Origin: Dillenia suffruticosa | Lineage: Eukaryota; Streptophyta; Magnoliopsida; Dilleniales; Dilleniaceae | Length of the DNA stretch: 64,000 nucleotides | Direction of reading: 5' to 3' | Assembly: GCA_033439265.1 (NCBI GenBank) | Contig: JAVTVX010000011.1 | Location: 11,718,590 to 11,782,589, forward strand | Shown here: piece by piece, positions 1 to 64,000 of the stretch | Numbering within the stretch: the first letter of the stretch is position 1 | How the letters are laid out: each line of letters starts with the position of its first letter | Notes under the pieces: generated by a model | The model's database searches: none | Seen by the model: only the letters and a program-made list of their open reading frames with translations | What the model was told of the DNA's origin: nothing | Program-made: the position numbers and the translations under genes

Positions 1-126
1 TAATTTCCATCACTAAATTTGTGCGACGTGTTATTAGCGACGAGCCGTTCCTAATGTTTTTAACAACGAATTTTTTTAAAATTTTCGTCGCTAAATTTGT
101 GACTGAAAGTGTATTTTTTTGTAGTG
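1..126. mobile_element. End of a CACTA-type DNA transposon (rest lies left of the window)
   Basis: The segment ends in TTTTTTTGTAGTG, the inverse of a CACTA terminal repeat, after repeated TTAGCGACGA / TTCGTCGCTAA motifs typical of subterminal repeats. The next bases, TTA (127-129), fit a 3-bp target duplication. The homologous site in the other LTR of the host gypsy element (about 39645-39655) reads straight through TTA without the insertion. The other end is outside the window, so length and coding capacity are unknown. Confidence 0.7.
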
Positions 127-1618
127 TTATATTTTGGGAAAACTCATAAACTCTAATTTTAGCCTTGATTTAACGTTAAATTTATGTTTATTGATTTAAG
201 ATAAACCAATTGAAATTCAAATAGGGATTGTATTGGATTGATTGTAAATTGGGAGTGTTCACCCTATCAAGAGGTGAATGATTTCATGACTGTACTTAAA
301 TAAGAAAAATGATTTTATTGAATTTTCTAAATGATTTTCATAATTTAAATTTAAATGATTTAATGTGTGTGAAATATCTCAAAAATTGGATTTTGAATTT
401 TTATGTATCCTATATGCTTTAAATGAATAATGTGCCATATGAATTTGTTGATATTGAATCTATTTGGATGATCATTACTATTGAGAAATTATTAAAATTT
501 GATGGCACATGAATTTGATTTATGATTTTTGTAAAATGGTACTATGATTGGCCTTGGGTGAGAGCCTAAACCCCTATTAAATGACAAATCATTTCCCGTT
601 ATGGAGCGATCCGACGGGGTAACGTAGTGGGATTAGTAGACCATGGGATGTAGTTGAACGCGTATGATACGCCAAGACATGTGCGGAACATTCATGGCTG
701 GATAAAGTACCCACGGGCATGGGATAATTGGATGCACATCCAATGAGAGCCTACAAACAACGTCAATGATGAGGGTATTTTTTTTAAAATGTAAAAATTG
801 TTAAAACTCTTGACGATTCCACCCTATATCGCGGTAGACCTTTATTAGGAATAGTGATTTTAGTTTTCCCCAAATTTGAAAACGTGAAATAATCAGATGC
901 ATATGATATTGAATTATGACAATTGTGAATTATAATAATTTTGGAAACAATGATTTGAATTTATTTATTTATTGGATGAAATTAAGAACGACATGATATT
1001 TGAAATATATATGCATTTGATATATGCACCATAAAAATCTTATTTTTGTAGACCTTGTATGTCACTCATTCGGTATATTATATACTCGTCCCTCCTTCTT
1101 TCATTTTTTACAGAGAAATTTTAGTCGGGACTTGTGAATGCTTGGAGTGATTTGAAAAAGTTTATTTTATTAGACTTATTCAGATAATAGTTTTCTTTTG
1201 AATTGAGGTATTAGTGGACTCAAATAGAGACACAACATGTGATTATTTTGAAAACTTATTTTCTACTATACTTATATGGACTTGAAATTTTACAATGGTT
1301 TGTACATTTAAAAAGAGGACCTTCTCTTTTTATTACCATGAGTTTTTTCTTGAGAATTGTTTTGGTGAAATTTAATTTGAATCCCTTGAATAGGGACTTG
1401 TTTATGCTCTGTGGATTTGTTTTGAATGACTGGATTGGCCTAATGCATGCATGTTTTGAGCAGAGATGGATCGAGCTGGTCCTTTGATTGTGTGAATGAA
1501 TGCATGCTAGGATATCGATGAATGCCTTGTGGTATTTTGGTCTGTGGGTCAGACTCAACCATATTTTGAGGTAACGCAGCGGTTGTTGTGTGCTCGATCT
1601 AAGAGTCAGGGTATGACA
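127..1618 (+). repeat. 5' LTR (partial) of the outer gypsy element
   Basis: Matches 39648-41169 along its whole length, including the shared stretch around 1240-1490 and the end GCTCGATCT...TGACA. The first ~750 bp of this LTR lie left of the CACTA insertion, outside the window. Short open frames here (for example 1239-1487) recur in the other LTR only as part of the repeat and are not taken as genes. Confidence 0.85.
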
Positions 1619-4600
1619 ATTTTATTTGTATCAGAGTTTAGACTCTTGTTTTGTAAAATTTTAAGAGATTTTCAAATATTTTTAAAGGTTCTCGATTGTT
1701 TTTAATTATTTTAAAGTTTTGATTTTCAAAATGTTTCCAAAGGATTTTTAAAGTGTCTCCTATGAGTACTAGGAAGTTGAGTCATGTTTAGGTATGAGTG
1801 CATTCATCAAACTATTAGCATATGATATAATCAAAAGCAATAGACTTGTCAAATAATTTCTGAGAGAGAATAGAGAGATAATGAACAGAGGCAAAAGTCT
1901 TAGCCCTAAATTCCTCGTATTCTGATTCCACGTGGACTAGATTTTTATTAGACCTTATATAGGTTGTTGGTCATGGTTGGCACTATGTCATGGGATATAA
2001 ATAGAATGACAACTAGATTGTCTTAGCCAATGATTCGAAGTAAGACTATAGATGTTCCTCCAATTATTTAGGCCACTACTACGCCTTCAACTACATCAAG
2101 CCACTCTTGTCTCTAGCTCCAATAATTAGCTTTTAATCAAATCTAGCTAAACTATATAGATAATAGAGGGCCACAAAGCACAGAGATGGATATAGGGATA
2201 CGAAAAGTAAATGCATCTCTTGAGAGGACTATCGATTCTAAAAATTGATAGTCGAGTTTAGGAAAATAAAATCGATGATTTTTCATGGGAGTAATGAACC
2301 CTTGGGCTGTAGAGTATTTCAGTGTTGAGTTTTCGAGACTTTTCTCTAAGTTCATGATCACAGAAGGGTACAAGGTCAGACTTGTCACTTGTTATCCAAA
2401 GGAAGATCCCTACAATTGGTGGAATTTAGAGTTGAGAGACCATGATATGAAATTAACTTTCAAGGTATTACTTGAGGTGATTTTACGTAGGTCTATCATG
2501 TGAGATATATACTTACCTATATTAGATATCAAAAGATATCTAAATTTATGGACTTATAATAGAGTGGTTAGACTGTTAATGAGTATAAGACTACTTTGCC
2601 CAATTATTAGTACATGCCCAAGAGTTAGTTGAAATAGATGAAAATAGAGTAAAAAGGTACATGGAAGAATTACCATCCTTTTTCTAGAAGTATTTAGCAT
2701 ATGAAAATAGAGTAAAAAGGTTCATGGAAGGATTACCATCCTTTTTCCAGAAGTATTTAGTAGCGCAACTCTTTATTATTTCTAAGATCTAGAAAAATAA
2801 TTTAAAGGCCTTAGGAATTGGTTGCTAAGGACAAACAAAATATGTCACGAGGGAAAAGACCAATATAAATTCAAACTTTAGACAAGAGAAGAAATAGGGA
2901 AAATAGAAACAATATGAGCAATGTGAGAGCTCTGATAAGAAGCTATTATATTCTAGTTATTAGAATATCCATACAGGATTATGCGATGGAGGAATGAGAC
3001 ATTTTTCATGTATTTTCGTATGGGTCACTATACCTTGTGTTACCTCTTTGGCCCACGCTGCCATAATCTATCCCTTTACTGTATGTTGTACCATCTAGAC
3101 CGATACATCCTCATAAGCCAACACTTTCTCGAGTCCCAAGGCCAATGCCACCTAAACTGATTGTATCACCATAGCTAAAATAAAGACATGCTCGAGGTAT
3201 GCCACCAGACCTAAGAGGTGAGGCTAGACTTTACGTAGTTATTGTTTAAGGGGTTAATACTTCACCAGATGAGATTATAGGTGGGATGTGGTTATTTTCT
3301 TATGATATGCTTGTTTTAATCAATCCAACTACCATGAAATCATTAGTTTTATTAGTAATTAATATGCATTTATAGCAAGACTCCTAAACATTAGAGTAGT
3401 GGTTGTAGTTATTGAGATTTATAAAAATTGTATTGTAAATTTATAGGGGTATGATTGTAATATTGATTTGTTGTCATCAGAGTTGATGGATTTAGATATA
3501 TTTCTAGGTGTAAAATAACTATCGGCTAGCTATACATTGGTTAAATGATACTGAAAGATTATTAACTTTTTACCACCAAAATAGCCATGGATTTTGTTTA
3601 TCAATGATATATTTGTTAGAACTTTAATTATATCTTTTATTTGAGTGACTAGGATGCTATCTAGAACTTGTTATCGATGTTTAGCCTTTCTCAATAAGGT
3701 TCAGGATGAGCATACTTGTTGTTTGACATACCGATGGTTTAAGATTTCCCTAATGCATTTCTTGATGACTTGTCAAAGAGAAATTTCATTATTGATTTGA
3801 TGCCAAATACTATACCTATTTCTATAGGTTCATAAAAAATGACACCAGTTGAATTGAAAGAGTAGAAGACTTCGTTACATGAGCTTGTGGAATAAGGATT
3901 TGTTTATTCTAGTGTTTTTTCTTAGACTGTACCAGTATTACTTATGAATCTTTGAGAATACTTGTGGAACAAGAATGATTTCTTAAGAATATGTATTGAC
4001 TATCAAAGATTGAATCAAGTTACCATCAATAATAAATACCTTTGTGAATAATTAATGGTTGTTTGAATAATTGAGAGGTACCACAATTTTCTTAAAATTA
4101 GATCTTAGATTGGGTTATTGGCATATTATGATTTGAGAGAAAAAATGATATTCCAAAGATAGATTTTCATGTTTTTTTTATAATTAGTATTAGTTCTTGA
4201 AGATACCATTCGGATTAACGAATGATCTCGTGTGTTTTAAACACTATCCAAATGACTTCATGGTTATATTTATAAATGATATTCTAGTTTACTCTAAAAA
4301 TACAATATGGTATAGACATCATCTTTGAATTACTTTATGAACTTTGAAAACCAAGGAGTTGTGTTGTCAGATTGAGTAAATGTAACTTCAGACTCGATGA
4401 AATAACTTTTCAGGTCTCAGTGTTTTTGATAGAGTACTTTTGTAAATTCAAATAAAATTAAAACTATTGTTAATTAATATACACATATCACCGTCATAGA
4501 GGTATCTAGTGTTTTGTATTTAGTAGGGTATTTTAGTCAATTTATCAAGAATTTCACCTTGACACCATTTCACTTACTAGATTAACTCGCAAGAGGGTAC

Positions 4601-5501
4601 CTTATAGATAGAATAAGCAATATAAGGCTAGTTTCCAGACCTTGAAGAGCAAGTTTGTATCAGCTTTAATTTTGACATTGTTGGTTAATAGATAAGACAT
4701 GTCGACTTGACTAGTGCTATATAGGATTTTTCTAATTTTTATATTTGACTTGCAACTTCTACATAGTCAAATTTTCATAAGAATCCTTCTTTTCTCTTGG
4801 TTTGACAAATTCTTAGCGCCAGTAGAGTGGATGAGAGGTTGTCTGGTTCTATGTGGTAAATGCATGGCATGTCAATGAGTAAAGGTTGAGCATCAGAACC
4901 TATGAGAATTACTTGAGCCACTCCTTATTTCTGAGTCGTAATGGAAGCATAATTTCATGGATTTTGTCTCAAGATTTCTTAAGATTATTATGAGATTTGG
5001 TATCATATATATAATAGTGGATCGCTTTACTAAAACTATTTTCTCTCAATTGTAATAACTTATTATATGGAAAAGCTAATCAAGATGTATATTGATTAGA
5101 TTGTGATGTCAATGAAGTGCAAGACTCTATTATATCGGATAAAAATTTATGGTTTCCTTCTTAGTTTTAGCCAAAATTACTAGAGTCTTTAGAAATTAAG
5201 TAGAAGTTAAGGGCAATGTTCCATCCTTAGACTGATAGCTAGTCTAAAAGAACTTTGAAGGATATGTTTTGAGTTGGAGCACTTGACTTCTTTGATAATT
5301 GGGGTAGACATCTTCCTCTAGTAAATTTGTTTACAATAATAGTTATCAGCCTAGAAAGGTATACCACAATATGAAGCATTATATTAGAAAAAAAACATAG
5401 TACTCAATTGTGTTGGGATGAGGTCGGTGAAAGAGAGAAAATGTGAAATTGATTGAGGCCACTATAGAAAGTGAAGGTGATTCGACCAAGAACGAAAGTG
5501 G
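1619..5501 (+). mobile_element. Outer gypsy internal region, gag and most of pol (fossil)
   Basis: The stretch at 2285-2503 resembles gag. The zone near 3880-4500 gives a recognisable reverse transcriptase with the basic/YRQLN-like block and a DILVYS-like active-site neighbourhood. RNase H follows near 4560-4800 and integrase from about 4830 to the CACTA insertion at 5502. The reading frame is interrupted many times; it is a fossil. Confidence 0.8.
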
Positions 5502-6075
5502 CACTACAAAACAAGTGAGTTTTGTTGACAGACTAAAACCGTCTCCTAAATATACAAAAACCGTCGGCAAAACCTTCTCAAACGGATAGAGATTTAGTCG
5601 GTAATACACCAGTTGGGATAGGTGTATTCTGACACTTTTCATGACCGTTGGAGCATGTCATATATTTATAGTGACAGGTTAGAACTGTTGGTACATTTAG
5701 TATTTTATCATCGGTTTAAAATGTGTTGAGAAAACTTACTATTTTTATTATCGGTTGCCATATTAGTACCGATATCGATTATGTTACTACTAGACATATA
5801 TCATACCGTTTCGAAATGTTATTACTTCAGTTGTACAAATGTTAAGAAATATTGTGATTTATGGACGGTGTTAAGAAATATTAGTACTTTATTGTCACTA
5901 TAGTTACTACTATCATCACTTACTACTCACTTACTAGTTACTTAGTTATTGGTTACTACTATTATCACTTACCAGTTACTTACTTTCCGGTTACTACTAT
6001 AGTCACTTACTAGTCACTTACCAGTCACTTACCAGTCACTTACTAGTCACTATAGTCGGTTACTATACATATCTT
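5502..6075. repeat. Left terminal repeat and subterminal repeats of the large CACTA
   Basis: The terminal CACTACAAAA is followed by AAACCGTC / CCGTCGGCAAAA motifs that reappear inverted near the other end (38290-38350). At 5890-6060 there is an array of short units built on CACTTACCAGT and CACTTACTAGT. In En/Spm elements such subterminal arrays bind the TNPA-type protein; here the role is inferred from position. Confidence 0.8.
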
Positions 6076-6429
6076 CTTATGTGAGTAAATGTTATAAGTT
6101 TTGTGGATGGTTAGTACAAGTATAAGGAAATATAAGTAAAAACTTGAAAATAAAGAAAATAGTAAAATATTATAATATTGGAAAATGATTGATACAATTG
6201 GATAAAAAACAAAAAGATTACATATCCCACACCCACAATCCATATATCTTCTTCTGAGAGATGTTTCACCTCAATTATCAAAAGATTATCGGCAAAGTCC
6301 ACCTTCATTCAATCTATTCATTCATAAAAAGAAGTAGAGTCAGATGAATATAATATAATGGTATAAAAATGGTTATAAATAAAAATATTACTATGTTAAA
6401 AATAAAATAAAAATAAGTAGTAAAATAAA

Positions 6430-8158
6430 TATTACATTTTGGGACGGAGTCAGGCGGTGACGATGATTGCTGGTTTTTAAGTGCACTCCTAGCATCTGGT
6501 ATTGAAGGAAGCTAAAATACAAATAATTTAAATTATTTTTGAAATGTAAAAGTGAAATTAATAAGATAGTGCCGAAGTAGAAGTAGAAATAGAGAAATTA
6601 CATACCCGAACACCAGCAATAACCCTTGCTTCATTAACCATATTCATCAGTTCATCTTTATGTCCACTTCCAACATTCATAGCAACATGAAGAAGAACAT
6701 TACTTAACAAATTAGTAAGATTATGATTTTGTTCCATTAATTGTTGCATCATATTAGTAATATCTTCTTTGTCGGCTCTCGTTCAATGTATAAATGCACT
6801 TGTAACTTTTCCTACACATCTGATTTTACCCCGCGAATCAGGACCTTTAACCTTTGACACAATATCACTTTTCCAAGATAAATTTGAACTTTCTACTTGG
6901 CCTTTTTCTCTCTCGACAGACTCCATTTGACTTTACATCATTTCCTATAAAGTAAATAAATGAAACATGAATGTCCATAAATCAAGAACTATATAAAAAT
7001 AATCATCTATACCACAACTTTTGATGCTTTCGTAGAGACTAAACTACCATTCAATCGGGTTCTACTTGTAATATAAAGTTCTTCTCTACAAGGTTTCGTC
7101 CCACGTTGTGTTGTCTGTAATAATAAAATGTCATTCCAAGTATGTAAAATATTATGCAGTAAAATTAATTATAAGTAAAATAAAATATGAGTTGTTTATA
7201 CTTTCTCATCAATGAGTTTGGCAAATGACTTAGATCCTAAGCAATGTGGATCCGTTAACTTTGCACGACATTCTAAATTTCTTTTACTAATTTCCTAATA
7301 CAAAGTACTAGAATTAAATGTATTCAATTAATAGTAAGAGAAATTGTTTATTTTTTACGAGAGTACAAATGAATGAGTTAGAAAAATTATTTATTTTTTA
7401 CCTTCCCTTTATCACTTAGCCAAAAAATAACAAGATCCTTGTACTGATTTGGATCAATGCTTTCATCTTCCATTCTTTTGATATTTTCATCTACTCCAAG
7501 TGAATCATCAAACCACTTTGATTTGAGGCTATTTTTAAAACTCTTCCATTTCTCACACAAATTTCCAATAACCCATTTTTTGGTGTCTATCTCTGAGTGG
7601 TTTGAAAGTAATCTTGGACTACAATTCAAAATGAAAGAAATAAAATTAGATGGATTAATTTCTAATTTATGTGAATGTACAAAATTCAAAATGAAAGAAA
7701 TAAAATTAGATGGATTAATTTCCATTTATGTGAATGTACAATTTTGTAGATACCTCTATAATTTTCCACATATCTTCTTTATAGTCTGTTGGCATATCAC
7801 GCCAAGTCCTATAATTTATGGGAGCAATCGAGTGGACTCTGACTATAGAACCAAGAAATCTAGTAAAGATCATACCATCAATTCCTATCGGTTGATTTAA
7901 TTCATCCATTTCAACCACCATTCGTTTTCCTTTTTCTAAATCCCAAACATCTTGACAATGTGTTGGGTCTCTACATTTCTTCTTGAGAACTGCTAAAAAT
8001 ATATTAGAAATGGATACTTATCTCAATGATATGTTTTTAAACCAAACCAACTGAAACCTGGCGTAGCATCTTGGGCTTCTTCAGAGTGAAGTTGATCTTC
8101 AGATGGCTGTGATTCTTCATGATCAGCAACAATACTCATCCTTCGTTTAGTTCTTCCC
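6430..8158 (-). CDS. TNP1-like CACTA transposition protein (Transposase_24, En/Spm type)
   Basis: A spliced gene starting MGRTKRRMSIVADHEE at 8158. Likely exons are 8158 to about 8062, 7989-7754 (acceptor GCAG, donor GAG/GTATCT), 7618-7402 (acceptor TTGTAG, donor AAG/GTAAAA), one near 7297-7203, and further exons to about 6430. The central exons carry the family hallmark: W-x-GNLCEKWKSFKNSLK, then KSKWFDD, then DQYKDLVIFWLSDKGK-like residues (here PNQYKDLVIFW), followed by AKLTDPHCLGSKSFAKLIDE. A later part (6752-6605) is amphipathic, MMQQLMEQNHNLTNLL. This is the Transposase_24 (PF03004) region of plant CACTA elements, equivalent to the TnpA-type DNA-binding partner of the transposase. It lies downstream of TNP2 in the same orientation, as usual. 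The exact C-terminus is not clear. Completeness is uncertain but the core is well kept. Confidence 0.75.
7622..7739. repeat. Tandem duplication (~60 bp x 2) inside a TNP1 intron
   Basis: Two adjacent, nearly identical copies of a unit containing AAATGAAAGAAATAAAATTAG occupy the intron between the exons ending at 7754 and starting at 7618. The match is almost perfect, so the duplication is recent. It creates apparent open frames on both strands that repeat a peptide; these are not genes. Confidence 0.85.
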
Positions 8159-9480
8159 ATGTTGAGTTAAGGAAAGTTTGAAAAAAAATTTTGGTTAAGT
8201 CGAAAGATTTGAGAATTTGAAAAATGATTGTGGTTTTAAGTCACAAGATTTAAGATTTGAGGGAGGAGAGAGGTTTTGGAGGGAAAGAGAGTTTGTGGAG
8301 AATGATATATTATATATTTGATTTACGCGCTCAAATAAAATTTTAAAATCCGCTATTTTTTCCCGCTTTTTTCTAAGTTTAATTTTATCTTTTTATTATT
8401 ACATCATCAATAATTTCATTTTCTGTTGTGCCTTTGTTTTTGTTACAATGTTTTTGTTTTTGTTACTACATTCTTACCCTAAATATTACATTACAATAAA
8501 TAATAACCCTAAATTCATATCATTACCTTATTTAAATTAATAATATTAAATATATCATTATTCTACATAATTCATATTTAAAATTTTTGATATAATTATG
8601 TAAAAATTTTTATATAAAAAAAAGTATTGACATGGAATGTGTGGGCCGACACCGGCGCCCGGTCATGCCAGGACGGGCTCCCACCCACGCATGCCACAAG
8701 ACGGGCTCCCACCCACGGATGCCACTGCACCCATGCAACCTCCTGTGCGGTGCCTGGCAATGCCAAGGCGGGCGCCAGTGCATGCGCGCCATGCATGCAA
8801 GGGTGCATATTATTATTATTTATTACTTACTTATTACTTACTACTTACTTACTACCTAACTTATAAATTTTGGAAGAACAGATGGAGGGAAAGAACTTAT
8901 AAGTTTTGGAGGGAGGAAAAGAACTTATAAGTTTTGGAGGGAAAGATGGGAGGGAAAGATGGAAGGAAAGATGTTTGTGGAAAATGATTTATTATATATT
9001 TGATTTAGGACTCAAATAAATTTTTAGAACTTCTATTTTTTCCGTTTTTTGTAAAATTTATTTATTTTTATTATTACATCATCAACAATTTAATTTTCTG
9101 TATTGTTTGTAACATTTGTTCTTACCCTAAATTTTACATTTCAATAAATAATAACCCTAAATTTATATCATTATATTATTTAAATTAATAATATTAAATA
9201 TATCATTATTCTACATAATTTGAAAATTTTGATATAATCCATATATAAAAAATTTAATATAATAAAAAAAGCAGAGAGACATGGCATGTGTGGGCCAAGA
9301 CGGGTGCCTGGCCATGCCAGCACGGGCGCCCCCCACGTATGCCACCGTACACATGCAACTCTAGCGCAGACGCCAGGCAATGCCAGCGCGGGCGCCATCA
9401 CATGCAAGCTCCTGCCACATTATTTTTACTTACTACCTACTTATTACCTACTTACTACCTGCTTACTAAGTAACTTATAA
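8145..9480. repeat. ~640-bp tandem duplication upstream of TNP1, each copy with a GC-rich island
   Basis: The stretch about 8230-8865 and the stretch about 8866-9480 align along their length: a GGAGGGAAAGA purine tract, TTATATATTTGATTTA, ATTACATCATCAA, TTACCCTAAAT, then a GC-rich island (8636-8808 and 9280-9415), then TTACTTACTA-type simple repeats. This is the upstream flank of TNP1, so it may hold its promoter. A third copy lies at 34260-35085. Open frames across the GC islands run on several frames at once, follow base composition, and are not called. Confidence 0.75.
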
Positions 9481-9819
9481 ATTTTCAAAAACTCTACTAT
9501 ATTATTACAATATTACTACATTATTACTACTAACTATAAATTTTAAAAAACTCTACTATATTATTATTACTACCTGCTTACTATCTAAATTGTAAATTAG
9601 CGAAAACTCTACTTACTACCTTTAAATTTTGATAATCATATGCAATATGCAATGTAATTTTTAGTATTTGTTTTAGTAAACGTAATTAAGGATAAAATAT
9701 TATACCAATTATTAAACCTGAGTGCACCGAATAAATTAAAGGAAAAAAATATAAAAATAGAGAATGATTGGATAATATGTAAACAAAATTACATTTCCTA
9801 TACATATGCATCACATCCT

Positions 9820-12758
9820 ACTCTATCAACATCATCATCATCGTCATTTATCGCCATTGAATATTTCCTTCATCTTCGTCAACATTAGTTCGAACCCACA
9901 TCTGATTAGTTGAGGGACTAGTTTCTGAATTGAAATGATGAATTGTCAATTCATCACCCATATCAAATTCATCTCAAACTTTTACATGTTTTACAACAAG
10001 CCATCATTTATGTCTTTCATCAGCCACATAAAACACTTTCTTTGCTTGGAATGCCAAAACATAAGGATCATCCAGCAAATCAGTACCGGTATGATTGAGA
10101 TAGGAAAAATTGACAAGAGTTGAACCAAATCTGTTCTTTTTGCATCCTCGTTGTAGGTCGACCCAATCACACCGAAATAATACAAATCTATACATTCCAT
10201 TATAGTTTACTTGAATGATTTCTCTTAAGATGCCATAATAATTAACTTTACCTTCAATTGGCCTTTTATCCTTCGCACTTGCATAACTAATATCATCAAC
10301 TGCTACCACAACTCCTGAATTCTGAGTTTGAAGGTTATATTATTTAAATACAAATTTATATCATTATATTATTTAAATATCTGCGATAGACCCTTCAGGT
10401 TGTGCTCTATTACGTACATAGGATTTGAGTTGAAATAAATATCTGCATATATATACATATATTATATTAAATTAAATACATATATTGTATGAAATTTAAA
10501 TGTGTAGGTTAAATGAAATGAGCTAAATAAGTTAAAAATAAAACAAACCTTTCAACGGGATACATCCACCTATATGTGACTGGTCCACCAATTCTTGCTT
10601 CAGTTGTCAAGTGCGCCATCAAGTGTATCATGCTGGTAAAAAATGAGGGAGGGAAAATCTTTTCAAGCTCGTACATAATTTGTGGAACTGATGCCTCTAA
10701 TTGCTCAAGTTCTCGTGGGTCAAGCACTCTAGAGCAAAGACATTTAAAAATATTACAAATTTTGATGATAACAGAGGTAACATTCTCGGGGAGTGATCCG
10801 TGAATTGCTATAGGAATAAACTCTTGCAATAGAATATGACAGTCATAACTCTTTAGACCTATTAACTTCCACTGCTTCAATTGAATACATCTGAAAATAT
10901 TAGTAGAACACTCATCAGGAAGTTTTAACTCCTTTAGAACCTTAAGAAATGCATCTTTCTCCTGCAAGGTCATTTGGTAACATGCTTTAGGCAACAATAT
11001 GTTTGCAGAGTTTGATCTACGTATATGCAAATTCTTTCTTATTCCCATCTCCTCAAGATCAAGTCTGGCCTTATAATTGTCCTTAGACTTTCCTTCTTGG
11101 CCCAGAATTGTACCAGCAATTACATCAAAACAATTTTTTTCTGTGTGCATCATGTCAATGTTATGTCTAATTAAAACATTTTTCCAATAAGGTAAATGAA
11201 ACAATATGCTCTTTTTTTTCCATCCAGGCATGTCATTGGCACTTGTTAAATCAAAGCCATCTAATTCTCACAATACATCAGATCCGGATCGTTCTTTAGG
11301 AGCAACTTTGAATTCTTGTGTCCCATCAAAAGAATGTTTATCATACCTGAATGGATGAGTTGACTCTAACCATCTTCGATGTCCCATATAACAATACTTC
11401 TAGCCATGAGATAACCATTGAGAACATGTATCATATCCACATACTGGGCATACAAATCTACCTTTAGTACTCCACCCAGACAAATTAGCATATGCAGGAA
11501 AATCATTAATGGTCTATAAAAGTGCTGCATGCATTTTAAATGTTTCACGAACTGAACAATCATAAGCATCTACTCCTTCATTCCATAATTCTTTCAGTTC
11601 TTTCAACAATGGTTCCATGTACACATCTATCTTATCCCCAGGACTTCTAGGATCGGGAATAAGTAATGTGAGTATGAAGTCGGTAGATTTCATGTACAAC
11701 CAAGGAGGCAAATTATATGGTATCATGATCACTGGCCAAGTACTATGTGAAACATTCATGGTTTAAAAGGATTGAAACCATCTGCTACTAACCCTAATCG
11801 AATATTTCTTGGATCAGAAGAGAAGTTAGGGTATAGAGAATCAAACTCCTTCCATGCAATAGAATCTGCTGGGTGTCTTAAAAGTCCATCCTTTGTTCTC
11901 TTATCATGATGCCATCTCATCAAAGAAGCAGTTTCCCGACATGTAAATAGTCTTTGCAATCTAGGAATCAAAGGAAACTATCTCAATATTTTAGCAGCCT
12001 TTTTTTTTATTAATTTCTTGACATCCTTCATCTCCTTTATCTGTATTTGATTTCCATCTAGAAGTACCACACACATAACATGCTTCGTCTTTGGCTCTAT
12101 GTTTCCAGTATAACATACAATCATTAGGACAAGCATGTATTTTCTCATATGTCAACCCTAAAGATGAAATAGTTTTCTTTACTTCATGGCAACTATTTGG
12201 TAAGATGTTATCATCAGGCAATAATTCTCCCAAAAATACTAACAGTAATGAAAAAGATTTGTTGCTCCATCCAGACAAATACTTTAAATGATATAAATGC
12301 ATAATAGTTGTAAGTACAGAATATTTTGATTTTGGATATACCGGTTTTTTTGCATTCTGAAGTATTTCTTGAAATTTATCTGAAGTAAAATCATCCACCT
12401 TAGATGCACTGAATGCATCATGTAACATGCCAAAGATATCATGGTGAAAAAGATTATCACGTACGTTTCATACATTAGATGCATCAGATGTTGATTCTGT
12501 CCTTTTTCCATCACTCTCTCTGTTGTTCTCTCCATGATATATCCACTTATCATATCCACATTGAAACCCATAACGTAACAAAAGATTAAACACTGTATGT
12601 GTAGGAAATCTCAATGTGTTAAAACATTTTACACAAGGACATGATATCTTCCCATCCATGGATTGAATATTTTGATATGCAAATTCAAGAAATGTATTAA
12701 CTCCACTAATATATTCATCACTTCCTCTTGATTTAGAATATATCCATATCTTATCCAT
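9820..12758 (-). pseudogene. TNP2-like CACTA transposase, degenerate
   Basis: The start is MDKIWIYS at 12758. Domains in order on the minus strand are: transposase-associated N-terminal region with Cys-rich CPCVKC (12758-12470); Transposase family tnp2 core, with SWSNKSF-like, CYVCGTSRWK and GLVADGFNPF motifs (12430-11250); the conserved IDMMHTEKNCFDVIAGT block followed by the DUF4218 region with GPVTYRWMYPVER (11230-10551); donor AAAG/GTTTGT; a short exon near 10430-10384 (SYVRNRAQPEGSIA); and a DUF4216 exon (10309 to about 9900) containing VLFRCDWVD. It should catalyse cut-and-paste excision by a DDE-type reaction with TNP1 as partner. About six in-frame stops interrupt the core (near 12470, 11989, 11755, 11513, 11395 and 11265), many of them one transition from a sense codon, and the segment between the DUF4218 and DUF4216 parts is short. 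This copy cannot make a full transposase. Confidence 0.9.
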
Positions 12759-12959
12759 GAAAATAAAGATTTGCAAAAGCAAAGAGAAAGAGAGAAAGCA
12801 AAGAGAGAATAAATGAAGAGATTTGCAAAGCAAAGAAGAGTAAGGGAGAGAAAGAAATAAATGAAATACGGGAGAGAAATATGCTTAACCCAACAACATA
12901 AACACAGCATAACATAACATAGGAAAGAAAAGCAGCAGACTAGAAAAAAAAATAAATAA

Positions 12960-14104
12960 AGAAATAAATAAAGTTAATATGACAAGATATTTTTGGCGCC
13001 CAAATTTGGTATTTTCTCGCGCCCAAATTTGGTATTTTTTCTGGCCAAAATTAATTTAATTACCGCAAAAATTTGGTCCTTTTTTCCTCCAAAATTAATT
13101 CAATTACCGCTATCAAAAAATTAATAATAACCTTCCATCACATGCGTGGCATGCGCTGGTGGTCGGTATGATTTTCTCGAGTAAATAAAAAATTTAGGAT
13201 TTGTTTGTCTTGAAAGGTTGTAAGAGGGTTGCAAGGGGGTTGTAAGAGAATAATATGAACAATAGTATCACTAACATCCTTCTCTCATCCATCCAAGGGT
13301 TAAGGGTAGGATTAAACCACCCACTGATAACATCCTTCTCACCCGTGACAACATCCTGTGACAACATCCTTCTGAGCCACGTGACAACATCCTTCTCATC
13401 AACTATATCCTTGGTGCATAAGAATAGGTGATGTCATATAGAATTCACTCAATTAATTATTACCAAATAATATTTAACATTAAATGTGGCAAAATTAATG
13501 GTAGTGGATAAAATTTAAGTTGGAGCGGATAGATATATCAGATCGAGATAGGATAACCAGCTATCCTAAATAGCTTTCTTTCAACACAATAAATTTAATT
13601 TTTTAATGCTAAGTGATTTGATCCATCATCTTCTAACGATCTTGTGTACATCATCATAATCATCTAAAATGGTTAGATTCTTGAGTAATTGTTTTAGGTT
13701 GTTTGCAAAGAAGCAAGAGAGAGTAATGACAAAAAAAAGGAGAACAGTATTTAAGTAAGCGCCCTCAAACAAAAAACAAATAAAAGTTTTTTAACAAAAT
13801 GAAAGTTTTTTACGATTTTGAAATAACATAATAAAATGTGTTATAGCTTTCTAAAAAATTTTGCCTTGTTGATTGATAATTCTAAAAATTTTGGCTTGGT
13901 TGATTGATAATTGATAATGAATTAAAATGATAAAATAATCATATAGATATAGATGGTTGATAGATAATTGACAATGAAATAAAATGATAAAATATTTTGG
14001 ATGATTTGATATTATATGTATTATAAAAATTAGTAATTTAATATCATTAAAATTTTTAAATAATAATATTAATAAATCTAATTTAATAATATAAAAAATG
14101 GAGT
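12960..14104. other. Spacer upstream of TNP2, with short direct repeats
   Basis: No gene seen. At 12990-13080 GCGCCCAAATTTGGTATTTT is repeated. At 13328-13404 TGACAACATCCTTCT occurs about four times, and at 13210-13250 GTAAGAGGGTTGCAAGGGG is duplicated. The region is upstream of TNP2 and could hold its promoter; that is inference from position only. Confidence 0.5.
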
Positions 14105-14575
14105 AATTAGTCGCGCGGGGTGGCATGGTTGTGTGAGCGGGTGCCAGGGCTGTCGGGCACCAGGGCTGGTGGGCACCAGGGCTGGCATGGCCGGGCGCGC
14201 TGCATGCTTCTAGGCTAGGCCCTCGCTGCTCGCATGCCCCGCGTGGGCACTGCATGCATGGAAAGCTGGGCCTTTGCTGCTCGCATGCCCCGTACGGGGT
14301 TTGCATGCATGGAAGGCTGGCCCTTGGCTATTTGCATGCCCCGCGGCGGGCACTGCATGGATGGATGGCCCGCGCGGTGGCAGGAGCGGGGGCCCGCGGG
14401 CACTTGCATCAACGCATGCAACGGGTAATGGCATGCGTCGGCGTTTGTGCTGCCCCTTGCATGCACGCATGCCCTTCACGTGCGCTGCATGAGCACATGC
14501 CATGCTGTGTGGCATGCGCGCGTCCCAGTCGTCGTATGGCCCGGCCGCGGGTGGCCCGATTTCGGCGTAGCAACC
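14105..14575. repeat. GC-rich island with degenerate ~55-bp tandem units
   Basis: About 470 bp of very GC-rich DNA lies in AT-rich surroundings. Units start GCATGCATGGAAAGCTGGGC and end CTCGCATGCCCCG, with rich GCATGC palindromes. Apparent open frames overlap on both strands and all give compositionally biased Ala/His/Gly/Arg peptides, so no gene is called. It is the longest of the large CACTA's islands. Confidence 0.75.
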
Positions 14576-14692
14576 AATTTTTGTATATTATAAAAATTAA
14601 AAAATTTAACATAAATAAAATTTTGAAAAATTTAGAAAATGAAAAAATTAAGAAAAATAGTGTACATTTAATATTTTGGATCCGATACATGA

Positions 14693-14768
14693 CTACATGA
14701 TACATGATACATGATACATGATATATTATATTATTATATTATGATACATGGAAAAAAAATGATACACG
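14693..14768. repeat. TACATGA / ATGATACA microsatellite
   Basis: Around 14690-14725 the unit ATACATG is repeated about five times, then decays into TATATTATATTATT and further ATGATACA copies. It lies between the GC island and the next gene's 3' end. Confidence 0.8.
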
Positions 14769-14789
14769 AAAAAAAAAAGGAAAAATTTG

Positions 14790-16407
14790 GAATTAAGGAA
14801 ATTGAACTTTGGGTCGAAATTTTTTTGCTCTACTCTGTTGAGAAGACGATGCAGTTCCACCCGTGGCAGTGGCAGTGGCAGAAGTAGTCGCAGCAGAAGA
14901 GGATGGTATTCCTTTTATCACTTCACCAATATCAAAAGGAATAAGATTAGATCTGGGAGGAGAAGCAAATGAAGCAAATGAAGTCCTTGGAGGACGAATG
15001 ACGAATGGGTAGGCGTGATAGGCAGAGCTCACAGCTGGTCTAGGTTCTGCGGTTCCGGAGGAAGATGTTCTGAGCTGCAAATGATCTCTTCTACATTTAA
15101 TAAAATTACTATTCACCCCTACATCGTCTCCATACTTATCAAGCAACCTATCATTCTCGCATGATCTTCCCGGTTCTGTTCCTTAAAATTATAATCATGC
15201 CGCTTAAATTCATCAAAATTATGCCTTAATTCACCAACTTCGTTTCAAATTTGTCCAATTTCATGCCGCTTAAATTCGTCAAAATTATGCCTTAATTCAC
15301 CCACTTCGTTTCGAATTTGTCCAATTTCTTTTCGTGATTCTCCTACTTCATTGCGAACCTCACCCACTTCACTGCGAACCTCACCCACTTCTCTACGAAC
15401 CTCGCCTACTTCACTCCGAACACTATCCAACTGTAATTTCATATGATTCATATATTCAAACAATTCTTCCCACCTCCTTTTCTCATTTTCATTTACATCA
15501 TTCAGATTTACATCATCATCATAAACTTCTTCCGCTTGTGGCTCTGGAACACCTCTTCTCTTTAAATTTAACCAAATTCCATCTTCACACACCCAATAAG
15601 CTCTCCGTAACGTTCTATCATTTATACTATTTTTAATCATATTTAATTGTAAATGATTTTCTTTTTGTAGATTTATTCCGTGACATTTTAAAATACCACT
15701 TACCATACTACAATATGATAAATTATTAGAAGAATCTCTTAAAGATATCATAAAATAAGGAACTAAAAAATGTAATCCCGGTTTTTTCCTTTCAACTATA
15801 CGCGTCATTAACCAAAAATCTTCTCAGGTAATAGATGTATAATTTTCCACACGTGGTTTAATAATGTGTATAATTAAAAAGTGAAGAATTCATTCTTGAA
15901 AATTTATATCAGTAGCATTTGTGCTAAAAAATTCTAAATTATCATCATTAAATACTATTTTAGCATCCATTATTATTTCAGTATTTAAATATGAAGCACA
16001 CTCTTCATACTCCACCCACGGAAGATTAGCCTCTCTGCATATCATCTTAGGAGTCACTTCAATTATTTCACCATCAAAATAACTTTGAAAACTACACGAA
16101 CTAATATTACCATCAATAATTACACAATCGTTATGGATTTTTTTCATATTATTTAAAATATTCTAACTGTATTCTCATATATATTTTTATCTGGATTAAG
16201 AATCGAAGATGGGCGCACTTCTTTTAAATAAGTTCCGTATTGAAAACTTATACTATCAAGAAAATTCCAATCAATTAATCGACCCGAAGTAATGTTGCGA
16301 TGACAAAATACCTTCTGAAATAGATTGTTTTTTTTCAGAGATGGAAAGTGTTTGCTTTCATCTAATTCTATCATAATTCTTTTTCCTTTTCTAGATGATG
16401 AGGCCAT
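14790..16407 (-). pseudogene. Putative plant-transposon-protein (Transposase_32-like) gene with heptad-repeat tail, cargo of the CACTA
   Basis: It starts MASSSRKGKRIMIELDESK at 16407. The first ~280 residues, spread over open stretches at 16407-16153, 16147-15890 and about 15830-15600, resemble the family annotated as 'putative plant transposon protein' (PF20167). Seen are a basic N-terminus, a long first helix region ending VRIF, the segment with SSCSFQSYFDGEIIEVTP, then KPGLHFLVPYFMISLRD. The following part (15540-15245) has a striking repeat of (E/S)EVGEVR-type seven-residue units, predicting a coiled coil. A Ser/Thr/Ala-rich stretch with a basic end (15146-14793) may be a C-terminal exon or the continuation. 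The function of this family is unknown. At least one frame break separates the first two open stretches. It is transcribed away from the Ulp1-like gene at 21074, with 4.7 kb between them. Confidence 0.55.
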
Positions 16408-16689
16408 TGTGTCGAGTTTGTGACTTTGGGAGAGACGCTAAAGATGGAGGAGAGGCAGTTTGAAGGAAAGGGTAGGAAGGAGCCGTGAAGGAAGCTTGCG
16501 GAGATGAGCCGAGAGAGGAGTTTGGACAGCAGTTTATTTGTGAGTAAAGAGTGAGTACCGAGAGGACAGGAGTTAGTTTATGAGTGAGTGGCGAGAGTGA
16601 GCGGTGAGAGGAAAGTGATGAGTAAGTTCTGAGTGAGTTTTGAGAGAAATGTTTAGTTAAGTAGTAGTATAACTGCACTGTTAGCTCGT

Positions 16690-16890
16690 GGTAGCTCGGA
16701 TGGCAGGATAGGGTGCAGTAGTGTAGTAGTGTAGCTGGAGAGTGCAGAAGTACAGTAGCTGGAGAGTACAGGAGTGTAGTGGTAGGGGGCAATGGAGGTG
16801 GCAGTGGATGAGCGAGCTGGAGAGTGCAGATGTGTAGTAGCTGGAGAGTGCAGAAGTGTAGTGGTAGGGGGCAGTGGAGGGTGGCATTTG
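16690..16890. repeat. G-rich tandem duplication upstream of the coiled-coil gene
   Basis: A unit of about 80 bp containing GTAGCTGGAGAGTGCAGAAG and GTGTAGTGGTAGGGGGCA occurs at about 16731-16799 and again at 16814-16880. It lies 300-500 bp upstream of the ATG at 16407, in the likely 5' leader or promoter zone of that minus-strand gene. It is G-rich on the plus strand, C-rich in the gene's sense. Confidence 0.65.
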
Positions 16891-17680
16891 GCTGGCGGGC
16901 AGGCAGTTGCAGAACTTGAAATTTATTTTTTTCTTGTGGCTGGTAGTAGTGTTGTGGAAGTGTTTACGCAGTGCTAGGCATGGGAAGGCCGTGCAGGTGC
17001 AGTGGCTAAGTGGCATGGCGGGGTGTAAGTAGAGTGCAGTGCAAGGAGGAGTCCTGTCGTGTAAAGTTGTTTTATTTTTTTCTTCGCTTCTTGGTTGTAT
17101 ATGCCAGTCACGAGAACCGAGTTACTAAAGTCAAAAATTCAATCCTTCTTTTCAAGAAGTTGAAATTTCTTGTTCGATTTTCTGCTCGCAATTGATGACC
17201 AAAATGTTTGACTTGTCAGTTTGTCTGTCACAGGAGCTTCTCAAGTTCAAATTATCTTTTTCTATTTTGTTTGCACTCTATCAAACTTCAAACTTCGCCG
17301 ATGATGGCAAAGCAAGTGCAAATTGGACTTGTCAAAAAATAATTTTTATTTTTTCAGTTTTGTTATTTTTTTCTTTCTATCCATTTTTTTTATTATTTTC
17401 TTTTTGTATCCATAAAAAACAAATTTCTCAAGTAATTACTTTTTTTTATTTTATATACATTTTTTTAAATATTTGTTTCTACTATTTATTATTGCTTTAA
17501 TTATTTATTTTTTGTTTGTTGCTTTAAGCTTAGTGTCTCATAGGATAAGATAGGCTTAATTTGCTACCGTGGACAAATAAATTGTTTTGCTACCTATTCG
17601 ACAAACAAATCGATTTGGTGCGAAAGTAAAACTATATAATTCTTTTTTCTTTTCCTTGCGCCACAATAAAGAATTTTGTA
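16891..17680. other. Spacer without a recognised gene
   Basis: No coding signal I trust. The sequence CGCCGATGATGGCAAAGCAA at about 17297 occurs again at about 20247, bracketing the duplicated block 17680-19900. T-rich runs at 17340-17470 produce short hydrophobic open frames that look compositional. Confidence 0.5.
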
Positions 17681-19593
17681 TTTATCACTTGTCAAATTGT
17701 TATTATAAAAATATAAAGAATTCAAAAAAAAATTGTGAAATATTTTATAGATGTCGAGAAAGAAATGAGACAAAAAAGAATTTATTGTAATGTTAAAAAT
17801 TTTAGATATAACTAAAAGAAAAAAAATATGATTATTAAGATAAAAGGGCACGAGTTTTCTAATATAATTGACAACTTTAACCAAAAACTTGAGAAAGAAT
17901 TATTACAAAATATAAAATAATATAAGTCACAAAAAACTCTTGAGACTGAGAAAGAATTATTACAAAATATAAATTATGATATGATTTCTTCCGCGAGCTT
18001 TTTTTACCTAGAGCTAATAATTTAATTTAATGTATAACCATATTATTTTTCATGATTGTGATCTAAAATTTTGAGCCCTTTTATCAAAAAATATTATATT
18101 TTATTTTATCAAATGCATTTTTCAATTTCTTCTCATCTTAAAATCACCTCCCAATCTCAAAAAATCTTCACAACCCTTTTTGCGAAAGTAAAAGGAGCTC
18201 ATTTTCCATGGTTGTTCATAATTTCAATTTTCTCTTGTCAGTCACCACTTTCAATCTCCTCTCTCTCTCTCTCTCTCACTCTTTCTCTCACGACAACTTT
18301 CTTTCAATCTTTCAATCAATCTTTTATTCAATTCAACAATTCAACATAAAAAAAAATTAAAATTTCTTAATAAAAAAATTACAAAACTCATGGATGGGAC
18401 GCAAAACTTCATAACTTCGTAAAATTTCATAAAACACTAACACAATTTAATCCTAACCATAATATATAATATATTTGACTTCATAATAAAAAAAACAATA
18501 TAATCATTCATATAACATCATTAATTACAAATTACAAAATAAGCTCAAGACGCATATAATAATACACAAACTACTTTCAATTGTTTAAACTAACCAAAAT
18601 ACAAACTAAGGACGGACTCTACATATAATTATTATAGAATTTTCATTGATATTTGGTATGTTATTATTTTCGGTGTGAAAATAAAAAAACTAAGTTAATT
18701 ACCGTGACAAAACAACTATTAATATTAACATGCATGCGGAAAAAAACACATATAAAATAGTAAAAAGATTATTTTTATATGATGCCGTCGAAAAAGAATT
18801 AGAAAAAAAGAATATAAAATATTTTATAGATGTTGAGAAAAAAATGAGATAAACAAGATTTTATTGTATTGTTAGATGTAACTAAAGATTAGGGAATATT
18901 AAAAAAAAAATTATTATTAAGATAAAGAAAAAGATTTTTGAAGATAAAAAACTTATAACCTCCTTTTCAAAAATTTGCTGAAAAAAAATATTTGAAAATT
19001 TATTTATTTTTATAATATTGGAACTTTCTATCTACACTTTGTTTCTTTTTGTTTGTATCATGGGTAGATATCTCTATCGAGTTTTCTAATATAACTCATA
19101 ACTTTAATCTAATCTAAAGAATCATTACAAAATATAACTATGATATATAAATATGATATGATTTTTTCCGACAGCTTTTTTTTTTTATCAATTTTTACCA
19201 AACCCATCTATTAATTTAATTTAATATATAAAACAATAAGTATATTTCATAAATGTAAATATAAATGGAATTTTTGAAATTTTTGATAATTTTAAAAAAA
19301 TTATATTTTATTTTTCACCTTCTCTTTTAAAATTTTATTCTATAATTTCTCTATCCTTTTTAACAACAAAAAAATTAAAAATAATTTCTCCTCATCTCCT
19401 AAATTCTTTAAAATCATCTCCCAATCTCCCAAATCTTCACATCCCTCTCTCTCATCGGTTGACAATTTTCTTTGCTTAAAGTAAAAAGTAAAAAATAAGT
19501 TTTTTTAATGTTGTTAATAACTTTCAATCTTGTCTCTTGTTAGTCACATATGTATCTTTCAATCTCCTCTCCCTCTCTCTCTCTCTCATTCTG

Positions 19594-19632
<39 letters not shown>

Positions 19633-19900
19633 GAACGAAATCAATCTTTAATCAATTCAACAATTCAACATAAAAAAAATTTTCCAATTGAAATTTATTA
19701 AAGAAAAAAATTACAAAACTCATATGAAGATCATAATAAATCAAACTTCATAAAACTTCATAAACATTGATTATATTTAATCTTAATGATAATATATTAA
19801 CTTCATAATATAAAATAAAATAATCATACATATAATATAATCAATTACAAATTACAAAATACATCTCATACTCTCGCACATATATCTACATTACATATAT
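17680..19900. repeat. Diverged ~1.2-kb direct duplication with CT-rich tracts
   Basis: The block about 17690-18560 aligns with about 18770-19890. Shared landmarks in order are: AATATTTTATAGATGT, a GATATGATTT(C/T)TTCCG segment with GCTTTTTT, a (CT)n run (18262-18290 and 19565-19632), CAATTCAACAATTCAACATAAA, and AAAAAATTACAAAACTCAT. The copies are offset by about 1.1-1.3 kb and differ by many indels. No gene is seen in either. The block lies between the two divergent cargo genes. Confidence 0.7.
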
Positions 19901-20212
19901 ATATATATATATATATAACATAAGCTATAGCACCAATTGAACCATATTGAGTTGAAAAGCCCAAAACAAAGGAAACTAAAGATAGTTCTGGTTCTTTTAT
20001 GTTATATCCATATTAAATATATTAAACTTCTAAGTTTGCAGCTCTTTTTTCTAGATCACATACATCCTTATAAATTTGTATAAATTTGATCAAATTCTTC
20101 TGTGAATCCAAAATCAAATTTGCTTCTCTTGATTTTTTGACTTCCTTCATATAAAAAATAAATAAATAAATAGTGAAAGTTTGGATTTTTATTTAATGTC
20201 AAGCAACCCATT

Positions 20213-20247
20213 AACCATCAACCATCAACCATCAACCATCAACCATC
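20213..20247. repeat. ACCATCA minisatellite
   Basis: About five copies of the 7-bp unit ACCATCA end directly at CGCCGATGATGGCAAAGCAA, the sequence also found near 17297. Confidence 0.85.
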
Positions 20248-20689
20248 GCCGATGATGGCAAAGCAAGTGTCTAAATTTTTTAAGTGATGGAAGGGAAATA
20301 AATTGATTTCATTTGACTAAAAGGGATAATTTGATTTGATTTGAGACAACAATATATGAACAGTGTTGTGGTGATTTTTTAACATATAACTCAAATTTAT
20401 ACAAATACGAGGGTGTTATTAATAAAGTAAACACAATATTAATAAAGTTAGTTTTGTTTTTTTATATTTAATCACATTCTCTCAGATCTCCTCCGATTTC
20501 TATGTCCCAAGGTGTTCATACTTACAAATAATTGTCCATATTAAGGGATTATATGTAATATAATATAATTTAATATAATATTATATGTTTAATAATATAA
20601 TAATATATTTGTAATACTTAAATCGAAGGGCTGATTTGTGCTCGTAACTTTGATCTCTGTTCTCTATGGGAGGTGGCTAACGTCATTTC

Positions 20690-21000
20690 GATAGTTATCA
20701 ATAGTAATAGTAATCAGCATCCAGTCCGGTCCGCACTTCACTTCACTGTGGTACTTTACCTCACTGAACTTCCATCCGATCAAAACTATCAAAACTGAAA
20801 AAACACGCAAACCAAAGTCGCTTATCGCACTTCTGTATCCGATCAAAACCATCGGAAGCACTTCACTTCACTGTGGTACTTCACCTCACTAAACTTTCAC
20901 CTCACTGAACTTCCATCCGATCAAAACTAAAAAAACACGCAAACCAAAGTCGCTTATCGCACTTCTGTATCTGATCAAAACTATCGGAACAAAAAAAACA
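20690..21000 (+). repeat. ~130-bp tandem duplication in the 5' flank of the Ulp1-like gene
   Basis: The units at about 20736-20865 and 20866-20990 share CTTCACTGTGGTACTT, ACTTCCATCCGATCAAAACT and GCAAACCAAAGTCGCTTATC with few differences. They end about 80 bp before the ATG at 21074, so they are likely part of the promoter or 5' leader. Confidence 0.75.
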
Positions 21001-22443
21001 CACGAGTCAAACTTGCTTTTTGCGCTTCCATAAAAACCCAAAAAACATACAAATCAAACCAAACTTGTTTCCTATGTCGAACAAGAAGGAAATTTTTTCT
21101 AAGAAGAAACTAAAATCTATTGCGGTGAGTTACTAGTTTATTTTACTCATACTCATTTTTTTTTTCATTTTCATTGAATAAATTATACTGAAAAATAGTT
21201 TTTTTAATAGAATGAAGAAGATGAAAAGACAGTAAAAGAGGAAATTTCTGGAATGAGAAAAGCAATGACTACTCCAATGCTGACAAGGTGTTCTCCTAAA
21301 CAAGTAAGAGAGCTATTTTCTACTCTTACAGACGATATGAAATGTGTAGTGAAAGAAATGGGATTCGGAAGCCTTTTGAACATGACCTGTGATATACTGA
21401 GTCGAAAATTGTGTGAGAAACTTATAATGAGATTTGAACCCATGCAAAAATATCTTTCTATCCCTCCCCATCACAATTTTAAACTCACAGTAGAAGAAGT
21501 AGCACGAATTTTAGGAATCCCTTACATGGGATGTGATGTGTTAGATTCTTCCTCCATTGAATCTTCAAATTTAAGAAAATATTTCTTGACATTAAAGTAT
21601 AGCCAATTAAAACAAGAGATCCAAATCTACTCACCCAACTTTAAACGATGTTTCTTGTTATTTATCCTTGGATGCTTTTTATGTCTAACTACGAATGTCT
21701 TCCCGGCTTCCAGACATCTTACTGCTACTATTGATGTTGAGAATGCTCGACAATATAATTGGGCTAAATTTGTATTAGAATGGTTAGTTGATGAGATTTC
21801 TGAATTCAAACGTCAAGCAAGAGAGGTAGAACACAGAAAGAAGACGGGCATCAGTGGTTGTTTATTTTTACTTATGGTAAGCTTTCAATTTAATGATTGA
21901 ATGGAATCTACTTTAACAATATTTAACAAATATTGTTTTATGTATAGATCTTTTATTTTGAGAATGTTAGAGTTGGTGACTTGGGGGGCAAAAAAACACA
22001 TTTACCCATTCGCTATTGGACGACGGATCGGGTAAATCAAAGACTTGAATCCGAGCGTATAAATGTATGTAAGTTAAAATAAGTTTATATGCATTATGTA
22101 AAAACTATAGAATCTCAATAGTATACTATTTATTTATAGGTTTATTCACCTTTTATACTATTTATTTTAATAGGGTTTATTGTCTAAAAAATCTGTTGAA
22201 AAATCTATTGAAGCAAGTGTTGAAGAAGCTGAAGAAGCAAGTGTTGGTGTTCATGGTGTTGAAGGAAGTAGAGAAAAAATTAAGGTAAACTTATAATCAC
22301 TACTTTATATACCACTCACAAGCACTTATATAGAGTACTTATACTATGTGCAATTGCAGAGAATCAATATCAAACATGAAATTAAAATGTTTGTGGAGAA
22401 GTCAATTCAAATTCATTCCAATTTGTTACAAATGCATCATGAT

Positions 22444-25177
22444 TGTCACGCCCCAAACCTGGAGCGTGAGCAGCCGCCCATTACCCTAGATGCCGGCTGT
22501 ATTTTTATAGAAAATCGGGCAGAACCTCCCCATATATCGGAGGTCTCCCATATTAAAATAAACCTGTTATCTGTCCATAAGGGGCCATCCCGGCCTCAAA
22601 ATGCATAAATTATCCTCAACAACAAACCAGATCATCCATACTACGCAATCCAGGGCAACGCAAGGCTAACAAACAATTCTCCACAGTCCTAACCACAGAC
22701 CTCTACTGCCATGCCCCCATTAAAGGCATGGACAGCCGCCAGTCGCCCCTCCTGTGATTTAGAGGAGGTACCGAGCGATCCTAGAGGACACTTCTAAGAC
22801 ATGACACATTCCCAAATACAGACACAACAAAAAAGAAATACCTCAATGCAATGTCATGCAGTGACAAGAGAGTTCCACAATTTAAATGTCCATATTTATA
22901 CAGTCATCCCAAAATTATAAAAATGGTCATCTATAGACCTCAAAATACATATACATCACCAATACAAATTTGCAGCGGAAATACACAAAGACTCCTCAAG
23001 TCCAGGCTTGATCTCCCAAAGATACTGAGCGTCCTAAAAGCGACGCTCCTTGTCAAATACTATCTGTGCAACAAAAGGGAAATGAGGGGTGAGTACTCGG
23101 GAAAGAATACTCAGTGAGTGAGTGGGTCAATGTAATCGTCAAATATAGAGTGTGAAACTGGAGTGTCAAAACATAAGTATATAAATCATATTTCAAATCA
23201 TCATGCTTTTCATTTCAACAATATATCATTTCACGTATTTTCAAGTCAAATAAGCATCCAAAGTACCATCATTTAAAATCATAGAGCTGCCAGCCGAAAA
23301 TGTCCCGGCAGAGATCTATCGCGACCTATGACAGGCGCACCGGGGGTGTTATATGCAAATTTCTTTAAAGTGCTCTCTACCCCGGCGTTAGCGACGAACC
23401 TCATCCAGGTGCTAGACTTGGAGAGGATATCCAATCCAAATCCAAATCCTCCCCCTTTCGGGTTCAACCTGGCTAGTACCGTATCGATAATCAAATCACG
23501 ACAACTCGTGGGATACCCCAGGCCTAGGCATATCCGGACACCACCAAAGCGTCTCTCCCGGGTCCTTCGTAGCTACGGAACAATACAATCCAAAGCCTTC
23601 AAGGCCAAAATCAATATCATATCAAAATGTGCCAAAGTCAGGTTCATAAACCGATGCAACATAGAGTATAAAATGGCACATTATACATTTCAATCACATG
23701 GATGCATAATTTCATAATTCAACACAGTTTTTGGACACTCCATCGGTTCACAAAAAATCAATTTTAAAACCAGTCAAAACATTTCAAGTATACGACAAAT
23801 CATGCTCATTACCAAAATGTTATAAAACAGGATTTACATATTAAACAAAAGCATTGAAATAAATCCCACTCACAGTTTTGGGGAGGATAGCGCACTCCCC
23901 AATAAAACCATAATACGTAGAGCAATGCTCCCCTCAATCGAATCACCAAAATAGCCAACCTAATCAAATCACCACGGTTCGATATCAAATAAGGGTCTAG
24001 TTATGAATTTTCAATTTTTCTTTCCAACCAAAACTACCTAATTTGACAAATTTTATTCAAAAGTTAAAGAGATTTCCTTTCTCTCACCTAGGATTCCTCA
24101 GATCTCGGATCTAGCTTTCGTTCGCCCGTCGATTTGGTCTAAAACCTGAATGTTTCCAAATTTGAAACAATTGTGAACAATTTAAGTCCAATTACTAAAG
24201 AACTTCGAAACCCTAGTGCGGAAATCGAAACTTTGAGTCATTTACCTTCGCAGAGGCTCACGGACTGTCATGGGCCGTCGCGGGCTCATGGGCCGCGAGT
24301 TAGCGGGCTGATGGGCTGGCGGGCCTGGTGGGCCTGCGGGCCTGATGGGCCTGGTGGGCCATGGGCCGGACTGGGCCGCGTACTGGACTGGGCCGCAGTG
24401 GCTAGGGCTCGCGCTCGCGAGCTGGATCGAGTGCTCGCGCAGTGGGTCACGTGCTGGAGCACTCGCTCTCGTGCTGGGGCGTGCTGGAGGGCGTGCTGGC
24501 ACAGGGGAGCCCGTGCTGGGGCACGCAGGGGCGCGCAGGGGCTCGTGCAGAGGCGCGCAAGGGCGCGCTGGCGCTCGAGCAGGAGCGTGCAGAGGCACGC
24601 AGGGGGTCGCGCGCTGCTCGCGTTGGGCTCGGGCGCTGCTCGTTCTGGGCTCACACACTGCTCGCGCGGGGCTTGCGCGCTGCTCGCACTGGGCTCGCGC
24701 GCTGCTCGCGCTGGACTCGCGCGCAGGCTGGCTTCATGTGCTGGCTCGCGTTGGGCTCGAGCTGGGCTCGCGCTGGGCTCGAGCTGGGCTCGCGTTGGGC
24801 TTGCGCAGTACACGCACGCGCTCGGGAGTGCGTGCAGTCGCACGAAGGAGAGTGCGCAGTCGCGCGAAGGAGAGCACAGTGGCGCTCGTGCAGGAAGGAG
24901 CTGCAGCGGCTCGCTCGTGGGAGGGAGGAAGGTGCTGCGGCTAGCGCGCTCGCGTGAGGAGGAAGGAACAGCGGCGGCTGGGTGCGGTGGCGAGCGGCGG
25001 TGCTGGTGGCGGCAGCGCTGGCGGCGGCAGCGGGAGAGGAAGAGACGGAGTGTGAGAGAGAGAGAGGGAAAGAGAGAGAGGGAGAGAGAGAGAGAGGGAG
25101 AGAGAGAGGGGAGAAAATTAGGGCTTTAAGCCCTAATTTTAATTTCCCCTTTTTTTTTTTATTATTTGGGTATTACA
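22444..25177 (-). repeat. 3' LTR of the inner gypsy element (left copy)
   Basis: Begins TGTCACGCCCC and ends GGGTATTACA on the plus strand, so TG...CA in element orientation. It contains a GC-rich repetitive zone (24240-25010, units like GGGCTCGCGCTG), then a GAGAGA purine run (25050-25110) and GGGCTTTAAGCCC. Long open frames over the GC zone occur in several frames on both strands and reflect the repeats, not a protein. Confidence 0.93.
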
Positions 25178-28100
25178 TTTTCTAACCCCCTAAAAATAAG
25201 TTTCGTCCTCGAAACTAAAAGAAGGCGAAGCAGCAAACAACTGGGGGTGCTGTCTCCTCATGGCTTCCTCAGGCTCCCAGGTCTGTTCCTCGACCTGGTC
25301 ACTCCTCCACAAAACTCTAACAAGAGGAACCTCTATGCTCCGTAGCTTTCTGACCTATCGATCCAAACTAGTCACGGGCTGAACAGGTAAACTCAAGTCC
25401 TCTCGAAGCTCAACTGGCGGAGCCTCTAAAATGTGTGAAGGATCTGGCTGATATTTCCTAAGTATTGAGACATGAAATATATCGTGAATGCACCATAAGT
25501 CTGCTGGCAGCTCCAATTTATATGCTACACTTCCGACCCTCTCAAGGATACGGAAGGGTCCAATATACCTGGGGCTCAACTTCCCTTGCTGCCCAAATCG
25601 AATGACTCCCTTCAAGGGAGATATCTTTAAGAATACCATGTCTCCCACAGTCAACTCTAGAGATCGCCGCCTACGATCTACATAGGATTTCTATCTATCT
25701 TGAGCGGCTTTCATCCGCGTACGGATAATCTTCACTTTCTCTTTCGTTTCCTCTACCAGCTCAACATTGGTGAGTCGTCGCTCACCAACCTCATCCTAGC
25801 ACAACGGGGTACGATACTTCCTGCCATAGAGTGCCTCATAGGGTGGCATGACGATGCTGGCCTGATAACTATTATTATACGCAAACTCTACCAGCGGTAA
25901 ATGCCTGTCCCAACTACCCCGAAAATCCATAACCCAAACCCGAAATAAACCCTCGAGCGTCTGAATGGTCCTCTCCGACCGACCATCTGTCTGTGGGTGA
26001 TATGCTGTACTAAAACTAAACCGCGTACCCAAAGCCTCTTGCATTCTGGTCTCAACATGCTTCTGCTGTGATTAAAGAGAAAATGTACGGACCGAGTAAA
26101 TTAATTAGCTATCACCCAAATGGCATCATACTGTGCCAAAGTCCGATGCAACTCTACTACGAAGTCTATCGTGACATACTCCCACTACCACTCAAGAATG
26201 GGGAAAAAAGAAAGGCTGTGAAGTACCAGCTAAACGCTGGTACTCGGCCTTTTACCTATTGGCGAGCTAAACATCTTGTCACAAAATCCTCAATTTCTCA
26301 TTTCATGTTAGGCCACCAATAACTATCCCGAATAGTCCAATACATCTTGGTACTACCTAGATAAATGCTTAAGTTGAGGAGTGTGCCTCCTTAAGTATGG
26401 CCTTGCGGAAATCAATGTCAACTGAAATACAAATCCGTTCTCCAAACACTATCTATCCGTTCTCTCGGAATCCGAAGTCTCTGACATGGTTGAACAAGGT
26501 CTACCTGTCCTCATATCTGGCTAATGATGCTTCTTACACATCATTAACCACACTGACTCCTAAGGTACGGAGTCCCACCAATAAAGAGGGGTAAGCACTC
26601 TCTCTGTCGTCTGAGAGTAAGACACTAAGCATGCTCTTCAACACTCTGCAAGCTGACTAGGATGTCATCAGTGGAAACGATAACAAATCGATCTAGGAAA
26701 TTCATAAAAGACCCGATCTATTCGGTCCATAAATGCAGCTAGGACATTGGTCAGCCCAAATGGCATGACCAAGGACTCAAAGTGTCCATTTTTTTTTTTT
26801 TTTGGGACAGATCCTCGACCCTAACCCGTAACCGAGTATAACGCAATCGAAGATTTATCTTCGAAAAGACCTTATCACCGAGAAGTTAATCAAACAAATC
26901 ATCGATGTGGGAAAATGAATATCAATCCTTGGTAGTGACCTTAGTCAACTGCCAATAATCCATAACAAGTTTAAGTGTTCTATATTTCTTCTTTGCAAAT
27001 AATACCGAAGCACCCTAAGGTGTGGTGCTTGGATGGATGAATTATTTATCTAACAATTTCTGTAGTTAAATCTTGAGCTCTCTCAGCTCAAATGGTACCA
27101 TTTTATATGGCAGAATAGAAATAAGAGTAATCCCTAGAGCTAGATCAATCTCAAAATTGAACTTCCGAATCAATGATAATTAGGGTGGCTCCTCGGGAAA
27201 TACTTCAGGAAACTTCTGTACCACCAGAATCTCATCAAGTCTCGGATTCTGTATGGTGGTATCGATCATATGTGTCAGATCTGTCATACATCCTCGACGG
27301 ATTATACGTCTGGCTTTCGTCACTAATACAATACCACGGGATAACACCCGTCTCTCACTCGCGAACGTCAGTGGTGGCCCTTCAGGCCTCCAAAAATCAT
27401 CTTTCTTGATAAAACAGTCTAAGGAAACTCTATAAGTATACAATTAATCTATCTCTAAGATGGCATCGAAATCTGTCATATCCAGTGGGATCAGATTTGT
27501 TCTCAGCACTGTCCCACCTGCCATGACATCATACTCTCTATATACGAATCTCTAACCAACTGCTCACCAAGAGTAGCGACAACTAATAGCTCCTCATCAA
27601 GTAACGATAACAGCCCATCTGACTGTTGAGCGAAAGAAACTCTCACATAGAAATAGTTCGACCCTGTACCAATAAGAACACAAACGTCGACTCCATGTAT
27701 TTCCATAGTACCAAGATTAAAATAAATAAATAAATAAATAAAATAAAATAAAATAAAATAAAATAAAATAAAAAGAATTTACTAAGAGTACGGAAAGAAT
27801 AGGGATATACACTTGTATATCAAAATAGTTAAGCCTCTAGTACTGTAACAATCATGTCTGTACATATCATCACAACATACACGATTTCAAAAGAAACAGT
27901 GCATAAGGACCTCTAAATAGAAGGATCCGCAGGAGGATTACCCATGATCACATCTGGGCTCGCAGAGCATCCTCCTGAGTCATCGCATACACAAGGGCCT
28001 ACACCCTCAACTACTCTCGTGAAAACCTAATACTATATTGCTCCCGGCTGCAGTTCGTGGAGCAGTGTTACTAGAATGCGCAGGTGTTCCCTGCTATCCT

Positions 28101-29310
28101 ACATGTGGTGTATTCCGATGACTCGAAGCCAACTAACCTCCAAGTCACAAATCAGGCCATAAACTCCTGATATGTCCCGGCTTCTCACAGTGGAAGCATG
28201 TAATAAGTGCTCTGCATATTTATTCGAGCGTGGTGCTTGCCACATACGGCAAAGAAAAGGTCGCTGAGCAGTAGCCTAGCTCATGGCACTAGGACTGGTG
28301 ATATAACCACCGGGGATATGGTCCCGCTAAAACTCCATGAAATATCTGCGGTCGAATTCCATTAGGAAATCGCTTTGCCGCAATGGCTTATAGCCTCATC
28401 GCAAATAGCCTCCCATCAAGTGAGGGCTTCCCTATCGAACAGTCTCTCAGTTACTCGTAGACTATACTCCTCGCGCAAGCCTAGATCAATCAAGATCCGT
28501 CGGATTCAGTTGACTCAGTGCTTTGCTACCGTAGCATCACCAAGTCCAAAAATCTGTGCATCCCAACTGTCGAGCTATCGTGACTAGCTGGGTCATCTTG
28601 GAGATGCACTTAAGTATGGCGCAATTATTATAACTCAGATTCGAAACTGTAAGAAGAACGGCCACTGATGGACGATTTGGTGCCGCTTGAGTAAGAACTA
28701 CTGTAGGAGGAATAAGCGCAGCCGTAGATATCAGCATTGCCATCAAAGGTGATGGGGTGACATCTGAACCCCATGTGCCGTGTACCACTCGTACACTTGC
28801 CAAAAAATATCAAGAGTAAATGGTGGAGACGTTGGTATAATAGCCAGCTGAAAAGGTGCCAGAGAAAACACACACCTCGAGGATGTATTCTTCGGCACCG
28901 AAAGGGGCGCCAGAAATGAGGAAGTATCCTCGCTCTCTTTAAGTGAATCAGGGAGTACATATCTAGCGCTCCATGTAATCGTCATGGTTCCGCAATATAA
29001 GAATTCTCATTAGGCATTGTTCAAGGATTAGGGTTAATACAACTAACCCCCGAAAATGAATGAAATCATCAATTTAAGAACCATCTCCATTGGTTCCTTC
29101 TTTGAAAATGAAGAAATGCTAGGTTAGATAAGAATTAGTATCTAACCCCCTAAAATAGATAAACTCAATTCCTAAGACCATATGCAGGGATACAAATGAC
29201 TGTATGAAACTCTCATGCATTGAGGACTTTAAATGCAAACACACTTGAGAATGTTTTCAAGATTTTCTTCCTATATAGCGCTCAACCTAGAGCTCTAATA
29301 CCAATCCAAC
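25178..29310 (-). mobile_element. Internal region of the inner gypsy element (fossil gag-pol)
   Basis: Read on the minus strand from 29310: gag remnants (28985-28300), protease zone (27706-27180), reverse transcriptase and RNase H remnants (27180-26050), integrase with the HPQTDGRSERTIQTLE block (26044-25796) and its C-terminal region with GPFRILERVG (25654-25355). The order is that of Ty3/gypsy. The coding region is broken in many places and shorter than in a whole element. Confidence 0.88.
27721..27772. repeat. AAATA/AAATAA microsatellite
   Basis: A run of AAATAAAT followed by AAATA units within the inner gypsy internal region. Confidence 0.85.
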
Positions 29311-32031
29311 TGTCACGCCCCAAACCTGGAGCGTGAGCAGCCGCCCGTTACCCTGGATGCCGGCTGTATTTTTACAGAAAATCGGGCAGAACCTCCCCAT
29401 ATATCGGAGGTCTCCCATATTAAAATAAACCTGTTACCTGTCCATAAGGGGCCATCCCGGCCTCAAAATACATAAATTATCCTCAACAACAAACCAGATC
29501 ATCCATACTGCGCAATCCAGGGCAACGCAAGGCTAACAAACAATTCTCCACAGTCCTAACCACAGACCTCTACTGCCATGCCCCCATCAAAGGCATGGAC
29601 AGCCGCCAGTCGCCCCTCCTGTGATTTAGAGGAGGCACCGAGCGATCCTAGAGGACACTTCTAAGACATGATACATTCCCAAATATAGACGCAACAAAAA
29701 AAAAATGCCTCAATGCAATATCATGCAGTGACATGAGAGTTCTACAATTTAAATGTCCATATTTATACAGTCATCCCAAAATTATAAAAATGGTCATCTA
29801 TAGACCTCAAAATACATATACATCACCAATACAAATTTGCAGCGGAAATACACAATGACTTCTCAAGTCCAGGCCTGATCTCCCAAAGATACTGAGCGTC
29901 CTAAAAGCGACGCTCCTTGTCAAATACTATCTCTGCAACAAAAGGGAAATGAGGGTTGAGTATTCGGGAAAGAATACTCAGTGAGTGAGTGGGTCAATGC
30001 AATCGTCAAATATAGAGTGTGAAACTGGAGTGTCAAAACATAAGTATATAAATCATATTTCAAATCATCATGCTTTTCATTTCAACAATATATCATTTCA
30101 CGCATTTTCAAGTCAAATATGCATCCAAAGTACCATCATTTAAAATCATAGAGCTGCCAGCCGAAAATGTCCTGGCAGAGGTCTACCGCGACCTATGACA
30201 GGCGCACCGGGGGTGTTATATGCAAATTTCTTTAGAGTGCTCTCTACCCCGGCGTTGGCGACGAACCTCGTCCAGGTGCTAGACTTGGAGAGGATATCCA
30301 ATCCAAATCCAAATCCTCCCCCTTTCGGGTTCAAGTTGACAAGTACCGTGTCGATAATCAAATCACGACAACTCGTGGGATACCCCAGGCCTAGGCATAT
30401 CCGGACGCCACCAAAGCGTCTCTCACGGTATCCTTCGTAGCTACGGAACAATACAATCCAAAGCCCTCAAGGCCAAAATCAATATCATATCAAAATGTGC
30501 CAAAGTCAGGTTCATAAACCGATGCAACATAGAGTATAAAATGACACATTATACATTTCAACCACATGGATGCATAATTTCATAATTCAACACAGTTTTT
30601 GAACACTCCATCGGTTCATAAAAAATTAATTTTAAAACCAGTCAAAACATTTCAAGTATACGACAAATCATACTCATTACCAAAATATTATAAAACAGGA
30701 TTTACATATTAAACAAAAGTATTGAAATAAATTTCACTAACAGTTTTGGGGAGGATAGCGCACTCCCCAATAAAACCATAATACGTAGAGCAATGCTCCC
30801 CTCAATCGAATCACCAAAATAGCCAACCTAATCAAATCATCACGGTTCGATATCAAATAAGGGTCTAGTTATGAATTTTCAATTTTTCTTTCCAACCAAA
30901 ACTACCTAATTTGACAAATTTTATTCAAAAGTTAAAGAGATTTCCTTTCTCTCACCTAGGATTCCTCAGATCTCGGATCTAGCTTTCGTTCGCCCGTCGA
31001 TTTGATCTAAAACCTGAATGTTTCCAAATTTGAAACAATTGTGAACAATTTAAGTCCAATTACTAAAGAATTTCGAAACCCTAGTGCGGAAATCGAAACT
31101 TTGAGTCATTTACCTTCGCAGAGGCTCACGAACTGTCATGGGCCGTCGCGGGCTCGTGGGCCGCGAGTTGGCGGGCTGATGGGCTGGCGGGCCTGGTGGG
31201 CCTGCGGGCCTGATGGGCCTGGTGGGCCATGGGCCGGACTGGGCCGCAGTGGCTAGGGCTCGCGCTCACGAGCTGGATCGAGTGCTCGCGCAGTGGGTCA
31301 CGTGCTGGAGCACTCGCTCTCGTGCTGGGGCGTGCTGGAGGGCGTGCTGGCACAGGGGAGCCCTGGGCCACGCTGGGGCGCGCAGGGGCTCGTGCAGAGG
31401 CGCGCAAGGGCGCGCTGGTGCTCGAGCAGGAGCGTGCAGAGGCGCGCAGGGGGTAGCGCTCTGCTCGCGCTGGGCTCGGGAGCTGCTCGTGCTGGGCTCG
31501 CGCGCTGCTCGTGCTGGGCTCGCGCGGGGCTCGCGCGCAGCTCGCGCTGGGCTCGCGCGCTGCTCGCGCTGGACTTGCGCGCAGGCTGGGTTCGTGCGCT
31601 GGCACGCGTTCGGCTCGAGCTGGGCTCGCGCTGGGCTCGAGCTGGTCTCGCGCTGGGCTTGCGCAGTACACGCTCGCGCTCGGGAGTGCGTGCAGTCGCA
31701 CGAAGGAGAGTGCGCAGTCGCGCGAAGGAGAGCACTGTGGCGTTCGTGCAGGAAGGAGCTGCAACGGCTCGCTTGCGGGAGGGAGGAAGGCGCTGCGGCT
31801 AGCGCGCTCACGTGGGGAGGAAGGAACAGCGGCGGCTAGGTGCGGTGCCGAGCGGCGGTGCTGGCGGCGGCAGCGCTGGCGGCAGCAGGAGAGAAAGAGA
31901 CGGAGTGAGAGAGAGAGAGAGAGGGAAAGAGAGAGAGGGAGAGAGAGAGGGGAGAAAATTAGGGCTTTAAGCCCTAATTTTAATTTTCCCTTTTTTTTAT
32001 TATTATTATTTTTTATTATTTGGGTATTACA
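29311..32031 (-). repeat. 5' LTR of the inner gypsy element (right copy)
   Basis: Nearly identical to 22444-25177, 13 bp shorter overall because of small indels in the GC-rich array and the GA and T runs. In element orientation it starts TGTAATACCC with an AT-rich segment and a pyrimidine-rich CTCTCTCT leader-like stretch, plausible for U3/R promoter and leader, although no start site can be fixed by reading. Confidence 0.93.
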
Positions 32032-33940
32032 ATGATATGTTGTGCAGACTTTGTGAGTATGTAGAAGATGAAGAAGAGAACGAAGAACAAAAGAAGGGAA
32101 AAAAGCAAAAGAAATGCAAAGTTAAGGCTAGTGATTTTAGTGATGACCACGAGGAGGAGGAGGAGGAGGATGATAAAGCCCGGCAGGGGCAAGAGGAGGG
32201 GGACGAGGACAAAGCCCGGCAAGAGAAAGGGAATGGGCAGGACGAGTGTCTGGAGAAGGAGGAGAGTTCGGATGAGAAAGGATGGGAGGAGGCTCTTGAC
32301 GAGGAGAAGGATAAAGATACTGAATATGAATATGAAGTAATAAATATCTTAACTGAAATGAAAGATGGAAAGACAAACCAAATATCTTTCTTGCCCTTTG
32401 TTAAGGTTAGGTCTTTTTCTGATGAGGAGGAAAGTGTTTGGGGTTTTTTATGGTCGAAAAGCCATAAAAAATAATGTCAGGTAAATGTCTTACAACCTTT
32501 GTCTTTGTTATTTTGGATTCCAATTTTTAGAGATATTTGACTGAATCTAATTTTTCAATTTTTAGAGCTTTTTGATAGAATCTAATTTTTATGACAATTT
32601 ATAGAACAATTTTGTGTAATATTCGTGGAAGTTACATGTGCTGGACGGATGCCTATGGGCTGTTACCGCCTTACTAGATTGACACGTTGGTATGAATTAT
32701 GAATTCTTTGTATTTATTTTTCATATTACATTACTAATTATTAATTACTAATTATTAATTATCTTTGCAGACGATGGATTGTTATATATGCTTCCTCAAT
32801 ACCATCTTCAATCCAAACTTATTCTCAAAGTCATTATCAAAATGCGTTTTACCATTATGGTTTTCGGTATAAACTTTCATCTTTCCTCAACTTCTTAACT
32901 CCTGTATGAACTTATCATATCATTCTTTTCTCTTTGTTCTCAAATATCATTCTTTGATAATGTTTTTTCATCTACTTATTATACTTATTTTATATTTAGT
33001 TGTCTGTGGTTGCATCTATGGAAAGCAAGCCTAAAAGAAAGTGGGATATTTCTATAGTTGATAATTCTTTGTCTCAGAAAGCATTTGGATTTAACTTCCA
33101 ATTATATAACCTAGTGAGTTATTTTACATTATATATTTATCTTTTGATTTTATCTCTGTTATTTTATTTTATCCTATGGCCTATGATTAGTATACTCTTA
33201 CTAACACGTTTTTATCCCTGTAATATTCAAACAACATTGGTTTTGTTACGCCCTTTATGTGGATAAGCAGACTATCTGTCTTTTAGACTCAGGGTATCAT
33301 TTCAGAGGCCATGAACATGATGAGTTGGAAATTTTGATGATAATTAATTATTTAACATATATAAATATCAAATTTTTTTCAAATTATCAACTATTATATA
33401 TTTATTGATTTCCCTGTACTTCTCTTCGTTCTCCAGAAAGATTGTCTTGAGAAGATTTATGAAAATTCTTTCATTATCTCGAAAACTGTTCATGTTGAAA
33501 TTCCACAACAACCTAATACGTAAATAACTTGTAATTTAAATTAATTTTACTTATAATTTAAATTAATTAATTATTGTAAGTTATTCTGTAATATAATTTA
33601 ATGTATATTTTTATATGTATGGGAATGATTGTGGAATATCTGTTATGAGATTTTTGGAGATATGGGAACCAGGATTATTTATAACCCACCAACTCAAGAA
33701 GTATGTTATATTCTGCATTTCTTATCTTATCTATATATTATATTTGTGTTGTATTATTTTTTGAGAAATATTGATAGTTTTATTTCATCTTCCTTTATTT
33801 TTCAGGATCTTAATTTTTTGAGAAAAGAATATTTTCTCAAACTTCTAATGTCCGAACATAATACAGTGCGTGATGATATTATGATGAAGATGAAGATGGA
33901 CGAAACAAAAAGGAAAAAGTTTCAGAGAAAACCAAAGTAG

Positions 33941-34259
33941 AAAAGAAAAAGCAAAAAGAAAAGGAAAGACGAAAATTGAGAGGATTGATGTATTGTAATA
34001 CTCTATATATAAACAATTTTTTCTTGTCATACCATCTTATCTTCTGACATATCATAATCTTATTCACTAACTTACTACTTATACATACTTACACACAGAC
34101 TTACCACCTATAACCCTACAACATAACACATTACCAAAATTAACATACTCTCAAATAACTTACAACTTTCAAAATTTGAACTTCTAAAATTTGAACGACC
34201 TGTCATAAAGATTAACACCTATAACCCTATAACATAGCACACTCTTAAAATAATTAACA
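33941..34259. other. 3' flank of the Ulp1-like gene
   Basis: AT-rich, with AATACTCTATATATAAAC soon after the stop as possible 3' processing context. No gene seen. Confidence 0.4.
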
Positions 34260-35085
34260 CACTCTCAAACAATACTCATCACGTTTAGTTCTTCCCATAT
34301 TGAGCTAAGAAAATTTGGAATGAGATTTTGATTAATTCACAAGGTTTGAGTTTTGAGTTTTGAGTGAGGAGAGCTTATTAAGGAATGAGAGGTTTTGAAG
34401 GGAAAGAGGATTTGTAGGAAATAATTTATAATATATTTGGTTTTGAAGGAAAAGAGGATTTGTGAGTAATAATTTATAATATATTTCAAATAAATTTTTA
34501 GAAGTCTGTTATTTTTTCCCGCTTTTCTATCCTCTTTTTTACCTTTTCTATCCTCTTTTTTACCTTTTGTGAGTTTAATTTTATTGTACATTTCCGCTTT
34601 TTTTTATTATTAAATCTTCAATTTTATTTTGTATTTTTTGTATTTGAATATTTTATATTTTTGTTTTTGTTACAACATTGTTACTATTGTATTACAATAT
34701 TGTTACTGCATTACATTACAATAAATAAATACCCAAAATTTTATATCATTACATTATTTAAATTAATAATATTATTTATATCATTATTCTACTTATATTT
34801 GAAATTTTTTATATAGTTTAATTTTTATTGAAATTTTTTATATAATAAATAAAATAGTGGCATGCGGCGTGCATGTGCGCGCATGCAAGCGCCGGGCGCC
34901 CGCACATGCCACACGGTGTTATCACGCATGCAGTGCCCGTGGGCACCTGGCCATGCCAACGCGGGCACCGGTGCATGCCACCACATAGGCAAGCGCAGTG
35001 CTACCTCACATGCAAGCGCCCATGCGGGCAATCGGCCATGCTAGCGCGGGCGCCCGAGCATGCCTGCGCAAGCAAGGGCGCGTGC
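34260..35085. repeat. Displaced copy of the TNP1 upstream region with GC island
   Basis: TCACGTTTAGTTCTTCCCAT at about 34279 matches the start-codon region of TNP1 (8138-8160). The following purine tract, ATTATTTAAATTAATAATATTA and TATCATTATTCTAC match 8230-8640 in the same order. It ends in a GC-rich island (34858-35085, GCATGCAAGCGCCGGGCGCC style). The TNP1 exons themselves are absent beyond the first few codons. Confidence 0.75.
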
Positions 35086-35259
35086 ATATTTTAGATTTTA
35101 TCTTTTACTAATTTTTTTTATTATTACATATTTATTTTATTATATATTACATTAGTTCTTCATTATTAATTCATTATTACTATTTTAATACTGCCTATAT
35201 CAATACACATACCATACATTATTGGTACATTATTACTACCTATAAATTTTCAAAAACTT

Positions 35260-35600
35260 TTTCTTTCCCGCGCCAATATTTTGAAAATTTTGAACCCTAA
35301 CAATTGTAAAAAAAGAAAAAAAGAGAAATCGTGCCAAAACTAAATTTTCTCTCGAAACAAAAAATTTATTTGGCGGTACATTGAAATTGAATATTTGCAC
35401 ATGTAAATTCAAGAAATACTCCAATATATTCATCACTTCTTCCTTAGAATTAGAATGCATCCATAATTTGTCCATCGTATTAAATACAAATCGTGCATAA
35501 TTTTGCATTGCAATAAATAGACGGAGTAATAAAAAAAATAAATAAAAGAAATAAATATGAAAATATTTTTGACGTGTTATTAAATTGGCGCTAAGAAACA
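35260..35600 (-). pseudogene. Fragment of a TNP2 first exon and its upstream region
   Basis: The minus-strand sequence MDKLWMHSNSKEE...ILEYFLNLHVQIF (about 35478-35385) matches the TNP2 start MDKIWIYSKSRGS...FLEFAYQNIQS at 12758-12660. The flanking ATATTTTTGACGTGT and GGCGC bases resemble 12975-13010. Only the N-terminal ~30 residues are kept. With 34260-35085 it looks like the remains of a second, internally deleted copy of the transposase region. Confidence 0.7.
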
Positions 35601-35837
35601 AATAGGAAAAAAAGAAATTTGATTAAATTAGTATTAAAATAGAAAATTATTTTTGCCATGAAAATTTTTTTTTGGAGTTATCATTAAATTAAATAGGTAA
35701 ATCTTGTAAATTAAGTGGGTTTAGGGTTTTAGTTTTTTTTAATTTATATAAAATAATATAATATTGATAATTATATAAATTACTAATTTAATATTATTAC
35801 ATTATTTAAATTAATAAATTCATTTTATTATATTTTT

Positions 35838-36305
35838 CACGGGAGCCAGGGTGCCCGCCCATGACACTGCGCAGCCAGGCACGGGCCTTGCATGGAAGCA
35901 TAGGCGCGCACAGGAACGGGATGGCGCCTGTGCATGCACTCACGGGCGCCAGCCCATGCCACTGCTCAGGCAGGGCGCCAGCACAAGCACACACGGGCGC
36001 CCGCCCTTCATGGAAGCATAGGCGCGCACAGGAGCAGGAAGGCGCCTGCGCATTCATGCACGGGCGCCAGCCCATGCCACTGCTCAGGCAGGCGCGCGCC
36101 AGCCCATGCCACCACTCAGGCAGGCACGCGCCCGGGCGGGCGCCAGCACATGCACACACGTGCACCTGGGCTTCATGGAAGTATAGGCACGCACAGGAGC
36201 AGGAGGGTGCCCGCACATTCATGCACGGGCGCCAGCCCATGCCACTGATCAGGCAGGCGCGCCCGGGCGAACGCCAGTACATGCACACACGGGCGCCCGC
36301 CCTTC
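35838..36305. repeat. GC-rich island with ~70-100-bp repeats
   Basis: Repeats of GGCGCCAGCCCATGCCACTG and CTTCATGGAAG(C/T)ATAGGC(G/A)CGCACAGGA recur three times or more. Overlapping open frames on both strands come from the repeat and are not genes. It lies about 2 kb from the right CACTA end and directly beside a tRNA-like sequence (36342-36410). Confidence 0.75.
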
Positions 36306-36341
36306 ATTTATTCTTTATGAAAAAATCATCTTTTTTTATCA

Positions 36342-36410
36342 AAAGGTGGGATTCGAACCTCGGACCTTGATTTGAAGGGAAGACATGTTAACCACTGTGC
36401 CATGAAGTCT
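36342..36410 (-). other. tRNA-like sequence (SINE head-like), with box A and box B
   Basis: On the minus strand TGGCACAGTGGTTAAC (36402-36387) resembles an internal polymerase III box A, and GGTTCGAATCCC (36359-36348) is a near-perfect box B, about 30 bp apart. A full cloverleaf cannot be drawn by eye, so it is better taken as a tRNA-derived remnant than as a tRNA gene. It is followed by TTTTTTCATAAAGAA and the GC island, an arrangement also seen at 49144-49314. Confidence 0.6.
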
Positions 36411-36419
36411 TGTGTGATA

Positions 36420-37370
36420 ATTTTTTTTTTCTTTCTTTCTTCCTCCTCAATATCATTTTTTTCTATTCTGCGTTTTTTTTTCCTGTTTGAAATTTCTTAT
36501 ATATTCAAACCAATATATTTTAATAATAATTATATTGAATGATATGAATGAATTATGATTAATTAATATTATATATTTTGAACGATAAATATTTTGTGAT
36601 TAAATATATAGATTTTTTAAATTATTAATATATTATAATTTAAACTAATATTGATAATTATAATTTTATATTATGACATTAAGATGCACTCATCCACTTA
36701 TTCATCTAACATAAGGATTTGTCGTCTAAATTGGTATCGATATTATTATGTTATTAAAAAATTCTAAATTTTTTGTAAAATTTTTATACTAGCAATTGAG
36801 GAAAGTAGGATATATCACCAATTAAATGGTTACAATAATATTTTTCAAAACATATACTGCCATTTTTACAAACAAATTTTCAAAACTCATTTTTCAGCGT
36901 AGTTTTTCATTATATAATTTTTCTTTTTTTTCATTATACACTTGTTATATTTCATTTCCATGAATATCATCATTATTATTATAAATTTATTATAAATTTA
37001 TAGTATATCACTACACTCGCATACACTTGTTATAAGTTTACTATTAAAGAAAAGAAATGATGTTTTTTGATTTTTAATTTTCAAACTATTAAATCATAAA
37101 TCTTTTCAAAAATTCTACTATATATTTTAAAATTTAAAAAATGTATATAAGTTAATATTAAATTAATATAAATAATTAAAATATTTTATAAAATTATTTA
37201 ATGTATATAAGTAATGTATGTTAATAAATATTAAATAAATACGTATTAATAAAAATTAGAAATAAATATAATGATGGTGGATTCCACACCTCCAATGATG
37301 GATTACAACTAATAACATGATTGATAAAACTTATCTTATCTTTACTTTTACGGTGGTAATTGTACGTGCA
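36420..37370. other. AT-rich spacer
   Basis: Very AT-rich, with short runs and no coding signal, repeat array or RNA that I can support. Confidence 0.5.
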
Positions 37371-38369
37371 GACTATATATTATAAACTTATCACTGTACA
37401 AAGTTTTGCCTACTTACCATCTACTTAGCACGACTATATCACAAATTTATCATTAACTTATCACTATATAAATTTACTTATCCACTTATCATCTATTTAT
37501 CATCTATTTATCATCTACTTACCACGACTATATATCACAAACTTATCACTAATTTACCACTATATAAACTTACTCACTTACCATCTACTTACCACTAACT
37601 TATCACTATATAAACTTACTTATCCACTTATCATCTACCTGCCATCTACTTACCACAACTATATATCACAAACTTATCACTAACTTATCACTAATTTACC
37701 GCTATATAAACTTATTTACTCACTTACTATCTACTTACCACTTACTTACCACTAAGTTACCACTATATAAACTTATTTATTCACTTACTTTCTACTTACC
37801 ATCTACTTATCATGACTATATATCACTAACTTATCACTATATAAACTTACTTACCCACTTATTATCTACTTACCTACCTACTGTTACTTATCATTATCAC
37901 CTATTTACTAAACTACCACTCTCATAAATAATACAATATATACGTCAGTATAAATAGAATTTATACAAATGGTTTGTTCTAATAGCGAGAATTGAATATA
38001 GTTTTAAAAGACGGTAGAATTTGTGTGTTACTACACATCTAAAACCTATGAAAACCTATGAAGACGGTATTGTTAAGTAGATAATAACAAAGATTTATAT
38101 TGAGACTATTTTTAAACCGTGGTAAAAAGACTATTATATTTACTGACCATAATTTTTAATCATCATAATTGAATACTGCTTTACGGACGGTTGTGAGATA
38201 GTTTTGTCGACGGTTGATAAACTTTTCTTCACGCACATTTTAGTCAGTTGGGAAAACTTATATTTTCCGATGGTTTTATGACAAGGTGTCTCTATAAATC
38301 ATAAAAACCGTCACTAAAAGTTGCCGTCGTTAAAAATTGCCGTCGGTACAGCACTTTAATTTTGTAGTG
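37371..38369. repeat. Right subterminal repeat array and terminal repeat of the large CACTA
   Basis: From 37390 to 37915 there is a degenerate tandem array of ~60-90-bp units built from AACTTATCACTATATAAACTT and ATCTACTTACCAC. ACTTACCA occurs about eight times, all on the plus strand, as in the left array. From 38200 to 38350 there are GACGGTTG / GCCGTCGGT motifs mirroring the left end. The last bases are ATTTTGTAGTG. Confidence 0.8.
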
Positions 38370-38372
38370 TGG

Positions 38373-38900
38373 TTCAAAGTAGACAAAGGAGTTACACGGA
38401 CAAAAGGAGAAAACATTTAGAATTTGAAATCGGAAACATGGTTTTTTTGAATATATCACCTTAAAAAGGTATGATGTGGTTCCGAAAGTGGGGAAAATTA
38501 AATCTCAGTATATTGGCTCTTTCAACATCCTTGAGAGGATAGGAAAGATAGCCTAATAGCTTGAGTTACCTCTGGATTTGATGAAAATTTATCATATATT
38601 CCATGTCTCAATATTAAAAAATTATTTGTCAGATCTTTCGCATGTTTTAAAAACTCCACCGATTGAATTATGGGAAAACTTAAGTTTCAAAATTCAACCC
38701 GTAGTTATTCTTGATCACCAAATCAAGGGATAGTGAAACAGACAAGTCCCTATTGTTAAAATCAAGTGGAAAAGCGATCAGATTGAAAAAGAGACTTGGG
38801 AACCTGAGAATATTATGGAAACCAATACCCTTGTCTTTTTGGGAGATGATTTTTGTCATTAAATTTTGAAGACAAAATTTATTTTTTAGGGGTTAAAAAT
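38373..38900 (+). mobile_element. Outer gypsy integrase C-terminal region and polypurine tract
   Basis: Integrase sequence resumes immediately after the TGG duplication (a SRQRSY-like segment, then FEIGNMVFLNISP, then KIKWKSDQIEKETWEPENI near 38760-38815). A polypurine tract TTTTTTAGGGG lies just before the 3' LTR. Fossil. Confidence 0.85.
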
Positions 38901-41169
38901 TGTGACAATGAAAAAAAAACAGAAGACAAAAGAAAAATCAACAAAAAACCTACCTCATTCTCTCTTCTTCCCCTTACTTTTCTCCCCACACCTGAGACCC
39001 ACAGGCAACCCATTTTTTTTCTCATTCTCACTCTCTCCCTCACCTTTTCTCTCATCTCACGAGCACTCCCTCCCTCCCTCACTCTCTCCCTCGCGGCTTG
39101 CTCTCCCTCCCCCATTCTCTTTGCTTGCTTCAAGATCAAGCAAGATCAAGTAAAATCCCACACATTTAGGCTCTCAAATTCTCAAACAAACTTGATGCAT
39201 TATCGTTCTAGAGAGAGAAATCTAGGGTTCTAGAGAGAAAAATCAACAACTTGGAGTGGCTCAACAAGGGATGAAATTTATGATTCTAATAGAGATAATA
39301 CTCTTTTCTAAACTTGGTTTTTCATTATTTTGACATAAACTTTGGATTTATCTTGAAATTTGGGGTTTTTGTAGAGAGAGAAAAATTAAGGTTTTGGACA
39401 AAATTGATCCGGATGAAATTGGTGGATTTTCTAGAGGTAATACTTCTCTCTGATCTTAGATTTGAATTATCTTGTTTTAAGACTTATGTGAAGATTTGAA
39501 AATGTGAAATTTGGGAAAATAAATTTAGGATTTATAAATGTGAGATTTGAGGAAATTGTGAATGAAAATGGTATATAGATGAAAAAGGTAAGTAGTTGAT
39601 GAAATGAGAACATAGATTTTTGGATTTTGGAAATTAGAGTTTGTATTATATTTGGGGAAAACTCATAAACTCTAATTTTAGGCATGATTTAACATTGAAT
39701 TTTATGTTTATTGATTTAGGATAAATCAATCAGAATCCAAGAAATGATTGTATTGGATTGATTGTAGATTGGGAGTGTTCACCCTCCCAAGAGGTGAGTG
39801 ATTTCATGATTGTACTTAAATAAGAAAAATGATTTTATTAAATTTTTTAAATGATTTTCATAATTTGGATTTAAATGATTTAGTATATGTGGAATATTCC
39901 AAAAATTGGATTTTGAATTTTATACATCCTATATGTTTTGAATGAATAATGGGTCATATGAATTTGTTGATATTGAATCCATTTGGATGATTATGACTAT
40001 TGAAAAATTATTAAAATTTGATGGCACATGAATTGGATTTATGATTTTTGTGAAATGGTGCTATGATTGGTTTGGGGTGAGAGCCTAAACCCTTATTAAA
40101 TGATTGGTCATTTCCCGCTACAGAGCGACCCGACGGGGTGAAGTAGTACGGTTGGTACACCATGGGATGTAGCCGAACGCGTATAGTACGCCGAGACGCG
40201 TATGGTACTTTCATGGTTGGATGAAGTGTCTATGGGCGTGGGATAGTTGGATGTTCCTCCAATGAGAGCCCATAGACAACATCAAGGATGAGGGGTATTT
40301 TTTTTAAAACGTAAAAATTATTAAAACTCTTTACGGTTCCACCCTAAATCGTAGTGGACATTTGTTGGGAAGAGTGATTTTGATTTTTCCCGAATTTGAA
40401 AATGTAAAATAGCTGGATGCATATGACATTGAATTATGATAATTATGAATTATGATGATTTTGGAAATAATGGTTTGAATTTATTTATTTATTGAATGAA
40501 ATTGAGAACGACATGAAGTTTGAAATATATATGCATTTAATATATTCACCATAGAAATCTTATTTTTGTACACCTTGTATATCATTTACTAGGTATATTA
40601 TATACTCACCTTTCCAACTTCTATTTTTACAGAGAAAGCTTAGTCGAGACTTGTAAACGCTTGGGGTGATTTGAAGAAACTTGTTTTATTGGACTTCTTC
40701 AGATAATAGTTTTCTTTTGAATTGAGGTATTAGTAGACCCAAGTGGAGACACATGTAATTATTTTGAAAACTTATTTTCTACTATGCTTATATGGACTTG
40801 AAATTTTACAATGGCTTGTATATTTAAAAAGAGGACCTTCCCTTTTTATTTACTTGAGTTTTTCTTTGAGAATTATTATGGTGAAATTTGATTTGGATCC
40901 CTTGAGTAGGGACTTGTTTATACTTTGTGGATTTGTTTTGAATAGCCGGATTGGCCAAATGCATCCATGTTTTGAGCAAAGATAGACTGAGCTAACTCTT
41001 TGATAGTGTGAATGAATGCATGCTGGTTTATTTTAATGGTTAATTATTTTGAAAAATAGATAGATATTGATAATGTCTTACCGTACTTTCGTCTACAGAT
41101 TAGGCTCAACCGTATTCTGAGATAACACGGCGGTTGTCGTGTGCTCGATCTGAGAGTCGGAGTGTGACA
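38901..41169 (+). repeat. 3' LTR of the outer gypsy element
   Basis: Starts TGTGACAATG and ends GAGTGTGACA, 2269 bp. Its last ~1520 bp align with 127-1618. A pyrimidine-rich segment (39025-39120, CTCTCTCCCTC) resembles a transcribed leader. Open frames over this LTR are repeat-borne and not called. Confidence 0.85.
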
Positions 41170-42207
41170 TAATGTGTGGTATAGTTTATTGAAGTAATGG
41201 TTTAGACTTCAGGGACGTGGTTGATCTAGGTATTTGATGTGTCAATGATCTTTTACGGATGACGGTTATTAGATTTTCAGGTTGAGTATACATCTAAGGT
41301 CATACAACAGAGTAATGTGGTCTAAGAAAAACTTGTCACATCAATCATTATCAAGGTAAGCTTTTAGATTGGTTATTGAGATTGGTTGCCACTTCAATAG
41401 ACTTCTTCGATTCGGAGTAATAGATTCTGACAATTCTAAGGATACAACTGAACTAGTATCTTAGTAAGTGTATATGCTAGTTAAGTATCATCTTGATCCC
41501 CTATATGACTGATGAAATGTAAATCACAATTGGATGAAATACGTGCCTAATTTGTTTTATTGACTCGCTGAGTGCTTATTGTCTAATGGAATTCATATGA
41601 TTCATTCCTCCATGCCCATTGTATTTTTATTGGATTCATATTATATCAAAGAGAATATTTTGTATTTATATTAGAATAGATAGTTAAGAATTAGTTTTGT
41701 ATTAGATTAGTGATAGTTTGAGAGAGTAATTTTCTTTTAAAATCAACTGACGATGGATCAACAACCATGTATCATGAATGAGAACGAGAGATATCGTCGC
41801 ATGGCCTTCGAAATTGAAGATCACTATATTATATATCCAATTGGTCTAAATGAGATCAGACTCAATTGGATAATTGTTTGAAAGACGTTTAGTCTGAGAT
41901 GAGCTTCAATTGAGTAAGTTAGAGTATGATTATTTCATGGGTTTGTTGATTCAAATGACACAATAAGTCAATACATGACTTGTATTACTTCGATCAACTA
42001 AGTTATAGTCTCGCACTTGAGGTTAGGGTCTAGAGCTTCAAATAACTACCTCTTGAAAAGTGTATAGGCCAAATCAAGTCACAAGTGTTAGAATTCTTTA
42101 TGTGATTGCTTTGATTTAGTTATTAGATAGTGACAAAAATCTAAAATTGGCTTATTAGTTGAGTCATACATATTAAGATTAGATTTTTGTAGATTTTGAT
42201 CAAACCA
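41170..42207 (+). repeat. Direct repeat copy 1 (~1.04 kb) of an unclassified retroelement segment
   Basis: Aligns with 50183-51252 from GTATGGTTTATTGAAG-like bases to TTTTGTAGATTTTGATCAAA. The outer gypsy 3' LTR abuts its left side, so that element landed in or beside this repeat. On the right it joins copia sequence abruptly at 42208. No intact frame. Confidence 0.75.
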
Positions 42208-45200
42208 TCCGAAAAAACCAACAATAGGTACAAAAACACAGGAAGGAGTTTGATAAAATCAATGCGAAATGCTACGTTTGAGGTAGATTTGGTCATTCCG
42301 CTTGTGAGTGTGACGAGCAAAAAAAAATATTCTTCTTCTTTACATGGATTGAGCTTTGTCTCATTTACTGTAATGCTCGCTAATTTCTCTCCTTTGTGGA
42401 TTATAAAGTTAGGAACCGCCTACCATGTAGCTCGAGATAGGAGTACCTATATAGAGTTCCGCTGAGTAAATCCTCAAGTTAGGAGGATTTATGTGAGGAA
42501 CAAAATATTTGTCAATGTCAGAGGAATTGGCGCTTGCTATGACGTTCTTTGTGCTCCAAGCATTCGACGGAATTTGATTTCAATACTTTGTCTAAAATTG
42601 ACTTGGATATGCATAAAAATCATCTCTTTTATTAAATTCGACAATTCTTTGAAATGCACTGGCTTTATCCATGATGGATTGTTTGCACTGGGTGCTGCTA
42701 CTCCTTATGGTTTTTTTGTCATTCTTCTATTGCCTTTACATTTGATTTGCGTAGATGATGATGTAAATGAGTGGCATAGTAGACTTGGATACATAGACCA
42801 AAAGATGATGAATCAGCTAACAATGAATGGTTTGTTAGACCGCTAGCTAGTTTCGAGTTGCCCGTATATGAGTTTTGCCTAACTAACAAAATTACAAGAA
42901 AACCATTTGATAATGCAATGAGAGTTGGGACTCATTGTAGTTGGTCCACTCCGATATTTGTGGCATTTTAAGCATAAGAGTCTGAAATAGAGTTGTGTAC
43001 TTGATAATGTTCATAGATGCTTACACGAGTTAGTCTGAGGCATTAGAATGTTTCAAAAGGTTTTTTAGCGAGATTGAGAATCAATTAGACTTGAGAGTGA
43101 AAACTCTCAAAACTTATTTGGGGCACGAGTATTTATCGAGACTACACAGAGAGCTCTATTTCGAGAAAAGTATTATGAGACTACTAACTATTCCTACTAT
43201 TTCTCAATAAAACGGAATAGCCGAGATAAGGAACAGAACTTTTTTAGAAATTGTAAGGTCTATGATGGCACAGATCAATGTTTCCATCTCCCATTAGGGA
43301 GATGTTTTATTGACTATAGTCTACATCATCAACCATGTCTCATTGAAGTCCGCAGTCAGTGCCCTATTTGAACTTTGGACAGGGAGGCTGCTTAACTTTA
43401 GCCACTTGAGGTTATGGGGTTGTGTCACGATTTCTTACATCCACACAGCAAGTTAGCCCTGTGAGAAAGTATGCGTTCTTATGTGCACATACAGACGGTA
43501 CTGTTATCGAGATTGAGTCTCATGATACCATATTCATTGAGAATGATTTCTTTAATAGAGGTGAAGTCAATCTGGACCTTACCTTCTATGAGATGGATGA
43601 GCCTAATGACTCGGGTGAGCCTAGCGGCGGGATACAAGAATCCATTATGGGTTTTGGTCCTAAAGGGAGCGATCCATCTAGAAGCGAAGAGATTTTCTCT
43701 TCTTGTAAGGATATCGAGAATGCATACTTAAACGTCATTTCTCAATTAAGGGTAAGCTTCTCATTATGACTCTAGAGGATGATGAGAAATCTAAAACTGT
43801 CCAAAATACTCTCGAGGGTTCAACGAAGGACCATTTGTTAAAGGCCATAGTTGAAGAGAAGGAGTTGATAAGAATCAACAGAGTTTGGGACCTAGTTGAT
43901 TTGCCTTAGAGCTGAAAGACCATGAGAACAAATAAGTTCTCAAGGTCAAGAGATAGTTCGACGGGTCGATGGAGAGGTAGAAGGTCCGTCTAGTAATCAA
44001 GGGTTATACTTAGATTAAGGGCATAGACTATCGAGAAGTCTAAGTCTAATTTACCTCGATCCATTTACTTTTTGGCGATTGTCACGAACATGAATCTATA
44101 CACTAAATGGACGTAAAGACCGCTTTTCGTAATAGAAGTTTGAATGAGGCGATCTACATGGAGGAATCCTCGGGTTCGTTCAAGTAGATCAGATAGATAA
44201 GGTCTGTTGACTTTGAAAGTCAACATGCGGTCTAAATACTCATCCAAGCAGTGGTATTCAGAGATTTCACAAGAAGGTGATGTCTTATAGATTTACAATG
44301 ATCAAGGAGAGTTATTGTATCTATCTGATACGTCCCGATAACTCTTTTATAATCATGTTCTCATATGTGGGTGACATTCTATTGGCCAGGAACAACAGTG
44401 TATCTAATGCCCATTGAAACTTAGTTATTATCGAGTTTTAATATGAAGTTTATGGGTGAGACTTAGTTCACTCTCGAAATTAGGATCCAAAGGAATCGCT
44501 TGAGAATAGTGTTGACTCTTTAACAAGTATTCTACATCATGAAAATTCTTTATCACTTCGAGATGAGGGATGACAACTTAATAGATACTCTATAGATAAA
44601 GGTGAAAACCTAAGTCTTGACATTTATCCTAAAATTCAGGAAGAAATAAGGGAGATGAATAGAATCCCTCATATCAGTGCAATGTGCATTCTAGCATATG
44701 CGATAAGACATACACATGCAATATACAGTCAAGTGATACGATGAGGCGTACATGACCAGATATTTGTTTTGTAATCGATCTAGTGAGTAGATATCAATCA
44801 AATTCTAGAATGGATCACTGGAGAGCAGTGAAAAAGATTCTGAGATATCTTAAGAGAACTGTGAACCTCTCCTTGTGTTATAGAGGAAGTGATTTGCGTT
44901 TCATTGGGTGCTTAGATTCCCTTTGGGAGTAGCGATCTGGATGAACGCAAACTGACATCAGGTTTTATCTTCTTAAAGTAGTAAGAAGCAAACATGTATA
45001 GCTCTATTTACGATTGAGACTGAACTTATGGGATACTCAATAGTAGTTCAGAAGAGTGTTTGGCTTCATAAATTTCTGGATGACTTAAGGGTTGTGGTAG
45101 ATAGTGGGAGGTCAGTGATGATTATTGTGATAATCAGATCATCATTGCTAACAACCGAGATCCTAAGTATCACAGTAAAACCAAACATATAGATATCAGA

Positions 45201-46886
45201 TATCACTCTGTGAGAGACATTACCGAGAAAGGTGTTGTGATGATTAAGTATACTATTACACATAGCATAATAGCTGATCCCTCCATCAAACTCATCGTGA
45301 GAGATTCCCTTGTAAAACAAGAAATCATTGGGCTTATAGTACTTTGACATTTCTTATTATATATTATTTTTTGTGCTTATTGAAAATATGACATGCGCGC
45401 ATTATTAGGTCACAAATTTATTTTTTATACTTATTTATTGTCATATATTTTGTGATATGTTGTGATAAAACATATGTCAAGTAGGCATGGTTGACTCTCT
45501 CACACGAGTGACCATCTCTAACTCTGAATGAACAAAGATGAGATAGTTTCTAGTCGTAAGAGGTTTTGAGAGTGGTCCTACTAGAACATATGTCACCCTG
45601 ATATGTGTTCAAGATAAGGTCATTTATGATATGACCAATATGGAAATACCTATATCCATGTTGCCTGTAAATAGTCAGGTTCGAGATCTCAGATATCACC
45701 TATGACTTGAGATATTATCTCTGAAATCTCTGAGTAAAGTCTTATATGTAGATTGATTCTCATACATGTACAGTGTTAGAGAAATCTAACATATGCCCTT
45801 TGAGAGATGGGTGTTTCCTACCACGTGTGATAAGACGACTATGGGATAGTGGGAGCTATCACTTGAGATGATAGTGTGATAGTGATCCCCGTTCTCATTG
45901 TGTGAGACCTGAAATCCATTAAGTATAATCTCTTATACCCTTATTACTTTCGGCTATTTCTAGAAATTTTGGTTTAATGTTGCTAGTTTAGTTTGTTTAC
46001 CTATGACCCGAAAGATAAATTGAGATTTAAGGGGTAGATTTAGGAAAACAACTGAATTGAAACCAATAGATTTGAGTTTGGGAAAATGAAGACAAATAAA
46101 CATTACATCATTATGTTGTATTCCATAGTCGACCTATTATATTAATCCATATTGGAATTCAAATATAATAGAGAATACACAGTCAAGCAAATGATTGGAG
46201 ATTACTGTCGATGAGAAAAGTGGCTTGATAGATGTAAATGTGTTGAGTTTGGGGTACAGCGAGTTCTTTTTGAAACTAACGGTGACTTCTCGATCATTTT
46301 AACAGGTGTATTGAGAAGTTTTTGCTTACAGATGCACTCGTCGGTCGCACAATACCCAATCCTATATAAAAATCCAGTAGGGTGATATAAAAAATCGCAT
46401 GATCTGTGATAGCATGACGGATATAAAATATTCTCGTGTGCAAGTGGGAGATATTGGAGTAATTTTGGAATAATTTCTATTATCCCATTAACCATGCTAT
46501 TAATTCCTATTAAGACTCCCTAATTACACTATGAATGAGCCAACGTGAATGGGCTTCTTCATGTCCCAAAAAATGAGACTTTGGGGAAGAGAGAAGGCGG
46601 CTAGGGTTTGCACATATCCCTAGAGTGAGATCTATTGAGGGTTAGGGAAAATTCCAAGTACGGAAATTTTTATGTCTCCTTAGTCACCGGACTTGAGGTT
46701 TGAGGTATCGTGGTACTACGATGGTGGTTCGATCACGTGATTACCATCCTGACCATACAATCCGTTCGGGAGATTTCACAACTTGATTGAATTTTGAATA
46801 CCAACCCTATTAAGGTATTTATCTTAGAAATTATGATTTATTTACTACGTTTCCGTATGTGCATGTTGTGTCGATTAAATCCAATA
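42208..46886 (+). mobile_element. Ty1/copia retrotransposon, 5'-truncated fossil
   Basis: Remnants in copia order: end of gag, protease region (YHVARDRSTYIEF, about 42410-42465), GAG-pre-integrase with WHSRLGYIDQKMM (42770), integrase (42900-43420), linker (43430-43770), reverse transcriptase (about 43860-44850) and RNase H (to 45350). A ~1.1-kb untranslated tail and a 3' LTR follow (46452-46886). No 5' LTR is seen; the left edge abuts the direct repeat at 42207. It is broken in many places and looks old. Confidence 0.85.
46452..46886 (+). repeat. Probable 3' LTR of the copia fossil
   Basis: Preceded by the polypurine-like CAAGTGGGAG. Starts TATTGGAGTAATTTT and ends AAATCCAATA, giving the short inverted ends TATTGG/CCAATA expected of a copia LTR (canonical TGTTGG/CCAACA). 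Confidence 0.65.
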
Positions 46887-47610
46887 TTTATTAAATTTAT
46901 AATTATTAGATCATAAATCAATAATTATAAATCATTTTATTATTTTTATAATCATTTGATAATAAGATCCATAGCTTACAATTTCATCTACATTCGGTCC
47001 CAAAGAAATATATTGTAGGCGAGTTGGCATGAATCCAATCTAGTGGGTCCTAGATGAGTTGTTTCTAGAATCTTGACCAAACATGTGTAGATCCCACGTG
47101 AAGTATAATAATTTATTTAAAAATTAAACAAAACAAAAAAAACTAGGCCCCACCCATTTCACTTACTCAAATTTCATTTGAACATCTGCAACAATGATAA
47201 TTATGATTTATGTACTATTTTATCTTGTAGTACCGGATTAATGTGATTAACTATGACAAAAAATTAGCATATTGATTCATTATATTCTTATATTGATACT
47301 TAACTAAGATATTGGTGCTAAGAAGAGGGAATGTAGTTCCTATATTTGCCTACAATATTTATCATTGAAGTGTTACTGGACTACCATATGTGATTGGATT
47401 TAGCCCATTTACTTGGGAGAATTTGCCTGATTTTTTGAAAAGTTTAGTAAAGTTAAATTTTTAATTTTTTTTGCATTTCCTTCCTTCCATGTTATCATAC
47501 ATATGAGGATAAGCTAGATACCATTAGCTTGGGTGTCGTTTATTTTGTGATGATATAAATCATACTTTCGCCTGCATTTTACCTCTTTAATTAAGAGGTG
47601 TGACACTCGA
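46887..47610. other. Unclassified retroelement-derived DNA, possible gypsy LTR end
   Basis: No gene. A segment near 47135-47180 (AGGCCCCACCCATTTCAC and following bases) is found again at 58460-58500. The right end GAGGTGTGACA near 47610 looks like a gypsy LTR end because a primer-site-like TTGGTATAAATGCTTTAG follows at 47630. Confidence 0.4.
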
Positions 47611-48353
47611 ATTGTTGGTCATTACAGTTGGTATAAATGCTTTAGATTTTCAGAATTTTGTACCTATGATTTCAGACTTTAGGGATTAGGTCACATTTTA
47701 GATGGTGGTCTTGGTTTTCTTTTTTTCTTTTAAAGCGACTTGTTTGCCATTAACATGCATTAGATATTAGATTCTCCTTTAAAATGGTTCGAGTTTAATA
47801 TCAGATTTGTGAAGTTTTTGTGAAGTCAGGGATTGAGATTTAGTTTACAAATTTGTAGAGGTTTTATATATCAATTGTGAGCTTCGAATGAGCTAGATTG
47901 CCTAACTCTATTTAGCTAGTAGTGGGTTCAACTCTCTTTGGGATGTAGAGTTGGCTATTAACAAAGGGTTCAATCGGTTGGATTGATGGATAACTTCATA
48001 TGTAGGCAAAGAGTACAAAGGCAATGTTAAAGTCAGCGATTCCACATCAGTTGGAAGTTATATAGCATATTCGAGTTTTAGATAGTCCTAGAATTGTGCA
48101 GAGATTTGAGGAGATAGATCACATGTCATGTTTCCACAACTCAGGATGCTGGAGCATCGCTAGTAAGACAAAGTCAACTCTATATAGTTGAGGGTTGTTG
48201 ATAAAAGCATGACATAATTCCGAGATTGTGTAACTATATTGTCAGGGCAACATTTTGCCAATGGTTGGGGTTTTCATATTATAGTGGATTCTAGAGGTTT
48301 GATTTGATAATGGTTCCTAAGTGGTCAAAATTCTGATTAGTGGCTCTAGATAT
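47611..48353 (+). mobile_element. Old gypsy leader/gag remnant
   Basis: It begins with a sequence resembling the gypsy primer site and downstream leader (TTGGTATAAATGC, then TTAGATTTTCAG) and continues with decayed gag-like DNA, interrupted at 48353 by the small CACTA. The same element probably continues at 50128-51767. Fossil with many breaks. Confidence 0.45.
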
Positions 48354-49140
48354 CACTATAAGAAAATAGGATATTAGCAATGAAAAATTATTGTTAGGAA
48401 AAAAATCCATTGTACGACAGATTAACGTCGAACGGATTATCGAAAGATTAGCTATAGATTAGCGATGGAAATTAGTTACGAAAATAATTCCGTCGCTGTA
48501 GTGGTTTAGAGTAAAAAAAAATTATAAATCTATCGACGATGGATTAGCGATAAAATTTTTAGCGACGGAAAATATCTGTAACTAATCCGTCTGTATAGTG
48601 GTGAAGGGTTAAAAAAAATGTACAATTATCAGTCACGGATTTTTAACAATGGAAAATATTCATTACTAACTCGTTCCTAATAGTTGTATAATCAGCAACG
48701 GATTAGTGACCGATTTTCTTTCCTTTTTTTATTTATTTTTTATTTTTTTATTATTTTATTGTTTTATTATTTTTTCTTCTCTTTTATTATTTTATAATTT
48801 TTTTCTTTTTTCTTTTATTCTATTATTTTATTATTTAATTTAATGGGTAAATCAAAAAAATAATTTGTTATTCTATCTTAATTAATCAAAGAAATATTTT
48901 ATTTCTTTATTTATCACAAATTTAATCAATGTCGAATTTAAATAATTAGAAAAATTCAATGAAAATATTCAATAAAAAAATTACCCAAAGATAAAGGGAA
49001 AAAAAAGAGATGAGAGTGAGATAAGAAAACAAATGTAAGAGTAAGATAAAATTTTAAAATAAAAAAGTGAGAGTGAGATTAATATTAAAAAAAATGAGAG
49101 TTAGATAATAAATAAAAAAAAAGAAGATATTACAGAAGGA

Positions 49141-49314
49141 TTGTGGCAAAGTGGTTGGACAACTCATAATTCACCTTGCAAGCGTAGGTTCGATTTTGGA
49201 TGGAGACATTTTTCATGAAAGAAATGCAAGGCGCCCGCTGGCTGATGTGTAGGCGGGCACGGGGGCATGGGCGTGCGCGAGGCTGGTTTTGCAAGTGCAC
49301 GTGCCATCAGGTGC
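49141..49314 (+). other. tRNA-like sequence followed by a GC-rich block
   Basis: TGGCAAAGTGG (49144-49154) resembles box A, and GGTTCGATTTT (49188-49198) is a weakened box B. Then come ATTTTTCATGAAAGAAATG and a GC-rich block from 49228 (AGGCGCCCGCTGG...GGCATGGGCGTGCGCG). The same order occurs on the minus strand at 36402-36270. Probably a tRNA-derived repeat, not a tRNA gene. Confidence 0.55.
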
Positions 49315-49369
49315 CAAGAATTAGCGACAGTTGTTAATAGCAATCTATCATGGACAAATTAACGACAGA

Positions 49370-49455
49370 ATTTTTAACAATAACAATAACAACAAATTGT
49401 GACTTAATCCCAATATTGGAGTCGGCTATTTGAGAGATAAATTTAAAAAAGATAG

Positions 49456-49518
<63 letters not shown>

Positions 49519-49905
49519 AGAAAAGAAAAATAAAAAGAGAAATAAATAAATAAATCAATAGATAAATATCTAAAATATATTGTTTTAATTTGTACGGATT
49601 CTTTTACGCTATCTATTCCTATCTAAAACTATTTTCTCTTCTAAACCTTTAATTTCCATGTCTTTACATATAATTTACATTTAAAATATATTGGTTTACC
49701 TTGAATATTTTTTGTGATTCGTCTATTACTATTGCAAAGAGGAGGAGACTTAATGCCAAATGTTGATGGAGCCCAATATTAATGGAGAAACTATTACTCA
49801 AACTCCCGCAAACCGGTTACAACTTCCTCATACATATCTCTAATGAGATAGCGACAGAATTTTTAGTGATGGAATAATTCCGTCGTTGATACTTTTACAT
49901 ATTGT
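49370..49905 (-). mobile_element. 3' end of an RTE-type LINE (or a SINE sharing its tail)
   Basis: Read on the minus strand it ends with AATAGCCGACTCCAATATTGGGATTAAGTC and a (GTT)n/(ATT)n-like tail near 49400-49370. This is the well-known plant RTE tail (GCCGACCCCA...GGGATAAGG...GTTGTTG). The stretch AAAAGAATCCGTAC (about 49610-49595) also fits the family. An internal TA/AAT microsatellite (49457-49520) has expanded within it. No reverse transcriptase is present. Confidence 0.65.
49457..49530. repeat. (TA)n(AAT)n microsatellite
   Basis: A TA run of about 14 units followed by about nine AAT units, inside the LINE tail. The overlapping hydrophobic open frame is compositional. Confidence 0.9.
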
Positions 49906-50127
49906 TTTCTATAAGTGATGAATTAGTGAAAGAAATTTTAACAGTAGAAAATTTCCGTCACTAATAGTTTAGTGAAGGATGTATTTCGTCGGTAATATTT
50001 AGCGGGGAGGTTTTCAGTGACGGATTTAGCGACGGAAATTTTCATGGCTAATACTCTTTAGCAACGAAATTTTTACTATCAGCGACGGATATTTCCGCCG
50101 CTTATACCATGTTTTCTAGTAGTTTAT

Positions 50128-51767
50128 GGTACAAAAAGTGTTGAAGGATATGATTCTTTGGTTATGGATTGTTTGGAATGAGGTATGGTATGGTTTATTG
50201 AAGCAATGGTTTAGACATTGGGGACCTGGTTGATCTAGGTATCTGAGGTGTTAATGATCTTTACAGATGATGGTTATTAGATTTTTGGGTTGAGTATACA
50301 TTTATGTTCATACAAAGAGCAATGTGGTCTCAGAAAAGCTTGTCACATCAATCATTGTTGAGGTAAGCTTTTAGATTGGTTATTGAGATTGGTTGCCACT
50401 TCAGTAGACTTTACGGATTTAGAGTAATAGATTCTGACAGTTCTAAAGATACAACTGAACTAGCATCTTAGTGAGTGTATATACTAGTTGAGTATCATCT
50501 TGATCCCCTATATGACTAATGAAATGTGAATCACAATTGGATGAGATGCTTAGTTATAAGACTTCTCTCAAATCGTACCTAATTTGTGGGATTGACTCGC
50601 TGTGTGCTTATTGTCTAATGGAATTCATATGATTCATTTTTCCATGCCCCTTGAGAGAATTTGTATTTTTATTGGATTCATATTATATCAAAGAGAATAT
50701 TTTGTATTTATATTAGAATAGATAGTTGAGAATTAGTTTTGTCTTAGGTTAGTGATCATTTGAGAGAGTAATTTTCTTTTAAAATCAACTTACGATGGAT
50801 TAGCAACCCTGTATCGTGAATGAGTACGAGAGATATCATCGAATGGCCATCGACATTGAAGATCACTATATTGTATATCCAATTAGTCTAAATGAGATTA
50901 GACTCAGTTGGATAATTGTTTGAAAGACGCTTGGTCTGAGATGAGCTCAATTGAGTGAGTTAGAGTAGTTTAGAATGATCATTTCATGGGTTTGTTGACT
51001 CAAATGACACAATTAGTCAATACATGACTTGTATTACTTCGGTCAGCAAAGGTGTAGTCCTGCACTTGAGGTCAGGGTCTAGAGCTTCAAATAACTACCT
51101 CTTGAAAAGTTTATGGGCCAAATCAAGTCACAAGTGTTAGAATTTCTTTATGTGATTGCTTTCATTGAGTTATTAAATAGCAACAAAAATCTAAAATTGG
51201 CTTATTAGTTGAGCCATATAGCTTAAGCTTAGATTTTTGTAGATTTTGATCAAATTGAGTTGATTGTTGCATTGATTTTGCTAATGTTAGTAAAAAGGAT
51301 TGACCAAAAGAAGAACCGACCAATTCATAGCTCATGATCAGCCACTTTTAAGCAAAAGAGTATTGGTTACATCTAAGTGGAACTAATCAATGATTGGGAT
51401 TGGGATACATTGCCAAATATTCTTTCCATCTATTTTCGATACTCTAGCTACGTTAGAGTTGAGCAAGGATGGCATGAAGAGATCTTAAATAGGGAGAAGA
51501 CAAAGTTCAGCATCCCCTTTCTATTGGATTGTAATGGGACAGATATTAAAGGTACAAATGGATTGGAATGAGACAGATATTAAAGGTAACAGAGCCTCTG
51601 ATTTAGCACTACCATCACACCTATAGAAATTGTCTAATACCAAGCTTAGATTTGATATGGTGAAGCCACGGAAACATATACGACACATGGCTGAGCACTA
51701 AACATTAGATTGAAACTATAGTAGTCGATTTAGGATTTAGAGACCGAAACTTTAAAGGGGGAAGAAT
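50128..51767 (+). mobile_element. Old gypsy-like remnant ending in a polypurine tract; includes direct repeat copy 2 (50183-51252)
   Basis: 50183-51252 aligns with 41170-42207. Downstream, 51260-51745 has no recognised domain, and the segment ends AAAGGGGGAAGAATG, a typical polypurine tract, followed by TGGGGACTC as an LTR-like start at 51768. It is not possible to name the lineage. Confidence 0.55.
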
Positions 51768-53060
51768 GTGGGGACTCAGATTTAGAAAATTCTAGAAAAT
51801 TTCATTTTATGCATTTCTTCTCATTTTCACGATTAAATTCATAGTTTGCAAGACTTGTTTATGAATATGCCTGTGTTGTGATGTGATGTGTATATTAGAT
51901 TTAGTTGTTGTCTTAGTGTTTTGACAGAAATTAGGGTTGACTCTTAAGTTGACTTAGAAGTGATTTAAGTAAATCGGCAAAATCTGTGCTAAGAGAAACA
52001 TTATTTGAAGTAAAGAAAGTAAATTAAGGTTCAAAAATAGTAATGAGAGTTTGAATGGCTAGGGTTCGTATTTAAGAAGTTCAAAATTTTTTAAAAATAT
52101 TATTTATAGAAAAATTCTTAAAAAATTGCTCAAAAATACCTTTTCTGAGTATTTGTTATTTTATAATCCCTAAAATACATTTTTATAAGAAAAATACACA
52201 TTTTAGATTTGATGCCCTTTTCTTGTTTTTTTGATTGTGTTTTCAAATATCCAAATGAAGCCCTAAAGTTGTGCACTGCACAGCACCTATATTTTTTTTT
52301 TTTAAAAAAAAGGAAGGATGCTAATAGTGTTTGATGTCAAATTGTGTTTTAAATAGAATTAAAGGTTCTTTCTTGGTCTTGATATACAGTGGATATGTAA
52401 AAGTGATGAAATTTTTTGCCACACCTTAGTTTTCTATGTTTTTGAAATAGTCTAATAAGGTAGAAATGATATGGAGTTTTAATTGTGGTGTGAGCTAAAA
52501 TTTTATAGAGTTTGATTAGTTAAAAAAGTTAATCAAATAGCTAGATAGGTTTGAGCTAGAATTTTTGTTGTAGTATCGAGCAAACCAACCTAAAAAAGGA
52601 AATTAGTTGCATGTTTTGTGCTTTTCCATTTAGATATTAGGATGTTCGATGTCATAAATTAATGTTTAAATGATCAAAGTATGTGTATTGGTTTAGGTTT
52701 AGATGATCAAAGCATGTAACTATGCATCACGATATTATGGTTATAGTCAGAATTGACTTATATATTTGAGAGGTGTCCGAACCATACATAATCGGGTTAT
52801 GACACACAAGTGACGATGTTTTTGCACCAAGACTTTGGGTGACTTTTGTTAGGATCAATGTTTAGGGAAAAAAAATCTAGGTACCCTTTTTCACATGCAA
52901 TACATTTTTGTTCATTTACATGAGCATGACATAAAATATGTGTTTTAGCTTTTGTGTGTTGTTGTATTCTTTTTGTTGTATATGCTAGGTTAATTCAGAT
53001 CTTATGGTTAAGTATACCGAGAGTTGGACCCTTATGGTTTAGAGTAGACTTGTTAGCTCA
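51768..53060 (+). repeat. LTR-like sequence downstream of the polypurine tract; right edge uncertain
   Basis: Begins TGGGGACTCAGATTTAG directly after AAGGGGGAAGAA. No second copy is in the window, so the end is a guess. AT-rich, no gene. Confidence 0.4.
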
Positions 53061-53861
53061 TTAGGTTTAAAAAAAAAAAAAAGGGAAAACACAAAGCGTT
53101 GGACTCTTAGTGTTTTAGCTTGTTTTTTTTAATTTTTTCATCTTTAAAACTAAACTCAATAAATTTCTTTTTTTTTAATTAATTTAATTTATATTTTTTT
53201 CTCTCTCTGAATATATTAGTTTAAATTTTCTCTCTCTAAAATTAGCAAATTAATTTTGTCTATTTAGTGAACTAAATTATTTTGAATTTTATTACTTAAA
53301 AATCATTAATCTTTCTCTCTCTTTTTGGAAAGGGAAAATTATACATTAAGCTTTTTTAATTTTGAACCCAAATTTCAATTAGTTCCTTAAGGTTAATTTT
53401 GCTATGGTTGAAGTTTGAATTTCAAAATATGGTCTAATTAGGTGTTTACTCGATATCATTGAAATATGGTCCAATTTGGTGTTTACTTGATATCATTGAT
53501 GATGTGGTCGTTACTTATGTAACGGGCAGGTCTGCTGAGTTATTGCTGATGTTAATACGTGTTGCCATTGCAATATCACAAAAAAAAAAAAAAAAGGAGG
53601 AAAAAGAAGAAGCCTCCACCCGGTCTCTTTCTCTTTCCCTATAATTGCCACTTCAGCCTCTCTCTCTCTCTCTCTCTCTCTCCCTCTATGTGGTTTCAGA
53701 CTATATGGGCTTCATTTTTGCTTCTCTCTCGTGCTAAATGCAAAGTATCTCATGTTCTCCGGGAAATGCAGATGATGTGTATACGTGTAACCTTTTCCAT
53801 TGGCATGGAGCGAGAGTTCATATATGTCTTAAAGATGGATATTTTAACCAACACAATTTCA
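53061..53861. other. Spacer 3' of the kinase gene
   Basis: AT-rich, with an A run at 53579-53594 and a (CT)n microsatellite at 53658-53682. A duplicated phrase, ATATGGTC(C/T)AATT(A/T)GGTGTTTACT, occurs near 53431 and 53463. No gene is called. The last ~150 bp probably include the kinase 3' untranslated region. Confidence 0.5.
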
Positions 53862-56092
53862 CTAAGAATCTAGTTCCTTCTCCAGCTGCTCTTTGAACTG
53901 CGCACATTTATCCTCAACCTCTTTAATGATATCCTTGGCCCTTTGATTTTGCCCCTCTAGAGCTGATCTCTCACAAAATACTTGTTTGTACTGATTTCCG
54001 AGTCTTTTAACTTCTTCAAATGCTTTCATTTTCTTCTGAGAAGCGGAGATCACTGCTGAAGTTGACCTTGAAATCTTCTCATTTACGGATGCAATCTTCC
54101 CTTCAATAGCTTTAAGTTGCTCTTCGTATTCAGCCTTGATCGACCCAAGTTCAGCCAATGATGCCTGCTCTTCCTTGATTTCTTCAATCGTGGTTTCCAT
54201 CGTCTGTTTCCACCTTATTATGTCAAGCTTCATCTTCTTCTCCATCTCAGCCTTGGCCTGAAAGTTATGCATCATGTGCTGGGCACCTTGGAGTTTCAAT
54301 GCTAATGGAGTGGTCTCCTTTTGAATTTGAAGAGTGAGAGACTTGGTGATGGGTGAGACTTCATCGTCTGACACGGTTGATAAGAAGCTAAGTACCCATC
54401 TCAGTTGGACAAGGAGGTTTGGATCTTGGCACATTCTGGTGAATCCCTTACCCAGTAGAGTGCTCAGATCTTTCAAAGCATGTTGAACTTCAGCCATCCT
54501 CGAAGAAGACTGCTCATGGACTTCAATGGCTAAGGGGACAGTTGTTATAAAGTCATCATCCAAAAGTGCTTCAATAGACCTCATTATTTTTTGATCTTCA
54601 TTGCTCAAGCCAGTTGCAGGAAGGATGGTATCATCAAGTGGAGATTGCACATGAATGGTTATCTTGGCAGTTGATGTCACAAAAGGAACATCCGCAGACT
54701 GCGTAGCAGTATTGACGATAAAGGAGGTGCTAGGGCCAACACAGCACTCAAACAATTTTTTTGAGTTCTGGCTATAATCTTCATTACTTGCATAGCTTGA
54801 AATTGATGTATCTGTTTCACTTGAGGATTTAAAAGTATTGGACCCAGGTGAGCTTAAATACTGAAATGGTTGGGGAGGTACCTTGATCTCTACGCATCCC
54901 TCCAACATCTTCACCACACTACTCATTGTAGGCCTTGCATCAGGGGAGTCTTGAACACACCAAAATGCCACCATACACATTCTTTCTGCCTTTTGTCTAT
55001 CCTTCTCTTCGATTCCACAAGCCAAAATTGTCGAACTTAAATTTCCTTTTTTATACTCATCCCAAGCATGTTTTGGGAACCAGTGAATGCTATCGGATGA
55101 ATCAACATCATTGTTCCTTCGCCTTCTGACAATCTCAAATAGAACCATACCAAAACTGTAAACATCGCACTTATTTGTTATCTCATGGTTATGAAGCAGA
55201 AGCTCTGGGGCAGAGTAGCCTGGAGTTCCTCTGTAACCTGAAATGGTATCTGGAGGCACATCTCTGCTGTGATGCTTGGCGAGCCCAAAGTCTGACACTT
55301 TGGGAAAGAAATTGGCATCCAGTAGAATATTATCTGGTTTAATGTCATAATGAGTGATTTGTTCGTGGCACTCCTCATGCATGTAAGCAATTCCTTTTGC
55401 TGTCCTTATTGCTATTTCATACAGTTTCACCCATTCCGTTCCTTGTCTTGGATCAAACAAATGCATGGCTAGTGTTCCCCTTTCCATAAACTCATACACA
55501 AGCGCAGCTAACTTCTTGTCATAGCAAAAACCAATGAGTTTGACAATATTTATGTGGTGCATTCTGCCTATTGTGCCTACTTCAGCCATGAATTGTTGTT
55601 TAGCTAATTCATCTAAAGTCCCATTAAGGACCTTTACAGCAATCTTCATGCCCTCAGGCAGTTGCCCTTTGTAAACTGCAGCAAAATTTCCACGACCCAC
55701 ATTCGTTTTGAAATTGTCAGTGTAGATATAAATTTGTCGAGATGTAAATTCGATAATACCCTGCTTTGTGATGTTTTGGAGGAACATCTCCATAGCGCGT
55801 CCTTCAGCCGCCGAATCATGGAACACAGTTCTTGCGCGTTCTTTTCCTATGATTGATTTAGTTAAAGACACGACTTGGGAAGTTGTTGTCGAGAGTGCAA
55901 ATACTTTTGTTAACTGCTTTAGTTTCTCTGTGGAAGGAGGATAAGTTGTAAATTATTGCATAACCAGTAGACAAAAAAAAAAGCTTCTATTTATTGTTCA
56001 AAGCTCTACACTGTAATTTCCAGATTACCAAGAAATGAGGAGTACTTACCCATTGGCTTTTTGTGATGTTTAGATTGATTTGCTTGAGCCAT
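53862..56092 (-). CDS. LRK10-like (Lr10/PR5K-type) Ser/Thr protein kinase with a coiled-coil C-terminal extension
   Basis: Two coding exons: 56092-56050 (MAQANQSKHHKKPM plus one base; donor ATGG/GTAAGT) and 55927-53862 (acceptor CCACAG). Together they make 2109 nt, encoding 702 aa with an open frame throughout. The kinase domain spans about residues 75-380: glycine loop GRGNFAAVYKG (92-102), Lys113 in IAVK, Glu130, catalytic HYDIKPDN (Asp209; relatives usually have HFD), DFG (227-229), APE (254-256). All catalytic residues are present, so it should be active. The sequence around the domain (KQQFMAEVGTIGRMHHINIV, GTPGYSAPEL) is typical of LRK10L kinases. Unlike them it has no signal peptide, GUB_WAK ectodomain or membrane helix, so it is probably cytoplasmic. 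After a Ser-rich linker comes a ~230-residue mostly helical region (about 470-700) with strong coiled coils, rich in Glu/Lys, not usual for the family. Substrate unknown. Confidence 0.9.
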
Positions 56093-57139
56093 CTGTTTGA
56101 GCAATATGTGTGAATTAGTTGCCAAAATTATTAGTCCTTCAGATGTATGCACAGGCTTATTATATATCAAAGAGACATTACTTGGTTTCCTCTAGGACTT
56201 TGTTTTCTTTTCTGTTTGCTTGTGCTCACAAGGTCATAAGAACTGAAGAAGCAAGTAAGAGGGTGTCCTTGGTGCTACCAATTCACCGCTAAAATATATT
56301 TCTCTCGAGTGTTGGATGACTAAGGAGATGACTTGGGTTCCAGCACTGGGAATGGAGGGTTGTGCTCTTTGCGACCAATACACACCCCTAAATTATCTTC
56401 TATAGAGATGCTTTTGCTAGGGTCACGGTTACTTTGGTGATTGGCATCGCCTCATTTCATGGGGATATAATAGGTGCCGGAAGATTGAAAAAGTGTGATG
56501 TGCAAATCACTGAGTGGGAAATGCTTCTTACCCTAGTCTTGCTGAGGTTAAAGTGGTTGAGACGATGAGGGCAATGCTAGTTTCATGTTAGAAAATATTA
56601 TGGCGTAATCATTGTCTGTTGTCCTGTGGGAGGATTGTTACTTTTATGTGAAATCTATGTGGAGATTATTGGCTCCAGTTAAGATGGCCTTCCATGCCTG
56701 GGTGGGCGTAGGATTCTGACATTAGATTGAGAGAATCTTCAGAAAGCATGAAAATCCAAGGTGAATAGATGTCTTTTCTCTTAAATTTTCCTAATATGAA
56801 ATGTTTACACTGCTTAATGTTTGCTGTGCTTCATATCTAAAATGCCCCCCAATCAGTTGTATTGATCCTGAGCAGGACGTGCAGAGGATGCTTCATTGCT
56901 CGGGGATTTACCGATAGCCAGTTAGGTTGTAAAGTGCGGCCCCTTTTCTGTTCTCTATAAATATACTTACAGATGTGATATTCCAGAAAACAATTATCTT
57001 GGAAATTCACTCCCTCATATGTTGTATACGAAAGAAAAGGATGGGTTACCATGTCATACATTCAATCATTGGATCCCATAAGTGAGGTGTTTGAAGTATA
57101 GCAAAACTACTTAATAATTTGCAGTAAGAATGACACTAA

Positions 57140-57320
57140 CCTTGGTTTAGAAGACGGTGCTTGTGTTTCAATTACACTAACCTTCCCGATTTCTTTTGAT
57201 GTTCCTTCTTCCTTGTAATCCGAGCAGCAGCTTACTTCTTCAGAGAGGAAACCACCGCCACAAGTTTCTCGCCAGAGATTTGTACTGTGTGAGCAGAGCG
57301 AAGCACCTAGCTATGTAAAA
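57140..57320 (-). promoter_or_regulatory. Probable 5' untranslated leader exon of the kinase gene
   Basis: The minus-strand sequence contains GTTTCCTCTCTGAAGAAG and ends at donor-like AAG/GTTAGTG, repeated at two adjacent positions (about 57190-57180 and 57145-57130). A similar leader (TTTTTCTCTCTGAAGACG...AAGGTTAGTG) precedes the truncated relative at 59600-59665, which supports conservation within the pair. It would be joined by a ~1-kb intron to the exon at 56092. A TATA-like ATATATTGTG lies at about 57352-57343. Inferred; RNA data absent. Confidence 0.5.
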
Positions 57321-57379
57321 GTTTTCCACTCAACTCCAAAACACAATATATGTGTAGTGATGACTTTACCGATTTATCA

Positions 57380-58786
57380 AAAATATTTTGTGGGCTGATA
57401 GATTTGTTAAAAAAGGGTATAATTTGATTTACTTTCAAGTCCTCTAAGTCATTGCCAAGTTGACGAATACGGCCATATGAAATTTGTTTAGATCCTTCGT
57501 TACTGATTGTATATTAAGATAAGGATTTCTCTTAAAGTTGATTTAATATTCTCTATGATAGCGAGGTGCAACTATTGATGTTTTGTCATGACATGCGGTT
57601 AGTGCATAAGGGTTCTCTGTGGAACACATGTACAGAATGTCAGTTCAATTGTCATGCATTGTCGGGCAAGGAAATGTGCGGCCTCTTTCATGAGTTTTCT
57701 AAATCTGAACACCTAATTCGTTTTCTTTGTCCATTAGCAATTAGCATTGACCCCTCTTTTTTTTTCTTGGCAACAAAAGTTAAAACATATTATTATTAAA
57801 ATGAACCTCTGTGAAATATCTCCTTTCTTGTCTTCTCTTCCTCACTAAGCTTTCACCTTCTAAAACTCAAACACTCATTCTGTGAAGGGAGCAGAGTATG
57901 GAATTAGCCCGCTATTAATTCAATAGCGCTTCATGACTTTGAAGAGAGATTTTGATCTCTCCACCTTGATACGCAGCGATTCCTTTCTATCATAGCGGTC
58001 TCTATACAAAAATAAATTTTACCAAACCTCATTGCCTCCAACATAAACAAAACTCATTGACGCCATTGTTAAATATGCTTCCATTTCTAGCCGGATGCTT
58101 TGCATTTATCAAAGCTATTGGAAATCCTTATATGATCCTCCCTTTATTAAAACTAGACAACTAGGAGTTACCTTTAGAACTCTATGGCGAACTTTGCACC
58201 AATAAGGTTTGGAGTGGCGCACTAAAAGTTGTGATTTGTTTTTATTGCACATCAAAACCCTAAGGCCGAGAGCACAATGTAAAGTTGTATAGGAAAAACT
58301 AAAGTTTTAATTATTCAAAAGTCTTTAATTGCGAGTCTAAATAGGAGCTCAAATACCCTAAAAGAATCTAACCTAAAACCAGAAACAAAAGAAAAACCCC
58401 TAAAAGTAAAGAATAATTAAAATAACAAATCGAAACAAAAAAAAAAAAAAAAGACATAGGCCCCACCCATTTCACCTACTCAAATTTCATTTGAAAATTC
58501 TCGGCATCTTCTCTCTTAATCTAAACCTAAAACTGAAGTTGAAAATGAATTTATTGGCAATATAATATTTTTGAAATATTTAAAGAACGTTGAGATTTGA
58601 ACGTGATGACTTTACGATTATTTTACACCAATCACCTTTTTAGACTATCAAAATTATTAACTATATAATATTGCTCGAATATTTTAAAAAATTTTGAGCA
58701 GTGAAGGTAGTGACTTCATGAAACCTGTACGAGATGCACCTATCAACGGCGAATTATTAACTATCTGATGTAGAAAATCTCCAGAA
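57380..58786. other. Spacer between the two kinase loci
   Basis: No gene recognised. Near 58455-58500 the phrase AGGCCCCACCCATTTCAC plus ~20 further bases matches 47135-47180, each preceded by an A-rich run, suggesting a shared repeat. The sequence that replaces the kinase C-lobe at 58786 belongs to this spacer. Confidence 0.5.
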
Positions 58787-59330
58787 TAGCACTTTGCAAT
58801 ACCAAAGTCCGCAATTTTGGACAGAAATTGACATCAAGAAGAATGTTGTCAGGCTTTATGTCAAAATGAATAATCCCAGGTTTGACACTGTCATGGATGT
58901 GAGCAATACCTTTAGCTATGCTAATTGCTATCTCTTCAAGCTTTCCCCAGTCCGATCTTTTTTTGATGGGTCAAACACTAACCTCTCTAATGATCCATTT
59001 GGCATATATACTCGTGTACCAGCGCAGTGAAATCTCTTTCTTGGCAGAAACCAAACAACCTTAAGATGTTTTTGTTTTTGATTCTTCCCAATGTGTTTAT
59101 CTCTTGGATAAGTTGTCCAGAAGGTTTTATTCGGGAGAATTTTACTGCAACCTCGATTCCCTCGGGCAATATCCCATGGTACACATTTCCAAAATTTCCA
59201 TGCCCCAACTTTTTTGAAAAACTAGATGTGTAAGTTCTTAATTGCTTGCTTGTGAATCTAAAAAGTTTACGCAAATTTGTGCCTTCGGGGCTCATGATCC
59301 CCATGTCCATTAGGTTTCCCAACAAAGATT
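58787..59330 (-). pseudogene. Truncated LRK10-like kinase relic
   Basis: An open stretch from 59325 encodes a juxtamembrane-like lead-in (FRFTSKQLRTYTSSF), the glycine loop LGHGNFGNVYHG, VAVKF with its Lys, and GRIKNKNILRLFGFC up to VHEYICQ. After a frame shift near 58990 the catalytic loop HFDIKPDNILLD and DFGIAK are still readable at 58880-58797. The sequence then stops matching a kinase at about 58787, so the activation segment, APE and C-lobe are gone. It keeps the canonical HFD. It is a diverged tandem relative of the gene at 53862-56092, in the same orientation. Confidence 0.85.
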
Positions 59331-59599
59331 CTTACTATCCTCGCCTTGCTATAATTAATCTATACAATGCTCTGCAACGAGAATTCCATTGATCAAATAT
59401 GTGCTTGTTTTCATTGAAAACACATCTTCCTAATTAGGCAACCTTAATATATGAAAAAAATTAGCATTTTGGACAGAGTCCTAATTAATTTCTTCCATTC
59501 GCCCACAGAGTTAAAGATATATAAGCAGGAGAAATAAATTGAAGATATTAAACATCAATCAAAAACCTTCTAGTTGCAATAGATGAACAAGGGAAAGAG

Positions 59600-59700
59600 C
59601 ACTAACCTTAATCTGGACATTAAAGTTCAAGATTCCTCGTCTTCAGAGAGAAAAATCCCAAGCACCTACATCTATAAAGGTTCGAGAGAGAGAGAGGAAT
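59600..59700 (-). promoter_or_regulatory. Leader exon of the truncated kinase relic
   Basis: The minus-strand GGTGCTTGGGATTTTTCTC... followed by TCTGAAGACG and, some 40 bases on, AAGGTTAGTG resembles the kinase leader at 57140-57320 in sequence and in donor position. A GA/CT run (59682-59697) lies at its upstream edge. Confidence 0.5.
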
Positions 59701-61150
59701 TTTCTGGGAAGTGGGACAGAAAAAAACCTTGACGGGAGGAAAGTTCCAAGTCCTCTGAAACAAACCTCGACTCGCTTCAGGGTCACAATCATGTGCGCAA
59801 TTGAAAATTCAACCCGTGTTTTAAATTTCACTCATCCTTAGAATGAAACAAATTTTATAAAAATTTATAAAATTTAAATCTAATTTTAAATTTTATTGTC
59901 TAGAACTAAATATATATAATTAAATTACTACTTTGCAAATATTTTATTTACATGATTTGTAAATGATCGGTCAACTGAATTAGAATATTTGCATTCTTTT
60001 TGTTGAATTCTAAACACTAATACAATATTACTGGTATTTCGTTTTTGTTAGAATAAAAAAAGAATGAAAATAAAAAAAATAAAGAAAATAATAAATCTAA
60101 ATTTAAAAAAAAAAAAGATTCGAATTTAAAAAGAATATTTCTGCAACTCGATGTCTTAGTGTCGTCCCTTGCCATCGGGGAAAAGGAGGAGGGAAGGGGA
60201 GTGATAGGAAAATCATTCTTTTAGTATTTTATTATTCTTTTTTTATACAAGAAAAATCATATCTATTTTGTTTTTTTGGACACTCGTTCCATCACGGAAG
60301 ATGGCTCCACATGTGTTTTCCAGGTCCACTTAGGTCCACTTAATTTAAAGCCCAATTTACCTTTTTTTTTTTTGTTATGTTATCATAATTGGTATTCAAA
60401 ACTATATTCTGATTAATTCAGTTCGAATATTATTAAACTCATTTTAGAAAATAGCTCTCACAATGTCGTCTTTTCCATTCCTAATATATCACTCTTTTTT
60501 CACAACCATTTTTCTTATAAATCGTCGGAATCCAATAATTACGTTAAATATAGCTAAATTCAATTAGAGTCAAATTAAATTGTTAAGAGATAAAACTTTC
60601 TAAACGTCTATTTCTATTATATACAAGAATCAAATTTATGATTTTGCTCAAATGGTATCATTACGTAGCTATTGGATCAACAAGGAGTTGATTTAAAGCC
60701 CAATTAACTTTCGATGCCAAAGATGGAATTAGCACCTCAAGCTCAAATAGCATGGAGTAATGAGGGGAGTCCAAAGAAAGAGATGAGGGACAAGGGGCCG
60801 GCGCACCACCTGCCCCAACATGTGAGAGTGAGAGCTGCGAGTGCAGCGAATGTGCGCACGCTCACGGGTCACTTGTAGGCCCCTTGTCTTGTATGACTTT
60901 CATGAAAATTTAGGTTTCTCTTTAATTCTGAAAATTATTTTCTTCGAAAAAATTTCAAAATTAGAAATTTTTTGAAATTAATTATTTGGCATTTTCTCTT
61001 TAGAACTTTGATCATTGTTAGGCCTTAAGTGACGAATCATATGAGCTCTTTTAGCATCGATTCTTGATTATAATATCTCCACCGGAAACTTTCTTCTAAT
61101 CATATCTTTTAGCCTTGACTAAGCATATTGTTTATCAAGAACTATCTAGA
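59701..61150. other. AT-rich spacer
   Basis: No gene seen. The phrase GATTTAAAGCCCAATT(A/T)AC occurs near 60350 (as AATTTAAAGCCCAATTTAC) and 60692, and AGGTCCACTT is tandem at 60322-60340, hinting at decayed repeat DNA. Confidence 0.45.
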
Positions 61151-61877
61151 GAGTTATAAGATTTTATTCACATTTGTTTGAGGAAACATTTCATGTTTTG
61201 AGAATGTACACATAGGGCCGCAATGTATTTATTTATTAACACACTCCTAATTAGATACTTTCCATCGCGGAAGTAATTCTCATTATGTAATAAGTTCAAT
61301 ATATGACCATCCGATAAGGAAATGAATCTCCAACAAAGTTTAAACTTTCTTTAATCTAATACGAACTTTTTGTTAGTCTTGGGGAGACCTTTCTCAATGA
61401 GAAAACAAATCTTTGCAAACACTCTAACAAAGTAGGGAATCTCCATGACAACTTAAACCTCTCTTAATTAGCAGGGTCTTAAATCTCCAAAATTTTTTTA
61501 CTACAATCCCTGTAATTGTGAAAAATTTTCAATAATCTCTTAATAAGAAAATTAGGATTTTTACACCCCTGAACATATAAGAAACTTGTCATGCATACAT
61601 GCTATATATATTCGGCACAGGTAGTGAGCCAGATACATTTATTAACTTCACACTTATCACATAAAGGCAACACAAGACTACTCTACGTCTCTACTCAGTC
61701 TGTTTTTCATTCTTTCAGCATACTTCTTTCTAACCTGAGTATCGAAATCTACCCAACTAGAGCACATTTTGACGGTAGTAGGTTTCGCCATCTAAGAAAG
61801 GATAGAAGACTCACTAGTGCTAGTTCCTCACTTGAGTCAACGGAGCAGTTATCTATGGAGCGAAATTCACCTCAAAT
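61151..61877 (+). repeat. Probable 5' LTR region of a Tat-like gypsy element (left edge uncertain)
   Basis: It ends just before a primer-binding-site-like sequence TTGGTGTCATCAATAGGGAC (61881-61900), of the TTGGCGCC...GGGGAC kind used by Tat/Athila-type elements. The second LTR is beyond the window, so the left boundary cannot be fixed. Confidence 0.45.
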
Positions 61878-63860
61878 AGATTGGTGTCATCAATAGGGAC
61901 AAACCGACTTTTTAGCCAACACATGTTATGCCCTACTTTTCTATCACTTCAACGATCACGCCAGACAGAGACACTTTCTCAAGGAAAGCCCCAGCCACCG
62001 CCACCCAACCTCAGAATCAATTGATTCCACCCTCTGCTTCAGCCTCTCCTGATAGAGTCAACCACTCCCAAATGGAAAGACTTGAATCAAATGTGCAGGG
62101 TATAAGCAAGCAATTAGAAGAACTTAGACATGTCCTTGGACAATAGGCTTTATTCTCCTCTCAAAGATCAAGGCACACACGCTTGCATAAACTTTAACCC
62201 CAAAGGTACTAAGAGCCCTCGATGACCTCTTGGCACGAACAATACGATCTGAAGAAGCAAGTCAAAGAACTTGTAGCTAATGAACTCAAATGTGCTAATG
62301 CAAGAAAAGATAATGCTATTCAATCTGTTATGAGTCTCTCTCTCTTTGATCCCAAAATTTTTACTAAGCTGATGCCGTGAGATACACTCCTCCCTCCTTT
62401 GGAGAAGTATGATGGTACCACCTATCCTCAAGACCACACGGCCTACTTTGTAATAGTTATGATCTCAAGGGATACGTCAAACGCAATCATGTGTAAGCAC
62501 TTTCCTACAATCTTGAAGGGCAAAGTACTAAAATGATTCAATTCTATCCTACCATTCAGCATCGATTGCTTCTCCCAACTCCGATAGCAGTTTGAAACTC
62601 ACTTCATGATCAACTAGGGGGACAAGAGGAAATCCACATTCCTCCTGTCGCTATGGCAAAGGGACGAAGAGCCCTTAAGAGATTTCCTTAACAAGTTCAA
62701 AACCAAGATGATGATGGTCTCTAGTCTAAACCATTCTATCGCATTGGCAACACTACTTACTAGGTTATGGCCCTCGGGAATGAAGACTTCCATAATGAAA
62801 AATCCTCCATCCAACATTCAAGAATTTCATGTTCGAGTGGAAAAGTACATCGTAGCAGAAGAAGTTGAGGCATTCAATAACACCAAAATATAGCGTGCAG
62901 AAACGAACTCAATCGCTTACCTTGACAACCCTCACCCAAGCGGAGTTGACAGGGACCACCGCTTATCCAAAATTTAAAAATTACACTCCCCTGAATGATA
63001 TACCCGGCCAAATCCTGATGCAAATCAGGAACAAGTCTTGCGTTAGATGGCACCTATATATTATAGGGGATGATTTGAAGAAAGACAAAACTTGATACTA
63101 CCATTTTCACAAAGACTACGACCATCTGGTAGACGAACTTGAGGTCTTGGTCCGAGTTGACAAGCTCCAGAGATTCATCAGCATGGAATGAGAAAACAAT
63201 CCCTATCAAAGCCCACACATTGCAAGCCAAGTGAACGAGTTGAATGAACCACCAATGCAGGAGCCACTTGTAACCAAGCTAACGGGGTAATTATTCCAAT
63301 ATAGGGTGGATATTCCTCTTCAGCACCCATCTCTTGCGATGATAAACCTCATATTCATAGTCTAGCAGCCCAAATAGGTGCACAGCGAAACAAAATGGAA
63401 CTGATAATCGCCCCAATCTTTCAAATTACTAAGGCATCCACTTCTAAACAGGTACTCACTACTTGCATCAAAAAGAGGCAAAAAAAGAAAAGGCCTATGA
63501 TGTTCGATAATGATAACCTGATAGGAGTTGATCCAAGTTGCCATGACCTGTTGGTTAACACGGCCAATCTAGGCCAGTACATGGCGAAGAGAATCTTTGT
63601 CGATCAAGGAGCAGGTTGTGATCTTCTTTACTAGAACACCTTCTAACAAATGGGCCTTAATCAAGCTATCTCCAACCTTAGGCTGGATCTTTAGAGGGGC
63701 TTTCAGCGAATAGTTATACCCTAAAGGCACCATCTCTCTCCTGGTGTCTCTAGGAGTGCCACCCAATTATGCAACTACTATGACGACTTTCAACGTGGTT
63801 AAGCTACCGTTGGCTTAGAATGCCATCTGGATCGACCCAACCGGAATGCTTTGGAAGTGT
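61878..63860 (+). mobile_element. Tat-like Ty3/gypsy element, 5' internal part (fossil gag and protease)
   Basis: Primer-binding-like site, then gag: an N-terminal region (61928-62146) and the retrotransposon gag core with PPLEKYDGTTYPQ-like start (about 62395) and RDFLNKFKTKMMM (62680-62712). A His/Cys-poor linker follows (YHFHKDYDHLVDEL near 63100), then a protease zone with FVDQGAGCDLLY (63597-63632). The order and motifs fit the Tat/Ogre lineage. It is broken in several places. Reverse transcriptase is not reached before about 63860. Confidence 0.7.
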
Positions 63861-64000
63861 ATTGACATAGAAAAGTTTTGATGATGATGGAATGAAAGAA
63901 AGATGATTCAAGTAGATCAGAAATACAAAAGTAGATCAGAAGTCTACACATTATGTCGACCTGATAAAGAAAACATCGATCTGCATTGTAGGTCCACCAA
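63861..64000. other. Window edge, unassigned
   Basis: Contains repeated AGTAGATCAGAA near 63917 and 63943; nothing further can be supported. Confidence 0.3.

Follow-up and report, generated by a model that had tools for sequence, protein, structure and literature searches.

Does a plant CACTA transposon that carries genes besides its transposase genes belong to a lineage that owns those genes, or did one copy pick them up by chance? When plant DNA transposons carry additional genes, these are commonly classed as captured pieces. The stretch of Dillenia suffruticosa DNA analysed here (the window; 64,000 nucleotides) contains a long CACTA element in which an earlier note had recognized TNP1, TNP2 and two 'cargo' genes, one for a coiled-coil protein and one for a Ulp1-like protease, and had proposed a stable four-gene lineage, provided that relatives share the set. 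Our analysis supports that proposal. With a probability of roughly 85%, the element belongs to a CACTA (En/Spm) lineage that, when complete, typically has four genes under selection, the window holding one broken copy. TNP1, TNP2 and a Transposase_32-like coiled-coil gene would lie on one strand, facing a gene for a plant-mobile-domain-like (PMD) and Ulp1-type protease. The features are as follows.

5499-5501, no strand: TGG target-site duplication, left, a perfect match to the right copy
5502-5511, plus: left terminal inverted repeat, CACTACAAAA
5537-5565, plus: subterminal AACCGTC motifs of the left end, putative TNP1 binding sites
6558-8166, minus: TNP1 gene (read in pieces), TnpA-like with weak similarity to Transposase_24
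9848-12884, minus: TNP2 transposase gene (Transpos_assoc, Transposase_21, DUF4218, DUF4216)
14793-16437, minus: coiled-coil gene, Transposase_32-like (PF20167)
21211-22300, plus: N-terminal part of the Ulp1 gene, PMD-like, weak DUF1985
22444-32031, no strand: inner gypsy retroelement within the Ulp1 gene, with LTRs and a duplication
32032-33764, plus: Ulp1 gene continued, an acidic stretch to about 32471 and then Peptidase_C48 pieces
34268-35475, minus: decayed second TNP1 upstream region (34268-34978) and TNP2 exon 1 (35386-35475)
37410-37882, no strand: minisatellite close to the right end
38010-38312, no strand: subterminal AACCGTC-type motifs of the right end
38360-38369, minus: right terminal inverted repeat
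38370-38372, no strand: TGG target-site duplication, right

The borders proposed earlier proved exact to the base. The inverted CACTACAAAA ends delimit an element of 5502-38369; the pattern occurs three times in the window, compared with a mean of 0.21 in shuffled sequence, and none of 100 shuffles reached three. The TGG duplication abuts both ends on the outside, and fusing the flanks with one TGG removed yields an open frame, IRPRTKVVQSRQRSYTDKRRKHLEFEIGNMVFLNISP, followed by a stop. By eye, this joined frame resembles the C terminus of a gypsy integrase, which runs on without a break over the empty site. The retroelement interrupted by the CACTA has direct repeats at 124-1508 and 39643-41024 (86% alike), taken as its LTRs. 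AACCGT/ACGGTT sites lie close to the element ends, with 6 of 6 within about 260 bp in the window, 5 of 8 within about 180 bp in a relative on C9 and 8 of 10 within about 360 bp in the retrieved parts of a sister element on C29. CACTA-type inverted ends, a 3-bp duplication, Transposase_21 and subterminal repeats at both ends are thus all present, as in CACTA (En/Spm) elements. Another CACTA end, CACTACAAGAAA, was tried and is not the end of this family.

Part of the length comes from the inner gypsy element, whose LTRs (about 22444-25166 and 29311-32031) are 94.6% alike, whose 5-bp duplication ATGAT lies at 22439-22443 and 32032-32036, and whose integrase C terminus (25355-25687) matches SH3_Tf2-1 (E = 2.1e-26). 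Subtracting 22444-32031 leaves a CACTA proper of about 23,275 bp (~23.3 kb), in agreement with the ~23 kb originally given.

In CACTA elements, TNP2 cuts and pastes the element ends and the TnpA-like TNP1 binds the subterminal motifs. Here TNP2 is present, along with a probable TNP1. The window TNP2 matched Transposase_21 on joined pieces (E = 5.2e-89), and also Transpos_assoc (4.6e-21), DUF4218 (7.4e-26) and DUF4216 (1.1e-17), but the gene is broken, with several stops and about 0.63 kb absent relative to related copies; in the C9 relative, Transposase_21 was matched in a single frame (E = 1.2e-88). TNP1 resembles Transposase_24 only under the cut-off, both in the window (E = 0.022) and in a relative (E = 8.8e-5). 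It is conserved in the sister at 66-89% amino-acid identity over three pieces, and its 39 best other copies in the genome are 90-97% identical.

The coiled-coil gene is also where the earlier note placed it, although in the window it is broken into three frames; it forms one frame in the C9 relative, and frames of 602 and 604 codons are open in two relatives. Two relatives matched Transposase_32 along positions 7-176 of its 177-position profile, with scores of 38.2 bits (E = 1.8e-9) and 35.2 bits (E = 1.5e-8) that stay below Pfam's 45-bit cut-off; in the window copy no match was found at E 0.1. Judged by this similarity, the protein appears related to Transposase_32 (PF20167) without being a formal member.

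The Ulp1 gene lies on the opposite strand, giving the divergent orientation described before, but it is interrupted in the window by the inner gypsy. Its protease pieces, joined by eye and not from transcripts, matched Peptidase_C48 just above its cut-off in the window (E = 3.1e-4) and at E = 1.1e-7 in the sister. The catalytic His, Asp and Cys, again read by eye, occur in the expected order, and the sister's pieces had no matches to PDB at E 0.1. A Peptidase_C48/Ulp1 domain inside CACTA ends is the feature of the CACTA-ULP (Cactavine) type. The N-terminal part matched PMD at best at 2e-7 and DUF1985 at E = 0.017-0.034, both under the cut-off; searched by itself, the first exon piece from C9 had no match to PMD at E 1, and single-sequence structure prediction for the N-terminal part reached a pLDDT of 35.6, with no usable model. 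Under a strict test that demanded two exact motifs, 9 of 30 loci, window included, keep this part open over 215 codons or more. With a stop there in the C9 copy as well, many copies evidently decay. The window copy is itself damaged in at least three of its four genes (TNP2, coiled-coil and Ulp1).

Whether copies with matching ends keep the four genes in order, the check suggested for the lineage proposal, was addressed by a survey of the genome with seven features (both ends, TNP1, TNP2, the coiled-coil gene and two stretches of the Ulp1 gene), each represented by its 40 best places. Where a locus gave more than one piece, the second was dropped (38 of 78 for TNP2, 7 of 47 each for the coiled-coil gene and the later Ulp1 part, and 1 of 41 for TNP1). 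Apart from the window itself, the best 40 places were 91-95% identical for the 5′ end and 88-95% for the 3′ end. Among these best 40 places per feature, all 70 clusters of at least two features had the window's order and orientation, and there were no feature pairs of opposite orientation within 25 kb. When four features had been clustered at a 40-kb gap, all 48 of the multi-feature clusters likewise kept the order.

Twenty other loci had both ends. The 3-bp duplication was perfect in 16 of them and had a one-base mismatch in 2; four of the 16, all on C16, have one flank in common. Both ends, both extra genes and a perfect duplication occurred together in the same layout at ten distinct sites. 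Some relatives have point changes in their CACTA ends. Copies lacking the extra genes had been named as evidence against a stable complement, but here these genes go along with the ends and the lineage was not refuted: within the best 40 places per feature, 13 of the 20 loci hold both extra genes between their ends. Some observations do speak against a perfectly fixed set. In 7 of the 20, at least one of the two genes is not listed. At one two-ended locus (C24:11824k; span 19.0 kb), the interval from the 5′ end to the Ulp1 gene is some 5-6 kb shorter, and no coiled-coil or TNP2 match is among those listed; for 7 of the 40 best 5′ ends, none of the other features has a listed place within 25 kb. 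Genes missing from such best-40 sets can reflect real absence or a matter of rank. In an unscored first look, candidates numbered 1,072 for the 5′ end, 1,008 for TNP1 and 1,261 for TNP2, but 464 for the coiled-coil gene and 477 and 631 for the two Ulp1 parts; this difference could mean that many copies are without the extra genes.

Two relatives were retrieved at length, C9 in full and C29 save about 0.9 kb, together with 3-4-kb pieces of others round the 5′ end or the Ulp1 N-terminal part (30 loci each) and 25-bp pieces of the 3′ end at 20 loci. The C9 relative is a complete element of 24.8 kb with an AAT duplication. The C29 sister, nearly complete at 19.1 kb and flanked by a TAT duplication, has all four genes with open exons; its TNP2 DNA is 83% alike to that of the window, and its coiled-coil and Ulp1 genes, with open frames, have 66-75% DNA identity in the aligned parts. 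In one comparison between a pair of subfamilies (200 codon bootstraps), dN/dS was 0.28 (0.19-0.40) for the coiled-coil gene and 0.21 (0.13-0.30) for the Ulp1 N-terminal part, alongside 0.33 (0.22-0.49) and 0.11 (0.06-0.19) for two parts of TNP2; wrong frames, used as a control, gave 0.96-5.03. At the level of sequence, these ratios show purifying selection on both extra genes between subfamilies. Together with the stable order and the sister's open genes, they indicate that the two are lineage genes under selection. 'Cargo' is therefore the wrong word for them, and the idea of a stable lineage is supported by order, divergence and constraint alike.

How else might the set have arisen? Two neighbouring CACTA elements could have fused and enclosed the DNA between them, a model described for Pack-CACTA (PMC13317346). 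Such an event would fit the decayed sequences close to the right end, where a TNP1 upstream region and a TNP2 exon 1 follow the Ulp1 gene in the order and sense of the main set. This remnant was looked for in the sister element, which already has both extra genes, and was not found. It thus looks younger than the gene set, and we dropped fusion as the main reading of the set; we consider such an origin rather improbable.

It is still less probable, and in our view very unlikely, that the coiled-coil and Ulp1 genes are fragments of host or other transposon genes that a single copy acquired and that were then just amplified. Captured fragments are frequent in CACTA and MULE elements (PMC2528002), and in a separate Transposase_32 HMM search many matches lay away from listed TNP2 genes. 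Of the 150 scored, 11 adjoin one; in favour of the four-gene lineage, all 11 are on the expected strand, with 3 of these beside the seven TNP2 loci of the 82-83% class. Simple amplification of one capture nevertheless sits poorly with the diverged open frames of the sister, the dN/dS values of about 0.2-0.3 and the unbroken order of the clusters. Least probable of all is that the Ulp1 gene came in with a MULE or other element inserted into the CACTA: such genes have been reported from several plants' MULEs (PMC2528002, PMC13317346). Separate transposon ends around the extra genes were the other finding named beforehand as adverse, but when ends of the CACTA type were scanned for, neither the Ulp1 nor the coiled-coil gene proved to have a pair of its own, and the layout recurs at the ten distinct sites.

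The four-gene lineage can be set beside known systems, as described in the available parts of the papers cited. Ulp1 within CACTA elements has already been published for Cactavine-2, -3, -4, -5 and -13 of grapevine (Benjak 2008, PMC2528002). These share the ULP domain, and Cactavine-5 also the size (21-25 kb) and the 3-bp duplication, but their ULP is described as transduplicated, and those parts of the paper mention no Transposase_32, PMD-like part or selection test. Jozin elements of Chenopodium likewise have TAD, Transposase_21, DUF4218 and DUF4216, and some also Transposase_24 and Peptidase_C48; they differ in that complete elements are 8.3-10.1 kb and C48 is a short, variable stretch in ORF 2, and we found no mention of Transposase_32 in the text available (PMC8978399). 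Soybean Tgmt* is similarly large (20.5 kb), with a 3-bp duplication and TNP1/TNP2 functions, but has both functions in one large gene, with no Ulp1 gene mentioned in the parts available (PMC2613891). The lettuce CACTA paper, to the same extent, reports tnpA and tnpD only (PMC8195511). Transposase_32 is very seldom mentioned in the open-access literature searched, where no paper joining this Pfam family to a CACTA was found.

Outside CACTA, VANDAL elements (VANC/KIU) are DNA transposons that likewise carry an additional gene, of the DUF1985 or Ulp1 kind (PMC5735166, PMC13317346). An anti-silencing effect is reported for VANC, whose proteins contain DUF1985 (PMC5735166), and Arabidopsis PMD proteins have a role in silencing (PMC5418596). 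VANDAL is Mutator-like, with a different transposase; in the window element DUF1985 is a weak match and anti-silencing would be by analogy. On that analogy, the two extra proteins may counter host silencing as VANC proteins do for VANDAL, a tentative proposal. They would help the element against the host, the PMD-like part targeting chromatin and the Ulp1 part stripping SUMO, or a similar modifier, from proteins of chromatin or of transposition. GC-rich minisatellite blocks of the CGGGCGCCAG type occur in three spacers of one subfamily and were not found in the retrieved parts of the sister. More speculative still is a CACTA-own anti-silencing module, composed of the selected PMD-Ulp1 and Transposase_32 proteins, with the minisatellites as fast-changing targets. 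If true, VANDAL and this CACTA, from different superfamilies, would have reached the same counter-defence.

In sunflower Athila 14, an extra frame with a partial Transposase_32 match also sits in a mobile element, but that element is an LTR retrotransposon (PMC11728184); the lineage described here places a Transposase_32-like protein in a DNA transposon as well. Two extra genes that keep their order across copies and a subfamily, under constraint like that on parts of the transposase, make a testable accessory-gene case for CACTA. CACTA elements, like VANDAL, may carry accessory genes of their own.

The CACTA (En/Spm) transposon of the window, located on contig C11 of a 596-Mb genome, is made up of the following features.

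5502 and, inverted, 38369: CACTA ends CACTACAAAA, with TGG immediately outside each
22444-32031: inner gypsy inside the CACTA, younger, with the duplication ATGAT and LTRs 94.6% alike
minus strand: TNP1, with a weak Transposase_24 match
minus strand: TNP2, with a Transposase_21 match (E 5.2e-89, joined pieces) and the usual partner domains
minus strand: coiled-coil gene
plus strand: Ulp1 gene, with an N-part resembling the plant mobile domain (PMD), an acidic stretch and a C48 protease part

Joining the flanks minus one TGG restored an open frame that resembles the C-terminus of a gypsy integrase (by visual comparison with the integrase of the inner gypsy), and the CACTA therefore inserted into an older retroelement, the LTRs of which are 86% alike. 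The target site of the inner gypsy is intact in a relative that lacks it. Given this nesting, with a younger gypsy inside, the order of insertion is outer gypsy, CACTA, inner gypsy; without the last, the CACTA measures ~23.3 kb. A third CACTACAAAA (117-126, minus strand) directly borders the left LTR of the outer retroelement at its start and possibly marks the terminus of a further CACTA-like element. Direct repeats at 41174-42204 and 50183-51254 (87.5% alike) are probably the LTRs of one more retroelement.

TNP2, the coiled-coil gene and the Ulp1 gene are broken in the window, with TNP2 lacking ~0.63 kb found in relatives. The coiled-coil gene forms a single frame in each of two relatives, 602 codons long in one and 604 in the other, and both proteins match Transposase_32 (E 1.8e-9 and 1.5e-8, below Pfam's cut-off). 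One relative studied in detail, on contig C9, starts at 10735885, spans 24.8 kb and is flanked by AAT on both sides; its block alignment with the window extends over most of its length and covers all four genes, with one stop in the Ulp1 N-part. The other, on C29 (5004111-5023252, ~19.1 kb, TAT on both sides, all but ~0.9 kb retrieved), represents a sister subfamily with TNP2 83% alike. It retains TNP1 pieces (66-89% amino-acid identity), two TNP2 frames (309 and 504 codons), a coiled-coil frame of 604 codons, and an Ulp1 gene comprising a 243-codon frame and protease pieces that keep the His, Asp, Cys order (C48 match, E 1.1e-7, joined pieces).

Past the Ulp1 gene, at 34268-35475, the region upstream of TNP1 and exon 1 of TNP2 are present a second time in decayed form; this remnant also occurs in the C9 copy and was not found when sought in the sister. 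GC-rich minisatellite blocks of one motif, of the CGGGCGCCAG type, occupy three spacers in the C9 copy (~3.4-4.5, 9.5-9.7 and 22.3-23.0 kb from the 5' end); such repeats occur in the window copy too, and none were found in the retrieved parts of the sister. They offer one more lead as to how the element may work.

We searched the genome with the DNA of seven features and kept the best 40 places for each, window copy included. Identities among these were 91-100% (5' end), 90-100% (TNP1), 82-100% (TNP2), 84-100% (coiled-coil), 94-100% (Ulp1 N-part), 89-100% (Ulp1 C-part) and 88-100% (3' end). These 280 places formed 96 clusters (gap <25 kb), 26 with a single feature and 70 with at least two. All 70 multi-feature clusters kept the window's order and orientation, and no feature pair within 25 kb was in opposite orientation; chance would give ~3.3 feature pairs of any kind. 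Another listed feature lay near 33 of the 40 best 5' ends, window counted.

Both ends were found at 21 loci, including the window. Among the best 40 places per feature, 13 of the 20 other two-ended loci held the coiled-coil gene and some part of the Ulp1 gene. Seven lacked at least one extra gene, which, as only the best 40 places were taken, does not amount to absence. Copies without the extra genes may nevertheless be common, because the 5' end, TNP1 and TNP2 each had more unscored first-look candidates than these genes did. The 3-bp duplication was perfect at 16 of the 20 loci (10 of the 13 holding both extra genes) and one base off at two; the remaining two had damaged ends.

Four of the 20 loci, all on C16, have one flank in common and count as one insertion. 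These copies (10789k, 11242k, 11695k and 12173k) have identical bases beside both ends and a spacing of ~450 kb, in step with which is a fifth 5' end at 10349k; the series probably reflects either a single insertion carried within a large segment that is itself repeated, or an artefact of the assembly. On C15 (16614154-17275223), five 3' ends of equal identity, spaced ~110 kb or 220 kb apart, suggest a tandem array of ~110-kb units.

Between subfamilies (C9 or window versus C29, Nei-Gojobori), the coiled-coil protein had a dN/dS of 0.28, both over its first 300 residues and over its full length; the Ulp1 N-part had 0.21, and two exon parts of TNP2 had 0.33 and 0.11. Every 95% bootstrap range had an upper bound <0.5, and wrong-frame controls gave 0.96 to 5.03. 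Yang-Nielsen values were 0.16-0.19 in the three between-subfamily pairs that could be estimated (4 of 7 pairs gave an estimate). Within the subfamily, window versus C9 gave 0.36-0.40 for the Ulp1 N-part. The low between-subfamily values show that both extra genes were constrained as the subfamilies diverged. A separate HMM search returned 150 scored Transposase_32 matches, of which 11 adjoined TNP2 genes from the list; the strand was as expected in every case, and 3 of 7 sister-class loci were represented.

ULP domains are described in five grapevine CACTA families, one of 21-25 kb (PMC2528002), and C48 together with Transposase_24 in Chenopodium CACTA elements (PMC8978399); in their accessible portions these papers report no test for selection on additional genes of this sort. 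Our search of the open-access literature found no report of a Transposase_32 gene within a CACTA.

The element would be moved by TNP2 and TNP1 in the usual CACTA manner. PMD proteins are described as functioning in Arabidopsis silencing, with speculation that MULEs with a captured PMD use it against silencing (PMC5418596), and VANC, the extra proteins of VANDAL elements, as opposing silencing of their own elements (PMC5735166, PMC13317346). By analogy, the reading that we favour is that the extra genes may act in counter-silencing.
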